In this document: positions 1 to 64,000 of the stretch, piece by piece
Numbering within the stretch: position 1 is the stretch's first letter
Layout: each line of letters starts with the position of its first letter
Origin: Apoderus coryli
Taxonomy: Eukaryota > Arthropoda > Insecta > Coleoptera > Attelabidae
Reading direction: 5' to 3'
Length of the DNA: 64,000 nt
Assembly: GCA_911728435.2 (NCBI GenBank)
Contig: OU452206.1
Coordinates: forward strand, 186,001 to 250,000
Made by a program: the position numbers and the translations under genes
The notes under the pieces: generated by a model
What the model saw: only the letters and a program-made list of their open reading frames with translations
What the model was told of the DNA's origin: nothing
Database searches by the model: none

Positions 1-178
1 TACAGGACCAAATTTTCTCAAATTACCTGAAATAGACTGGCCTATACAAGATACACCATATCATATTGAGATTAACGAAGAAGCAATAAAAGAGCAGAAG
101 GTTAATTTCGTAGGTGTGTTAATAAGTTATCCAATAAATATACCAGATGTAAAAAGATTTTCAAAGGAGAAATGTTAA
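1..178 (+). pseudogene. BEL/Pao pol fragment, C-terminal end (copy 1)
   Basis: This is the tail of the reading frame seen whole at 15820-16754: the region just after RNase H of a BEL/Pao polyprotein. The frame runs to a stop within the first bases of the LTR, because pol is fused by a deletion straight to a purine-rich GGAGAAA and the LTR. It has lost the integrase and C-terminal parts and is non-functional. The start lies outside the window. Confidence 0.75.
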
Positions 179-329
179 ATACTTTGTACATAATTATGAT
201 GGTTTTTATTTGTTGTTGATTATTATTATTGTTTGACATTGAAAAGAGAAATAAAGTGTTCTATCGTACATTAAAATAAACTAGTTATTTTTGTCTAGTA
301 AAAGTGTACTAAGCAGTCAAACTTTAACA
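173..329 (+). repeat. BEL/Pao LTR, plus orientation (copy 1)
   Basis: A 157-bp sequence beginning TGTTAAATAC and ending CTTTAACA, preceded by a purine-rich GGAGAAA. The same sequence occurs inverted at 15322-15477 next to an intact polypurine tract. The last 19 bases are repeated once more in tandem at 331-349, directly against the Gypsy gag reading frame, which marks the BEL/Gypsy junction. A polyadenylation-like AATAAA lies inside. Confidence 0.75.
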
Positions 330-335
330 AAGCAG

Positions 336-1808
336 TCAAACTTTAACAATCGGGTTGTCTAGGTCGTGAGCTTTCTGAAAATTTTGTTCAGTAGAGAGAT
401 CAGCTGCTTGTGGGTCGTTTTCCTCTGATACAGGTTCAGGGTCATACACATTTTCATTAGAAGTGTATTCATTACAATCAGCATTTTGTGGTGGATAGTA
501 ATAATTCTCTGGATAGTTGTTACTATATGTACAATTGTTATCATAATACTGTTCTTGGTTGTAATTTTGAAATTCAATATTTTCATAATTATAGTCATAC
601 AGGGTTGGATTTAAATTATATGTGTCTTGTAGAAATAATTCAGTAAAAGTTGGATTTTGTTTTTGTTGTTGAGCTCTATTTATTATTGTATTTCCAGAGG
701 AAGTGTCCATGGGTTCTGGAGTGTATTTTATTGGTGTCTGATTTGGTCTTGTTTGATTAAGGTAAGGATTTTTCTGTATTTGGCTGGGTCTCTGTAGGAA
801 ATATTGGGGTCTTTGTGTTGGAAAATTATTTGGTCTCCAATTCATTGAAGAATTATTTTGGGTTGGTGGACGTGGAAAGATGTTTTGAAATACGGGGGGT
901 CTTTAGAAATTATATGGAAATGTAGAAGGTCGTTGGAAATTATTTGGAAATGTAGGAAGTCTTTGGAAATTTTGTTGAAAACCAAAATTTTGAGTTGGTG
1001 GTGAGAATGTTGGGTTTGGGAAGTTTGATCGACCAAAATTTGGAAAAGGATTTTGTGGGCGTGGTTGTGGTGTATTGTTGTGTGCGGGTGTAATTCTGTA
1101 TGCAGGTTTAAAAGAAGTCTGAGTGTTTAAATAATTGCTGCGATTTTGACTATAAAGAAAATTTTCTTCTTCAATTAAAATTGACATTGCTTTTTCTAAA
1201 GTATCGGGATTTCTTAGACGAACATTATTTTGAATTTGACCATTTAGACCACGGATGAAAGTTTTAAGTGCCAAATCGTCGTAATTTTTAATTTTTAAAG
1301 TTTTTTCTTGAACACTAATTTCTTGAATAGTATTTAATTTGCTTATTAACAAACTACGTGCGTCCTGACATCTCATTCCGAAATTATATGGAGTTTCATT
1401 TTTATTTGGTCTTAGCACAATTAAATCCTGAACAAGACAATCTATGTTACGTTGGTCTCCGAAAGATAAGTTAAGTGCATCTTTTATAGCTGCCCAGGAT
1501 CTGAGTTCGGTCCTGGAACCTATGAGACTTAATGCTCTGCCTGATAATTTACTAGTGATAGCTCTCAACATAAAATTATTCAATGTAATATTATTCGGAT
1601 CGTAAAAATTTGTAATAAGACATTCACAATTATCCAAAAATATTTGTAATGTATGCGGATTATCCACGTATAATCTTAAAAGCTGGTAATTTACAGTTTG
1701 TTGCGTCATTGTATTTTCTTGAGAACTAACTTCACGATAGGTTGTGAAAGAGTTAGAAAGTTGTTCTACTAAATTGTCGATATCGTTAGATGTAATAGGA
1801 TTTGTCAT
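336..1808 (-). pseudogene. gag: Errantivirus-like Gypsy gag (copy 1), one nonsense codon
   Basis: The frame opens with ATG at 1806-1808 and runs about 490 codons leftward. The first 300 residues look like a Gypsy-family Gag (capsid-like helical region with a conserved Trp-Ala-Ala stretch), followed by a Pro/Asn/Gln/Phe-rich tail without a CCHC zinc knuckle, as in many insect errantiviruses. A stop at 903-905 interrupts the frame, and the downstream part (336-845) continues in the same frame, so one nonsense change broke the gene. The last codons read into the BEL LTR, showing that gag was cut by the BEL insertion. Gag would form the virus-like particle. Assignment to Gag rests on position between LTR/PBS and pol plus composition. 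Confidence 0.7.
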
Positions 1809-2195
1809 GTATAGTCACAAAAATTAAATAAAATTGTAGAAAAAGAAACTTATTAACTAGGAATAAGGAAAAATTACTTACAGGAGAGTGAATTGGATTA
1901 TCATCTAGTTTTTGGTTTTTGACTAAGCCTAAGTCAAAGATGGCGATGCTGTCCTTCTTTGAGTCCTTAATTCTAATTCCAAGAATTCGGCGATTTTGTC
2001 CTTGTTCTTGTGTGGTTGAGGAGTTCGGCGATTTTGTCCTTGATCCTCTTAATTTCCTTGGAAAGTCGAGTTTTTCCAATCCAGATTTGCCACTCGCGAA
2101 CTTAGCCGTTCAATACGGAACTTGCTTTTCTCGAACTCGATTTTGTAGTTACGCTAATGAACAACCCGTTTTCGCGATCCTTTACCGACTGCGCT
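1809..2195 (-). promoter_or_regulatory. Gypsy leader with primer-binding site and candidate splice donor (copy 1)
   Basis: On the minus strand the LTR is followed at 2196-2185 by a primer-binding-site-like sequence close to TGGCGCAGTCGG, the type used by 17.6/297-like insect errantiviruses. Copy 1 has a substitution in it at 2195, while copy 2 keeps the expected base. The leader holds two direct repeats of about 18 bp (starting near 1987 and 2027). A GTAAGT splice-donor match begins at 1881 on the minus strand, just before gag, where errantiviruses place the donor for spliced env mRNA. The donor role is an inference. Confidence 0.5.
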
Positions 2196-2454
2196 AGTTT
2201 TGTGATCTTTTTGGCCAAAAGGATTTTTAAAAAACAACTTTACAATTTTTGGAAATTAAATTGACTTTATTAAATACAATATATGTTTCTTATTATAGAG
2301 TAAATGAATAAGTGACTCTAACAGATAAAATTACTTATATTTATAACATTTTTGAATGTGCTGACACAGGGCGTCACTACTTGTTAGGTTCACACGATAA
2401 CTCGTGGGAAAGTGCTGATACAGGGCGTCACTTCTTAGGTTTACACATATAACT
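2196..2454 (-). repeat. Errantivirus-like Gypsy 5' LTR (copy 1)
   Basis: A 259-bp segment whose plus-strand ends read AGTTTTGTG and ATATAACT, giving AGT..ACT termini typical of errantiviral LTRs. It lies directly next to the primer-binding site. Two near-copies of a GCTGA(C/T)ACAGGGCGTCACT block occur in its right half. No partner 3' LTR is seen next to the env remnant, so the element is incomplete. Exact ends are inferred from the PBS and the start of Mag-like pol sequence at 2455. Confidence 0.6.
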
Positions 2455-5206
2455 AGTAGCTAAACTTCTCGACATCTACAAGGAACTTTTTGATGGTCAT
2501 ATAGGTGCAATCTCTGGACTATGGTACGTATTCATATGAAGGAAAATGTCGTATCTAAAACCTTTAGACCAAGACCAGTACCTATCGCGCTACAAGAACA
2601 GGTAGCAGGAGAACTGAAGCGACTTGTTGACGAAGGTGTTCTTGAACATGTAAACCCATCCGTAACACCTACAGAGTGGTCTACACCTATTGTTCTAGTG
2701 CTAAAATCTAACGGCAGCATTAGAATCTGTGGAGATTTTTCTGTAACGATAAACCCACATGTGGTGAAAAATGATTATCCGTTGCCACGATTCGACGACA
2801 TTATGTCAAAGCTAAGTAAGGGAAAATATTTTTCTAATATAGATCTAAAAGATGCTTATCTGCAACTTCCAGTTCATCCTGACTCCAGAAAATATCTAGT
2901 AATAGCTACACATAAAGGATATTTTCAATATAAGAGGTTACCGTTTGGGGTAAATTTTGCTCCATCTCTGTTCCAGAAAACCATGGATCAGATTCTATCC
3001 GATATCGAGGGAACAGTTTGCTATTTGGACGATATTCTTGTTACAGCTCCGACTAAAGAATTGCATATCAAACGATTAAATTAAATTCTTGGTAGACTGA
3101 ACAGATTTGGTATTAAAACACAAAAATCAAAATGTAAACTACTAACAAAGTCTGTTACATTTTTGTGACACTATATTGATGCCGAGGGTCTTCACCCAAC
3201 AGATGATCACATAACTGCAATCAAGAATATGCCAAGGCCTACTCGCTAAGATCTTTCTTAGGCTCTATAACATATTACGGAAGATTCATTGACAATTTAC
3301 ATATCAAATGTGCACCGTTGTATAACTATTTGAAGAAGGGCGTTGATTTTGAATGGAGTAAACAAGATGAAAAGCTTTTTAGACAGCTGAAATCCATACT
3401 TACCTCTTCAGACACGCTTGTACATTACGATCCATCGTTACCATTGATACTTACGTGCAAAGCAAGCAATTTTGGTGCAGGTGCAGTACTGTTTCACGAA
3501 TTTACAGATGGCAAAAGAAAACCCATAGCATACGCTTCCCGAACTTTTAACGATACGGAGAAACGATACGCAACAATTGACAAAGAAGCTTTGGCAATAA
3601 TGTTTGCAATCTCAAAGTTTCACCAGTATATCTACGGACGTAGATTCACCCTGTTAACGGATCACAAACCCCTTGAAAGAATATTTAGTGAAAACCGCTC
3701 AACACCGAAGGTAGCAAGTAACCGCTTGCTAAGATGGGCAATTATCTTGAACAGTTATGATTTTGAAATAAGATATCATCCTGGAAAAGAAAACGCTGCA
3801 GCTGACGCATTATCACGTGCGCCTTTATCAAATGAAGAGTTATCACCACTAGAAGAAATGGTATTACCAAAAAGGAGCCATTTAATGCATTTGCGATTAC
3901 ACCACTTACCTGTAACGAAGAAAATCCTGCAAAATAAAACTTCTGGAGGCAAAACCTTTCTAAAAATTATCCAGTATATGCGGTCATATTGGCCGGATAA
4001 GAAACATATTACGGACGACGTACTACCTTTTTATGAAAAAAGGGACGAGCTTTCTTATGAAGATAATATATTGTTGGGGAAGGGAAGAATATGTATACCC
4101 GAAATGTTAAAACACAGGATTTTATGTGTGTTGCATGATGGACACCCAGGGATAACCGCTATGCAATCAATATCCCGACTACATGTTTATTGGCCAAATA
4201 TCGATTCGGATATTGTTAACTTTTTGAAGACGTGTTATTCGTGTCAAAAGTCGCGTCAGAACAACACAAAGCTACCATTGAATCCGTGGAGCCCGCCTCC
4301 AGAACCGTGGTCTCGCGTTCACATAGACTTTGCCGGTCGGTTTGAAAACAAAATGTGGCTGATAATAATAGACGCTTATTCGCGTTGGTTGGAAATTATT
4401 CCCATGAACAATATCACTTCTAGTTCTACGATTAACGCGTTACGTGAAGTATTCGCGCGTTTCGGTTATCCAAAAATAATTGTATCAGATAATGGACCGC
4501 AGTTAGTGTCCGATGATTTTAAAAACTTTTGTGATTCTCTATAACGCATGTTACATCAACACCATACCATCCTCAAACAAACGGGTTAGCAGAGCGCGTA
4601 ATTAAAACTTTTAAAGAACGGATGAACGCGAGTGATAAAACGTTAAGTCAAGATGTTCGATTACAAGCCTTTTTGTTTAATTATCGGAACACTATACAAC
4701 GATCCACAGGAAGAATGCCAAGCGAACTAATGTTTGGGCGACCATTAAGAACAATCTTCGATCAAATGAAACCTGATGTGCATAGAAATATCCAGAAATC
4801 GCAGTTCACCCAGAAAAATTATTATGACAAGAATACGAAGAATATATCTTACAAGTTAAACCAGTCAGTATTGGTAAACAATCCTCTAGGAAAAGGTTCC
4901 CTGCCCAGAACTATTTTGGAAGTAAAAGCTCCATACTATTACGTAGTAGACGTTAATGGTACCCCAAAAAGAAAACACGGGGATCAGCTGCGACCTAGAG
5001 CGCAAAATGACAACATAGTAACAAGTACACCAGAAGATATAGAGGTACCGTCACACATGATCGTTCCAGATAGTGATAAAATGTTAGATTCTACTGCAGC
5101 ACCAGAACCTATTACGAGTCAACAGTCGACGTTTGACGAACCTGCAACTATGTTTAGAAGAAACCCACCAAGAGAACGACGACGCCCAGTTCGATTCACC
5201 AATTAG
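2455..5206 (+). pseudogene. pol: Mag-like Gypsy pol remnant (copy 1)
   Basis: Successive frames encode a Gypsy polymerase lacking gag and protease. Reverse transcriptase (2521-3084) has the DLKDAY block and a YLDD active site. A frameshifted connection region (3085-3317) contains recognisable broken sequence. RNase H and integrase follow (3318-4544), with an HHCC-like zinc region, catalytic Asp in HIDFAG and in SDNG, and the third acidic residue (GLAER) just past a frameshift near 4540. The integrase tail runs to 5206. RNase H reads TCKAS where TCDAS is expected, so a catalytic Asp is lost. The frame already reads like pol at 2463, right against the errantiviral LTR, so the errantivirus landed in this older element. 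At least three frame breaks make it dead. Confidence 0.85.
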
Positions 5207-5228
5207 TTTCAGCTTAACGGGGGGGAAA

Positions 5229-5522
5229 TGTAGTATCTTTAGCTTTCATCTCTACTAACGCGCGGATTCTATGTAAACAGAAGAAGACAACAAAGCGCGT
5301 TCTACTGAGAGTGACATATAAGGGAGGTTAGAGAAGAACTAGTTTTGGCGCACTTATATTAGCTCATGTTATGTTACATTTATGTTGTATGATCCTTACT
5401 TTAATAATTAGTAGATTTAGGTTATTATAACTATTCCTTGTACTTCTTAAAAGTGTTCAATGATACCGTCGATCGTTTATTTATGCAACCGAGAACCCTT
5501 CCCACTCGGTAACCCAACAACA
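5229..5522 (+). repeat. Mag-like Gypsy 3' LTR (copy 1)
   Basis: Begins TGTAGTATC directly after a polypurine tract (seven G then AAA) that follows the pol stop, and ends near AACCCAACA at 5519-5522. It contains a CATATAAGG TATA-like box near 5320. The left LTR of this element is absent, so the right edge is uncertain by a few bases. Confidence 0.65.
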
Positions 5523-5964
5523 CCCGGTTATACGACATTACCTATGTAGGTAGTATTATTCCTGAAAAAATATATATAGTTCGAAAAGAGTTGTGGGGCC
5601 ACATTAGTCACATACCAGACACACTTTTCCTTTTGAAAACTACGCTGTGCCGTCGGAACATAAAAAATAGCACAGGAAGTTGCAAAATTTGTTGTAAAAA
5701 CAAAAAAAAAAAGAAATCATCCATGGATTATTTGGTAAGTTTAATACGTCCACAAAACATGGGATGTTTTGTGTAATACCTCTCTTGTCAAATATAATTC
5801 GGTTAGGTTCCGTTAAGTTAGATATCGGTACCAGTAGCGTACCATTTATTTATTTAAGACCAATATTAAATAAGAACATTTTGAGTTTTATGCTCAAAAT
5901 TGGTGAGTCAAAAACGTGTTGTAACCGTTATCGATTATTTTTCACCGCTGCATGCCACTTATAC
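5523..5964 (+). other. Spacer with one unrecognised 76-codon ORF (copy 1)
   Basis: Between the Mag-like LTR and the promoter block. An ATG-initiated frame at 5764-5994 (76 codons, repeated at 22339-22569) has no motif I recognise and may be chance. A poly-A run near 5702 differs in length between the two duplication copies. No other gene is visible. Confidence 0.4.
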
Positions 5965-6080
5965 TTAACCAATCACATAGGTACGTCCACGTAGTGTGTG
6001 TGAGCGGAGCTAACACCCTATTGGCTGCGCATCGTACGGGTAGGCGTATATAAACCAGTGCCGCGCGCGATATAGTCACT
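5965..6080 (+). promoter_or_regulatory. RNA polymerase II promoter: CCAAT, TATA, Inr (copy 1)
   Basis: A CCAAT box at 5969-5973 and an inverted one (ATTGG) at 6020-6024 precede TATATAAA at 6047-6054. The arthropod initiator position (A at 6078) lies 31 bases after the first T of the TATA box. In this copy the initiator reads TCACT; in copy 2 it is the consensus TCAGT. The block is notably more GC-rich than its surroundings. The first ATG downstream opens the F-box-like ORF at 6140. Confidence 0.6.
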
Positions 6081-6139
6081 TAAAATTTAATAATTATAGT
6101 GTGCGAATTTTAGTGAGGAAGTTAATTAATTCTACGAAT

Positions 6140-6310
6140 ATGTATAAATTATTCAGACGTATCGAGTCTCCGGCCCAGTTGGCGAGTTTACCAGTGGAAA
6201 TGTGGTATGTGATATTGCGCTTATTAGATGGAACATCTTTACTATCGATGGTACGTGGTTTTCCAATTTTATTGAGTATTTGTTATGGTGATCCATTGCT
6301 GAAGAAATAG
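6140..6310 (+). CDS. Small F-box-like protein, 56 aa (copy 1)
   Basis: This is the first ATG about 60 bases downstream of the predicted transcription start. The protein starts MYKLFRR and is nearly all one motif: SLPVEMWYVILRLLDGTSLL, which matches the F-box core (Leu-Pro-x-Glu-x-x-x-x-Ile-Leu, then Leu-Asp and Ser-Leu-Leu), ending at GDPLLKK. F-box proteins bind Skp1 in SCF ubiquitin ligases; here there is no attached substrate-binding domain. The frame is longer upstream only with a GTG start, which I reject. Its stop lies inside the arm of a foldback. It could be a fragment of a longer host or viral F-box gene. Function is inferred from one short motif. Confidence 0.45.
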   Translation: MYKLFRRIESPAQLASLPVEMWYVILRLLDGTSLLSMVRGFPILLSICYGDPLLKK

Positions 6311-6443
6311 TATATTAAGTATTGAGAACAGTAAGTGTAGTTTACCGACCGACGACAATGTTTGGCGACTGAGCGTAGCGAAGTCGCCAAAATTGGAGGA
6401 GATCGGTAAACTACTTACTGTTAGAGATGCTTATACTATTTTT
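6305..6443. repeat. Foldback with nested hairpin (copy 1)
   Basis: Outer arms at 6305-6348 and 6403-6443 are near-complementary, the best part being AACAGTAAGT..AGTTTACCGA against TCGGTAAACTACTTACTGTT. The loop carries a second hairpin, GGCGACT (6364-6370) paired with AGTCGCC (6382-6388). The result is a T- or cruciform-shaped fold overlapping the stop codon of the F-box-like ORF. It could act as a 3'-end signal, a replication hairpin or a transposon end. Confidence 0.75.
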
Positions 6444-6559
6444 TGTACGATCGAAATGGCTGAAATTGCAATTTTATTATTTTTAATAATTAATATTTTC
6501 AATTAAATACAAATTCAGGTTAGCTAATACCCTCTACAAAGTTGCAGTTGACCGTTGTC

Positions 6560-6634
6560 ATGGAACTAATTGTTATTGTTATGATTGTTATCGTATTTTT
6601 TATGTCATGTATTTGTCAAAACTTATTTAAATAA
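6560..6634 (+). CDS. Hydrophobic micropeptide ORF, 24 aa (copy 1)
   Basis: ATG at 6560; residues 3-15 are an uninterrupted Leu/Ile/Val/Met/Phe run, followed by a Cys-x-x-Cys-like SCIC and a short polar tail. This would form a single membrane span. It sits 15 bases before the next small ORF, giving a compact layout. No known family is recognised, and ORFs this short arise by chance, so coding is unproven. Confidence 0.2.
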   Translation: MELIVIVMIVIVFFMSCICQNLFK

Positions 6635-6649
6635 ATATTATTATTGAAA

Positions 6650-6754
6650 ATGAGTGACTTTGAATGTGAATCTCTTGATGAAGCATGGAATGTTGGAATA
6701 GCTGCTATAATTCCAGAGAACGGTATGAAAATGCTTATAAAAGTTCATACCTAA
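6650..6754 (+). CDS. Small acidic ORF, 34 aa (copy 1)
   Basis: ATG at 6650, 15 bases after the stop of the hydrophobic micropeptide. The N-terminal half is acidic (MSDFECESLDEAW). No motif is recognised. It is listed because it belongs to the compact small-ORF block behind the TATA/Inr promoter; coding is uncertain. Confidence 0.18.
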   Translation: MSDFECESLDEAWNVGIAAIIPENGMKMLIKVHT

Positions 6755-6830
6755 TGCCGTTTAATATACAATTTAAAAATCAAAATAATGACGTCAGCAT
6801 AAATGCGCAATGATATACCGTCGTGAATTT

Positions 6831-6930
6831 ACTTACCGTTCTCTGAACGGTAAGTGAATTACTTACCGTCGTGTTTGGGTTGTCAGCCAGTAAATGTCAC
6901 TTACTGTCATAAAGACAGACACGGTAAACA
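6831..6930. repeat. Cluster of ACTTAC(C/T)GT palindromes (copy 1)
   Basis: A perfect 11-bp inverted repeat (ACTTACCGTTC at 6831-6841, its complement at 6845-6855, loop TCT) is followed by further ACTTACCGT (6861) and ACTTACTGT (6899) copies and an inverted ACGGTAAA near 6921. The same motif forms the stem of the foldback at 6305-6443. Repeated binding sites or a hairpin origin are possible roles. Confidence 0.7.
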
Positions 6931-6991
6931 ATCAAAAAAGGTCGGTCGTACAAAAAGAATATGTGAAACAATAATACAAGAGAAGAAGACT

Positions 6992-7216
6992 ATGTTGGAG
7001 TTTAAGTTTAATCCGAAATTGACGACGAGCATAGGAAGAACTGGTGAATCAAAAGCTGCGACTCACGGACAAAATGTTGTTAAGGATGTCAGGGTGAGAG
7101 ATATGCCTAGGAATAATAAGACGATGGGAGAGAATTTGTTGAAGAAGTGTGACAAAAATCAGAAAATGGTTAGATCGAAGACAAGACAGCATCGTTTCAA
7201 TCCGTACAGGTTGTAA
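6992..7216 (+). CDS. Unrecognised basic ORF, 74 aa (copy 1)
   Basis: The first ATG in an open frame that extends upstream to 6854 without a stop. The product is rich in Lys, Arg and Asn, has no Cys cluster except one KKCDK, and ends RFNPYRL. It could be a short nucleic-acid-binding protein or an exon of a larger gene, since GGTGAGT follows shortly after the stop. No family is recognised. Confidence 0.25.
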   Translation: MLEFKFNPKLTTSIGRTGESKAATHGQNVVKDVRVRDMPRNNKTMGENLLKKCDKNQKMVRSKTRQHRFNPYRL

Positions 7217-8256
7217 TTGGTGAGTAGAATATAGCTTTTGTATATATTAAAATTAATTGTAAATAATAATTTAGCTTAGGTTTGTACATATTAGATTATT
7301 TAGTACCTAGTGTTGTAGTTTGTAAAAATATAGATTTAGGTGTATATTATTGTATCTTATTTCTGTGTATATTTTGTAATAAGGTTTATAAGACAGTAAA
7401 TATGAAACCATGATTTACTTTCACCGGTTGTAGGATTTTTCATGATGAAAATCTTCCTGGTGAACATAAGTGAAAAATCAAGTATAACATGTGGTTGAAC
7501 ATATCGATAATAGGATGTTACCATATGCCAGAAGGAAAGTGTGTAGGCCGTTTAGTTTTTTTAATAAGTGTTGGGGATTACACAAAAATTAAAATATACT
7601 CTTGAAAAATGTTTTTTTAGGTAAAAGTTAGTTTTTTTGATTTTTATTTTAATGGTGACACCTTGGTCTCACGAGGCCAGGCGATATCTCAAACGCTAAC
7701 AACTTCCCGAGAAGAAGTAATTCACTCCAGGTATAAAATACTAATTATATCGATGACGAAATACCAAATACTATGCAACAATATAATACAAAAAAAAACA
7801 TATCTCTCTATAGGTTTACCAAATAAACCATAAATATTTAACTAAAAATGTTCCAATACAAACGCCACAAAAGTAGGAACTTAACTCAAATTTAACTTCA
7901 AAATAAATGTAACTTATTAGTGTGGAGAATTTGGGCGTGTCCTATCTCCTAACTCATTCACTCTAACATTATTAAATAAACAAGAAATCCCTTTGGGATT
8001 TCCCAGTCGTTGTGTGGTAGTTTTATCTATGAAAAAAGTCATTGAGGGTTATAAAAAAAATGAAAAAAAAAAATCACGAAAAAAAATTTCAAGGAAAAAA
8101 ATGTTTCTATTATTAAAAAAAAAATTAAAAAAAAATTTCAAAAAAAAAATGAAAAAAAAATTTCAAAAAAAATAATTCAAAAATTAATTAAAAAAAAGTA
8201 TTGCCAGAGCTGAAAATCTGAAAATGTTTCTATCTATTATTGAAAATAAATAGAGA
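7217..8256. other. Non-coding, ending in A-rich low complexity (copy 1)
   Basis: No gene is seen. The stretch holds the short hairpin at 7984-8002 and, from about 8050 to 8210, nearly pure A-rich sequence whose Lys-rich frame is an artefact. The A-rich block ends in GTATTGCCAGAGCT (8197-8210), which resembles the 3' flank of the tRNA-derived sequence near 63631. Confidence 0.5.
7984..8002. repeat. Dispersed hairpin GAAATCCC-TTT-GGGATTTC (copy 1)
   Basis: An 8-bp perfect stem with a 3-base loop, followed by CCAGTCGTTGTG. The same stem and right flank with loop TGC occur at 27717-27735, outside the duplication. The surrounding sequence is otherwise different, so this is a conserved short module, probably the end of a dispersed non-autonomous element. 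Confidence 0.6.
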
Positions 8257-8890
8257 CATTTTTGAGTTACCCCGTAGATAACCTCTAGGAGCATATAGTT
8301 TAACTTTCAAAGAAATCTTGAATTGAAACCCAAAGGAATCAAAAAATTATTCAAAATATTATTTTTTTGTCCAAAATAATGAAATACATTTTTGACTCAC
8401 CCCGTATATAAATTTAAAGCCTATGCTAAAAGTTTCTGCCATGTCTAAAAGTCATAAATAATTCATAATATTCATAAACATTTTTGAGTTACCCCGTAGA
8501 TAACCTCTAGGAGATTATAGTTTAACTTTCAAAGAAATCTTGAATTGAAACCCAAAGAAATCAAAAAATTATTCAAAATATTATTTTTTTGTCCAAAATA
8601 ATGAAATACGTTTTTGACTCACGCCGTATATAAATTTAAAGCCTATGCTAAAAGTTTCTGCCATGTCTAAAAGTCTTAAATAATAAATAACATTCATAAA
8701 CATTTTTGAGTTACCCCATAGATAACCTCTGGGAGATTATAGTTTAACTTTCAAAGAAATCTTGAATTGAAACCCAAAGAAATCAAAAAATTATTCAAAA
8801 TATTAATTTTTTTGTCTTATCAAAATAAAGAAATACATTTTTGAATCACCCCGTATATAAATTTCTATACATTTAAACTTTCTTAAATGT
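8257..8890. repeat. 222-bp tandem satellite, nearly three units (copy 1)
   Basis: The motif CATTTTTGAGTTACCCC starts at 8257, 8479 and 8701, an exact 222-bp spacing. Each unit also contains a second related phrase, TTTTTGACTCACCCCGTATA. The third unit is more diverged and fades out near 8890 in CACCCTGTACAT. It is non-coding. Confidence 0.85.
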
Positions 8891-9963
8891 GGGCTAATTA
8901 ATATTTTTTTGTGTCACCCTGTACATGCTGATTATTAATTCATGTTGTTATAATTGTATCTTAAATAAATAAATAAATAAATAATCTGAGAAATACTTAG
9001 CGTATAGCCAGATGTTAAAATAACGTTAACCGTAATAGTGGTGGACGTTATTTTTGGGACTACAGTATCTTGTATTTTGGGTTCGTTGGTTTTTCATAAT
9101 TTGGTAATATTTTTTTCTAACGTTGGTGTCACTTATTTTTGTTTGGTTGACACTTCTAGTTTCACGTCATAAATAAATAGGTTATATTATGGGGCTTGGA
9201 GGTTAAAAGTAAACAGTAGTAGTATGCATTGTAACTATATTTGATAAAAATAAACTGTGCTGGCTGTATCCTACTGAGAAAGGGCAAGAGGCCAATAGTT
9301 AGTACTTGCTTAGGCGGTAATTTAAAAATAAAAACGAAATAACTTCAAGCATTCAAAATATGGACCTACAGGCAAGAGACAGAAATCAATTTGGAAATGG
9401 AAATTTGGTCGCCAACATCCGCTAATAATAATAATACGTGGTGTATAAAATAAAAAGTGTAGTTAATTCTATATTGATTTGTTGTGTTTACGGTTTATAA
9501 TTTTTGTGTATTTAAATAAAAACATGATAAGTATATGCAGCTGGTTTTCTATTGAAAAATAAATATAGTAACTTAATTTTAGTAGTTAACTACTTACTAT
9601 TTACACAGAATATTACTTATTCTGTGATATTTATATAAATATACATAATGGCTATGCTTACTTAAAGACTTAAACTTAACAAAATTACGTACCTATTTTG
9701 TTTCATTGAATGTTTTTGATCTAGGTCATCATCTGTAATTAGTTTTTGGACAAAAACAGGTAGGTAGGTAATGAGACTTGTATTTTATCCAGTTCTTTGT
9801 AACGTAAGAATAAATTCGGTATCAGGAAATTAAAACTAAATGTAGGCATTTTAATTTAATTTAGTAGTGGAATTTGTAAATTTAAAGAGAAACCCTAATT
9901 TTTTGGTAAATAAATCGTAAGATAAATAATATGACGTCATCAAAAACATAAAATTCTACAACT
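8891..9963. other. Non-coding AT-rich tail of the duplication unit (copy 1)
   Basis: Contains an (AAAT)n microsatellite near 8962-8985 and a TAGGTAGGTAAT run near 9760. No ORF or RNA gene is supported. It ends at the duplication breakpoint, shortly after a perfect ATGACGTCAT palindrome. Confidence 0.5.
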
Positions 9964-10816
9964 TCGCATGTTTTCTCTTAGTTTTGCATTTTTTTCTAGC
10001 TCACTTGTGCTTGAAGCATGATATTGATCACCAATTCTCTATTTCGGCTACCCGCTCACCATCTAGTAATAATTCCTCCTAAGAATTTATCAGTCTTCAA
10101 AATATTTGATGTCTTATAAATTGTCATTAATTTGATTAGATTCCATTACAGTTTGCTACTCTTTATTATAGTCACTAATGTTTTCCCTTTGATAATTTAT
10201 AATATTGTAATTAATTTTCTATTAAATGCACAACTGCTTTTCGTTTGGACATTTTAAACCTGTGTATGATATAACAATAAATATCAGTTGAAAATAAATA
10301 AGACTATGTTATATATTAATTCTAGGTAATGTTTATGACAGCATTTTAATTTTATAAAATTTGCATTGGCAACATATTTATTTTTTTATTGTTTTTAATA
10401 AAATAACTAAAAAACAATTTTGTAATTATTAATTTGCGCACAAATTTGCTACAGCAAACAAATCGCTCTTAATAACGACAATAAAAAAACTATTTTATTA
10501 TTACGAAACGTACTTTAACAGAATAATTTTATAATTGTTTTTAAAGGAACAAGTTAATCCAGACTAGTACTTTTACAAAATGCTTTTAAAACCAATTATC
10601 ATTCGGAACAAATTCGTCCTATAAAAAATATTTTATAAACGTTTATAAAACTGTTACGATATCATATTTTATAACTATTTTATTATTTTGCTGTAAAAAC
10701 GTTCTTAAAACAGTTTTTCTCACAGAAAAGTTTAACACAGCAGTTTTATCACCAAACGAACCTTTAAAAAACAAAAAAGTTTTTACTAAGCGGCAATAAA
10801 ATAATTATAAAATATA
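9964..10816. other. Non-coding start of duplication unit 2
   Basis: AT-rich sequence with no gene, between the duplication breakpoint and the env remnant. I see no copy of the errantiviral LTR here, so the 3' end of that element (rest of env and 3' LTR) has been lost. Confidence 0.5.
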
Positions 10817-11640
10817 TTAGTTCTTTAAGAATGTCGAATTGCTAGTTGGGAAGAGATTGTCCATAGTTGGTTCAAAAGGTAGTTTGTTCTGGTCTAGACG
10901 TTTATTGATTAAGTAGATTTCATATAAGAGTTCACGTGGGTCTATTATAGAATTGTGAAAAATATTTAATTTTGAAAATGTTACGGCAGTTTCTATTTTT
11001 TCTAATACATTACAAATTATTTGGAATTGACTGGTTATTTGCGTCAAAACCATATGAATTAGAAAATAATTGTGAGTCTCAATTTCAGCGATTTCAATTT
11101 TCTTTATGACATTTTCGATTTGTTTTATTCTTAGTGTTAAGTAAAACTGATTATGTGTTAGGTTTTGAATATTTTGTTGAAAGGTATCAATAGATTTTTG
11201 TAATAATGTGATTTGATCGCTTACTATAGTTTTTATTTTCTTTTGATTATTTTCTAATTGAGATATAGCTTTGTCATATCTTTCGGCGTCTTCTTGGTCT
11301 AGGTTTCCTGTTAAAGATTTAATAACTGTGCCCATGCTATCAATGAGTCCTCGTTTGTGTATTTTATAATGTGTGGGTAGTAGTTGTCTTATTTGTAAAT
11401 ATATCTGTTGTTCTAAGCTATTGATAATGTTGTAAGAATTGTGAAACTCTTTTTGATACTTACTAGTAATAGAATCGTTTGATTCTAGTGTGTCTTTAAT
11501 TGTCTTGAATTGATTGCAAAGTAAAGAATATTCATTAATAATAGTTGATATATGTCGAAAATTTGAATCAATGACCAATGATCTATTTTATTTTGAGCGT
11601 TTCCTAACTTTAGGGGAAGTAATCCAGGATTATCATTCAT
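10817..11640 (-). pseudogene. env: Errantivirus-like env remnant
   Basis: The ATG at 11640 overlaps the pol stop by ATGA. The first residues (GLLPLKLG) resemble the part of insect errantiviral Env just before the cleavage region, then a frameshift near 11560-11545 leads into the 253-codon frame ending at 10817. That frame has a basic KRG site followed by a conserved glycine-rich fusion-peptide-like stretch and a long heptad-like helical region, as in errantiviral and baculoviral F-type envelope proteins. The signal peptide, the rest of the ectodomain and the transmembrane anchor are missing. It is a truncated, non-functional relic of an insect endogenous retrovirus. Confidence 0.65.
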
Positions 11641-14600
11641 TGAGTAGTATTTGGGGAGTTCTGCTCCGTGTGTTCCGATGAGGAACCTGTAACAATATTA
11701 GGAGAACGTTTTAATTCCTTTATATGTATTATTTCGGATTTATTTTTGTTTGTTATTTCGACACGATTTCTTTTGAGAATTCTAGTTATTGTATATGGAC
11801 CTAAAAACTTATTGTGTTTTTTACCGCGGATTGATATTGGGTTTTGTTTAAATACTCTTTGACCTATTTTAAATTGTGTATTCTCGTTTCCAAATGTATT
11901 GTGTTTAGAGATAATTTTTTCTTTGATTGCTTTTTGATTGTCTGAGACATTTCGATAAATGTGGTCTAATTTTTGTTTATGATTTTCAGCGTAGTCTGAA
12001 TAAAATTTTTCTGGGATAAATATTTCATCAGGGTTTCTGGAATTTGTGTGTCCGAATGTAAGTTCAAACGGTGTATATTTTGTAGAGCTGTGTATAGAAT
12101 TATTGTATGCAATTAAAGCGTAGTCCATGAGGTTTTGGTTTTCATTGGGAAAAGTTTCTTTTAGGAGTCGGAGATGCTCGATTAATGTCGAATGGAATCT
12201 TTCGATTGCTCCGTTTGATTCGTGATGTTGTGGTGTTGTGAAATGTACGTTTATTTTATGTAGCTTTAAGATTTCTTTGACAGTAAAATTATCGAATTCT
12301 GTGCCTTTATCTACGATTATTTTTTGGGGTATTCCGAAATGTGTAAAATATTTTATTAGAGCTTCGCTGATATTAATTGCAGTTTTTCCGTCAACTAAAA
12401 TTGCTTGTCCGAATTTTTTAAAAGAGTCTAGAAGTGTTAAATATGTTCTTCTATCATAGAAAAATAAATCGATATGTATAATTTCAAAAGGTTTACTAGG
12501 AGTTTCTGTTAGAACTAGTGGTGTATAGGGTGGTTTTCTACCGTATTTTGCGCGTTGACATATTTCGCATGCATTAATGTAATTTGAGACGTCATTTTTC
12601 ATATTTTTCCAATAATAGTTTGTTTTAATTCGTTCTAATGTTTCATTTATTCGTCGATGGTTTGTCTTAGATGTATGGTGAACATTTACCAACATAAGTT
12701 GCTCTTCTTTTTCAATTACCGTATGTACTTGTTTTAAGCATCTAATTAGTTTAGGTCCTTTTTCAGAAAAGTGTTCTAAATATACTTTAGCAAAATTTTT
12801 ATATAGTTGATCAGAATGGAAATATAAATGATAGACTTTTTCTGATACTATATATTCTTTAAAGAATTTTAAAATAAGGTTTTCATTATTATGAGTAGGA
12901 ATTTTGACAGTGATAATTTTATTGTTTTCGTAATTTGAATGCTTTATGTCAAGTTTGTAGTGAGTGTTTGGATATACAATTATTTGATTTGCTTTGTTGT
13001 TAATTATATCATCATAAATTGGGATTCCTTGGTTTGTGGTTTCATTAAATGTACTGTGCTGTGTTGTCGAGATAGAATTTCTAGGTGGTCGTACTTGTAT
13101 GTCCGATAATATATTTATTTTGGGGTTTCGTTTACTTTGATTTGAAGTGCTAGGTTGGGGATCAATTTCTGAGTTTTCAGTTCCTATAAATTTTATTTCT
13201 TCTGAAAGTTTCCGAAGATATTCAAGTGTGTCTTGATTTATATCGCCAGGGTTATTGATTAAAGATTCGTTTTCAAGAGCATTAATTTGTATTCGTGAAA
13301 GTGCGTCTGCATTGGTATTAGATTTTCCTGGTTTATATACAATGTCATAATCATATTCCTCAAGTTTCAAGCGCCATCTAATTAGTTTAGAATTTGGTTC
13401 TTTAAGTTTAAAAAGCCAAATGAGGGGTCGATGATCGGTATAAATAGTGAATTTTCTGCTAAATAAATATGGTCTAAAATATTTGCAAGCCCAAACTATT
13501 GCTAGCAATTCTTTCTCTATGGTACTATAACGAGTTTCAGATTTATTTAAAGTTCTAGAAGCGAAAGCTACTGGTTTGTCGGATCCAAGTTTTCCTTGAG
13601 ATAAGACGGCACCAAGGGCAACGTTCGAAGCGTCAGTGGTAAGTATAAAATTTTGTGTAAAGTCGGGATATTGTAAAATTGGTGAATTTATTAACAAATT
13701 TTTACAAGTGTTAAATGCAGAAATAAATTTATTATCATGAATGATTTTCGAATCTTTTTTTAAGCATTGTGTAAGAGGTTTTGTTATGTTAGCAAAATCT
13801 TTTATGAATTTTCGATAGTATCCTATGAGTCCTAAGAAGCTTTTTATGTCTTTCTGAGATTTTGGTAAAGGAAAATGTTTTATAACGTCAATTTTGTCTG
13901 GGTTAGGTTTTACTCCGTCACGTGTTATTTTGTGTCCTAAATATGGGACTTCATGATGTAAAAATTCGGATTTGTCAAGTAGTACTTTAAGGTTAGATTT
14001 CCGAAGCCTGTCGAATATGTTTCTAAGTCTTTCTACATGTTCTTGTAAAGATGTACTGAATATGATGATATCGTCTAGATAGACTACACAAATTTCATTT
14101 TGTAGGCCACGAAGTACATTATCCATTACTCTCTGGAAGGTACTAGGTGCGTTCTTCTAACCGAAGGGCATCCTTTTAAATTCATAGTGTCCGTTTTCTG
14201 TGGAGAATGCTGTTTTGGGTGTGTCTTGGGGTTCCATTTCAATTTGGTGGAATCCATTTGCAAGATCAAGGGTACTGAAATACATGCTTTTTCCGAGTTT
14301 GTCCAATATGTCATTTATGTTAGGTAGAGGGTATTTGTCATTAATCGTTTTTTCATTAAGTTTGGTGTTTCGTCTGTCAGATTTATTTTGTGTCGTATTT
14401 GATTTGTGAATGTTAAAGGGATTTTGTCACAGTAAAATATGTCACGATATTCGAAACAGAGTTTACGAATAGCTTCTCGTTCTTCAGGGTTGCAGTGACT
14501 TAGTCTTAAATTTTTTAAGTTTTCTTTTTGAGCTTTGTCCATGTTAGTGTCGAGGTCTATATCAGTTTCCATTTTGTCTATAAAATTTATGTCACCTATA

Positions 14601-14944
14601 TTGAATATTTCTATATCTAATGGTTCTTTAATATTTAATTCTACATCATGTTCATTAGCATTAATAATGGTTGTTATAGCGAAGTTATTTTTTATATTTA
14701 CAAGAGTTCTAGGGGTTTCCACTTTATCTAAAAATTTACAATATTCGAGATATCCAATTTGATCTGTATTTGTTTTTAAATTAGAGCTTTTAATTGGTAT
14801 TTGAACGATTTGTTTAGTTCTAGCTGGAATATTAAGTGTATATATTTCTTTTAGTGTTGTTTCAGTTTAGAATTTATATCAACAGTTGCTTTGAGTTGTT
14901 TTAATAAATCTATCCCTATTAATCCATCATATTTATCACTAAAA
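11637..14944 (-). pseudogene. pol: Errantivirus-like Gypsy pol
   Basis: The protease end is recognisable near 14944-14880 (YDGLIGIDLL), with a frameshift near 14865. The RT N-terminal half follows, with a deletion near 14365 that removes roughly the fingers region and shifts frame. A TAG at 14157-14159 replaces one residue in the conserved MPFG.KNAP block. The 829-codon frame from 14126 is otherwise open: YLDD (residues 16-19), RNase H with Asp165, Glu204/206, Asp231 and Asp274, an HHCC zinc finger (His484/490, Cys520/523) and integrase Asp553, Asp606, Glu642. The tail overlaps the env start. The stop, deletion and frameshifts make the polyprotein non-functional although RNase H and integrase look undamaged. 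BEL sequence replaces everything upstream of 14945. Confidence 0.88.
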
Positions 14945-15321
14945 TTAAATAAATTTCAATTGCAGTTAATACTTCAGGTAAGTTCATTTTATCATTATTT
15001 ACACGACGTTCTAATTGATGCACATATCTGTAGACCCATGCTGTGGTTCTCACTAGTCTTGACCATTTTGAAAATCTTTTTACATCTGGTATATTTATTG
15101 GATAACTTATTAACACACCTACGAAATTAACCTTCTGCTCTTTTATTGCTTCTTCGTTAATCTCAATATGATATGGTGTATCTTGTATAGGCCAGTCTAT
15201 TTCAGGTAATTTGAGAAAATTTGGTCCTGTAAACCAAGTTGAATTGATATCAAATTCAACGTTCGATGTAAATCTCGTAGCTTGGTCAGCCGTATTTAGT
15301 TCACTTGGTATATACATCCTT
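14945..15321 (-). pseudogene. BEL/Pao pol fragment, RNase H end to integrase start
   Basis: The minus-strand frame starts MYIPSELNTADQ, the RNase H end of BEL/Pao polymerases, and continues into the pre-integrase region. It is joined on its left to the Gypsy protease sequence and on its right directly to a BEL LTR. Positions 15084-15317 are an inverted near-identical copy of 16494-16727, with one Ala/Val difference. This is a rearranged piece, not a gene. Confidence 0.75.
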
Positions 15322-15477
15322 TGTTAAAGTTTGACTGCTTAGTACACTTTTACTAGACAAAATAACTAGTTTATTTTAATGTACGATAGAACACTTTATT
15401 TCTCTTTTCAATGTCAAACAATAATAATAATCAACAACAAATAAAAACCATCATAATTATGTACAAAGTATTTAACA
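15322..15477 (-). repeat. BEL/Pao LTR, minus orientation
   Basis: Inverted copy of the 157-bp LTR at 16749-16905. On the minus strand it is preceded by a G-rich polypurine tract (near 15478-15492) and begins TGTTAAATAC, so it is the 3' LTR of the BEL piece at 15478-15820. Confidence 0.75.
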
Positions 15478-15820
15478 TTTCTCCCCCTCGTGAAAAAACT
15501 CAAGTTTTTTCAACCTCTAAAAATCTGCATATTTTTGTAACTGGTCGCTTCAAAATTCCATGTTGTGTTTTCACATCAACTACTCTGATCACGTTGTCTC
15601 GTCCGGGGTACGTAGTCTGGATTCGTCCTATGGGCCAAGCATTACGTGGAAGTGTATGATCAACAACAACTACTATATCTCCTATTTTGACAGAATCTGA
15701 AGTATTAATCCATTTTGCACGTTTGGTTAAGGTAGGTAGATATTCCTTCACCCAACGAGTCCAAAACATATCTGATAGCCTCTGCGATTTTTTCCAATAA
15801 CTTCTTAAATCACTCATTTG
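15478..15820 (-). pseudogene. BEL/Pao pol C-terminus (DUF5641-like)
   Basis: The minus frame includes RWVKEYLPTL and GDIVVVVDHTLPRNAWPIGR, the signature of the DUF5641 domain at the end of BEL/Pao polyproteins. It ends with a stop just before the polypurine tract and LTR, the expected order. Its N-terminal side stops near 15820, where plus-strand BEL sequence begins, so the two pieces are fused head to head. Confidence 0.75.
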
Positions 15821-16754
15821 GTGGAATACTGAAACGGATAGTTTTACTTTTAAATTAAACTTAAATAAAGTTGACAATGACATATTTAGCGATGTAAAAC
15901 CCACGAAACGTCAAGTATTAAAAATCGTTATGTCAATATACGATCCACTTGGTTTTTTAACAAATTTGACAATAAAAGGAAGAATCATATTGCAAAAAAT
16001 TTGGAGATCAGGAATTGATTGGGATGAAACAGTACCAGAAAGTGTATATGATTCCTGGAAAATATGGCTAAAACTTCTAGAGAAAATTACGATTATAAAC
16101 ATAAACCGATGTTATTCATTTAATATACCGTATGCAGAAGTTATAGAAATACATATTTTTAATGACGCTAGTGAAGAAGCCTTTGGATCAGTAGCATATC
16201 TCAGAATTGCATATTTAGAAAGTTACGAAGTTGTATTTTTGACAGCAAAAGCAAGGGTTAGTCCACTCAGACCTATGTCTATTCCACGTCTAGAATTACA
16301 AGCTGCTGTTATGGGTAGCAGACTATTAGACACAATAAGAAAAGAAATTGGATTAAATATAACAAAATGTTATCTGTGGAGTGACTCAAAAACAGTTTTA
16401 TCTTGGATCCGAGGGGATGGTAGAAATTACAAACCTTTTGTCGCTCACAGAATCGGAGAAGTACAAGAATTGACATCCACAGACAACTGGATGTATATAC
16501 CAAGTGAACTAAATACGGCTGACCAAGTTACGAGATTTACATCGAACGTTGAATTTGATATCAATTCAACTTGGTTTACAGGACCAAATTTTCTCAAATT
16601 ACCTGAAATAGACTGGCCTATACAAGATACACCATATCATATTGAGATTAACGAAGAAGCAATAAAAGAGCAGAAGGTTAATTTCGTAGGTGTGTTAATA
16701 AGTTATCCAATAAATATACCAGATGTAAAAAGATTTTCAAAGGAGAAATGTTAA
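15820..16754 (+). pseudogene. BEL/Pao RT thumb and RNase H fragment
   Basis: From about 15829 the plus frame reads WWNTETDSF and then IYDPLGFL, the RT C-terminal signature of Pao-type elements. RNase H follows with FNDAS, PRLELQAA, LWSDSKT and NTADQ carrying the expected acidic residues. After the pre-integrase region (DVKRFSK) a deletion joins pol directly to GGAGAAA and the LTR at 16749, removing the integrase core and DUF5641. It is non-functional. Confidence 0.8.
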
Positions 16755-16905
16755 ATACTTTGTACATAATTATGATGGTTTTTATTTGTTGTTGATTATT
16801 ATTATTGTTTGACATTGAAAAGAGAAATAAAGTGTTCTATCGTACATTAAAATAAACTAGTTATTTTTGTCTAGTAAAAGTGTACTAAGCAGTCAAACTT
16901 TAACA
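16749..16905 (+). repeat. BEL/Pao LTR, plus orientation (copy 2)
   Basis: Same as 173-329, including the 19-base tandem extension at 16907-16925 that abuts the Gypsy gag frame. With the inverted LTR at 15322-15477 it encloses two oppositely oriented BEL pieces. Confidence 0.75.
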
Positions 16906-16911
16906 AAGCAG

Positions 16912-18384
16912 TCAAACTTTAACAATCGGGTTGTCTAGGTCGTGAGCTTTCTGAAAATTTTGTTCAGTAGAGAGATCAGCTGCTTGTGGGTCGTTTTCCT
17001 CTGATACAGGTTCAGGGTCATACACATTTTCATTAGAAGTGTATTCATTACAATCAGCATTTTGTGGTGGATAGTAATAATTCTCTGGATAGTTGTTACT
17101 ATATGTACAATTGTTATCATAATACTGTTCTTGGTTGTAATTTTGAAATTCAATATTTTCATAATTATAGTCATACAGGGTTGGATTTAGATTATATGTG
17201 TCTTGTAGAAATAATTCAGTAAAAGTTGGATTTTGTTTTTGTTGTTGAGCTCTATTTATTATTGTATTTCCAGAGGAAGTGTCCATGGGTTCTGGAGTGT
17301 ATTTTATTGGTGTCTGATTTGGTCTTGTTTGATTAAGGTAAGGATTTTTCTGTATTTGGCTGGGTCTCTGTAGGAAATATTGGGGTCTTTGTGTTGGAAA
17401 ATTATTTGGTCTCCAATTCATTGAAGAATTATTTTGGGTTGGTGGACGTGGAAAGATGTTTTGAAATACGGGGGGTCTTTAGAAATTATATGGAAATGTA
17501 GAAGGTCGTTGGAAATTATTTGGAAATGTAGGAAGTCTTTGGAAATTTTGTTGAAAACCAAAATTTTGAGTTGGTGGTGAGAATGTTCGGTTTGGGAAGT
17601 TTGATCGACCAAAATTTGGAAAAGGATTTTGTGGGCGTGGTTGTGGTGTATTGTTGTGTGCGGGTGTAATTCTGTATGCAGGTTTAAAAGAAGTCTGAGT
17701 GTTTAAATAATTGCTGCGATTTTGACTATAAAGAAAATTTTCTTCTTCAATTAAAATTGACATTGCTTTTTCTAAAGTATCGGGATTTCTTAGACGAACA
17801 TTATTTTGAATTTGACCATTTAGACCACGGATGAAAGTTTTAAGTGCCAAATCGTCGTAATTTTTAATTTTTAAAGTTTTTTCTTGAACACTAATTTCTT
17901 GAATAGTATTTAATTTGCTTATTAACAAACTACGTGCGTCCTGACATCTCATTCCGAAATTATATGGAGTTTCATTTTTATTTGGTCTTAGCACAATTAA
18001 ATCCTGAACAAGACAATCTATGTTACGTTGGTCTCCGAAAGATAAGTTAAGTGCATCTTTTATAGCTGCCCAGGATCTGAGTTCGGTCCTGGAACCTATG
18101 AGACTTAATGCTCTGCCTGATAATTTACTAGTGATAGCTCTCAACATAAAATTATTCAATGTAATATTATTCGGATCGTAAAAATTTGTAATAAGACATT
18201 CACAATTATCCAAAAATATTTGTAATGTATGCGGATTATCCACGTATAATCTTAAAAGCTGGTAATTTACAGTTTGTTGCGTCATTGTATTTTCTTGAGA
18301 ACTAACTTCACGATAGGTTGTGAAAGAGTTAGAAAGTTGTTCTACTAAATTGTCGATATCGTTAGATGTAATAGGATTTGTCAT
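16912..18384 (-). pseudogene. gag: Errantivirus-like Gypsy gag (copy 2)
   Basis: Duplicate of 336-1808 with ATG at 18382-18384 and the same in-frame stop at 17479-17481, so the nonsense change predates the duplication. One coding difference (Arg for Pro in the NFPN-TFSPP region) separates the copies. In this copy the rest of the element (pol, env) is present to the left, beyond the BEL fragments. Confidence 0.7.
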
Positions 18385-18771
18385 GTATAGTCACAAAAAT
18401 TAAATAAAATTGTAGAAAAAGAAACTTATTAACTAGGAATAAGGAAAAATTACTTACAGGAGAGTGAATTGGATTATCATCTAGTTTTTGGTTTTTGACT
18501 AAGCCTAAGTCAAAGATGGCGATGCTGTCCTTCTTTGAGTCCTTAATTCTAATTCCAAGAATTCGGCGATTTTGTCCTTGTTCTTGTGTGGTTGAGGAGT
18601 TCGGCGATTTTGTCCTTGATCCTCTTAATTTCCTTGGAAAGTCGAGTTTTTCCAATCCAGATTTGCCACTCGCGAACTTAGCCGTTCAATACGGAACTTG
18701 CTTTTCTCGAACTCGATTTTGTAGTTACGCTAATGAACAACCCGTTTTCGCGATCCTTTACCGACTGCGCC
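18385..18771 (-). promoter_or_regulatory. Gypsy leader with primer-binding site (copy 2)
   Basis: The primer-binding site at 18772-18761 reads TGGCGCAGTCGG on the minus strand, without the substitution seen in copy 1. The 18-bp leader repeats and the candidate splice donor before gag are retained. Confidence 0.55.
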
Positions 18772-19030
18772 AGTTTTGTGTTCTTTTTGGCCAAAAGGAT
18801 TTTTAAAAAACAACTTTACAATTTTTGGAAATTAAATTGACTTTATTAAATACAATATATGTTTCTTATTATAGAGTAAATGAATAAGTGACTCTAACAG
18901 ATAAAATTACTTATATTTATAACATTTTTGAATGTGCTGACACAGGGCGTCACTACTTGTTAGGTTCACACGATAACTCGTGGGAAAGTGCTGATACAGG
19001 GCGTCACTTCTTAGGTTTACACATATAACT
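18772..19030 (-). repeat. Errantivirus-like Gypsy 5' LTR (copy 2)
   Basis: Duplicate of 2196-2454 with the same AGT..ACT termini. It directly abuts the Mag-like pol remnant at 19031. Confidence 0.6.
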
Positions 19031-21782
19031 AGTAGCTAAACTTCTCGACATCTACAAGGAACTTTTTGATGGTCATATAGGTGCAATCTCTGGACTATGG
19101 TACGTATTCATATGAAGGAAAATGTCGTATCTAAAACCTTTAGACCAAGACCAGTACCTATCGCGCTACAAGAACAGGTAGCAGGAGAACTGAAGCGACT
19201 TGTTGACGAAGGTGTTCTTGAACATGTAAACCCATCCGTAACACCTATAGAGTGGTCTACACCTATTGTTCTAGTGCTAAAATCTAACGGCAGCATTAGA
19301 ATCTGTGGAGATTTTTCTGTAACGATAAACCCACATGTGGTGAAAAATGATTATCCGTTGCCACGATTCGACGACATTATGTCAAAGCTAAGTAAGGGAA
19401 AATATTTTTCTAATATAGATCTAAAAGATGCTTATCTGCAACTTCCAGTTCATCCTGACTCCAGAAAATATCTAGTAATAGCTACACATAAAGGATATTT
19501 TCAATATAAGAGGTTACCGTTTGGGGTAAATTTTGCTCCATCTCTGTTCCAGAAAACCATGGATCAGATTCTATCCGATATCGAGGGAACAGTTTGCTAT
19601 TTGGACGATATTCTTGTTACAGCTCCGACTAAAGAATTGCATATCAAACGATTAAATTAAATTCTTGGTAGACTGAACAGATTTGGTATTAAAACACAAA
19701 AATCAAAATGTAAACTACTAACAAAGTCTGTTACATTTTTGTGACACTATATTGATGCCGAGGGTCTTCACCCAACAGATGATCACATAACTGCAATCAA
19801 GAATATGCCAAGGCCTACTCGCTAAGATCTTTCTTAGGCTCTATAACATATTACGGAAGATTCATTGACAATTTACATATCAAATGTGCACCGTTGTATA
19901 ACTATTTGAAGAAGGGCGTTGATTTTGAATGGAGTAAACAAGATGAAAAGCTTTTTAGACAGCTGAAATCCATACTTACCTCTTCAGACACGCTTGTACA
20001 TTACGATCCATCGTTACCATTGATACTTACGTGCAAAGCAAGCAATTTTGGTGCAGGTGCAGTACTGTTTCACGAATTTACAGATGGCAAAAGAAAACTC
20101 ATAGCATACGCTTCCCGAACTTTTAACGATACGGAGAAACGATACGCAACAATTGACAAAGAAGCTTTGGCAATAATGTTTGCAATCTCAAAGTTTCACC
20201 AGTATATCTACGGACGTAGATTCACCCTGTTAACGGATCACAAACCCCTTGAAAGAATATTTAGTGAAAACCGCTCAACACCGAAGGTAGCAAGTAACCG
20301 CTTGCTAAGATGGGCAATTATCTTGAACAGTTATGATTTTGAAATAAGATATCATCCTGGAAAAGAAAACGCTGCAGCTGACGCATTATCACGTGCGCCT
20401 TTATCAAATGAAGAGTTATCACCACTAGAAGAAATGGTATTACCAAAAAGGAGCCATTTAATGCATTTGCGATTACACCACTTACCTGTAACGAAGAAAA
20501 TCCTGCAAAATAAAACTTCTGGAGGCAAAACCTTTCTAAAAATTATCCAGTATATGCGGTCATATTGGCCGGATAAGAAACATATTACGGACGACGTACT
20601 ACCTTTTTATGAAAAAAGGGACGAGCTTTCTTATGAAGATAATATATTGTTGGGGAAGGGAAGAATATGTATACCCGAAATGTTAAAACACAGGATTTTA
20701 TGTGTGTTGCATGATGGACACCCAGGGATAACCGCTATGCAATCAATATCCCGACTACATGTTTATTGGCCAAATATCGATTCGGATATTGTTAACTTTT
20801 TGAAGACGTGTTATTCGTGTCAAAAGTCGCGTCAGAACAACACAAAGCTACCATTGAATCCGTGGAGCCCGCCTCCAGAACCGTGGTCTCGCGTTCACAT
20901 AGACTTTGCCGGTCGGTTTGAAAACAAAATGTGGCTGATAATAATAGACGCTTATTCGCGTTGGTTGGAAATTATTCCCATGAACAATATCACTTCTAGT
21001 TCTACGATTAACGCGTTACGTGAAGTATTCGCGCGTTTCGGTTATCCAAAAATAATTGTATCAGATAATGGACCGCAGTTAGTGTCCGATGATTTTAAAA
21101 ACTTTTGTGATTCTCTATAACGCATGTTACATCAACACCATACCATCCTCAAACAAACGGGTTAGCAGAGCGCGTAATTAAAACTTTTAAAGAACGGATG
21201 AACGCGAGTGATAAAACGTTAAGTCAAGATGTTCGATTACAAGCCTTTTTGTTTAATTATCGGAACACTATACAACGATCCACAGGAAGAATGCCAAGCG
21301 AGCTAATGTTTGGGCGACCATTAAGAACAATCTTCGATCAAATGAAACCTGATGTGCATAGAAATATCCAGAAATCGCAGTTCACCCAGAAAAATTATTA
21401 TGACAAGAATACGAAGAATATATCTTACAAGTTAAACCAGTCAGTATTGGTAAACAATCCTCTAGGAAAAGGTTCCCTGCCCAGAACTATTTTGGAAGTA
21501 AAAGCTCCATACTATTACGTAGTAGACGTTAATGGTACCCCAAAAAGAAAACACGGGGATCAGCTGCGACCTAGAGCGCAAAATGACAACATAGTAACAA
21601 GTACACCAGAAGATATAGAGGTACCGTCACACATGATCGTTCCAGATAGTGATAAAATGTTAGATTCTACTGCAGCACCAGAACCTATTACGAGTCAACA
21701 GTCGACGTTTGACGAACCTGCAACTATGTTTAGAAGAAACCCACCAAGAGAACGACGACGCCCAGTTCGATTCACCAATTAG
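19031..21782 (+). pseudogene. pol: Mag-like Gypsy pol remnant (copy 2)
   Basis: Duplicate of 2455-5206: RT at 19097-19660, RNase H plus integrase at 19894-21120, integrase tail at 21198-21782, with the same frame breaks and the same Lys in place of the RNase H Asp. Two amino-acid differences from copy 1 are visible (Ile for Thr in the RT, Leu for Pro in RNase H), giving a handle on duplication age. Confidence 0.85.
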
Positions 21783-21804
21783 TTTCAGCTTAACGGGGGG
21801 GAAA

Positions 21805-22098
21805 TGTAGTATCTTTAGCTTTCATCTCTACTAACGCGCGGATTCTATGTAAACAGAAGAAGACAACAAAGCGCGTTCTACTGAGAGTGACATATAAGGG
21901 AGGTTAGAGAAGAACTAGTTTTGGCGCACTTATATTAGCTCATGTTATGTTACATTTATGTTGTATGATCCTTACTTTAATAATTAGTAGATTTAGGTTA
22001 TTATAACTATTCCTTGTACTTCTTAAAAGTGTTCAATGATACCGTCGATCGTTTATTTATGCAACCGAGAACCCTTCCCACTCGGTAACCCAACAACA
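21805..22098 (+). repeat. Mag-like Gypsy 3' LTR (copy 2)
   Basis: Duplicate of 5229-5522, following the same polypurine tract. The 22099-22539 spacer behind it contains the 76-codon unrecognised frame at 22339-22569. Confidence 0.65.
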
Positions 22099-22539
22099 CC
22101 CGGTTATACGACATTACCTATGTAGGTAGTATTATTCCTGAAAAAATATATATAGTTCGAAAAGAGTTGTGGGGCCACATTAGTCACATACCAGACACAC
22201 TTTTCCTTTTGAAAACTACGCTGTGCCGTCGGAACATAAAAAATAGCACAGGAAGTTGCAAAATTTGTTGTAAAAACAAAAAAAAAAGAAATCATCCATG
22301 GATTATTTGGTAAGTTTAATACGTCCACAAAACATGGGATGTTTTGTGTAATACCTCTCTTGTCAAATATAATTCGGTTAGGTTCCGTTAAGTTAGATAT
22401 CGGTACCAGTAGCGTACCATTTATTTATTTAAGACCAATATTAAATAAGAACATTTTGAGTTTTATGCTCAAAATTGGTGAGTCAAAAACGTGTTGTAAC
22501 CGTTATCGATTATTTTTCACCGCTGCATGCCACTTATAC

Positions 22540-22655
22540 TTAACCAATCACATAGGTACGTCCACGTAGTGTGTGTGAGCGGAGCTAACACCCTATTGGC
22601 TGCGCATCGTACGGGTAGGCGTATATAAACCAGTGCCGCGCGCGATATAGTCAGT
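22540..22655 (+). promoter_or_regulatory. CCAAT/TATA/Inr promoter (copy 2)
   Basis: Same block as 5965-6080. TATATAAA begins at 22622 and the initiator TCAGTT starts at 22651 with its A at 22653, the standard spacing. This copy has the consensus arthropod initiator, unlike copy 1. Confidence 0.65.
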
Positions 22656-22714
22656 TAAAATTTAATAATTATAGTGTGCGAATTTTAGTGAGGAAGTTAA
22701 TTAATTCTACGAAT

Positions 22715-22885
22715 ATGTATAAATTATTCAGACGTATCGAGTCTCCGGCCCAGTTGGCGAGTTTACCAGTGGAAATGTGGTATGTGATATTGCGCTTATT
22801 AGATGGAACATCTTTACTATCGATGGTACGTGGTTTTCCAATTTTATTGAGTATTTGTTATGGTGATCCATTGCTGAAGAAATAG
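22715..22885 (+). CDS. Small F-box-like protein, 56 aa (copy 2)
   Basis: Identical at protein level to the 6140-6310 ORF, but behind the consensus initiator. Because the duplication is recent, the lack of change is not evidence for selection. Confidence 0.45.
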   Translation: MYKLFRRIESPAQLASLPVEMWYVILRLLDGTSLLSMVRGFPILLSICYGDPLLKK

Positions 22886-23018
22886 TATATTAAGTATTGA
22901 GAACAGTAAGTGTAGTTTACCGACCGACGACAATGTTTGGCGACTGAGCGTAGCGAAGTCGCCAAAATTGGAGGAGATCGGTAAACTACTTACTGTTTGA
23001 GATGCTTATACTATTTTT
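22880..23018. repeat. Foldback with nested hairpin (copy 2)
   Basis: Duplicate of 6305-6443; one substitution just outside the inner arm (TTTGAG for TTAGAG). Confidence 0.75.
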
Positions 23019-23134
23019 TGTACGATCGAAATGGCTGAAATTGCAATTTTATTATTTTTAATAATTAATATTTTCAATTAAATACAAATTCAGGTTAGCT
23101 AATACCCTCTACAAAGTTGCAGTTGACCGTTGTC

Positions 23135-23209
23135 ATGGAACTAATTGTTATTGTTATGATTGTTATCGTATTTTTTATGTCATGTATTTGTCAAAACTTA
23201 TTTAAATAA
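23135..23209 (+). CDS. Hydrophobic micropeptide ORF, 24 aa (copy 2)
   Basis: Duplicate of 6560-6634, a single predicted membrane span; coding unproven. Confidence 0.2.
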   Translation: MELIVIVMIVIVFFMSCICQNLFK

Positions 23210-23224
23210 ATATTATTATTGAAA

Positions 23225-23329
23225 ATGAGTGACTTTGAATGTGAATCTCTTGATGAAGCATGGAATGTTGGAATAGCTGCTATAATTCCAGAGAACGGTA
23301 TGAAAATGCTTATAAAAGTTCATACCTAA
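23225..23329 (+). CDS. Small acidic ORF, 34 aa (copy 2)
   Basis: Duplicate of 6650-6754; no motif recognised. Confidence 0.18.
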   Translation: MSDFECESLDEAWNVGIAAIIPENGMKMLIKVHT

Positions 23330-23405
23330 TGCCGTTTAATATACAATTTAAAAATCAAAATAATGACGTCAGCATAAATGCGCAATGATATACCGTCGTG
23401 AATTT

Positions 23406-23505
23406 ACTTACCGTTCTCTGAACGGTAAGTGAATTACTTACCGTCGTGTTTGGGTTGTCAGCCAGTAAATGTCACTTACTGTCATAAAGACAGACACGGT
23501 AAACA
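23406..23505. repeat. ACTTAC(C/T)GT palindrome cluster (copy 2)
   Basis: Duplicate of 6831-6930, with the 11-bp perfect inverted repeat intact. Confidence 0.7.
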
Positions 23506-23566
23506 ATCAAAAAAGGTCGGTCGTACAAAAAGAATATGTGAAACAATAATACAAGAGAAGAAGACT

Positions 23567-23791
23567 ATGTTGGAGTTTAAGTTTAATCCGAAATTGACGA
23601 CGAGCATAGGAAGAACTGGTGAATCAAAAGCTGCGACTCACGGACAAAATGTTGTTAAGGATGTCAGGGTGAGAGATATGCCTAGGAATAATAAGACGAT
23701 GGGAGAGAATTTGTTGAAGAAGTGTGACAAAAATCAGAAAATGGTTAGATCGAAGACAAGACAGCATCGTTTCAATCCGTACAGGTTGTAA
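23567..23791 (+). CDS. Unrecognised basic ORF, 74 aa (copy 2)
   Basis: Duplicate of 6992-7216; Lys/Arg/Asn-rich, no family recognised. Confidence 0.25.
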   Translation: MLEFKFNPKLTTSIGRTGESKAATHGQNVVKDVRVRDMPRNNKTMGENLLKKCDKNQKMVRSKTRQHRFNPYRL

Positions 23792-24559
23792 TTGGTGAGT
23801 AGAATATAGCTTTTGTATATATTAAAATTAATTGTAAATAATAATTTAGCTTAGGTTTGTACATATTAGATTATTTAGTACCTAGTGTTGTAGTTTGTAA
23901 AAATATAGATTTAGGTGTATATTATTGTATCTTATTTCTGTGTATATTTTGTAATAAGGTTTATAAGACAGTAAATATGAAACCATGATTTACTTTCACC
24001 GGTTGTAGGATTTTTCATGATGAAAATCTTCCTGGTGAACATAAGTGAAAAATCAAGTATAACATGTGGTTGAACATATCGATAATAGGATGTTACCATA
24101 TGCCAGAAGGAAAGTGTGTAGGCCGTTTAGTTTTTTTAATAAGTGTTGGGGATTACACAAAAATTAAAATATACTCTTGAAAAATGTTTTTTTAGGTAAA
24201 AGTTAGTTTTTTTGATTTTTGTTTTAATGGTGACACCTTGGTCTCACGAGGCCAGGCGATATCTCAAACGCTAACAACTTCCCGAGAAGAAGTAATTCAC
24301 TCCAGGTATAAAATACTAATTATATCGATGACGAAATACCAAATACTATGCAACAATATAATACAAAAAAAAAACATATCTCTCTATAGGTTTACCAAAT
24401 AAACCATAAATATTTAACTAAAAATGTTCCAATACAAACGCCACAAAAGTAGGAACTTAACTCAAATTTAACTTCAAAATAAATGTAACTTATTAGTGTG
24501 GAGAATTTGGGCGTGTCCTATCTCCTAACTCATTCACTCTAACATTATTAAATAAACAA

Positions 24560-24578
24560 GAAATCCCTTTGGGATTTC
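24560..24578. repeat. Dispersed hairpin GAAATCCC-TTT-GGGATTTC (copy 2)
   Basis: Duplicate of 7984-8002. The interval 23792-24832 around it is non-coding and A-rich at its right end. Confidence 0.6.
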
Positions 24579-24832
24579 CCAGTCGTTGTGTGGTAGTTTT
24601 ATCTATGAAAAAAGTCATTGAGGGTTATAAAAAAAATGAAAAAAAAAAATCACGAAAAAAAATTTCAAGGAAAAAAATGTTTCTATTATTAAAAAAAAAA
24701 TTAAAAAAAAATTTAAAAAAAAAAATGAAAAAAAAATTTCAAAAAAAATAATTCAAAAATTAATTAAAAAAAAGTATTGCCAGAGCTGAAAATCTGAAAA
24801 TGTTTCTATCTATTATTGAAAATAAATAGAGA

Positions 24833-25466
24833 CATTTTTGAGTTACCCCGTAGATAACCTCTAGGAGCATATAGTTTAACTTTCAAAGAAATCTTGAATT
24901 GAAACCCAAAGGAATCAAAAAATTATTCAAAATATTATTTTTTTGTCCAAAATAATGAAATACATTTTTGACTCACCCCGTATATAAATTTAAAGCCTAT
25001 GCTAAAAGTTTCTGCCATGTCTAAAAGTCATAAATAATTCATAATATTCATAAACATTTTTGAGTTACCCCGTAGATAACCTCTAGGAGATTATAGTTTA
25101 ACTTTCAAAGAAATCTTGAATTGAAACCCAAAGAAATCAAAAAATTATTCAAAATATTATTTTTTTGTCCAAAATAATGAAATACGTTTTTGACTCACGC
25201 CGTATATAAATTTAAAGCCTATGCTAAAAGTTTCTGCCATGTCTAAAAGTCTTAAATAATAAATAACATTCATAAACATTTTTGAGTTACCCCATAGATA
25301 ACCTCTGGGAGATTATAGTTTAACTTTCAAAGAAATCTTGAATTGAAACCCAAAGAAATCAAAAAATTATTCAAAATATCAATTTTTTTGTCTTATCAAA
25401 ATAAAGAAATACATTTTTGAATCACCCCGTATATAAATTTCTATACATTTAAGCTTTCTTAAATGT
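24833..25466. repeat. 222-bp tandem satellite (copy 2)
   Basis: Units begin at 24833, 25055 and 25277, the same period as in copy 1. The remainder to 26539 (25467-26539) is non-coding with the (AAAT)n microsatellite near 25540. Confidence 0.85.
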
Positions 25467-26539
25467 GGGCTAATTAATATTTTTTTGTGTCACCCTGTAC
25501 ATGCTGATTATTAATTCATGTTGTTATAATTGTATCTTAAATAAATAAATAAATAAATAATCTGAGAAATACTTAGCGTATAGCCAGATGTTAAAATAAC
25601 GTTAACCGTAATAGTGGTGGACGTTATTTTTGGGACTACAGTATCTTGTATTTTGGGTTCGTTGGTTTTTCATAATTTGGTAATATTTTTTTCTAACGTT
25701 GGTGTCACTTATTTTTGTTTGGTTGACACTTCTAGTTTCACGTCATAAATAAATAGGTTATATTATGGGGCTTGGAGGTTAAAAGTAAACAGTAGTAGTA
25801 TGCATTGTAACTATATTTGATAAAAATAAACTGTGCTGGCTGTATCCTACTGAGAAAGGGCAAGAGGCCAATAGTTAGTACTTGCTTAGGCGGTAATTTA
25901 AAAAAAAAAACGAAATAACTTCAAGCATTCAAAATATGGACCTACAGGCAAGAGACAGAAATCAATTTGGAAATGGAAATTTGGTCGCCAACATCCGCTA
26001 ATAATAATAATACGTGGTGTATAAAATAAAAAGTGTAGTTAATTCTATATTGATTTGTTGTGTTTACGGTTTATAATTTTTGTGTATTTAAATAAAAACA
26101 TGATAAGTATATGCAGCTGGTTTTCTATTGAAAAATAAATATAGTAACTTAATTTTAGTAGTTAACTACTTACTATTTACACAGAATATTACTTATTCTG
26201 TGATATTTATATAAATATACATAATGGCTATGCTTACTTAAAGACTTAAACTTAACAAAATTACGTACCTATTTTGTTTCATTGAATGTTTTTGATCTAG
26301 GTCATCATCTGTAATTAGTTTTTGGACAAAAACAGGTAGGTAGGTAATGAGACTTGTATTTTATCCAGTTCTTTGTAACGTAAGAATAAATTCGGTATCA
26401 GGAAATTAAAACTAAATGTAGGCATTTTAATTTAATTTAGTAGTGGAATTTGTAAATTTAAAGAGAAACCCTAATTTTTTGGTAAATAAATCGTAAGATA
26501 AATAATATGACGTCATCAAAAACATAAAATTCTACAACT

Positions 26540-28641
26540 CGGTCCCAAATACGTACGTCGTACGTATGACGTCATTTTAAATATTATTATTGTTCCACAG
26601 ATGACAATAAGTCCACTTATATCAAGCTGCGAATATTTGTGATAAAGTGAAGCAAAATTTGTCACGCAATGAGATAAACAAAGACAAATAATACTGCTTT
26701 AATTCACATGCAGCCAGCGTAAGTATGTACCTACAGATATTGTGAAATCCGTCAGAACTCACTACTAATACTCAATTCAGCTGAGCTAAATTTGCATATT
26801 ATCACCTAGGTAACTCACTTCAATTTCTAACTCTATAAAATAACCTATTAGATGTCGTAATGCAGAATAAGAATGTTGTAACCTAACTTCTTTTTATCGA
26901 TAACACCTGTGGAAAAATTTTGTAATATTTATAAATAATAATAAATAGTAAAATTATTTAATAATGGTTTATGTGGGAGCATGGCAACACAGTAAATTTC
27001 CTGTTTCCGTGAACAGGGCGACATCTTAAAAAAAAGTGTTTGTCCTTCTTAAGATTTTTTTTGATTTTTCTCGCATTTTTCAACTAATCCTACAAATGTG
27101 TTTGGTATGAAAGTGTTTAAAATTATGTGCGCTAATAATTACATGTGTTTTTAAAGAGTGTCATTGTATATTTATTTGGAAAAATGTAAAAGAACGTCAT
27201 GTGTGACAGCTGAACTAAATTAGATTTGTCAATTTTAAGGAATATACCAGTCGCATTTAAGGTATGATAGATTAATAAAAATGAACGAAAAACGCAATAA
27301 TTGGGAGTATAGGATATGAAAAAGGCACAGCGGCGTCCCAAATATGCTTGTACGTAACTTTAAAATTGTTTTTGTACCTATCCACACCACCAAAACAGGT
27401 ATTTATTTCAAAGTAATACCAGTACTTTATAGTGCTTTTTTCTTTATTTTCCTCGTAGAAAAAGTTATTCACCTCCTTCTCACTCTTTAATTTCGTTTTT
27501 GTAGATGGAAATTAATTAGAAAAATGCATTATTTTATCAAAGTCATTGACGTTTGGAAAATAGTAGATGGAAATGTTTAAAAAGGAAATTTTCAATATAG
27601 GAAGCGCTGCTGTTCGGCCTGAAAGCCGAACTTTTGGTTTAGTGGCTCTAAATTGGGCCTTTTTTTGCCAATTTTAGACAAAGACGCGAAGAACACTCTT
27701 TATTATATATTAACAAGAAATCCCTGCGGGATTTCCCAGTCGTTGTGATTTTTTTTGATTAGTTTTTTTAATTTAATTTTTTGATTTTTTTGTCATTTTA
27801 TTTTTATTTTTTTTTTTATTTTATTTAATTTTTTTTATTACTTTTTTTTTATTTTTTTTTTCTATTTTATTTATATATACACCTTGTATAAAAATCTAGT
27901 AAAAATTTTATGCGCTCATTCTACCTAAACATACTGTGAAATTTAAAAAATATACAAAACATCTCAAATTAAAATTGAAAGTTTGATTTGTTTTAAATAT
28001 ATATTGGCTAAAATATGGTATATGAATTTTAGTTATTCTAAAAATATATAAAAATTTTAATGTTTTAAAAGAGAAATTTAAATTGCGTTTTGGAAAAAAT
28101 ATTTAAAATTCTTAGCTAATAAATAGAAATGTTTGAAATAGAAATTTCTTTATAATTTAAGTAATGTATTTTATTTAAATTACTTCAATTTTTAGGTATA
28201 TGTAGGTGGGAATAAATCAAATATAGATTTTTTTAAAAATTTTAATTATAAAATATTTGCATTATTGAAATGAATTTTTACGAAACAATAATAAATGAAT
28301 ATGAAATGAAATATATATACTATCTTAGTTGATTAATGCAAAAAAGTGTTGAGATATACATATTTAAAAAAAAAATCATTTGAATAATTAATACATTAAA
28401 ATAATTTATATTGAACATTTTAAAACTAATATCGTAATTAAGAAAAAAATTGGAATTTAGATTATACTAAACTGAAATGGTTGTTATTAATTAAAATATA
28501 ATATTTAATACAAACAAAACCAAATAATAATAATAGTGTATGTAATTAAAACAAAATATTTCACTCAACGAATTTCTGGACAGTAGTAATTTCAGGAAAA
28601 ATTGTTGATCCATACATTTCTGAAAGAATTTATTAAACATT
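26540..28641. other. Non-coding flank right of the duplication
   Basis: Unique sequence following the duplication. It opens with a near-palindrome of ACGT repeats at about 26551-26575. A 7-bp hairpin GTTCGGC..GCCGAAC lies near 27612-27631. Beyond 27735 the sequence is extremely T-rich, then A/T-rich. Short open frames at 27132-27472 on the minus strand have no recognisable content. Confidence 0.5.
27717..27735. repeat. Dispersed hairpin GAAATCCC-TGC-GGGATTTC
   Basis: Same 8-bp stem and right flank (CCCAGTCGTTGTG) as 7984-8002, with a different loop. It is followed by T-rich rather than A-rich sequence. Stem conservation with a variable loop suggests a structure-based module. Confidence 0.6.
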
Positions 28642-29308
28642 TACAGTGTGTTTCAGATAAATTATTATATTATAGTATTGGAGTCTTGGAAACGGTAGGA
28701 ATTAAATGTCGAATAAATTAAAGAAAAGTTGTACAATTGAATCACCTATTAAATGATGTTTTCAAAAGTAAACTAATTTTAGCCGTTTTTGATAAATTTT
28801 GGGAAAACGATTTTTTTTGCGATTATATCTTTCATTTATTTGTGACATTACAGATACAAAAATTGAGAAGCAACTTCTCATTTTTATTTTTAGACAAAAT
28901 AAGTGACGAACTATGGCGATTTTTCTTGAATAATTTAAAATAACAGCTAAAAATACTGAAAACTTGTTTCAATCATTACATGTGATATACTACCTATTTT
29001 CGAAATGAAAATAACTTTAAATTTAAGAATAAAAAATTCATGGCCGTATTTAAAAAAAACAAATTTGATGATGGTTTTTCAAAAACGAAACGTCATAGTA
29101 AAATTTTGTAAACACTATATTATTCTCTTCAAAAATTAATTTTTTTATATCTGTAAAAATAATGTCAGAAATAACTAAAATTGTCAATTTTTTATTTCAT
29201 TTTTGCAAACACCATTTAAAAGGTGTTTAAATTGTAAAACTTTTTGCTAGTTTGTAACTCCTACAGTTTCCAATATTTCAATGTTATGTTTATTTTGGAC
29301 ACAGTGTA
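28642..29308. mobile_element. Mariner-type MITE, about 660 bp
   Basis: Flanked by TA on both sides. The left end CAGTGTGTTTCAGATAAA matches the inverted right end CACTGTGTCCAAAATAAA, and a second inverted block (TTGGAAACGGTAGG against its complement near 29268-29280) lies further in. No transposase is present; the 68-codon frame at 28737-28943 has no recognised motif. A related right half lies in the Helitron intron at 58894-59115. Confidence 0.55.
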
Positions 29309-30049
29309 TATGTAAATATAAAATTAGTGAAAATCAATGCAAACAATTTTTAAAATAATAATGAGAACATTGAAGTTGTGTTTTTTTTTTTGTAATTATA
29401 TTAAATTTTGAAGGTTTGCAGTATATGTAAAGCAATAAAATTAATGGTATACCTTATAATTTGTTGTTGAAATTGGGTTCAATTTGTTTGTTATTTAAAT
29501 GCAAAATATATAAATAACAGAATAATCATAGAATTGTTGTGCTATTATTGTCATAGTCATTCAATGTTTGGCATCCTAAAATTCATAAGTATGTCACTTG
29601 GTAAAATTTAATATTGTACAGAACGTAGTGATTGTTTTGAAAATTTAAATATTTACTACTACTACTACTAAAATAGGCAAAAGGCAAATTCTTAAATAAT
29701 AGCAAGTGTTTAGAAAAATTGGTTTATATCTGTATATTTATATGTGATTTTTAAATCATAAAATATAATTTTATGTAACGGGGTATAATCGAAATGAGAA
29801 AGTAGGTATTAATTTCCGGTATGACTGGAGGTGGCTGAAGTATCATAATATCATAGATTGATAAAAATTGGATTGCTTTGAGTAAGTATTTAAATTTTCA
29901 AAACAATTGTATGTTTAGTGTTGCCAAAAATTTTGAATGTAGCATTGATCAACATGTATAATGTGTTGTACCTTATTAAATGTTGTTTCATTAATGTTTG
30001 TTTGGTAGCTGAAAATACATAAATGAATTAATTTTAAGTTATACAGAAT
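29309..30049. other. Non-coding AT-rich spacer
   Basis: No gene visible. Contains an (ACT)n run near 29655-29669. Confidence 0.4.
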
Positions 30050-30440
30050 TATTCGAGGAACTCTGGAATTTTAACTGTACATACATTTTTGAATTGTGTA
30101 GCATGCACAGAGAAGAATTTTTGTATTATATCTGTGATGATATATTGTATTTTGTTGTGGATATCTTTTTCATTGAATATGCTTTCTGTACTACGAGTTA
30201 ACTAAAAACAAATATTGTGAGTATGTTGTGAAAAATCAACAAATCTATTTACCTTGGAATTTTAACTGCAGATAAATTATGCCATAGTATAATATTTATA
30301 CAGAATAACATATTGTATTATTTCAATGACGACATGTATTTGTAGTCGATATTTTCTTCATTGAATTTGCTTTGTGTGGTATGGTTAATTTTGGGAAAAA
30401 TTGTTGAATACTACTAAAAAACAATATATATTATGAATAT
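30050..30440. repeat. Diverged satellite left of the PLE array
   Basis: Two diverged units share TGGAATTTTAACTG near 30064 and 30255, then TTTCTTCATTGAATTTGCTTTG-like blocks. A third unit is split by the PLE array and resumes at 52791 (TACCTTGGGATTTCAACTG near 52817). The period is roughly 190-220 bp. Confidence 0.6.
30429..30440. repeat. 12-bp target-site duplication, left
   Basis: TATTATGAATAT directly next to the left end of the PLE array. The identical 12 bases lie at the right end (52779-52790). Joining the two flanks through one copy restores the satellite unit as seen in its neighbours. Confidence 0.8.
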
Positions 30441-31365
30441 ATTTTAAAGAAGTAGTCCATTCTGAAGTGGAGTGAATGTATTGTAGTAGGAAATAAAAGT
30501 CTGACTCCACAAAATCAATTTAATACGTTACACTCAATGTGTTACATCCAAACATGTTTCGAAGCTCACTAGCTTCATCATCAGTGGTAAATTTCGAGAG
30601 AAAATTGTATTTGCAAATATTACATATGACTAGGTTGAGAGTAATGTGTTGAAGTCTGAAAAAGGACCTTTTTTGTTATAATGTAGTTACGTTGTTGTAA
30701 TTAAATAACTCACCATTTTGAGGAAAAAATTTTTGTTAATGTTATTAAAATAAAATCATGTTAACATATGTTATATCTGGTTTTTCTTTTTTGTGATCAT
30801 TGCAGAATAGAATTTTTTAACAAAGTTGTGGTCTGTCTTTCTACGCAGTACCTGATAGACAAAATGGTTGATATTTCGATTGTTAATAATAATAATATTC
30901 AAAATTGGTGGTATGTATGTTGATCCCTCTAGTGGGTGGAGGTATAATTAAATAAATAACTATATGAATTTGTTGTTTTGAGCGCTGTCTTATTTTGCAG
31001 ACTTCAACATTAACAATATGTATATGTTATCTAGAAAACTACAATCTATACAGGAAGCACAAGTTTATATTTGTTATTACAGTTATCTTTTGTGGTATAG
31101 TAAACGATTAGTTCTACAAATTTATTCATAGATGTCTTTGACAATGGTTATACATTCAATAAACAAACACAATGCCGATATGCAACCAATCAAGCATCTC
31201 TAAGTTATATTTAAATGTTGATATACGTGACCGTAATAGCATCATCATGTTATAATCTATTATGAGAGGATGTTACATGTAATTATACGTTCTTGTTTAT
31301 TGTTTTATTATAAATTATGTTTATGTGTTAATGTTACAGATGGAGGTTCGACTGAGATGCATAAG
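30441..31365 (-). repeat. PLE 3' pseudo-LTR, left end of array
   Basis: Region downstream of the copy A ORF. It carries the hammerhead-like block (minus strand, CTGATGA at 30584-30578) and ends by running about 20 bases into the start of the next unit's ORF (codons for MDYFF) before stopping at the target-site duplication. Confidence 0.75.
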
Positions 31366-33945
31366 TTATTTATCTGTGATAGAAAGAGACTTGAAGAATT
31401 TAGTAGATGTAAAGTCAGTCTGTTCATTAAGGCAAATGATTGAAGGTGTGTTATTTTTAATAGTTATCTCCATAATTTCAAGGGTGTTTAACAACGTGCC
31501 TTTGTTACATATGTGTAAAAGTGTAACATCTCTTGTGGGATCGAAGTTATGATTAAAATTTATAATGTGGTTTGCGAAGGATGATTTGCTATTTATGTTG
31601 GTATGGTTCTGTGATTTTGCTTTAGTGATGATTTTGTGATGTTCGTCAATTCTAGTTTTGAGTGCTCTACCTGACTGACCAACATACTCAGCTGCACAAT
31701 TAGGGTCTCCACATTTAAGAGAATACACTCCGGATTTTGAGGACCAGTGAGATTTGTCTTTGCTATTGTTAAGAGAGAGATTGATAGTGTTGCTTGTACG
31801 AAAGCATATGTTTATGTTATACTGGTCGTAAATCTTTTTTAGTTGTATACAAAATGGGTGTATATATGTAATTGGGTAGAATTTAGGTAATGTTCTAGTA
31901 GTGGTGTCCATTAGATTTTTATGTATAAATTTATTTATGTTTTTGTAGTAAATTCTATTAATTGTTGCAATTGGATATCCATTGGTTTTTGCCAGATGGT
32001 ATATAATGGAGAGTTCTTCATTAAAGTGTTGAGGCGACATTGGTATATTGAACAATCTATAGAAGAATGAATTGAAAGCAGCAAATTTATGAGAATATGG
32101 GTGGTTCGAAGTGAATGGTATAGTGACATCTGTACTTGTGCTCTTGTGGTATATCGAGTATGACAAATGGTTAGAGTTTCGATGGATTCTTACGTCCAGA
32201 AAAGGTAGGCTATGATTGTTCTCTATCTCTACGGTGAACTGTATACGGTTATGTATGGTATTCATGAATGCGAGAGTATTATTTAAGTCTTCATTGGAGC
32301 CTTGGAAGACTGCTAGAATGTCATCAACATATCGAAAATATGTAATGAAGTGGTTTCCGTAAGTGGGATGACTTAATATTTTTTGTTCTAGGTTAGTCAT
32401 GAATACCTCTGCTAATAGTGACGAAGTGGAAGCTCCCATTGCAAGACCATCGTTCTGTTTATATATTATATTGTTAAACTGGAAGAAATTTTGGTCTACC
32501 GCAACATTCAGTAGGTTAATGATGTCTTGGACGCAATCATTACTAAGAGAAGAATGTGTGGAAAGAAGTTCTTGGACTAAAGTTATGCTTTCGTTAAGTG
32601 GGACACTTGGAAAAAGGTTTTTAACGTCAAACGAAACTAGGAACGCGTTGTTCGGGCAGTGTATATCTTTCAGTTTATGGCACAATTCAATCGAGTTATT
32701 TATTGAATATGGTGGCCTGAACTCTGTGTGTTTCTTGATTACATAATTTAGCCATTTAGACAGTTTAGCTGCTGGGGAAGTAGAGTAGCAAACTATAGGT
32801 CGAACCGGCATGTTTAATTTGTGAGTTTTAATTTGTGCTCTTAACATAGGTATCTGTGGGTTCATATTAATTAGTTTATATTTGTTAGTATGTAATTCGG
32901 ACAATGTATTTTTCGCCGCCTCTATTGTTTTTCTAAGTTTTGTTTGATAATTATTGAGTGGGTTTGTCTGTAATATAGAGAAGTCTGGTGTATTAAGAAA
33001 ATCATTAACTTTAGTGATATATGTGTCTTTATCACAGATGACCGTACAGTTGCTTTTATCGCTTTTACTCAGGATTAAATTATTCTCGGATAATTTAGTT
33101 TTGATATTTTTAATAATTTTTGTTTCTTGTGACTTTAAGTTATTAGTGTTTGTGTGATTCTTATATGTGTCATTCAAAAGTTTAGAAACATTAGCGTGTA
33201 TAATTTCTTTTTCAGGGGGATTTGTTATTTCTAGGATAGTTTCGCATTCTGCGGCTATGATTTTAAGACTTTTATTGTTTAAATTATTGTGTATATTATA
33301 TTTTAGACCTTTATCGAGAAGATTCAATTCTTGGTTAGAGAATGTAGTGTTGGAAAGGTTAAGTGTTCGAGTATGGAATTGAAAGTTATTGTGTACGATA
33401 TTATGAGGGAATTGTTCATTAAAATTTTGGTTATAAAATGGTATATTATTGTCGTTGAATGATACATTGTCCTGTAAATCATTGTTGTCATAAACTAAAT
33501 GTCTATAATTAGTGGGTTGATTAGTATAAGTTCTAGTTTTAAGAGATTCAAATTTGTATTGTAATCTATTTTCTTTAACGGTACCTTTTTGATGTACAAT
33601 ATCACGGATTTTCATTTGTAGTGCGTCCCATTCAAGTTGATGTAGTTCCTTAACTAGTGCCATTGTAACGTAATGAAGTTTCATATCGATCATACTCTGT
33701 TTTCTGTGTAGTTGTTTTATTTCTTCTCTCAACCATGTTCGTTTGGCTGCCTCAATTGCTTTTTGGGCGGATGGAGAGCTGTTCTTGGTTCTAATTTGTA
33801 TATATCTAGGTGTTAGCCCGTTATTTTTACATTTGCAGTTGAAGTAGATGTCCAGTTTCACATATTTTCTTTGGATTGACAATTTCTCGTATTCTCGGAC
33901 TAAAGTAGCTTGACTAGCATTATTTATTTTAAAGAAGTAGTCCAT
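31366..33945 (-). CDS. PLE copy A: reverse transcriptase with GIY-YIG endonuclease
   Basis: A complete 859-codon ORF from ATG at 33943-33945. Penelope-type RT spans about residues 300-650, with FDVKNLFPSVP (439-449), DGLAMGASTSSL (499-510) and YVDD (539-542). The C-terminal GIY-YIG endonuclease has GVY (739-741), YVG (754-756), Arg765 and Glu823/826, with Cys residues nearby as in Penelope. RT and endonuclease carry out target-primed reverse transcription. Copy A differs from all other copies at three residues clustered in the N-terminal part (Ala66, Asn164, Tyr171). The product looks full length and undamaged. Confidence 0.92.
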   Translation of the reverse strand: MDYFFKINNASQATLVREYEKLSIQRKYVKLDIYFNCKCKNNGLTPRYIQIRTKNSSPSAQKAIEAAKRTWLREEIKQLHRKQSMIDMKLHYVTMALVKELHQLEWDALQMKIRDIVHQKGTVKENRLQYKFESLKTRTYTNQPTNYRHLVYDNNDLQDNVSFNDNNIPFYNQNFNEQFPHNIVHNNFQFHTRTLNLSNTTFSNQELNLLDKGLKYNIHNNLNNKSLKIIAAECETILEITNPPEKEIIHANVSKLLNDTYKNHTNTNNLKSQETKIIKNIKTKLSENNLILSKSDKSNCTVICDKDTYITKVNDFLNTPDFSILQTNPLNNYQTKLRKTIEAAKNTLSELHTNKYKLINMNPQIPMLRAQIKTHKLNMPVRPIVCYSTSPAAKLSKWLNYVIKKHTEFRPPYSINNSIELCHKLKDIHCPNNAFLVSFDVKNLFPSVPLNESITLVQELLSTHSSLSNDCVQDIINLLNVAVDQNFFQFNNIIYKQNDGLAMGASTSSLLAEVFMTNLEQKILSHPTYGNHFITYFRYVDDILAVFQGSNEDLNNTLAFMNTIHNRIQFTVEIENNHSLPFLDVRIHRNSNHLSYSIYHKSTSTDVTIPFTSNHPYSHKFAAFNSFFYRLFNIPMSPQHFNEELSIIYHLAKTNGYPIATINRIYYKNINKFIHKNLMDTTTRTLPKFYPITYIHPFCIQLKKIYDQYNINICFRTSNTINLSLNNSKDKSHWSSKSGVYSLKCGDPNCAAEYVGQSGRALKTRIDEHHKIITKAKSQNHTNINSKSSFANHIINFNHNFDPTRDVTLLHICNKGTLLNTLEIMEITIKNNTPSIICLNEQTDFTSTKFFKSLSITDK

Positions 33946-34638
33946 TCTGAAGTGGAGTGAATGTATTGTAGTAGGAAATAAAAGTCTGACTCCACAAAAT
34001 CAATTTAATACGTTACACTCAATGTGTTACATCCAAACATGTTTCGAAGCTCACTAGCTTCATCATCAGTGGTAAATTTCGAGAGAAAATTGTATTTGCA
34101 AATATTACATATGACTAGGTTGAGAGTAATGTGTTGAAGTCTGAAAAAGGACCTTTTTTGTTATAATGTAGTTACGTTGTTGTAATTAAATAACTCACCA
34201 TTTTGAGGAAAAAATTTTTGTTAATGTTATTAAAATAAAATCATGTTAACATATGTTATATCTGGTTTTTCTTTTTTGTGATCATTGCAGAATAGAATTT
34301 TTTAACAAAGTTGTGGTCTGTCTTTCTACGCAGTACCTGATAGACAAAATGGTTGATATTCGATTGTTAATAATAATAATATTCAAAATTGGTGGTATGT
34401 ATGTATGTCTTTGACAATGGTTATACATTCAATAAACAAACACAATGCCGATATGCAACCAATCAAGCATCTCTAAGTTATATTTAAATGTTGATATACG
34501 TGACCGTAATAGCATCATCATGTTATAATCTATTATGAGAGGATGTTACATGTAATTATACGTTCTTGTTTATTGTTTTATTATAAATTATGTTTATGTG
34601 TTAATGTTACAGATGGAGGTTCGACTGAGATGCATAAG
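33946..34638 (-). repeat. PLE pseudo-LTR between copies A and B, 212-bp deletion
   Basis: Lacks the 212 bp that other spacers carry between GGTATGTATG and ATGTCTTTGAC (junction near 34400). The hammerhead-like block is retained (CTGATGA at 34069-34063 on the minus strand). Confidence 0.75.
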
Positions 34639-37218
34639 TTATTTATCTGTGATAGAAAGAGACTTGAAGAATTTAGTAGATGTAAAGTCAGTCTGTTCAT
34701 TAAGGCAAATGATTGAAGGTGTGTTATTTTTAATAGTTATCTCCATAATTTCAAGGGTGTTTAACAACGTGCCTTTGTTACATATGTGTAAAAGTGTAAC
34801 ATCTCTTGTGGGATCGAAGTTATGATTAAAATTTATAATGTGGTTTGCGAAGGATGATTTGCTATTTATGTTGGTATGGTTCTGTGATTTTGCTTTAGTG
34901 ATGATTTTGTGATGTTCGTCAATTCTAGTTTTGAGTGCTCTACCTGACTGACCAACATACTCAGCTGCACAATTAGGGTCTCCACATTTAAGAGAATACA
35001 CTCCGGATTTTGAGGACCAGTGAGATTTGTCTTTGCTATTGTTAAGAGAGAGATTGATAGTGTTGCTTGTACGAAAGCATATGTTTATGTTATACTGGTC
35101 GTAAATCTTTTTTAGTTGTATACAAAATGGGTGTATATATGTAATTGGGTAGAATTTAGGTAATGTTCTAGTAGTGGTGTCCATTAGATTTTTATGTATA
35201 AATTTATTTATGTTTTTGTAGTAAATTCTATTAATTGTTGCAATTGGATATCCATTGGTTTTTGCCAGATGGTATATAATGGAGAGTTCTTCATTAAAGT
35301 GTTGAGGCGACATTGGTATATTGAACAATCTATAGAAGAATGAATTGAAAGCAGCAAATTTATGAGAATATGGGTGGTTCGAAGTGAATGGTATAGTGAC
35401 ATCTGTACTTGTGCTCTTGTGGTATATCGAGTATGACAAATGGTTAGAGTTTCGATGGATTCTTACGTCCAGAAAAGGTAGGCTATGATTGTTCTCTATC
35501 TCTACGGTGAACTGTATACGGTTATGTATGGTATTCATGAATGCGAGAGTATTATTTAAGTCTTCATTGGAGCCTTGGAAGACTGCTAGAATGTCATCAA
35601 CATATCGAAAATATGTAATGAAGTGGTTTCCGTAAGTGGGATGACTTAATATTTTTTGTTCTAGGTTAGTCATGAATACCTCTGCTAATAGTGACGAAGT
35701 GGAAGCTCCCATTGCAAGACCATCGTTCTGTTTATATATTATATTGTTAAACTGGAAGAAATTTTGGTCTACCGCAACATTCAGTAGGTTAATGATGTCT
35801 TGGACGCAATCATTACTAAGAGAAGAATGTGTGGAAAGAAGTTCTTGGACTAAAGTTATGCTTTCGTTAAGTGGGACACTTGGAAAAAGGTTTTTAACGT
35901 CAAACGAAACTAGGAACGCGTTGTTCGGGCAGTGTATATCTTTCAGTTTATGGCACAATTCAATCGAGTTATTTATTGAATATGGTGGCCTGAACTCTGT
36001 GTGTTTCTTGATTACATAATTTAGCCATTTAGACAGTTTAGCTGCTGGGGAAGTAGAGTAGCAAACTATAGGTCGAACCGGCATGTTTAATTTGTGAGTT
36101 TTAATTTGTGCTCTTAACATAGGTATCTGTGGGTTCATATTAATTAGTTTATATTTGTTAGTATGTAATTCGGACAATGTATTTTTCGCCGCCTCTATTG
36201 TTTTTCTAAGTTTTGTTTGATAATTATTGAGTGGGTTTGTCTGTAATATAGAGAAGTCTGGTGTATTAAGAAAATCATTAACTTTAGTGATATATGTGTC
36301 TTTATCACAGATGACCGTACAGTTGCTTTTATCGCTTTTACTCAGGATTAAATTATTCTCGGATAATTTAGTTTTGATATTTTTAATAATTTTTGTTTCT
36401 TGTGACTTTAAGTTATTAGTGTTTGTGTGATTCTTATATGTGTCATTCAAAAGTTTAGAAACATTAGCGTGTATAATTTCTTTTTCAGGGGGATTTGTTA
36501 TTTCTAGGATAGTTTCGCATTCTGCGGCTATGATTTTAAGACTTTTATTGTTTAAATTATTGTGTATATTATATTTTAGACCTTTATCGAGAAGATTCAA
36601 TTCTTGGTTAGAGAATGTAGTGTTGGAAAGGTTAAGTGTTCGAGTATGGAATTGAAAGTTATTGTGTACGATATTATGAGGGAATTGTTCATTAAAATTT
36701 TGGTTATCAAATGGTATATTATTGTCGTCGAATGATACATTGTCCTGTAAATCATTGTTGTCATAAACTAAATGTCTATAATTAGTGGGTTGATTAGTAT
36801 AAGTTCTAGTTTTAAGAGATTCAAATTTGTATTGTAATCTATTTTCTTTAACGGTACCTTTTTGATGTACAATATCACGGATTTTCATTTGTAGTGCGTC
36901 CCATTCAAGTTGATGTAGTTCCTTAACTAGTGCCATTGTAACGTAATGAAGTTTCATATCGATCATACTCTGTTTTCTGTGTAGTTGTTTTATTTCTTCT
37001 CTCAACCATGTTCGTTTGGCTGTCTCAATTGCTTTTTGGGCGGATGGAGAGCTGTTCTTGGTTCTAATTTGTATATATCTAGGTGTTAGCCCGTTATTTT
37101 TACATTTGCAGTTGAAGTAGATGTCCAGTTTCACATATTTTCTTTGGATTGACAATTTCTCGTATTCTCGGACTAAAGTAGCTTGACTAGCATTATTTAT
37201 TTTAAAGAAGTAGTCCAT
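34639..37218 (-). CDS. PLE copy B: RT with GIY-YIG endonuclease
   Basis: Intact 859-codon ORF with all RT and GIY-YIG residues listed for copy A. It has the majority residues Thr66, Asp164 and Asp171. Confidence 0.92.
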   Translation of the reverse strand: MDYFFKINNASQATLVREYEKLSIQRKYVKLDIYFNCKCKNNGLTPRYIQIRTKNSSPSAQKAIETAKRTWLREEIKQLHRKQSMIDMKLHYVTMALVKELHQLEWDALQMKIRDIVHQKGTVKENRLQYKFESLKTRTYTNQPTNYRHLVYDNNDLQDNVSFDDNNIPFDNQNFNEQFPHNIVHNNFQFHTRTLNLSNTTFSNQELNLLDKGLKYNIHNNLNNKSLKIIAAECETILEITNPPEKEIIHANVSKLLNDTYKNHTNTNNLKSQETKIIKNIKTKLSENNLILSKSDKSNCTVICDKDTYITKVNDFLNTPDFSILQTNPLNNYQTKLRKTIEAAKNTLSELHTNKYKLINMNPQIPMLRAQIKTHKLNMPVRPIVCYSTSPAAKLSKWLNYVIKKHTEFRPPYSINNSIELCHKLKDIHCPNNAFLVSFDVKNLFPSVPLNESITLVQELLSTHSSLSNDCVQDIINLLNVAVDQNFFQFNNIIYKQNDGLAMGASTSSLLAEVFMTNLEQKILSHPTYGNHFITYFRYVDDILAVFQGSNEDLNNTLAFMNTIHNRIQFTVEIENNHSLPFLDVRIHRNSNHLSYSIYHKSTSTDVTIPFTSNHPYSHKFAAFNSFFYRLFNIPMSPQHFNEELSIIYHLAKTNGYPIATINRIYYKNINKFIHKNLMDTTTRTLPKFYPITYIHPFCIQLKKIYDQYNINICFRTSNTINLSLNNSKDKSHWSSKSGVYSLKCGDPNCAAEYVGQSGRALKTRIDEHHKIITKAKSQNHTNINSKSSFANHIINFNHNFDPTRDVTLLHICNKGTLLNTLEIMEITIKNNTPSIICLNEQTDFTSTKFFKSLSITDK

Positions 37219-38123
37219 TCTGAAGTGGAGTGAATGTATTGTAGTAGGAAATAAAAGTCTGACTCCACAAAATCAATTTAATACGTTACACTCAATGTGT
37301 TACATCCAAACATGTTTCGAAGCTCACTAGCTTCATCATCAGTGGTAAATTTCGAGAGAAAATTGTATTTGCAAATATTACATATGACTAGGTTGAGAGT
37401 AATGTGTTGAAGTCTGAAAAAGGACCTTTTTTGTTATAATGTAGTTACGTTGTTGTAATTAAATAACTCACCATTTTGAGGAAAAAATTTTTGTTAATGT
37501 TATTAAAATAAAATCATGTTAACATATGTTATATCTGGTTTTTCTTTTTTGTGATCATTGCAGAATAGAATTTTTTAACAAAGTTGTGGTCTGTCTTTCT
37601 ACGCAGTACCTGATAGACAAAATGGTTGATATTTCGATTGTTAATAATAATAATATTCAAAATTGGTGGTATGTATGTTGATCCCTCTAGTGGGTGGAGG
37701 TATAATTAAATAAATAACTATATGAATTTGTTGTTTTGAGCGCTGTCTTATTTTGCAGACTTCAACATTAACAATATGTATATGTTATCTAGAAAACTAC
37801 AATCTATACAGGAAGCACAAGTTTATATTTGTTATTACAGTTATCTTTTGTGGTATAGTAAACGATTAGTTCTACAAATTTATTCATAGATGTCTTTGAC
37901 AATGGTTATACATTCAATAAACAAACACAATGCCGATATGCAACCAATCAAGCATCTCTAAGTTATATTTAAATGTTGATATACGTGACCGTAATAGCAT
38001 CATCATGTTATAATCTATTATGAGAGGATGTTACATGTAATTATACGTTCTTGTTTATTGTTTTATTATAAATTATGTTTATGTGTTAATGTTACAGATG
38101 GAGGTTCGACTGAGATGCATAAG
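37219..38123 (-). repeat. PLE pseudo-LTR between copies B and C
   Basis: Full-length 905-bp inter-ORF region with the hammerhead-like block (CTGATGA at 37342-37336, minus strand) and the candidate 5'-leader intron. Confidence 0.75.
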
Positions 38124-40703
38124 TTATTTATCTGTGATAGAAAGAGACTTGAAGAATTTAGTAGATGTAAAGTCAGTCTGTTCATTAAGGCAAATGATTG
38201 AAGGTGTGTTATTTTTAATAGTTATCTCCATAATTTCAAGGGTGTTTAACAACGTGCCTTTGTTACATATGTGTAAAAGTGTAACATCTCTTGTGGGATC
38301 GAAGTTATGATTAAAATTTATAATGTGGTTTGCGAAGGATGATTTGCTATTTATGTTGGTATGGTTCTGTGATTTTGCTTTAGTGATGATTTTGTGATGT
38401 TCGTCAATTCTAGTTTTGAGTGCTCTACCTGACTGACCAACATACTCAGCTGCACAATTAGGGTCTCCACATTTAAGAGAATACACTCCGGATTTTGAGG
38501 ACCAGTGAGATTTGTCTTTGCTATTGTTAAGAGAGAGATTGATAGTGTTGCTTGTACGAAAGCATATGTTTATGTTATACTGGTCGTAAATCTTTTTTAG
38601 TTGTATACAAAATGGGTGTATATATGTAATTGGGTAGAATTTAGGTAATGTTCTAGTAGTGGTGTCCATTAGATTTTTATGTATAAATTTATTTATGTTT
38701 TTGTAGTAAATTCTATTAATTGTTGCAATTGGATATCCATTGGTTTTTGCCAGATGGTATATAATGGAGAGTTCTTCATTAAAGTGTTGAGGCGACATTG
38801 GTATATTGAACAATCTATAGAAGAATGAATTGAAAGCAGCAAATTTATGAGAATATGGGTGGTTCGAAGTGAATGGTATAGTGACATCTGTACTTGTGCT
38901 CTTGTGGTATATCGAGTATGACAAATGGTTAGAGTTTCGATGGATTCTTACGTCCAGAAAAGGTAGGCTATGATTGTTCTCTATCTCTACGGTGAACTGT
39001 ATACGGTTATGTATGGTATTCATGAATGCGAGAGTATTATTTAAGTCTTCATTGGAGCCTTGGAAGACTGCTAGAATGTCATCAACATATCGAAAATATG
39101 TAATGAAGTGGTTTCCGTAAGTGGGATGACTTAATATTTTTTGTTCTAGGTTAGTCATGAATACCTCTGCTAATAGTGACGAAGTGGAAGCTCCCATTGC
39201 AAGACCATCGTTCTGTTTATATATTATATTGTTAAACTGGAAGAAATTTTGGTCTACCGCAACATTCAGTAGGTTAATGATGTCTTGGACGCAATCATTA
39301 CTAAGAGAAGAATGTGTGGAAAGAAGTTCTTGGACTAAAGTTATGCTTTCGTTAAGTGGGACACTTGGAAAAAGGTTTTTAACGTCAAACGAAACTAGGA
39401 ACGCGTTGTTCGGGCAGTGTATATCTTTCAGTTTATGGCACAATTCAATCGAGTTATTTATTGAATATGGTGGCCTGAACTCTGTGTGTTTCTTGATTAC
39501 ATAATTTAGCCATTTAGACAGTTTAGCTGCTGGGGAAGTAGAGTAGCAAACTATAGGTCGAACCGGCATGTTTAATTTGTGAGTTTTAATTTGTGCTCTT
39601 AACATAGGTATCTGTGGGTTCATATTAATTAGTTTATATTTGTTAGTATGTAATTCGGACAATGTATTTTTCGCCGCCTCTATTGTTTTTCTAAGTTTTG
39701 TTTGATAATTATTGAGTGGGTTTGTCTGTAATATAGAGAAGTCTGGTGTATTAAGAAAATCATTAACTTTAGTGATATATGTGTCTTTATCACAGATGAC
39801 CGTACAGTTGCTTTTATCGCTTTTACTCAGGATTAAATTATTCTCGGATAATTTAGTTTTGATATTTTTAATAATTTTTGTTTCTTGTGACTTTAAGTTA
39901 TTAGTGTTTGTGTGATTCTTATATGTGTCATTCAAAAGTTTAGAAACATTAGCGTGTATAATTTCTTTTTCAGGGGGATTTGTTATTTCTAGGATAGTTT
40001 CGCATTCTGCGGCTATGATTTTAAGACTTTTATTGTTTAAATTATTGTGTATATTATATTTTAGACCTTTATCGAGAAGATTCAATTCTTGGTTAGAGAA
40101 TGTAGTGTTGGAAAGGTTAAGTGTTCGAGTATGGAATTGAAAGTTATTGTGTACGATATTATGAGGGAATTGTTCATTAAAATTTTGGTTATCAAATGGT
40201 ATATTATTGTCGTCGAATGATACATTGTCCTGTAAATCATTGTTGTCATAAACTAAATGTCTATAATTAGTGGGTTGATTAGTATAAGTTCTAGTTTTAA
40301 GAGATTCAAATTTGTATTGTAATCTATTTTCTTTAACGGTACCTTTTTGATGTACAATATCACGGATTTTCATTTGTAGTGCGTCCCATTCAAGTTGATG
40401 TAGTTCCTTAACTAGTGCCATTGTAACGTAATGAAGTTTCATATCGATCATACTCTGTTTTCTGTGTAGTTGTTTTATTTCTTCTCTCAACCATGTTCGT
40501 TTGGCTGTCTCAATTGCTTTTTGGGCGGATGGAGAGCTGTTCTTGGTTCTAATTTGTATATATCTAGGTGTTAGCCCGTTATTTTTACATTTGCAGTTGA
40601 AGTAGATGTCCAGTTTCACATATTTTCTTTGGATTGACAATTTCTCGTATTCTCGGACTAAAGTAGCTTGACTAGCATTATTTATTTTAAAGAAGTAGTC
40701 CAT
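38124..40703 (-). CDS. PLE copy C: RT with GIY-YIG endonuclease
   Basis: Intact 859-codon ORF whose predicted protein is identical to copy B. One substitution lies just upstream of its start (near 40709: CTACAG instead of CTTCAG on the minus strand). Confidence 0.92.
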   Translation of the reverse strand: MDYFFKINNASQATLVREYEKLSIQRKYVKLDIYFNCKCKNNGLTPRYIQIRTKNSSPSAQKAIETAKRTWLREEIKQLHRKQSMIDMKLHYVTMALVKELHQLEWDALQMKIRDIVHQKGTVKENRLQYKFESLKTRTYTNQPTNYRHLVYDNNDLQDNVSFDDNNIPFDNQNFNEQFPHNIVHNNFQFHTRTLNLSNTTFSNQELNLLDKGLKYNIHNNLNNKSLKIIAAECETILEITNPPEKEIIHANVSKLLNDTYKNHTNTNNLKSQETKIIKNIKTKLSENNLILSKSDKSNCTVICDKDTYITKVNDFLNTPDFSILQTNPLNNYQTKLRKTIEAAKNTLSELHTNKYKLINMNPQIPMLRAQIKTHKLNMPVRPIVCYSTSPAAKLSKWLNYVIKKHTEFRPPYSINNSIELCHKLKDIHCPNNAFLVSFDVKNLFPSVPLNESITLVQELLSTHSSLSNDCVQDIINLLNVAVDQNFFQFNNIIYKQNDGLAMGASTSSLLAEVFMTNLEQKILSHPTYGNHFITYFRYVDDILAVFQGSNEDLNNTLAFMNTIHNRIQFTVEIENNHSLPFLDVRIHRNSNHLSYSIYHKSTSTDVTIPFTSNHPYSHKFAAFNSFFYRLFNIPMSPQHFNEELSIIYHLAKTNGYPIATINRIYYKNINKFIHKNLMDTTTRTLPKFYPITYIHPFCIQLKKIYDQYNINICFRTSNTINLSLNNSKDKSHWSSKSGVYSLKCGDPNCAAEYVGQSGRALKTRIDEHHKIITKAKSQNHTNINSKSSFANHIINFNHNFDPTRDVTLLHICNKGTLLNTLEIMEITIKNNTPSIICLNEQTDFTSTKFFKSLSITDK

Positions 40704-41608
40704 TCTGTAGTGGAGTGAATGTATTGTAGTAGGAAATAAAAGTCTGACTCCACAAAATCAATTTAATACGTTACACTCAATGTGTTACATCCAAACATGT
40801 TTCGAAGCTCACTAGCTTCATCATCAGTGGTAAATTTCGAGAGAAAATTGTATTTGCAAATATTACATATGACTAGGTTGAGAGTAATGTGTTGAAGTCT
40901 GAAAAAGGACCTTTTTTGTTATAATGTAGTTACGTTGTTGTAATTAAATAACTCACCATTTTGAGGAAAAAATTTTTGTTAATGTTATTAAAATAAAATC
41001 ATGTTAACATATGTTATATCTGGTTTTTCTTTTTTGTGATCATTGCAGAATAGAATTTTTTAACAAAGTTGTGGTCTGTCTTTCTACGCAGTACCTGATA
41101 GACAAAATGGTTGATATTTCGATTGTTAATAATAATAATATTCAAAATTGGTGGTATGTATGTTGATCCCTCTAGTGGGTGGAGGTATAATTAAATAAAT
41201 AACTATATGAATTTGTTGTTTTGAGCGCTGTCTTATTTTGCAGACTTCAACATTAACAATATGTATATGTTATCTAGAAAACTACAATCTATACAGGAAG
41301 CACAAGTTTATATTTGTTATTACAGTTATCTTTTGTGGTATAGTAAACGATTAGTTCTACAAATTTATTCATAGATGTCTTTGACAATGGTTATACATTC
41401 AATAAACAAACACAATGCCGATATGCGACCAATCAAGCATCTCTAAGTTATATTTAAATGTTGATATACGTGACCGTAATAGCATCATCATGTTATAATC
41501 TATTATGAGAGGATGTTACATGTAATTATACGTTCTTGTTTATTGTTTTATTATAAATTATGTTTATGTGTTAATGTTACAGATGGAGGTTCGACTGAGA
41601 TGCATAAG
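40704..41608 (-). repeat. PLE pseudo-LTR between copies C and D
   Basis: Full-length inter-ORF region; hammerhead-like block with CTGATGA at 40827-40821 on the minus strand. A private substitution lies near 41427 (ATGCGACC for ATGCAACC). Confidence 0.75.
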
Positions 41609-43450
41609 TTATTTATCTGTGATAGAAAGAGACTTGAAGAATTTAGTAGATGTAAAGTCAGTCTGTTCATTAAGGCAAATGATTGAAGGTGTGTTATTTT
41701 TAATAGTTATCTCCATAATTTCAAGGGTGTTTAACAACGTGCCTTTGTTACATATGTGTAAAAGTGTAACATCTCTTGTGGGATCGAAGTTATGATTAAA
41801 ATTTATAATGTGGTTTGCGAAGGATGATTTGCTATTTATGTTGGTATGGTTCTGTGATTTTGCTTTAGTGATGATTTTGTGATGTTCGTCAATTCTAGTT
41901 TTGAGTGCTCTACCTGACTGACCAACATACTCAGCTGCACAATTAGGGTCTCCACATTTAAGAGAATACACTCCGGATTTTGAGGACCAGTGAGATTTGT
42001 CTTTGCTATTGTTAAGAGAGAGATTGATAGTGTTGCTTGTACGAAAGCATATGTTTATGTTATACTGGTCGTAAATCTTTTTTAGTTGTATACAAAATGG
42101 GTGTATATATGTAATTGGGTAGAATTTAGGTAATGTTCTAGTAGTGGTGTCCATTAGATTTTTATGTATAAATTTATTTATGTTTTTGTAGTAAATTCTA
42201 TTAATTGTTGCAATTGGATATCCATTGGTTTTTGCCAGATGGTATATAATGGAGAGTTCTTCATTAAAGTGTTGAGGCGACATTGGTATATTGAACAATC
42301 TATAGAAGAATGAATTGAAAGCAGCAAATTTATGAGAATATGGGTGGTTCGAAGTGAATGGTATAGTGACATCTGTACTTGTGCTCTTGTGGTATATCGA
42401 GTATGACAAATGGTTAGAGTTTCGATGGATTCTTACGTCCAGAAAAGGTAGGCTATGATTGTTCTCTATCTCTACGGTGAACTGTATACGGTTATGTATG
42501 GTATTCATGAATGCGAGAGTATTATTTAAGTCTTCATTGGAGCCTTGGAAGACTGCTAGAATGTCATCAACATATCGAAAATATGTAATGAAGTGGTTTC
42601 CGTAAGTGGGATGACTTAATATTTTTTGTTCTAGGTTAGTCATGAATACCTCTGCTAATAGTGACGAAGTGGAAGCTCCCATTGCAAGACCATCGTTCTG
42701 TTTATATATTATATTGTTAAACTGGAAGAAATTTTGGTCTACCGCAACATTCAGTAGGTTAATGATGTCTTGGACGCAATCATTACTAAGAGAAGAATGT
42801 GTGGAAAGAAGTTCTTGGACTAAAGTTATGCTTTCGTTAAGTGGGACACTTGGAAAAAGGTTTTTAACGTCAAACGAAACTAGGAACGCGTTGTTCGGGC
42901 AGTGTATATCTTTCAGTTTATGGCACAATTCAATCGAGTTATTTATTGAATATGGTGGCCTGAACTCTGTGTGTTTCTTGATTACATAATTTAGCCATTT
43001 AGACAGTTTAGCTGCTGGGGAAGTAGAGTAGCAAACTATAGGTCGAACCGGCATGTTTAATTTGTGAGTTTTAATTTGTGCTCTTAACATAGGTATCTGT
43101 GGGTTCATATTAATTAGTTTATATTTGTTAGTATGTAATTCGGACAATGTATTTTTCGCCGCCTCTATTGTTTTTCTAAGTTTTGTTTGATAATTATTGA
43201 GTGGGTTTGTCTGTAATATAGAGAAGTCTGGTGTATTAAGAAAATCATTAACTTTAGTGATATATGTGTCTTTATCACAGATGACCGTACAGTTGCTTTT
43301 ATCGCTTTTACTCAGGATTAAATTATTCTCGGATAATTTAGTTTTGATATTTTTAATAATTTTTGTTTCTTGTGACTTTAAGTTATTAGTGTTTGTGTGA
43401 TTCTTATATGTGTCATTCAAAAGTTTAGAAACATTAGCGTGTATAATTTC
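41609..43450 (-). pseudogene. PLE copy D: 5'-truncated RT-endonuclease
   Basis: Reading frame open from the central junction (first residue corresponds to Glu247 of the full protein) to the normal stop. All RT and GIY-YIG motifs are present but the N-terminal 246 residues and any start signal are missing. It ends at the head-to-head junction with copy E. Confidence 0.85.
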
Positions 43451-44925
43451 CTATGTTAAGAGCACAAATTAAAACTCACAAATTAAACATGCCGGTTCGA
43501 CCTATAGTTTGCTACTCTACTTCCCCAGCCGCTAAACTGTCTAAATGGCTAAATTATGTAATCAAGAAACACACAGAGTTCAGGCCACCATATTCAATAA
43601 ATAACTCGATTGAATTGTGCCATAAACTGAAAGATATACACTGCCCGAACAACGCGTTCCTAGTTTCGTTTGACGTTAAAAACCTTTTTCCAAGTGTCCC
43701 ACTTAACGAAAGCATAACTTTAGTCCAAGAACTTCTTTCCACACATTCTTCTCTTAGTAATGATTGCGTCCAAGACATCATTAACCTACTGAATGTTGCG
43801 GTAGACCAAAATTTCTTCCAGTTTAACAATATAATATATAAACAGAACGATGGTCTTGCAATGGGAGCTTCCACTTCGTCACTATTAGCAGAGGTATTCA
43901 TGACTAACCTAGAACAAAAAATATTAAGTCATCCCACTTACGGAAACCACTTCATTACATATTTTCGATATGTTGATGACATTCTAGCAGTCTTCCAAGG
44001 CTCCAATGAAGACTTAAATAATACTCTCGCATTCATGAATACCATACATAACCGTATACAGTTCACCGTAGAGATAGAGAACAATCATAGCCTACCTTTT
44101 CTGGACGTAAGAATCCATCGAAACTCTAACCATTTGTCATACTCGATATACCACAAGAGCACAAGTACAGATGTCACTATACCATTCACTTCGAACCACC
44201 CATATTCTCATAAATTTGCTGCTTTCAATTCATTCTTCTATAGATTGTTCAATATACCAATGTCGCCTCAACACTTTAATGAAGAACTCTCCATTATATA
44301 CCATCTGGCAAAAACCAATGGATATCCAATTGCAACAATTAATAGAATTTACTACAAAAACATAAATAAATTTATACATAAAAATCTAATGGACACCACT
44401 ACTAGAACATTACCTAAATTCTACCCAATTACATATATACACCCATTTTGTATACAACTAAAAAAGATTTACGACCAGTATAACATAAACATATGCTTTC
44501 GTACAAGCAACACTATCAATCTCTCTCTTAACAATAGCAAAGACAAATCTCACTGGTCCTCAAAATCCGGAGTTAAATGTGGAGACCCTAATTGTGCAGC
44601 TGAGTATGTTGGTCAGTCAGGTAGAGCACTCAAAACTAGAATTGACGAACATCACAAAATCATCACTAAAGCAAAATCACAGAACCATACCAACATAAAT
44701 AGCAAATCATCCTTCGCAAACCACATTATAAATTTTAATCATAACTTCGATCCCACAAGAGATGTTACACTTTTACACATATGTAACAAAGGCACGTTGT
44801 TAAACACCCTTGAAATTATGGAGATAACTATTAAAAATAACACACCTTCAATCATTTGCCTTAATGAACAGACTGACTTTACATCTACTAAATTCTTCAA
44901 GTCTCTTTCTATCACAGATAAATAA
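43451..44925 (+). pseudogene. PLE copy E: 5'-truncated, damaged GIY motif
   Basis: Begins at the equivalent of residue 366-367 of the full protein, directly against copy D in opposite orientation. It keeps RT motifs and YVDD but has a private 9-bp deletion near 44573 that removes the Tyr-Ser-Leu of the GVYSL motif. The GIY half of the endonuclease active site is therefore lost while YVG, Arg and Glu remain. Confidence 0.88.
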
Positions 44926-45830
44926 CTTATGCATCTCAGTCGAACCTCCATCTGTAACATTAACACATAAACATAATTTATAATAAAACAATAAACAAGA
45001 ACGTATAATTACATGTAACATCCTCTCATAATAGATTATAACATGATGATGCTATTACGGTCACGTATATCAACATTTAAATATAACTTAGAGATGCTTG
45101 ATTGGTTGCATATCGGCATTGTGTTTGTTTATTGAATGTATAACCATTGTCAAAGACATCTATGAATAAATTTGTAGAACTAATCGTTTACTATACCACA
45201 AAAGATAACTGTAATAACAAATATAAACTTGTGCTTCCTGTATAGATTGTAGTTTTCTAGATAACATATACATATTGTTAATGTTGAAGTCTGCAAAATA
45301 AGACAGCGCTCAAAACAACAAATTCATATAGTTATTTATTTAATTATACCTCCACCCACTAGAGGGATCAACATACATACCACCAATTTTGAATATTATT
45401 ATTATTAACAATCGAAATATCAACCATTTTGTCTATCAGGTACTGCGTAGAAAGACAGACCACAACTTTGTTAAAAAATTCTATTCTGCAATGATCACAA
45501 AAAAGAAAAACCAGATATAACATATGTTAACATGATTTTATTTTAATAACATTAACAAAAATTTTTTCCTCAAAATGGTGAGTTATTTAATTACAACAAC
45601 GTAACTACATTATAACAAAAAAGGTCCTTTTTCAGACTTCAACACATTACTCTCAACCTAGTCATATGTAATATTTGCAAATACAATTTTCTCTCGAAAT
45701 TTACCACTGATGATGAAGCTAGTGAGCTTCGAAACATGTTTGGATGTAACACATTGAGTGTAACGTATTAAATTGATTTTGTGGAGTCAGACTTTTATTT
45801 CCTACTACAATACATTCACTCCACTTCAGA
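44926..45830 (+). repeat. PLE pseudo-LTR between copies E and F
   Basis: Full 905 bp. The hammerhead-like core (CTGATGA 45707-45713, a GAAGC/GCTTC stem, then GAAAC 45731-45735) lies about 100 bp before the ORF. A candidate intron runs from GTGAGT at 45578 to CAG at 45827-45829, one base before the ATG. Confidence 0.75.
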
Positions 45831-48410
45831 ATGGACTACTTCTTTAAAATAAATAATGCTAGTCAAGCTACTTTAGTCCGAGAATACGAGAAATTGTCAA
45901 TCCAAAGAAAATATGTGAAACTGGACATCTACTTCAACTGCAAATGTAAAAATAACGGGCTAACACCTAGATATATACAAATTAGAACCAAGAACAGCTC
46001 TCCATCCGCCCAAAAAGCAATTGAGACAGCCAAACGAACATGGTTGAGAGAAGAAATAAAACAACTACACAGAAAACAGAGTATGATCGATATGAAACTT
46101 CATTACGTTACAATGGCACTAGTTAAGGAACTACATCAACTTGAATGGGACGCACTACAAATGAAAATCCGTGATATTGTACATCAAAAAGGTACCGTTA
46201 AAGAAAATAGATTACAATACAAATTTGAATCTCTTAAAACTAGAACTTATACTAATCAACCCACTAATTATAGACATTTAGTTTATGACAACAATGATTT
46301 ACAGGACAATGTATCATTCGACGACAATAATATACCATTTGATAACCAAAATTTTAATGAACAATTCCCTCATAATATCGTACACAATAACTTTCAATTC
46401 CATACTCGAACACTTAACCTTTCCAACACTACATTCTCTAACCAAGAATTGAATCTTCTCGATAAAGGTCTAAAATATAATATACACAATAATTTAAACA
46501 ATAAAAGTCTTAAAATCATAGCCGCAGAATGCGAAACTATCCTAGAAATAACAAATCCCCCTGAAAAAGAAATTATACACGCTAATGTTTCTAAACTTTT
46601 GAATGACACATATAAGAATCACACAAACACTAATAACTTAAAGTCACAAGAAACAAAAATTATTAAAAATATCAAAACTAAATTATCCGAGAATAATTTA
46701 ATCCTGAGTAAAAGCGATAAAAGCAACTGTACGGTCATCTGTGATAAAGACACATATATCACTAAAGTTAATGATTTTCTTAATACACCAGACTTCTCTA
46801 TATTACAGACAAACCCACTCAATAATTATCAAACAAAACTTAGAAAAACAATAGAGGCGGCGAAAAATACATTGTCCGAATTACATACTAACAAATATAA
46901 ACTAATTAATATGAACCCACAGATACCTATGTTAAGAGCACAAATTAAAACTCACAAATTAAACATGCCGGTTCGACCTATAGTTTGCTACTCTACTTCC
47001 CCAGCAGCTAAACTGTCTAAATGGCTAAATTATGTAATCAAGAAACACACAGAGTTCAGGCCACCATATTCAATAAATAACTCGATTGAATTGTGCCATA
47101 AACTGAAAGATATACACTGCCCGAACAACGCGTTCCTAGTTTCGTTTGACGTTAAAAACCTTTTTCCAAGTGTCCCACTTAACGAAAGCATAACTTTAGT
47201 CCAAGAACTTCTTTCCACACATTCTTCTCTTAGTAATGATTGCGTCCAAGACATCATTAACCTACTGAATGTTGCGGTAGACCAAAATTTCTTCCAGTTT
47301 AACAATATAATATATAAACAGAACGATGGTCTTGCAATGGGAGCTTCCACTTCGTCACTATTAGCAGAGGTATTCATGACTAACCTAGAACAAAAAATAT
47401 TAAGTCATCCCACTTACGGAAACCACTTCATTACATATTTTCGATATGTTGATGACATTCTAGCAGTCTTCCAAGGCTCCAATGAAGACTTAAATAATAC
47501 TCTCGCATTCATGAATACCATACATAACCGTATACAGTTCACCGTAGAGATAGAGAACAATCATAGCCTACCTTTTCTGGACGTAAGAATCCATCGAAAC
47601 TCTAACCATTTGTCATACTCGATATACCACAAGAGCACAAGTACAGATGTCACTATACCATTCACTTCGAACCACCCATATTCTCATAAATTTGCTGCTT
47701 TCAATTCATTCTTCTATAGATTGTTCAATATACCAATGTCGCCTCAACACTTTAATGAAGAACTCTCCATTATATACCATCTGGCAAAAACCAATGGATA
47801 TCCAATTGCAACAATTAATAGAATTTACTACAAAAACATAAATAAATTTATACATAAAAATCTAATGGACACCACTACTAGAACATTACCTAAATTCTAC
47901 CCAATTACATATATACACCCATTTTGTATACAACTAAAAAAGATTTACGACCAGTATAACATAAACATATGCTTTCGTACAAGCAACACTATCAATCTCT
48001 CTCTTAACAATAGCAAAGACAAATCTCACTGGTCCTCAAAATCCGGAGTGTATTCTCTTAAATGTGGAGACCCTAATTGTGCAGCTGAGTATGTTGGTCA
48101 GTCAGGTAGAGCACTCAAAACTAGAATTGACGAACATCACAAAATCATCACTAAAGCAAAATCACAGAACCATACCAACATAAATAGCAAATCATCCTTC
48201 GCAAACCACATTATAAATTTTAATCATAACTTCGATCCCACAAGAGATGTTACACTTTTACACATATGTAACAAAGGCACGTTGTTAAACACCCTTGAAA
48301 TTATGGAGATAACTATTAAAAATAACACACCTTCAATCATTTGCCTTAATGAACAGACTGACTTTACATCTACTAAATTCTTCAAGTCTCTTTCTATCAC
48401 AGATAAATAA
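45831..48410 (+). CDS. PLE copy F: RT with GIY-YIG endonuclease
   Basis: Intact 859-codon ORF identical in predicted protein to copies B and C, in opposite orientation. It is a good reference copy of the element. Confidence 0.92.
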   Translation: MDYFFKINNASQATLVREYEKLSIQRKYVKLDIYFNCKCKNNGLTPRYIQIRTKNSSPSAQKAIETAKRTWLREEIKQLHRKQSMIDMKLHYVTMALVKELHQLEWDALQMKIRDIVHQKGTVKENRLQYKFESLKTRTYTNQPTNYRHLVYDNNDLQDNVSFDDNNIPFDNQNFNEQFPHNIVHNNFQFHTRTLNLSNTTFSNQELNLLDKGLKYNIHNNLNNKSLKIIAAECETILEITNPPEKEIIHANVSKLLNDTYKNHTNTNNLKSQETKIIKNIKTKLSENNLILSKSDKSNCTVICDKDTYITKVNDFLNTPDFSILQTNPLNNYQTKLRKTIEAAKNTLSELHTNKYKLINMNPQIPMLRAQIKTHKLNMPVRPIVCYSTSPAAKLSKWLNYVIKKHTEFRPPYSINNSIELCHKLKDIHCPNNAFLVSFDVKNLFPSVPLNESITLVQELLSTHSSLSNDCVQDIINLLNVAVDQNFFQFNNIIYKQNDGLAMGASTSSLLAEVFMTNLEQKILSHPTYGNHFITYFRYVDDILAVFQGSNEDLNNTLAFMNTIHNRIQFTVEIENNHSLPFLDVRIHRNSNHLSYSIYHKSTSTDVTIPFTSNHPYSHKFAAFNSFFYRLFNIPMSPQHFNEELSIIYHLAKTNGYPIATINRIYYKNINKFIHKNLMDTTTRTLPKFYPITYIHPFCIQLKKIYDQYNINICFRTSNTINLSLNNSKDKSHWSSKSGVYSLKCGDPNCAAEYVGQSGRALKTRIDEHHKIITKAKSQNHTNINSKSSFANHIINFNHNFDPTRDVTLLHICNKGTLLNTLEIMEITIKNNTPSIICLNEQTDFTSTKFFKSLSITDK

Positions 48411-49315
48411 CTTATGCATCTCAGTCGAACCTCCATCTGTAACATTAACACATAAACATAATTTATAATAAAACAATAAACAAGAACGTATAATTACATG
48501 TAACATCCTCTCATAATAGATTATAACATGATGATGCTATTACGGTCACGTATATCAACATTTAAATATAACTTAGAGATGCTTGATTGGTTGCATATCG
48601 GCATTGTGTTTGTTTATTGAATGTATAACCATTGTCAAAGACATCTATGAATAAATTTGTAGAACTAATCGTTTACTATACCACAAAAGATAACTGTAAT
48701 AACAAATATAAATTTGTGCTTCCTGTATAGATTGTAGTTTTCTAGATAACATATACATATTGTTAATGTTGAAGTCTGCAAAATAAGACAGCGCTCAAAA
48801 CAACAAATTCATATAGTTATTTATTTAATTATACCTCCACCCACTAGAGGGATCAACATACATACCACCAATTTTGAATATTATTATTATTAACAATCGA
48901 AATATCAACCATTTTGTCTATCAGGTACTGCGTAGAAAGACAGACCACAACTTTGTTAAAAAATTCTATTCTGCAATGATCACAAAAAAGAAAAACCAGA
49001 TATAACATATGTTAACATGATTTTATTTTAATAACATTAACAAAAATTTTTTCCTCAAAATGGTGAGTTATTTAATTACAACAACGTAACTACATTATAA
49101 CAAAAAAGGTCCTTTTTCAGACTTCAACACATTACTCTCAACCTAGTCATATGTAATATTTGCAAATACAATTTTCTCTCGAAATTTACCACTGATGATG
49201 AAGCTAGTGAGCTTCGAAACATGTTTGGATGTAACACATTGAGTGTAACGTATTAAATTGATTTTGTGGAGTCAGACTTTTATTTCCTACTACAATACAT
49301 TCACTCCACTTGAGA
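48411..49315 (+). repeat. PLE pseudo-LTR between copies F and G
   Basis: Full-length; hammerhead-like core with CTGATGA at 49192-49198. The base pattern just before the ATG is CTTGAG instead of CTTCAG, which weakens the candidate intron acceptor. Confidence 0.75.
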
Positions 49316-51895
49316 ATGGACTACTTCTTTAAAATAAATAATGCTAGTCAAGCTACTTTAGTCCGAGAATACGAGAAATTGTCAATCCAAAGAAAATATG
49401 TGAAACTGGACATCTACTTCAACTGCAAATGTAAAAATAACGGGCTAACACCTAGATATATACAAATTAGAACCAAGAACAGCTCTCCATCCGCCCAAAA
49501 AGCAATTGAGACAGCCAAACGAACATGGTTGAGAGAAGAAATAAAACAACTACACAGAAAACAGAGTATGATCGATATGAAACTTCATTACGTTACAATG
49601 GCACTAGTTAAGGAACTACATCAACTTGAATGGGACGCACTACAAATGAAAATCCGTGATATTGTACATCAAAAAGGTACCGTTAAAGAAAATAGATTAC
49701 AATACAAATTTGAATCTCTTAAAACTAGAACTTATACTAATCAACCCACTAATTATAGACATTTAGTTTATGACAACAATGATTTACAGGACAATGTATC
49801 ATTCGACGACAATAATATACCATTTGATAACCAAAATTTTAATGAACAATTCCCTCATAATATCGTACACAATAACTTTCAATTCCATACTCGAACACTT
49901 AACCTTTCCAACACTACATTCTCTAACCAAGAATTGAATCTTCTCGATAAAGGTCTAAAATATAATATACACAATAATTTAAACAATAAAAGTCTTAAAA
50001 TCATAGCCGCAGAATGCGAAACTATCCTAGAAATAACAAATCCCCCTGAAAAAGAAATTATACACGCTAATGTTTCTAAACTTTTGAATGACACATATAA
50101 GAATCACACAAACACTAATAACTTAAAGTCACAAGAAACAAAAATTATTAAAAATATCAAAACTAAATTATCCGAGAATAATTTAATCCTGAGTAAAAGC
50201 GATAAAAGCAACTGTACGGTCATCTGTGATAAAGACACATATATCACTAAAGTTAATGATTTTCTTAATACACCAGACTTCTCTATATTACAGACAAACC
50301 CACTCAATAATTATCAAACAAAACTTAGAAAAACAATAGAGGCGGCGAAAAATACATTGTCCGAATTACATACTAACAAATATAAACTAATTAATATGAA
50401 CCCACAGATACCTATGTTAAGAGCACAAATTAAAACTCACAAATTAAACATGCCGGTTCGACCTATAGTTTGCTACTCTACTTCCCCAGCAGCTAAACTG
50501 TCTAAATGGCTAAATTATGTAATCAAGAAACACACAGAGTTCAGGCCACCATATTCAATAAATAACTCGATTGAATTGTGCCATAAACTGAAAGATATAC
50601 ACTGCCCGAACAACGCGTTCCTAGTTTCGTTTGACGTTAAAAACCTTTTTCCAAGTGTCCCACTTAACGAAAGCATAACTTTAGTCCAAGAACTTCTTTC
50701 CACACATTCTTCTCTTAGTAATGATTGCGTCCAAGACATCATTAACCTACTGAATGTTGCGGTAGACCAAAATTTCTTCCAGTTTAACAATATAATATAT
50801 AAACAGAACGATGGTCTTGCAATGGGAGCTTCCACTTCGTCACTATTAGCAGAGGTATTCATGACTAACCTAGAACAAAAAATATTAAGTCATCCCACTT
50901 ACGGAAACCACTTCATTACATATTTTCGATATGTTGATGACATTCTAGCAGTCTTCCAAGGCTCCAATGAAGACTTAAATAATACTCTCGCATTCATGAA
51001 TACCATACATAACCGTATACAGTTCACCGTAGAGATAGAGAACAATCATAGCCTACCTTTTCTGGACGTAAGAATCCATCGAAACTCTAACCATTTATCA
51101 TACTCGATATACCACAAGAGCACAAGTACAGATGTCACTATACCATTCACTTCGAACCACCCATATTCTCATAAATTTGCTGCTTTCAATTCATTCTTCT
51201 ATAGATTGTTCAATATACCAATGTCGCCTCAACACTTTAATGAAGAACTCTCCATTATATACCATCTGGCAAAAACCAATGGATATCCAATTGCAACAAT
51301 TAATAGAATTTACTACAAAAACATAAATAAATTTATACATAAAAATCTAATGGACACCACTACTAGAACATTACCTAAATTCTACCCAATTACATATATA
51401 CACCCATTTTGTATACAACTAAAAAAGATTTACGACCAGTATAACATAAACATATGCTTTCGTACAAGCAACACTATCAATCTCTCTCTTAACAATAGCA
51501 AAGACAAATCTCACTGGTCCTCAAAATCCGGAGTGTATTCTCTTAAATGTGGAGACCCTAATTGTGCGGCTGAGTATGTTGGTCAGTCAGGTAGAGCACT
51601 CAAAACTAGAATTGACGAACATCACAAAATCATCACTAAAGCAAAATCACAGAACCATACCAACATAAATAGCAAATCATCCTTCGCAAACCACATTATA
51701 AATTTTAATCATAACTTCGATCCCACAAGAGATGTTACACTTTTACACATATGTAACAAAGGCACGTTGTTAAACACCCTTGAAATTATGGAGATAACTA
51801 TTAAAAATAACACACCTTCAATCATTTGCCTTAATGAACAGACTGACTTTACATCTACTAAATTCTTCAAGTCTCTTTCTATCACAGATAAATAA
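49316..51895 (+). CDS. PLE copy G: RT with GIY-YIG endonuclease
   Basis: Intact 859-codon ORF. I start it at ATG 49316; the frame opens slightly earlier only because of the substitution at the acceptor-like site. The predicted protein equals copy F; silent changes occur near 51098 and 51568. Confidence 0.92.
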   Translation: MDYFFKINNASQATLVREYEKLSIQRKYVKLDIYFNCKCKNNGLTPRYIQIRTKNSSPSAQKAIETAKRTWLREEIKQLHRKQSMIDMKLHYVTMALVKELHQLEWDALQMKIRDIVHQKGTVKENRLQYKFESLKTRTYTNQPTNYRHLVYDNNDLQDNVSFDDNNIPFDNQNFNEQFPHNIVHNNFQFHTRTLNLSNTTFSNQELNLLDKGLKYNIHNNLNNKSLKIIAAECETILEITNPPEKEIIHANVSKLLNDTYKNHTNTNNLKSQETKIIKNIKTKLSENNLILSKSDKSNCTVICDKDTYITKVNDFLNTPDFSILQTNPLNNYQTKLRKTIEAAKNTLSELHTNKYKLINMNPQIPMLRAQIKTHKLNMPVRPIVCYSTSPAAKLSKWLNYVIKKHTEFRPPYSINNSIELCHKLKDIHCPNNAFLVSFDVKNLFPSVPLNESITLVQELLSTHSSLSNDCVQDIINLLNVAVDQNFFQFNNIIYKQNDGLAMGASTSSLLAEVFMTNLEQKILSHPTYGNHFITYFRYVDDILAVFQGSNEDLNNTLAFMNTIHNRIQFTVEIENNHSLPFLDVRIHRNSNHLSYSIYHKSTSTDVTIPFTSNHPYSHKFAAFNSFFYRLFNIPMSPQHFNEELSIIYHLAKTNGYPIATINRIYYKNINKFIHKNLMDTTTRTLPKFYPITYIHPFCIQLKKIYDQYNINICFRTSNTINLSLNNSKDKSHWSSKSGVYSLKCGDPNCAAEYVGQSGRALKTRIDEHHKIITKAKSQNHTNINSKSSFANHIINFNHNFDPTRDVTLLHICNKGTLLNTLEIMEITIKNNTPSIICLNEQTDFTSTKFFKSLSITDK

Positions 51896-52778
51896 CTTAT
51901 GCATCTCAGTCGAACCTCCATCTGTAACATTAACACATAAACATAATTTATAATAAAACAATAAACAAGAACGTATAATTACATGTAACATCCTCTCATA
52001 ATAGATTATAACATGATGATGCTATTACGGTCACGTATATCAACATTTAAATATAACTTAGAGATGCTTGATTGGTTGCATATCGGCATTGTGTTTGTTT
52101 ATTGAATGTATAACCATTGTCAAAGACATCTATGAATAAATTTGTAGAACTAATCGTTTACTATACCACAAAAGATAACTGTAATAACAAATATAAACTT
52201 GTGCTTCCTGTATAGATTGTAGTTTTCTAGATAACATATACATATTGTTAATGTTGAAGTCTGCAAAATAAGACAGCGCTCAAAACAACAAATTCATATA
52301 GTTATTTATTTAATTATACCTCCATCCACTAGAGGGATCAACATACATACCACCAATTTTGAATATTATTATTATTAACAATCGAAATATCAACCATTTT
52401 GTCTATCAGGTACTGCGTAGAAAGACAGACCACAACTTTGTTAAAAAATTCTATTCTGCAATGATCACAAAAAAGAAAAACCAGATATAACATATGTTAA
52501 CATGATTTTATTTTAATAACATTAACAAAAATTTTTTCCTCAAAATGGTGAGTTATTTAATTACAACAACGTAACTACATTATAACAAAAAAGGTCCTTT
52601 TTCAGACTTCAACACATTACTCTCAACCTAGTCATATGTAATATTTGCAAATACAATTTTCTCTCGAAATTTACCACTGATGATGAAGCTAGTGAGCTTC
52701 GAAACATGTTTGGATGTAACACATTGAGTGTAACGTATTAAATTGATTTTGTGGAGTCAGACTTTTATTTCCTACTAC
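51896..52778 (+). repeat. PLE 3' pseudo-LTR, right end of array
   Basis: Contains the hammerhead-like core (CTGATGA at 52677-52683) and stops at CCTACTAC, 22 bp short of where the next ORF would start. The target-site duplication follows immediately. Confidence 0.75.
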
Positions 52779-52790
52779 TATTATGAATAT
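52779..52790. repeat. 12-bp target-site duplication, right
   Basis: TATTATGAATAT, identical to 30429-30440. Confidence 0.8.
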
Positions 52791-53725
52791 GTTGAAAAAA
52801 AAATTAAGAAATTTATTACCTTGGGATTTCAACTGTTCATACATTTTGGAAGGATGTATTATCTACATGGAATAACTTATTGTATTATTTCTATGATGAT
52901 ATATGATGTCGAGGATACCTTCTTCATTGAATTTGCTTTGTATAGGTATTGATCAAGTTTTTGAAATATTGCCGAATACTGTTAAAAAGCTATATTATAT
53001 GTATGTTGGAAAAATTGTGTATATTTAGTAAAATATTATTACCATATATTATTATGTACTATCCTTTGAACTCCATTTTACAAATATGTGATTGAATAAG
53101 TTGAGTGAAATTAATGAATATATTTTGAAAGAACCATACTATATTATTTGTATGTAAATGTAAATTTCGTTTGTTGAACATAATTGTATTTAGATGGTTT
53201 TTTACAGTATAATAAAATTTAAAACTAACTCTAATGTTATAGAATAATTTAATTAACAAATATTGAAAATTTAAGAATCATGTGAAAGTTAAAAATAGTT
53301 TTACAAAGATATATGAATTTTTTTATTAACTTTTTTGCATTTCAATTAATTTATTATTGAAATAGAAGAAAAAAATAAAAATTATAATTCTATGGTTGGA
53401 TGGCAACATTATCAATGTTGATTTTTTGGTACTTTGAAGCGCCAAAATAAGTATAAAAAACAAATACAAATTTGAAATAATTATGCTTGGAACATAATAT
53501 TGAAACAGAAAAATACATCCATTTGGTTTTGTCATTTGGTAGATTTTATTTATCAAAATAAATATTTTTAATTAGGATTGTCATTCAACCATAGAATTAT
53601 AATTTCGAAGTTTACAATAATAATATGAAACAATTATTTGAGGAGGACAAAAAAGCACAACTCAATAATGACAACATAATGTATATTAATCAGTAGAGGC
53701 CCAACTTAATGCTGAACTCAATATT
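52791..53725. repeat. Satellite remainder and spacer
   Basis: Resumes the interrupted satellite unit (TACCTTGGGATTTCAACTG near 52817; CTTCTTCATTGAATTTGCTTTG near 52919) and a further faint unit near 53030. From about 53060 to 53640 it is plain AT-rich sequence without genes. From about 53640 a second repeat family begins (CTCAATAATG.CAACATAATGTA), which recurs at 56915. Confidence 0.5.
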
Positions 53726-56700
53726 TATTTATTTATTTATTTATTTATTAATCTACGGACAAAGTCCATTATTACAACATGTACAAAACAATAGCATACA
53801 ACATAATACAGAAATTATAAAACTTACTTAACTCTAGACTATCCATTACAATTGAACTTAATAAAAAAAAACAAAAAACCAGCAATTGCGCGACATACAA
53901 CAGCTCGCAGGACTCCAACGCTCGCCGATGTTAAGGAATTAATGAATGCTAAATTATTTTAAATTTTAAAAACAAGGAATTAGGGAAACCATTCATCTCT
54001 AGACCCCCTCCTCAAGCGACCGGCGAACTCACCAAATGGTGCAAAGAAATCGATGTTATGATTAGAACAACGATTCGCCAGTCGCGCCACTCTGGTGACA
54101 AAGGTATTCATAGCGTAGTTCGCGCGGTGGAACGAGACGTGAAAGAGATCAGAATTTCTGCATTGTCTAGGGGGAACACGAAAACCAATCTGGGATAAAA
54201 GACTAGAAGATAAAAGAGTATTGTTTAAAATTTTATATAGTATAGTCAGATCCCTGACAACCCTGCGGGAGCCCAATGTAGCCAACTCCAGCTCACTCAG
54301 CAATACGTCGTAGTTGAAGTTAAAATTAACGGGTCGTTGACGGCCGAGTCTAAAATGAACGTACCTCAGGAAACGGTGCTGAACCCTCTCGATACAGACA
54401 GTGTGACAAACATAAGATGGAGACCACACCGCAGAGGCGTACTCCAAATGCGGCCTCACAAGGGATGTGTACAGGGCCCTGAATGTACCAATCTGACTGA
54501 AATCCCCCGAACAACGTCTGATGAAGCCCAACATCTTAATGGACCGCGATGTCGCGCGCCTGATGTGGTCGGTGTAGTTCAGTGAAGAATCCAAGTAGAC
54601 ACCCAGATCCTTGACCAAAGTCTTATAATCCAAAGCGTCCCGGTCAATAAAGTATTCGTGAAAAAGTGGATCCCTAGTACGGTGAAAATTAACGCAAAAG
54701 CACTTTGATATATTCAAATCCAAACCATTCGCCTCGCACCAATGCACAAGCCGAATAACATCCTCCTGCAAAAGGTAGCAATCGGATGGGCCTGCAATAC
54801 GCCTATAACACTTTAGATCATCAGCAAATAACTTGATCTCACTATGAACGAAACATTGCGCTATGTCATTGACAAATAAGTTAAATAATAATGGGCCCAA
54901 ATGAGACCCCTGAGGAACACCAGATGAAACTAATATGGGCCTGGAATGAAACTCATTGATCCGGACAACCTGAGTTCTACCACATAAGTAGCTCCCCAAC
55001 CAGTCCAACATAGGCGCAGAGACTCCAACAATCCCAAGCTTCTCAATGAGAAGCCGATGGTTGACACTGTCGAAAGCCTTAGAGAAGTCGGTGTAAATGG
55101 CATGAACTTGATATCCGTGCTCCAAAGCCCGGGACAAGTAGTTTGTGAATTCGAGGAGATTGCGCTCGGTAGACTTACCTGCCTGAAATCCAAATTGATC
55201 GGAAATCACCAATGGCCCCAGAGTGGCCGTCAGATAACGAGTGATCAGGTTTTCGAATAGTTTCGGAATTGAATTCAATATACAGACCGGTCGGTAATTT
55301 GCTACTTCATTTCTGTTGCCGGATTTAAAAATAGGGGTAATGAAACTAGTTTTCCATAATACAGGGAAAGTGCCAGTGGAGACCGAATGATTGAAAATAA
55401 TTTGAAGCGGCCTAGCAAGCGAAAAGCTACAATTCCTGAGAAGCAAGGCTGGGATTCCGTCGGGACCGGCCGACTTCCTCACTTCCAAGCCAACAATTGC
55501 CTCCAAAATATCTGAGAGAGAGATGTGATGATCGGAAACATTCACTAGGGTGTCCCCGACACAGCCAACCGGAGAGTCAAGACATCTGTCGTTATACACT
55601 GATTCAAAATACGCAGCAAACAAATCCGCCCCACACTGATCGGCGTCGCTCGTTCGTTCACCCCATGATAGACGCGAGGGCAGTTCTGAAGATCCTCTTT
55701 TAGAATTAATGAACCTCCAAAAAGCTCCAATGTTCTGAGGCAGCTCACTCTCAATTGCATTTGTAAAAGACATATAGCAAACGCGAGAAAGGCGATTACA
55801 TTCACTTCTGAGTCTGCTAAAGTCCGCATAATGGGTCTGCGAGCCTGTGATTTTGTAACGCTTGTGAGCCCTCTTCTTTTCAAATATGAGCTGTTTCAGC
55901 TCCAGTGAATACCACCGCGGAAATCGCTTAGAGGAACACCTCTTCTTGGGCACAAAAACCTCGAACGCATCGAATAAGATGTGGTAAAAGGTGTCGACCA
56001 TGTCATCCACCGACCGATAGGAGAGAAGAAAATCCCACCGAATGCCACCAAGACGGTCTTTCAATGACTCAAAGTCGGCCGACTTAAAATCGTAGTAAAA
56101 CCTTTCCGCTTGACGAGAAGAAGCCACCTTGTGGGTTCTGAATGGTATATGAACAACCAAAGGAGGATGATAACTGTCCGGCTCGATCAGAACATCTTCC
56201 GCAACGACAACCCTGGAGTCGGGATTGTGGGCCAAGACCAAGTCCAGAATACGGCCACTACGACCGGGCGTCCTGTTGAATTGAAATAAGTTGTGAAAAT
56301 TGCACATTTCGGACACGACCGTCAGAATCTCTGAGTCTCGCGGAAAAACAGATTCATCTGGAAATATAGACGAGCTAAAACGATCGTCGATCCAGGTACC
56401 GTCAGCCAAATTGAAATCACCCAACAAACACACTTCCGCAGAAGGGAATTTTTGAGAGAGTAGCTCAACAGTATCCCCAAATGCAAGGTAATGGTCTATA
56501 GAAGATCTAGGTGGTAAATAGACTGCCCCAAATATTATAGAAATTCCCGCCCCCGAGAGCAAAATGAAAAGCTGTTCGATGCTGGTCGAGCTTTCAAGAA
56601 CACAACCAGACAAAGTCCTGCGAACCGCTATGAGCACACCACCGCCGCGGGTACATGTGCTAGTGTTAGGACCACGGTCGATCCTATAAATTGTGTATTC

Positions 56701-56793
56701 ATCCATGCCCAGCTCCGCGTCCGCTATATCGGTCGACAGCCACGTCTCAGTGAAGACTATCACATCATAGTCACAGCCAACGATTCCAGTCAG
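53726..56793 (-). mobile_element. 5'-truncated CR1/Jockey-type LINE
   Basis: Flanked by CAATATT at 53719-53725 and 56794-56800, a 7-bp target-site duplication; the empty site is visible in the paralogous repeat at 56913-57000. On the minus strand the 3' end is an (AAATA/TAAA)n tail at about 53726-53748. ORF1 and the first residues of the endonuclease are missing, the usual result of incomplete target-primed reverse transcription. Confidence 0.8.
53980..56793 (-). pseudogene. LINE ORF2: endonuclease and reverse transcriptase, N-terminally truncated
   Basis: One open frame of about 937 codons. APE-type endonuclease comes first (FTETWL, LLGDFNLADGTW, DSYHPPL), lacking only its first strand. The reverse transcriptase has KSAGPDGIP, TDFSKAFDSVNH, GVPQGSHLGPLLFNLF and FADDLK (catalytic Asp pair), then a C-terminal region ending DEWFP. 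There is no RNase H. The sequence style is that of Jockey/CR1-group elements. The frame opens in flanking sequence only by chance, so there is no native start. The open frame suggests a young insertion. This region is clearly more GC-rich than its surroundings. Confidence 0.85.
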
Positions 56794-56800
56794 CAATATT

Positions 56801-57340
56801 GATATCAAAATGTCAAATGTCTGAAGAGGCGCTAAGTATTTTTTTCTGTTAATAAGAGACTGTAAAAAATTTCAATTATTAGCAGAAAATTATCTGAGGA
56901 GGATTAATGTATGAGCTCACTCAATAATGGCAACATAATGTAACTTAATCAATAGAGGCCCAACTTAATGCTCAACTCAATATTTATATCAAAATGTCAA
57001 TATGCCAAAAGAGGTGCTTATTATTTTTTTTTAATAAGAGATTGTAGAAAAATCTCAATTATTAGCAAGTTTAAGATATCCTCAACTCAGATTTTATGGA
57101 AAAAGTATCCTCAACTCAAATTTTTACTGTTTCATTTATTCAAATGGTTAAGTCAGTATTGACAACCAAATGTAAACATATCAATAGACGTGCAAACATA
57201 TTAATGTTGCCAATAAGAGACTAAAAAATCTCAATTATTAGCTAAATTTATGTAATTCTCAAGCTGAAATAATGATACAAAGAGTATTTCTAAATATCAA
57301 CAGCGAGATTGCATGTTATTAATGTGATATGACTGGAGAT
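56801..57340. repeat. Second satellite family, right of LINE
   Basis: AATAAGAGA(C/T)T followed by CTCAATTATTAGC-like sequence occurs near 56850, 57041 and 57215, a period of about 175-190 bp. An AACTCAATATTTATATCAAAATG phrase at 56968 is the intact equivalent of the LINE target site. It is non-coding. Confidence 0.65.
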
Positions 57341-57346
57341 ATATAC

Positions 57347-58732
57347 TTAACGTACAATTTCCGTAAAAACAATGTTTTTAGTGTAGATCTCATCAGAAGT
57401 AGGGCGTAATTTACCTTGTGAGCTGGTGTTCTCTACACAAACATGTACACAATCGAAACCTTTCGTACGACTGAAGGCAGTGTACATCATCCCATGGGTA
57501 AATACAGTATAAGGTAAATAAATACCTATCTTGTCAAATGTTTGACCTTGGGATTTATTAATTGTCATAGCGTATGCAACTTTAACTGGAAATTGTCGAC
57601 GTCGCAACTAGAAAGGAAGAGAGGCGACAGTCTCAGTTAAATCAATACGCGGAATCAAGACAGTATGATCAGTTAAGGTTCCTGTCATATCGATTCGTCT
57701 CGCTTCAATGCTATGTTGGTACAATCGAGTAATTAGTAACCGAGTGCCATTGCATAAACTCAGATCGCAATTCATGTTGCGTAAAAGCATAACTACAACT
57801 CCAACCTTTAAAATCAATTTATGTTCTGGCATGCCATTTGGTTGGAGTGAGTTAAGCGATTCAACAGGATAATTGGCTGCCTCAATTTCTTCATCGTTTT
57901 CATATAAAATTTTGTCCGCATTATAATAGGTAGTGGTAGGACCTTCCATGTTTTGACCGATTCCAAAATTTATGGCATTGCAATGTTCGTTTAAGGGTGC
58001 TAGAATGGCACACTTAGGAACAGTTCCTGGTTGCAAATTTGGAAAACAAATTGTCAAAAGTTCCTCTTTGGAAGCCACTAAACATTGTGCTGGAACCACA
58101 AATAGACTTGGTATGGAAGGAATAATGACAGAAGGTAAAGTGTTGTTTCCCAAGTGTAGCAACCATTCGGAAAATTCTCGTTCTTCTGGACGTGCTCGCA
58201 CGTTAGTAACTAATTGCAATTATGCATGCAAGTAAATGATTGCCACAGAAAGCTGTATTGCAGAGTTTCTGCAACAATTTGTGACCGATATGCGTTAGGC
58301 ATGACAGGTAATGTTTGACGAAAGTCACCAGAAAGTAGGATAACTTTTCCGCCGAATAATTTGTCATTGCCGCACAGATCTTTTAAAACTCTGTTGATGA
58401 GTTCTAACGCTAATCTAGGTATCATTGACATTTCATCAAAAATGATGAGCTTGGCATTTCTGATAGAACGACCATCTTGACTATTAGCTCGCAGTTCTGA
58501 GACAGACGTATCTGTAAGGGGAACTGGAAGTTTGAAGCGAGAGTGTAAAGTCCTACCTTGTTTCATTAAGCTAGGACTAATGCCAGTCCAAGATACAGGT
58601 ATTACGGGAAGTTCTCTACCATTCAAATACGTAATCAAAGCGTTAAAAACAAAGGTTTTTCCCGCTCCAGCGCAACCAGTGACAGCGAATAGGCGTGGTT
58701 CCAAATTGTCATTTTCAACAGCATTTATAACT
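57347..58732 (-). pseudogene. Helitron PIF1-like helicase
   Basis: Walker A GCAGAGKT, Walker B IIFDEMSM and SGDFRQTLPV are followed by a frameshift near 58215 caused by an 8-bp insertion-like change. The middle domain follows, then an in-frame TAG at 57608-57610 just before RRRQFPV. The C-terminal motifs TINKSQGQTF and YTAFSR are intact. It would unwind DNA during rolling-circle transposition. Confidence 0.85.
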
Positions 58733-59217
58733 CTGAAATGGAAAAAAAAGTATATGTAAAAGGTTGTTGTTGCATAACAGTTAGGTGACTGAATTTAAAG
58801 TGTAATTGCAAAAGTACAGAGTAGCTATTTATCTACCAAGGGAATTATAATCTAGTAATGTCTGTGGTGTATACCGTGCTTGTAATTTTTCTATGTCTGT
58901 AAAAATAATGTCAGAGTCAGAAATAAATAAAAACTAAAATTGCCAAAAATTGTATTTTAAAAAATTCTTGAAAACGGCTAAAGTTACTTTACTTTTAAAA
59001 ATTTCATTTGAAAGGTATTTAAATTGTACAACTTTTTTTTTAATTTAACCGACATTGTAAATTTCACCGTTTCCAAGATTCCAATGGTATCTCATTCTTA
59101 TTTTGGACACAGTATATAATGCTCGTAAAGAATATCCACTGTTGTTATGGATATGTTAATGCATGTCATTTGCAATACAGTATGAAGCAATAATACAAAA
59201 GTACAAAAGAAATTTAC
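58733..59217 (-). other. Helitron intron 2, 485 bp, with MITE fragment
   Basis: GTAAAT at 59217 and TTTCAG at 58733 on the minus strand. Splicing joins VFDR to VINAVEND in frame. The interior at 58894-59115 resembles the right half of the MITE at 28642-29308 (TTTTGGACACAGTATA end). Confidence 0.75.
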
Positions 59218-59647
59218 CTGTCGAAAACGTTGCGCTGATCTTCATTTAATTGATCTCGCATTTGAATTCCTGCGAGGAGTTCATCTTGAGGATTTATAGG
59301 CACCTCATTTAATTCCAATCTTTCTTGTGGTTCTGGAAGATTGAAATCAGACAAACGTTTGTTGTTTCTCAACATAATGCTCTGTATAAATGCAAGCGTT
59401 TGTTGTTCCGCTCTGTTGTTATTGTAACCGCGATGAATGTAATCTTCCATCATACAGTCAAGGAAAACTTCCCACAATTCCAATGGATTAGTTACTTCTC
59501 CGAAGATCAAGATGTGAGCAAAAAGTCTTCTAATAACTTTAGGTACTTGGTGCTCTCGAGCTTCTTGTAATGCTTGGTTCCATTCTTGATCATCGTCAAG
59601 AAGTAAACGTGCACGGCACGCATCCAGGAAAGTATCGTACAAAGTTT
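59218..59647 (-). pseudogene. Helitron linker/helicase N-terminal exon
   Basis: Encodes the region from ETLYDTFLDACRA to LNEDQRNVFDR, which precedes the Walker A exon in Helitron helicases. This exon is bounded by two canonical splice sites and is open throughout. Confidence 0.8.
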
Positions 59648-59708
59648 CTGCAAGTATGTATAAAAAAAGTTTAGCAGAATGAAATACTTGAAAGAAAGTA
59701 TTCCTTAC
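59648..59708 (-). other. Helitron intron 1, 61 bp
   Basis: GTAAGG..TTGCAG on the minus strand. Removing it joins LRTVD directly to ETLYDTFLDACRA in one frame, as expected for Helitron helicases. Confidence 0.8.
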
Positions 59709-60968
59709 CATCAACAGTGCGAAGATCTTCGTATGATGTGGCTCCTCTAACATGTAATAACAATACTCGGAGATAGTATTGTTCTGTGTTGCGAATGGAC
59801 ACATTGTACATTCTAGCAATCATTTTTTCAACGCCTCGTTGACGTTGTTGCCAACGTTTTTGAGGCGTTTTCCAGACATAATGTTGGGGAATGTCTGGGT
59901 AACGGTGTTGGCGAGCGCCAACATCTTCTCGATTCAGTCTAAACCAATCTGTAAGCTGTGTTGTTTGATTTCTCTCAACAGCTTGACGTTCATTGCCCCT
60001 TTCAAAATGAATATTCCTGTGTGGCAAATGCACTGGAAGACGATAAACAGTATGTGTTATATCATGAATTTTATATTGATTAATATGATATGCAGCCTCA
60101 AATGCAGTTACGTATCTGCCAGCTAAATATGTTTCAGTCTCGTCATAATTTAGTACGTTGCGTACTTCCAAATGAAGGAGAGCACGGTCAACGCCTTTGA
60201 AAACATATTTGTGGAGATATTTCACGACCTTAGTATTAGCACAAACATCAATATTAATATGTGTTTGATACCTAAGTAAAAGACATCGATTATAGGGAAC
60301 AACCCATTTGTTATCAACAACATGAGTGTTCCTAATGAATGCTTCCCTACCATTGTTTGGTCTTTTGAAAGTCACTCTACCATGAGGATCAATAGTAGTT
60401 TCATCACAAAAGTTGTGGGGCTACTTTCGTTTGCAGCGGCCGTCATCCATGCATGAAGCATTAGGATTTTCAGGGCCACATGGAGAGTGTATCATGCGTT
60501 TTACAACCAAGCTAAATCTGGAAGTTCAGCTGAAACAGCTTGATTTATGCGTTCTGTATCCATTAGTTTGTCTTCTGCTCTTAGAGTCAAAACTATATGG
60601 ACATGTGGAAGACCACGTTTTTGAAATTCTATAGTATAGAATTGACAAACTGGGACGGCGAAAATACAGTCATCTAAAATTTCTTTCAGTAACTGATTTA
60701 ATTTGGTATTGAAGACCCTTGCTACCAACATAGGATGATTATTAGGATCATCATTTGGAGGAATGTTCTCCACAATCTCTCGCCAATTAGGATTGCAAGT
60801 GACTGTAATGAATAGTGTTGGAGTTCCAAATTTACTATTTAGACAGAGACTGTCCTGAAACAATTGATGCATGTATCTGGGTCCACCCACGTATGTGGAG
60901 GGCAAAATGACCATTCGGCCGACTTGTTCTGCTTCGTTTTCAACAGCTACTCGATGGAGATAGTCCAT
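59709..60968 (-). pseudogene. Helitron Rep (HUH nuclease)
   Basis: Contains QKRGLPHVHIVL, the HUH metal-binding motif, followed after a frameshift near 60506 and a TAG at 60421-60423 by the catalytic KYLHKYVFKG double-Tyr motif. This enzyme nicks and rejoins strands in rolling-circle transposition. It ends at a canonical donor: exon ...GTTGATG, then GTAAGG at 59708 on the minus strand. Confidence 0.8.
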
Positions 60969-62279
60969 GAGTCCCTGGTAATATTCAGCCCGAAGGCGAC
61001 CCTGATTTTGTTTGATGTATTCAATATTATTTGCTTCTCTAAATCTAAATCTCTAAATGCAGAAACAATGAATTGTTGGGTCAACTGAGCAGCGTGTTTA
61101 AATCGGTCAAATGGATTTTCGTCATTTTCACGCCTGTATGCTAATCGAAATGCATAATACTGACACAATGTCACTCTTGTATTGGCATTCCTGTGGGTTA
61201 GTTCAAGAGACCACCCAAATTCCCCATTTGGAAATAATAATGGAAAAGATAAAGGATCGACCCTTGAATCCAAGTGCGAAAGCTGGTGAAATAATTCACG
61301 CCTACCTGGATCTTCAATTTGATTACGAACGAAAATTCTGAGATTTGATGTAGGAGGAAGTTCATTGTTAAACGAATATACAGCGGCTACTTCGTTTACA
61401 GTAGGTAAATCGAAACGTCTGTCTCCTCTAACAGCTAACAATTCTAACACTACATTTGGAATTTCGTTATTGCGTTCTCGTTCGAACACTTCGCGTAGCA
61501 TCATATATGCATTAGCATATGGATTAAATGTACGCATGACATTTTCCAAGATTTGAATCAAATTGATATTGAGATTATAATGTGGTTGATTGGCTATGCG
61601 CTGATTTATTGCGGCATTAGCATCCAAATAATAGATTGGACCACGATTAGGCTGTGGATTAGCTATATTAACATTTGAATAATGATAATATACTTTCCCT
61701 TGCACAGAATATGTGAATGTGCCTGGATTTTGAAATTCTCTAAGATTTGCCATCATGCTAGCAAATTGAAAAGCATTGTTATAGCGAATGGAATTTCTTT
61801 TAAATTCTCTAGATAATAAATGACGACCTGTAAGTAACTGTTGCAAGACTGGTGGAAAAGGCTGTAGGGCCGGCAGATTATCAACATGAACATTACCACC
61901 TTTACAACATTTACTATAAATTGATCGGGTTGTACGTTCTAGGAAGAAATGCAAAGCACCACAAACCGTGCATTCTCTATCCATAGCTCCAAGATGTAGA
62001 GGTTCTGCGTTCCTTTCAAAACCACGCAAATAACCTGGATGAAGTTGTCTTAAATTTCTCAGGCGATCCAGGTCAGCCATAAGAACATTGACTTCTTCTT
62101 GATATTGGGCCAAGTCATTTTGATTGAGGTCATAAAGATTGTCGTTATTGACAACTTCTAATGGAGCATCAGTGGAACATTTTGAATTTGAAGGTTGTCG
62201 TCATGGGCATTGTGTAATTCCTCAATTTCCATAGGAATTATTTGTTGACTTCGAATCTCTTCTTCGTCATTACCGTGAA
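60947..62279 (-). pseudogene. Helitron N-terminal domain
   Basis: Reads from a likely acceptor (TTTCAG ending at 62280) through an acidic stretch, a frameshift near 62175, and then an open 388-codon frame. That frame has a Cys-rich finger (CTVCGALHFFLER, then SKCC) and the Helitron_like_N region with DPLSFPLLFPNGEFGW. A short tandem duplication near 61030-61045 shifts the frame; the correct sequence continues in the 60501-60968 frame as YYQGLMDYLHR. An upstream first exon must lie beyond 62280 but was not found. Confidence 0.75.
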
Positions 62280-62780
62280 CTGAAATAAAATAATATTGAA
62301 AATAGGTACAAAAAATATTCATATAGGTATATTATTAAAATTGTTATATCATGAAAATGTGGCTGATGCAATTCATGTTGAATGTTTGATATTTAAAAAA
62401 ATAGAAAATTAACAAATTGTTTTTTTTTTCATAAGTACAGGGATGTAATAGGAAAAAAAATTAATTTGAAGAATATTTTCGCTAATGCAGCGGTGTTACA
62501 TATACGTAAAACAACACAACATTGGAATTATCAAAAAATAAATTAATTTCTTTAAATTCCCTGTTAATTTTTGCTTCAAAAAGTAATAATTTATTATATA
62601 TTTAATGTGAACAGTTATGCAGGAACTTGCCTGTAAACAAAAGTCTGCAAGTAAAGGTTTTTACTTTCAACTGTGTGTACTTTATTAATACAGGCAAATT
62701 TTTGCAAAACTGTTCACTTTAGACATATAAAAAGTTATTTTTTAAGCAAAAATGAACAGGGAATCTAAAAAATATGTATT
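62280..62780. repeat. AT-rich spacer with a foldback (62554-62766)
   Basis: Arms near 62554-62625 (AAATTCCCTGTT, TTTTTGCTTC, GTGAACAGTT) and 62705-62766 are complementary. The left arm and loop (about 62566-62693) recur as a diverged direct repeat at 63318-63448. Confidence 0.6.
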
Positions 62781-63289
62781 TATTCCAGTGGCGGAAAAAA
62801 ATTTGAGGTAGGTAAAAGTGTAACGAACCCTTATAGCATGTCATTGGTTAATTTTTTAAAAAGATGATTTATGTCAAAATATGACATTTTTAAAGAACAT
62901 ATCGGTTACTAAATTTGAAAAAATATTTGAAAGACTTTTTGAATTATGACCAAATTTTCGATTTTAAATAAAATTTTTGACACCCTGTATCTAGACAACT
63001 AAGCTCTCGAAGGGTATAAATATGTCCCTATATCAAAATACATGAATTAGCGAGAATTTTCTGTGGTAGAGCGTTGTCGGTCAAATTTGGAAACACTCTT
63101 AAAGTGATTAGTTGTTTAGAAACACGATGTCAAAGGTTCACATTTAAAAACAAAAATTTGCCATAATTCAAAAACTCGTTTAAATATTTTTTTTCAAATT
63201 TAGTGACTGATATATTCTTTAAAAAAAGTCATTTTGACATAAATAATCTGTTTAAAAAAGTAACATGCAATTTTTTTGCCACTGGAATA
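62781..63289. mobile_element. Foldback MITE with TTCCAGTGGC ends
   Basis: TATTCCAGTGGC at 62781-62792 and its complement at 63278-63289 flank about 485 bp. Inner sequence is also self-complementary over long stretches (for example TTATGTCAAAATATGAC against GTCATTTTGACATAAATAA). TA flanks suggest a TA-target family. It is inserted between two copies of the foldback repeat. Confidence 0.55.
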
Positions 63290-63630
63290 AATATATATTT
63301 TTTTTGTTAATTTTCTTTTAATTTTTGCTTAAAAAACTAATACATTTTTATGTGTTTAAAGTGAAGAGCTTTGCAGGAATTTGCCTCTAAAAAAAAGTTT
63401 GTAAGTAAAGGTTGCTACTTTCAACTGTGTGTACTTTATTAATAAGCATTCTTTACTTGCAGACATTTGTGTAGAAGCAAAACTTTCCCGGCAAGTTATA
63501 ATATAATCAAGAATATATGACCTGCATACGAAACGGAGTTTTAATAATAACTATTATTATAATTGTATTATTTTCCTTAAAATAACCTAACAAACTAACT
63601 ATTTTATTCAAATATTATAAAAAAAAAGTA

Positions 63631-63710
63631 TTGGCAGAGCTAGGACTCGAACCTGTAACCTTCCGAATGCGAAGCGAACGCCATACCAATAATCAACAGA
63701 GACTTTGAAT
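63631..63710 (-). repeat. Degenerate tRNA-derived sequence (SINE head or tRNA pseudogene)
   Basis: On the minus strand a B-box-like GGTTCGAGTCC (63653-63643) follows an A-box-like TTGGTATGGCG and an anticodon-loop-like TTCGCAT (CGC if folded canonically). The acceptor and T stems do not pair well, and poly-T follows at the 3' side. It looks like a tRNA-Ala-like relic rather than a working tRNA. Confidence 0.45.
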
Positions 63711-64000
63711 AAAAATCTTATTTTCTTTAATATACATATACCTTTCAAGTAGGTAACTGTGGTGACATTTTAAACGTTATTTTTTCGAGAATTATGAGGG
63801 CAAATATCAAAACGCACACCCCCTTTTAACTGTGTTGTTTCACCCTGGAGAAGAAAATGTTAAATAAGAAAGTTTTGGGGTTTAAAGTAAATTATTTACA
63901 GCATCAATAAATGTAGTTTGAAGTAAACAAAAGTAATTTACACAAAACTGAGAAATAAATCCGAAATATTTACAATTATTATTTGGTACTCCACTGACTA
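63711..64000. other. Non-coding right end of window
   Basis: AT-rich, no ORF or RNA gene seen. Confidence 0.4.

Follow-up and report, generated by a model that had tools for sequence, protein, structure and literature searches.

A seven-copy, two-armed Penelope-like element array between the copies of one 12-bp target-site duplication in Apoderus coryli

How seven copies of a Penelope-like element (PLE) came to occupy a single target site as two opposed arms is the question raised by a 22,338-bp block (positions 30441-52778) in a 64,000-nucleotide stretch of Apoderus coryli DNA (contig OU452206.1), which is called the window here and contains no N bases. The copies are near-identical; four read left (30441-43450) and three read right (43451-52778), with their 3' ends outward and their 5' sides abutting at 43450/43451, so that the four-plus-three arrangement given in a preliminary description is borne out. 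The same holds for its claim of the same 12 bases, TATTATGAATAT, outside both ends: exact matching and alignment of the empty site place the two copies of this target-site duplication (TSD) at 30429-30440 and 52779-52790, the only exact occurrences of TATTATGAATAT on the forward strand of the whole window. The probability of a 12-base match at two fixed points by chance is ~2.4e-7 (calculated base by base from the composition of the sequence here), and about 200,000 randomly drawn pairs of flank points gave no such match.

Rejoining the flanks through the TSD yields an unbroken unit of a short local repeat, the empty site aligning through the TSD at 68% to 30070-30382 and at 75% to 52857-53014, with one TSD counterpart in each neighbour. 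From these alignments, the target of the PLE is a diverged repeat of ~200 bp, its left part at 30064-30428 and its right part at 52791-53014. The "surrounding satellite" described previously stands insofar as the empty site is an ordinary repeat unit, but only about three diverged units were seen near the insertion site. Directly left of the array lies a 16.6-kb near-identical duplication.

Phase mapping, with copy Rb as the reference unit, resolved the individual copies. The left arm (reverse strand) begins with a 42-nt 3' tail (30441-30482, phase 42 down to 1), the start of the left cDNA, followed by Lb (30483-33967; a full 3485-bp unit with an intact 859-aa ORF at 31366-33945 and three private substitutions), Lc (33968-37240; 3273 bp, intact ORF 34639-37218, private deletions of 211 bp, at phase 2837-3047 with its junction at 34404/34405, and of 1 bp), Ld (37241-40725; full unit, intact ORF 38124-40703) and Le (40726-43450; 2725 bp, truncated at the centre, where it starts at phase 761). 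The right arm (forward strand) consists of Ra (43451-45808; 2358 bp, likewise centre-truncated, starting at phase 1119, with a private 9-bp deletion at phase 2241-2249), Rb (45809-49293; full unit, intact ORF 45831-48410) and Rc (49294-52778; full unit, intact ORF 49316-51895), which ends at phase 3485 without a tail. Units of exactly 3485 bp are therefore found in four of the seven copies (Lb, Ld, Rb and Rc) and are not constant as had been stated, given the two truncations and the 212 bp missing from Lc, while the arm sizes, 3.73 units (left) and 2.68 units (right), are close to the 3.8 and 2.7 given before. With these corrections, the earlier observation of the array is partly confirmed and essentially right.

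Unit boundaries inside the arms are seamless, no bases being gained or lost in the 140 nt before the boundary (seven of seven copies, all identical over this interval, which includes a hammerhead-like motif) or in the 17 nt after it (all five copies that reach it). Register shifts within the arms are limited to the 211-bp, 1-bp and 9-bp deletions, and the single large register break is the centre (43450-43451), where phase 761 meets phase 1119 head to head with 1-nt microhomology. Because the arms begin at these unlike phases, a 357-bp spacer (43094-43450) separates the halves of the inverted repeat, and exact inverted matches within 60 bp on either side of the centre do not exceed 6 bp. At each outer end of the array stands the 3' end of the element, with a phase offset of 42 nt between the two; the tail beyond the unit end is present on the left arm and absent from the right. 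Homology between primer and element amounts to 1 nt at the left junction and 0 nt at the right one.

A motif search located one hammerhead-like core (CTGATGA, a 6-pair stem II and GAAA) in each of the seven units, at 49192-49230 (+) in the reference unit and starting at 45707 and 52677 (+) and at 30584, 34069, 37342 and 40827 (-) in the others, with none elsewhere in the window and 0.04 expected per strand (100 mononucleotide shuffles). We take CTGATGA...GAAA to be the hammerhead core motif; inspected by hand, the core has an extra U and a weak stem I. Rfam gave 0 matches, hence no hammerhead family, in the whole window at the gathering threshold, and at E up to 10 it gave five matches to unrelated families, and no hammerhead family, in 48411-49400, the non-coding part of one unit.

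The element is a PLE whose 859-aa ORF is intact in five copies, and it has the features of EN+ PLEs: a telomerase-like reverse transcriptase (RT), a GIY-YIG endonuclease after the RT, tandem or partial-tandem copies that form pseudo-LTRs (pLTRs), here as 3485-bp tandem units, and an optional 3' tail of 30-40 nt, here 42 nt on the left arm and none on the right. A minimal hammerhead motif in the pLTR is a further trait of this group, for which the core described above is a candidate. Residues G739, Y741, Y754, G756, R760, R765, E768, H769 and N840, presumably those of the GIY-YIG motif, are invariant in alignment A1, which covers 11 of the 25 relatives found. Pfam GIY-YIG was matched in 4 of the 12 members and not in the window protein itself, whose C-terminal 141 aa gave 0 Pfam matches; the Pfam scan took in 10 of the 19 ORFs that reach 200 aa, and a PDB sequence search returned 0 matches. 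Among named proteins, the closest to the PLE come from Coccinella (42% over 60%) and Cacopsylla (31%), and the closest to a neighbouring element from Parnassius (37%). Relatives occur at 14 loci in viral contigs and at 39 in genome contigs with bacterial titles; their best segments are 21-45% identical, and almost all of these matches are limited to the RT part.

We consider it probable that the locus is best explained by two-ended target-primed reverse transcription (TPRT) on a repeated template, with the arms joined and all units arriving in one event. One TSD encloses two arms that both carry the element 3' end outward, and, together with the seamless boundaries and the lack of variants common to the arms, this supports the earlier proposal of two-ended priming; the case for such priming, at a single staggered break and with a repeated template, is strong. 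The term "twin priming", also used earlier, is a misfit in its L1 sense: L1 twin priming likewise starts cDNA from the two 3'-OH ends of a single break and yields inverted pieces flanked by one TSD, but it leaves the element 3' end on one arm only, and here both arms have it. The PLE ribonucleoprotein would make a cut in each strand of a single AT-rich site, staggered by 12 nt, and the two 3' overhangs so produced would both prime reverse transcription, starting at internal sites of the PLE RNA. The top-strand primer on the left would start at phase 42, the far end of the 42-nt tail, and the bottom-strand primer on the right at phase 3485, the near end of that tail. Antisense cDNA would then extend inward from each 3'-OH, each polymerase copying the repeated template over several units (13.2 kb and 9.3 kb, passing four and three hammerhead-like motifs), until the growing ends met head to head mid-array and were joined with almost no homology; fill-in of the overhangs would create the 12-bp duplication. 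We infer the order of these steps, priming on both strands in A. coryli, the single event for all units and the type of template. Only a multimeric transcript, a circle or RNA jumped without a seam could have served: since no bases were added or lost at unit boundaries, template jumping is retained here solely as exact end-to-end jumps from one RNA to another, and since both arms have a 3' end, two RNA templates, or a circle copied in two passes, are required. Counting against this explanation, an uninterrupted cDNA of 13 kb would be long by retroelement standards.

Much of this scheme has counterparts in Poseidon_Ac (PAc) of Anolis carolinensis (Frangieh 2024, PMC11167929), which, in the accessible text of that report, resembles the array PLE in its single ORF with RT and GIY-YIG, tandem organisation, hammerhead motif (hammerhead-like here) near the ORF start, two internal RT starts bounding the tail, and AT-rich target with both strands cut and extended, as would apply to the array PLE. 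In vitro, the PAc protein extends both the top and the bottom DNA strand, two adjacent internal RNA start sites bound a 30-40 nt tail, and RNA at the starts lacks homology to the DNA that is cut (PMC11167929), with which the 1-nt and 0-nt primer-element homology here agrees. The starts themselves differ, lying 23 nt before and 20 nt into the ORF in the array PLE and most commonly 111-118 bp into the ORF in PAc. Steps past first-strand synthesis were not demonstrated for PAc, whereas the joined two-strand product is readable genomically at the array locus; the words TSD, multimer and circular are absent from the accessible text of the PAc paper (PMC11167929). Both-strand extension was shown with the lizard element and would be presumed for the A. 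coryli PLE, which tempers the case for two-ended priming. Retrozymes and hammerhead circular RNAs resemble the array in their tandem hammerhead-bearing units (hammerhead-like here), and copying of a circular RNA can yield multimeric cDNA, but retrozymes are small and non-coding, unlike the array PLE, for which a circle would be hypothetical (accessible portions of PMC7761336 and PMC6155905).

The arrival of all seven copies with the insertion is addressed by the variants among them. The units are >99.7% alike over aligned bases, and the 11 substitutions and 3 indels are each private to one copy, none being common to both arms; six of the seven copies have private substitutions and the seventh, Lc, has private deletions. 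Under gradual stepwise amplification, all-private variants had a mean probability of 0.019 in a Yule simulation (median 0.001, 95th percentile of trees 0.10), and the substitutions per copy are compatible with equal ages (Monte Carlo p 0.38). The private-only variants therefore argue against snap-back priming and moderately for one event, and an origin of the present copy number in the same event as the insertion is favoured, though the one-event claim made earlier is not established for that copy number. An unlikely alternative is that a smaller two-armed insertion, made by two-ended priming with arms just over one unit and the same TSD, grew to seven copies by whole-unit unequal exchange or gene conversion. 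Such growth would preserve the exact 3485-bp register and the single TSD, and Lc and Rb, from opposite arms, differ by 0 substitutions over 3273 bp. Moreover, the two outermost full copies, which make up 31% of the length, carry 7 of the 11 substitutions (p 0.027, post hoc), an excess that leans weakly to younger inner copies, as in unequal-exchange expansion, although with the 3 indels added the count is 7 of 14 (p 0.11) and the chance of some copy pair having 7 or more substitutions is 0.26. Later growth is opposed by the absence of variants common to any two copies, by the low all-private probability and by the compatibility with equal ages, and it too would need a repeated template, since arms of less than one unit would have no internal repeat and could not expand in this way. 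The Yule simulation leaves room for fast amplification shortly after insertion, and early expansion of a smaller two-armed insertion could possibly give a product almost indistinguishable from a one-event array.

An assembly artefact, in which the copy number or the inversion stems from mis-joined or collapsed repeats, is improbable: a 22-kb array of such similar units, adjoined on its left by the 16.6-kb duplication, is hard to assemble, but the matching TSD at both ends and the intact empty site would then be coincidences, every copy has private substitutions or, in Lc, deletions, and the window is free of N.

More improbable still is snap-back or self-priming, with one arm copied from the other or from folded antisense RNA. 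Head-to-head inverted PLEs with junction palindromes are frequent in Adineta vaga, for which self-priming on an antisense template was favoured (accessible text of PMC3846280), and that these inverted junctions consistently have palindromes, read there as self-priming, also counts against two-ended priming. Such palindromes are absent at the array centre, however, with its 1-nt homology and lack of longer inverted matches; a copied arm should inherit variants, but the 211-bp deletion, the 9-bp deletion and all 11 substitutions are unshared, and the right arm abuts the TSD without a tail. A. vaga Penelope elements with inverted pLTRs do share with the array a head-to-head inverted arm and an optional tail on one inverted pLTR, like the one-sided tail here, while their TSDs are 8-10 bp in several and lacking in some (12 bp in the array) and their inverted pieces, among the sizes given, are pLTR-sized (181, 212 bp) or 304 bp, in contrast to a shorter arm of 9.3 kb with two full units and another of 13.0 kb (PMC3846280). 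Separate insertions, one nested in another, are very hard to credit, for although PLE protein cuts PLE DNA in vitro (PMC11167929), two out-of-register joins and an internal TSD would be expected, and the array shows a single large register break, at its centre, besides the three deletions.

The array resembles a finished PLE insertion product in which the two start sites, the two arms and their join can all be read, PLE steps after first-strand synthesis on either strand having been left for validation in the accessible text of the 2024 biochemistry (PMC11167929). No earlier multi-unit, two-armed PLE inside one TSD was met in the open-access literature, as far as its accessible text goes, and a prior description elsewhere is possible. 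Two-ended priming would give one simple account of tandem copies, inverted pLTRs and one-sided tails. We tentatively suggest, at somewhat less than even confidence, that PLEs normally integrate by two-ended TPRT from both tail boundaries on repeated or circular RNA, an inverted pLTR being a short second arm and the array the long-armed case, with 22 kb and five intact ORFs in one event; the palindromes at A. vaga inverted junctions count against this general reading (PMC3846280, in its accessible part). The two-ended reading leads to concrete predictions for any PLE-rich genome and, if the array arose in one event, a retroelement can bring over 20 kb, with several open copies, to one break.

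Seven copies of one retroelement occupy positions 30441-52778 in two rows with the element 3' ends facing outward, the left row of four on the minus strand (30441-43450), the right row of three on the plus strand (43451-52778). With the 3485-bp unit numbered by phase from the base following TATTTCCTACTAC, the left row begins outermost at phase 42, with a 42-nt tail (30441-30482), and continues back via copies Lb, Lc, Ld and Le to phase 761 at the centre; the right row goes from phase 3485 (52778) back via Rc, Rb and Ra to phase 1119, also at the centre. Directly outside each end (30429-30440 and 52779-52790) lies the 12-mer TATTATGAATAT, which has no further exact match on the plus strand of the window. 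Rejoined around one 12-mer, the flanks form an uninterrupted unit of a local repeat, short and diverged, and align across the join at 68% to 30070-30382 and 75% to 52857-53014, each of which holds one counterpart of the 12-mer. For two fixed points, such a match has a chance of about 2.4e-7, and about 200,000 pairs of points drawn at random from the flanks yielded none. Because the flanks rejoin into a repeat unit and a chance match is improbable, the whole block, judged by its sequence, behaves like a single insertion flanked by one target-site duplication. The single duplication and readable empty site of the preliminary description are thereby borne out, while its surrounding satellite reduces to about three units of local repeat.

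Each unit carries a single 859-aa ORF, open in each of the five copies that contain it in full (Lb, Lc, Ld, Rb and Rc). A reverse transcriptase was found in the protein, which in an alignment with other members also shows the residues of a GIY-YIG endonuclease; the Pfam GIY-YIG domain was reported in 4 of 12 aligned members and not detected in the window protein. The first solved-structure matches of the predicted fold (mean pLDDT 83.6) were telomerase reverse transcriptases, at low Foldseek TM-scores of 0.29 and 0.40 and with RT folds of other kinds ranking close behind. Together these features identify an EN-bearing Penelope-like element (PLE). The intact ORF at 45831-48410 differs at stretches conserved in relatives (residues about 294-300, 367-376 and 503-509; the GLPKIHK region, ADKGN and GSPLSP), which may mean that the family has diverged or falls short of full activity, even though the YVDD residues are retained. 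A private 9-bp deletion in the truncated copy Ra (phase 2241-2249, near 44572) falls in the GIY part of its endonuclease motif.

Elsewhere in the window, 1-9963 and 16577-26539 are direct copies 16,576 bp apart and 99.84% identical (14 mismatches, 2 gaps), the pattern that a ~16.6 kb tandem duplication starting left of the window and ending at 26539 would give; a real duplication or a haplotype artefact is possible. At 10817-14126 (minus strand), a retroelement ORF containing RT-RNaseH and integrase zinc-binding domains adjoins one with a baculovirus-F-like envelope domain, the arrangement of errantivirus-like elements. Just right of the insertion, a non-LTR reverse transcriptase that also has an endonuclease domain is open over 942 aa (53980-56808, minus strand; best-scoring relative 48% identical); it is followed by an ORF bearing a Pif1 helicase 2B domain (57608-58219, minus strand), perhaps a Helitron remnant, and by foldback-like inverted repeats about 68-75% complementary across several hundred bases (62537-63398).

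In vitro, the PLE protein of one lizard element cut and extended the target on both strands. Copying began at two adjacent internal RNA sites that lack homology to the cut DNA and mark the limits of the 30-40 bp 'tail' seen in genomic copies (PMC11167929). The present locus shows what that reaction would be expected to leave if both strands served at the same break: both 3' overhangs continue directly into antisense element sequence, the cDNA starts (left phase 42, right phase 3485) are 42 nt apart, and the primer shares 1 nt with the element on the left and none on the right. Both strands would have been primed at one break, and two cDNAs grown inward would have met head to head at the centre (43450/43451), where 1 nt is shared. 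We consider two-ended priming on a repeated template very probable. Of the two-ended or twin priming proposed earlier, twin priming as in L1 is at odds with the locus, since the element 3' end is present on both arms. Every unit (7/7) holds one hammerhead-like core with a 6-pair stem II, which is absent from the rest of the window (100 mononucleotide shuffles give an expectation of 0.04 per strand); the core is followed by an extra base, stem I is weak, and an Rfam search reported no hammerhead. Read by hand, this putative motif, for which we claim no cleavage, would have its possible cut site near phase 3417, which lies upstream of the two cDNA starts. The dominant in vitro template for the lizard element was unprocessed RNA, and insertion persisted in hammerhead mutants (PMC11167929).

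That all seven copies were delivered in that event, as initially proposed for the 22 kb, is probable, with less assurance than the priming itself. All 11 substitutions and 3 indels among the copies are private to a single copy, so no visible site can have differed among the source units, whether these came from a circle, a highly uniform array or jumps made exactly end to end. Later amplification in a quick early burst would pass the same observation, and the two outermost full copies hold 7 of the 11 substitutions (p 0.027 taken alone), which speaks against a single event; this excess weakens with indels included (p 0.11) or for any pair (0.26), and overall heterogeneity of substitutions among copies gives p 0.38. 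Gradual growth fares worse, all-private variants having a mean probability of 0.019 under a constant-rate Yule model. Private variants likewise argue against copying of one arm from the other, and a nested insertion is rejected because the register inside the arms is broken solely by deletions (211, 1 and 9 bp). Single event or later growth alike would need a repeated template: an arm shorter than one unit has no internal repeat and therefore no means of growing by whole units, hence at least one of the arms first formed would already have exceeded a unit.

The locus shares its plan with insertions in Adineta vaga, where the inverted arm is short and one of the inverted pseudo-LTRs (pLTRs) may bear a tail; longer tandem or inverted structures are mentioned for two families as not assemblable (PMC3846280). 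Because palindromes lie consistently at the inverted junctions there, its authors favored self-priming on antisense RNA (PMC3846280). The A. coryli centre, in contrast, has no palindrome, exact inverted matches within 60 bp of it on both sides being 6 bp at most; this contrast supports two-ended priming at this locus and speaks against its extension to all inverted pLTRs. Given this difference, our results suggest only tentatively, at somewhat less than an even chance, that two-ended priming may account for inverted pLTRs at large.
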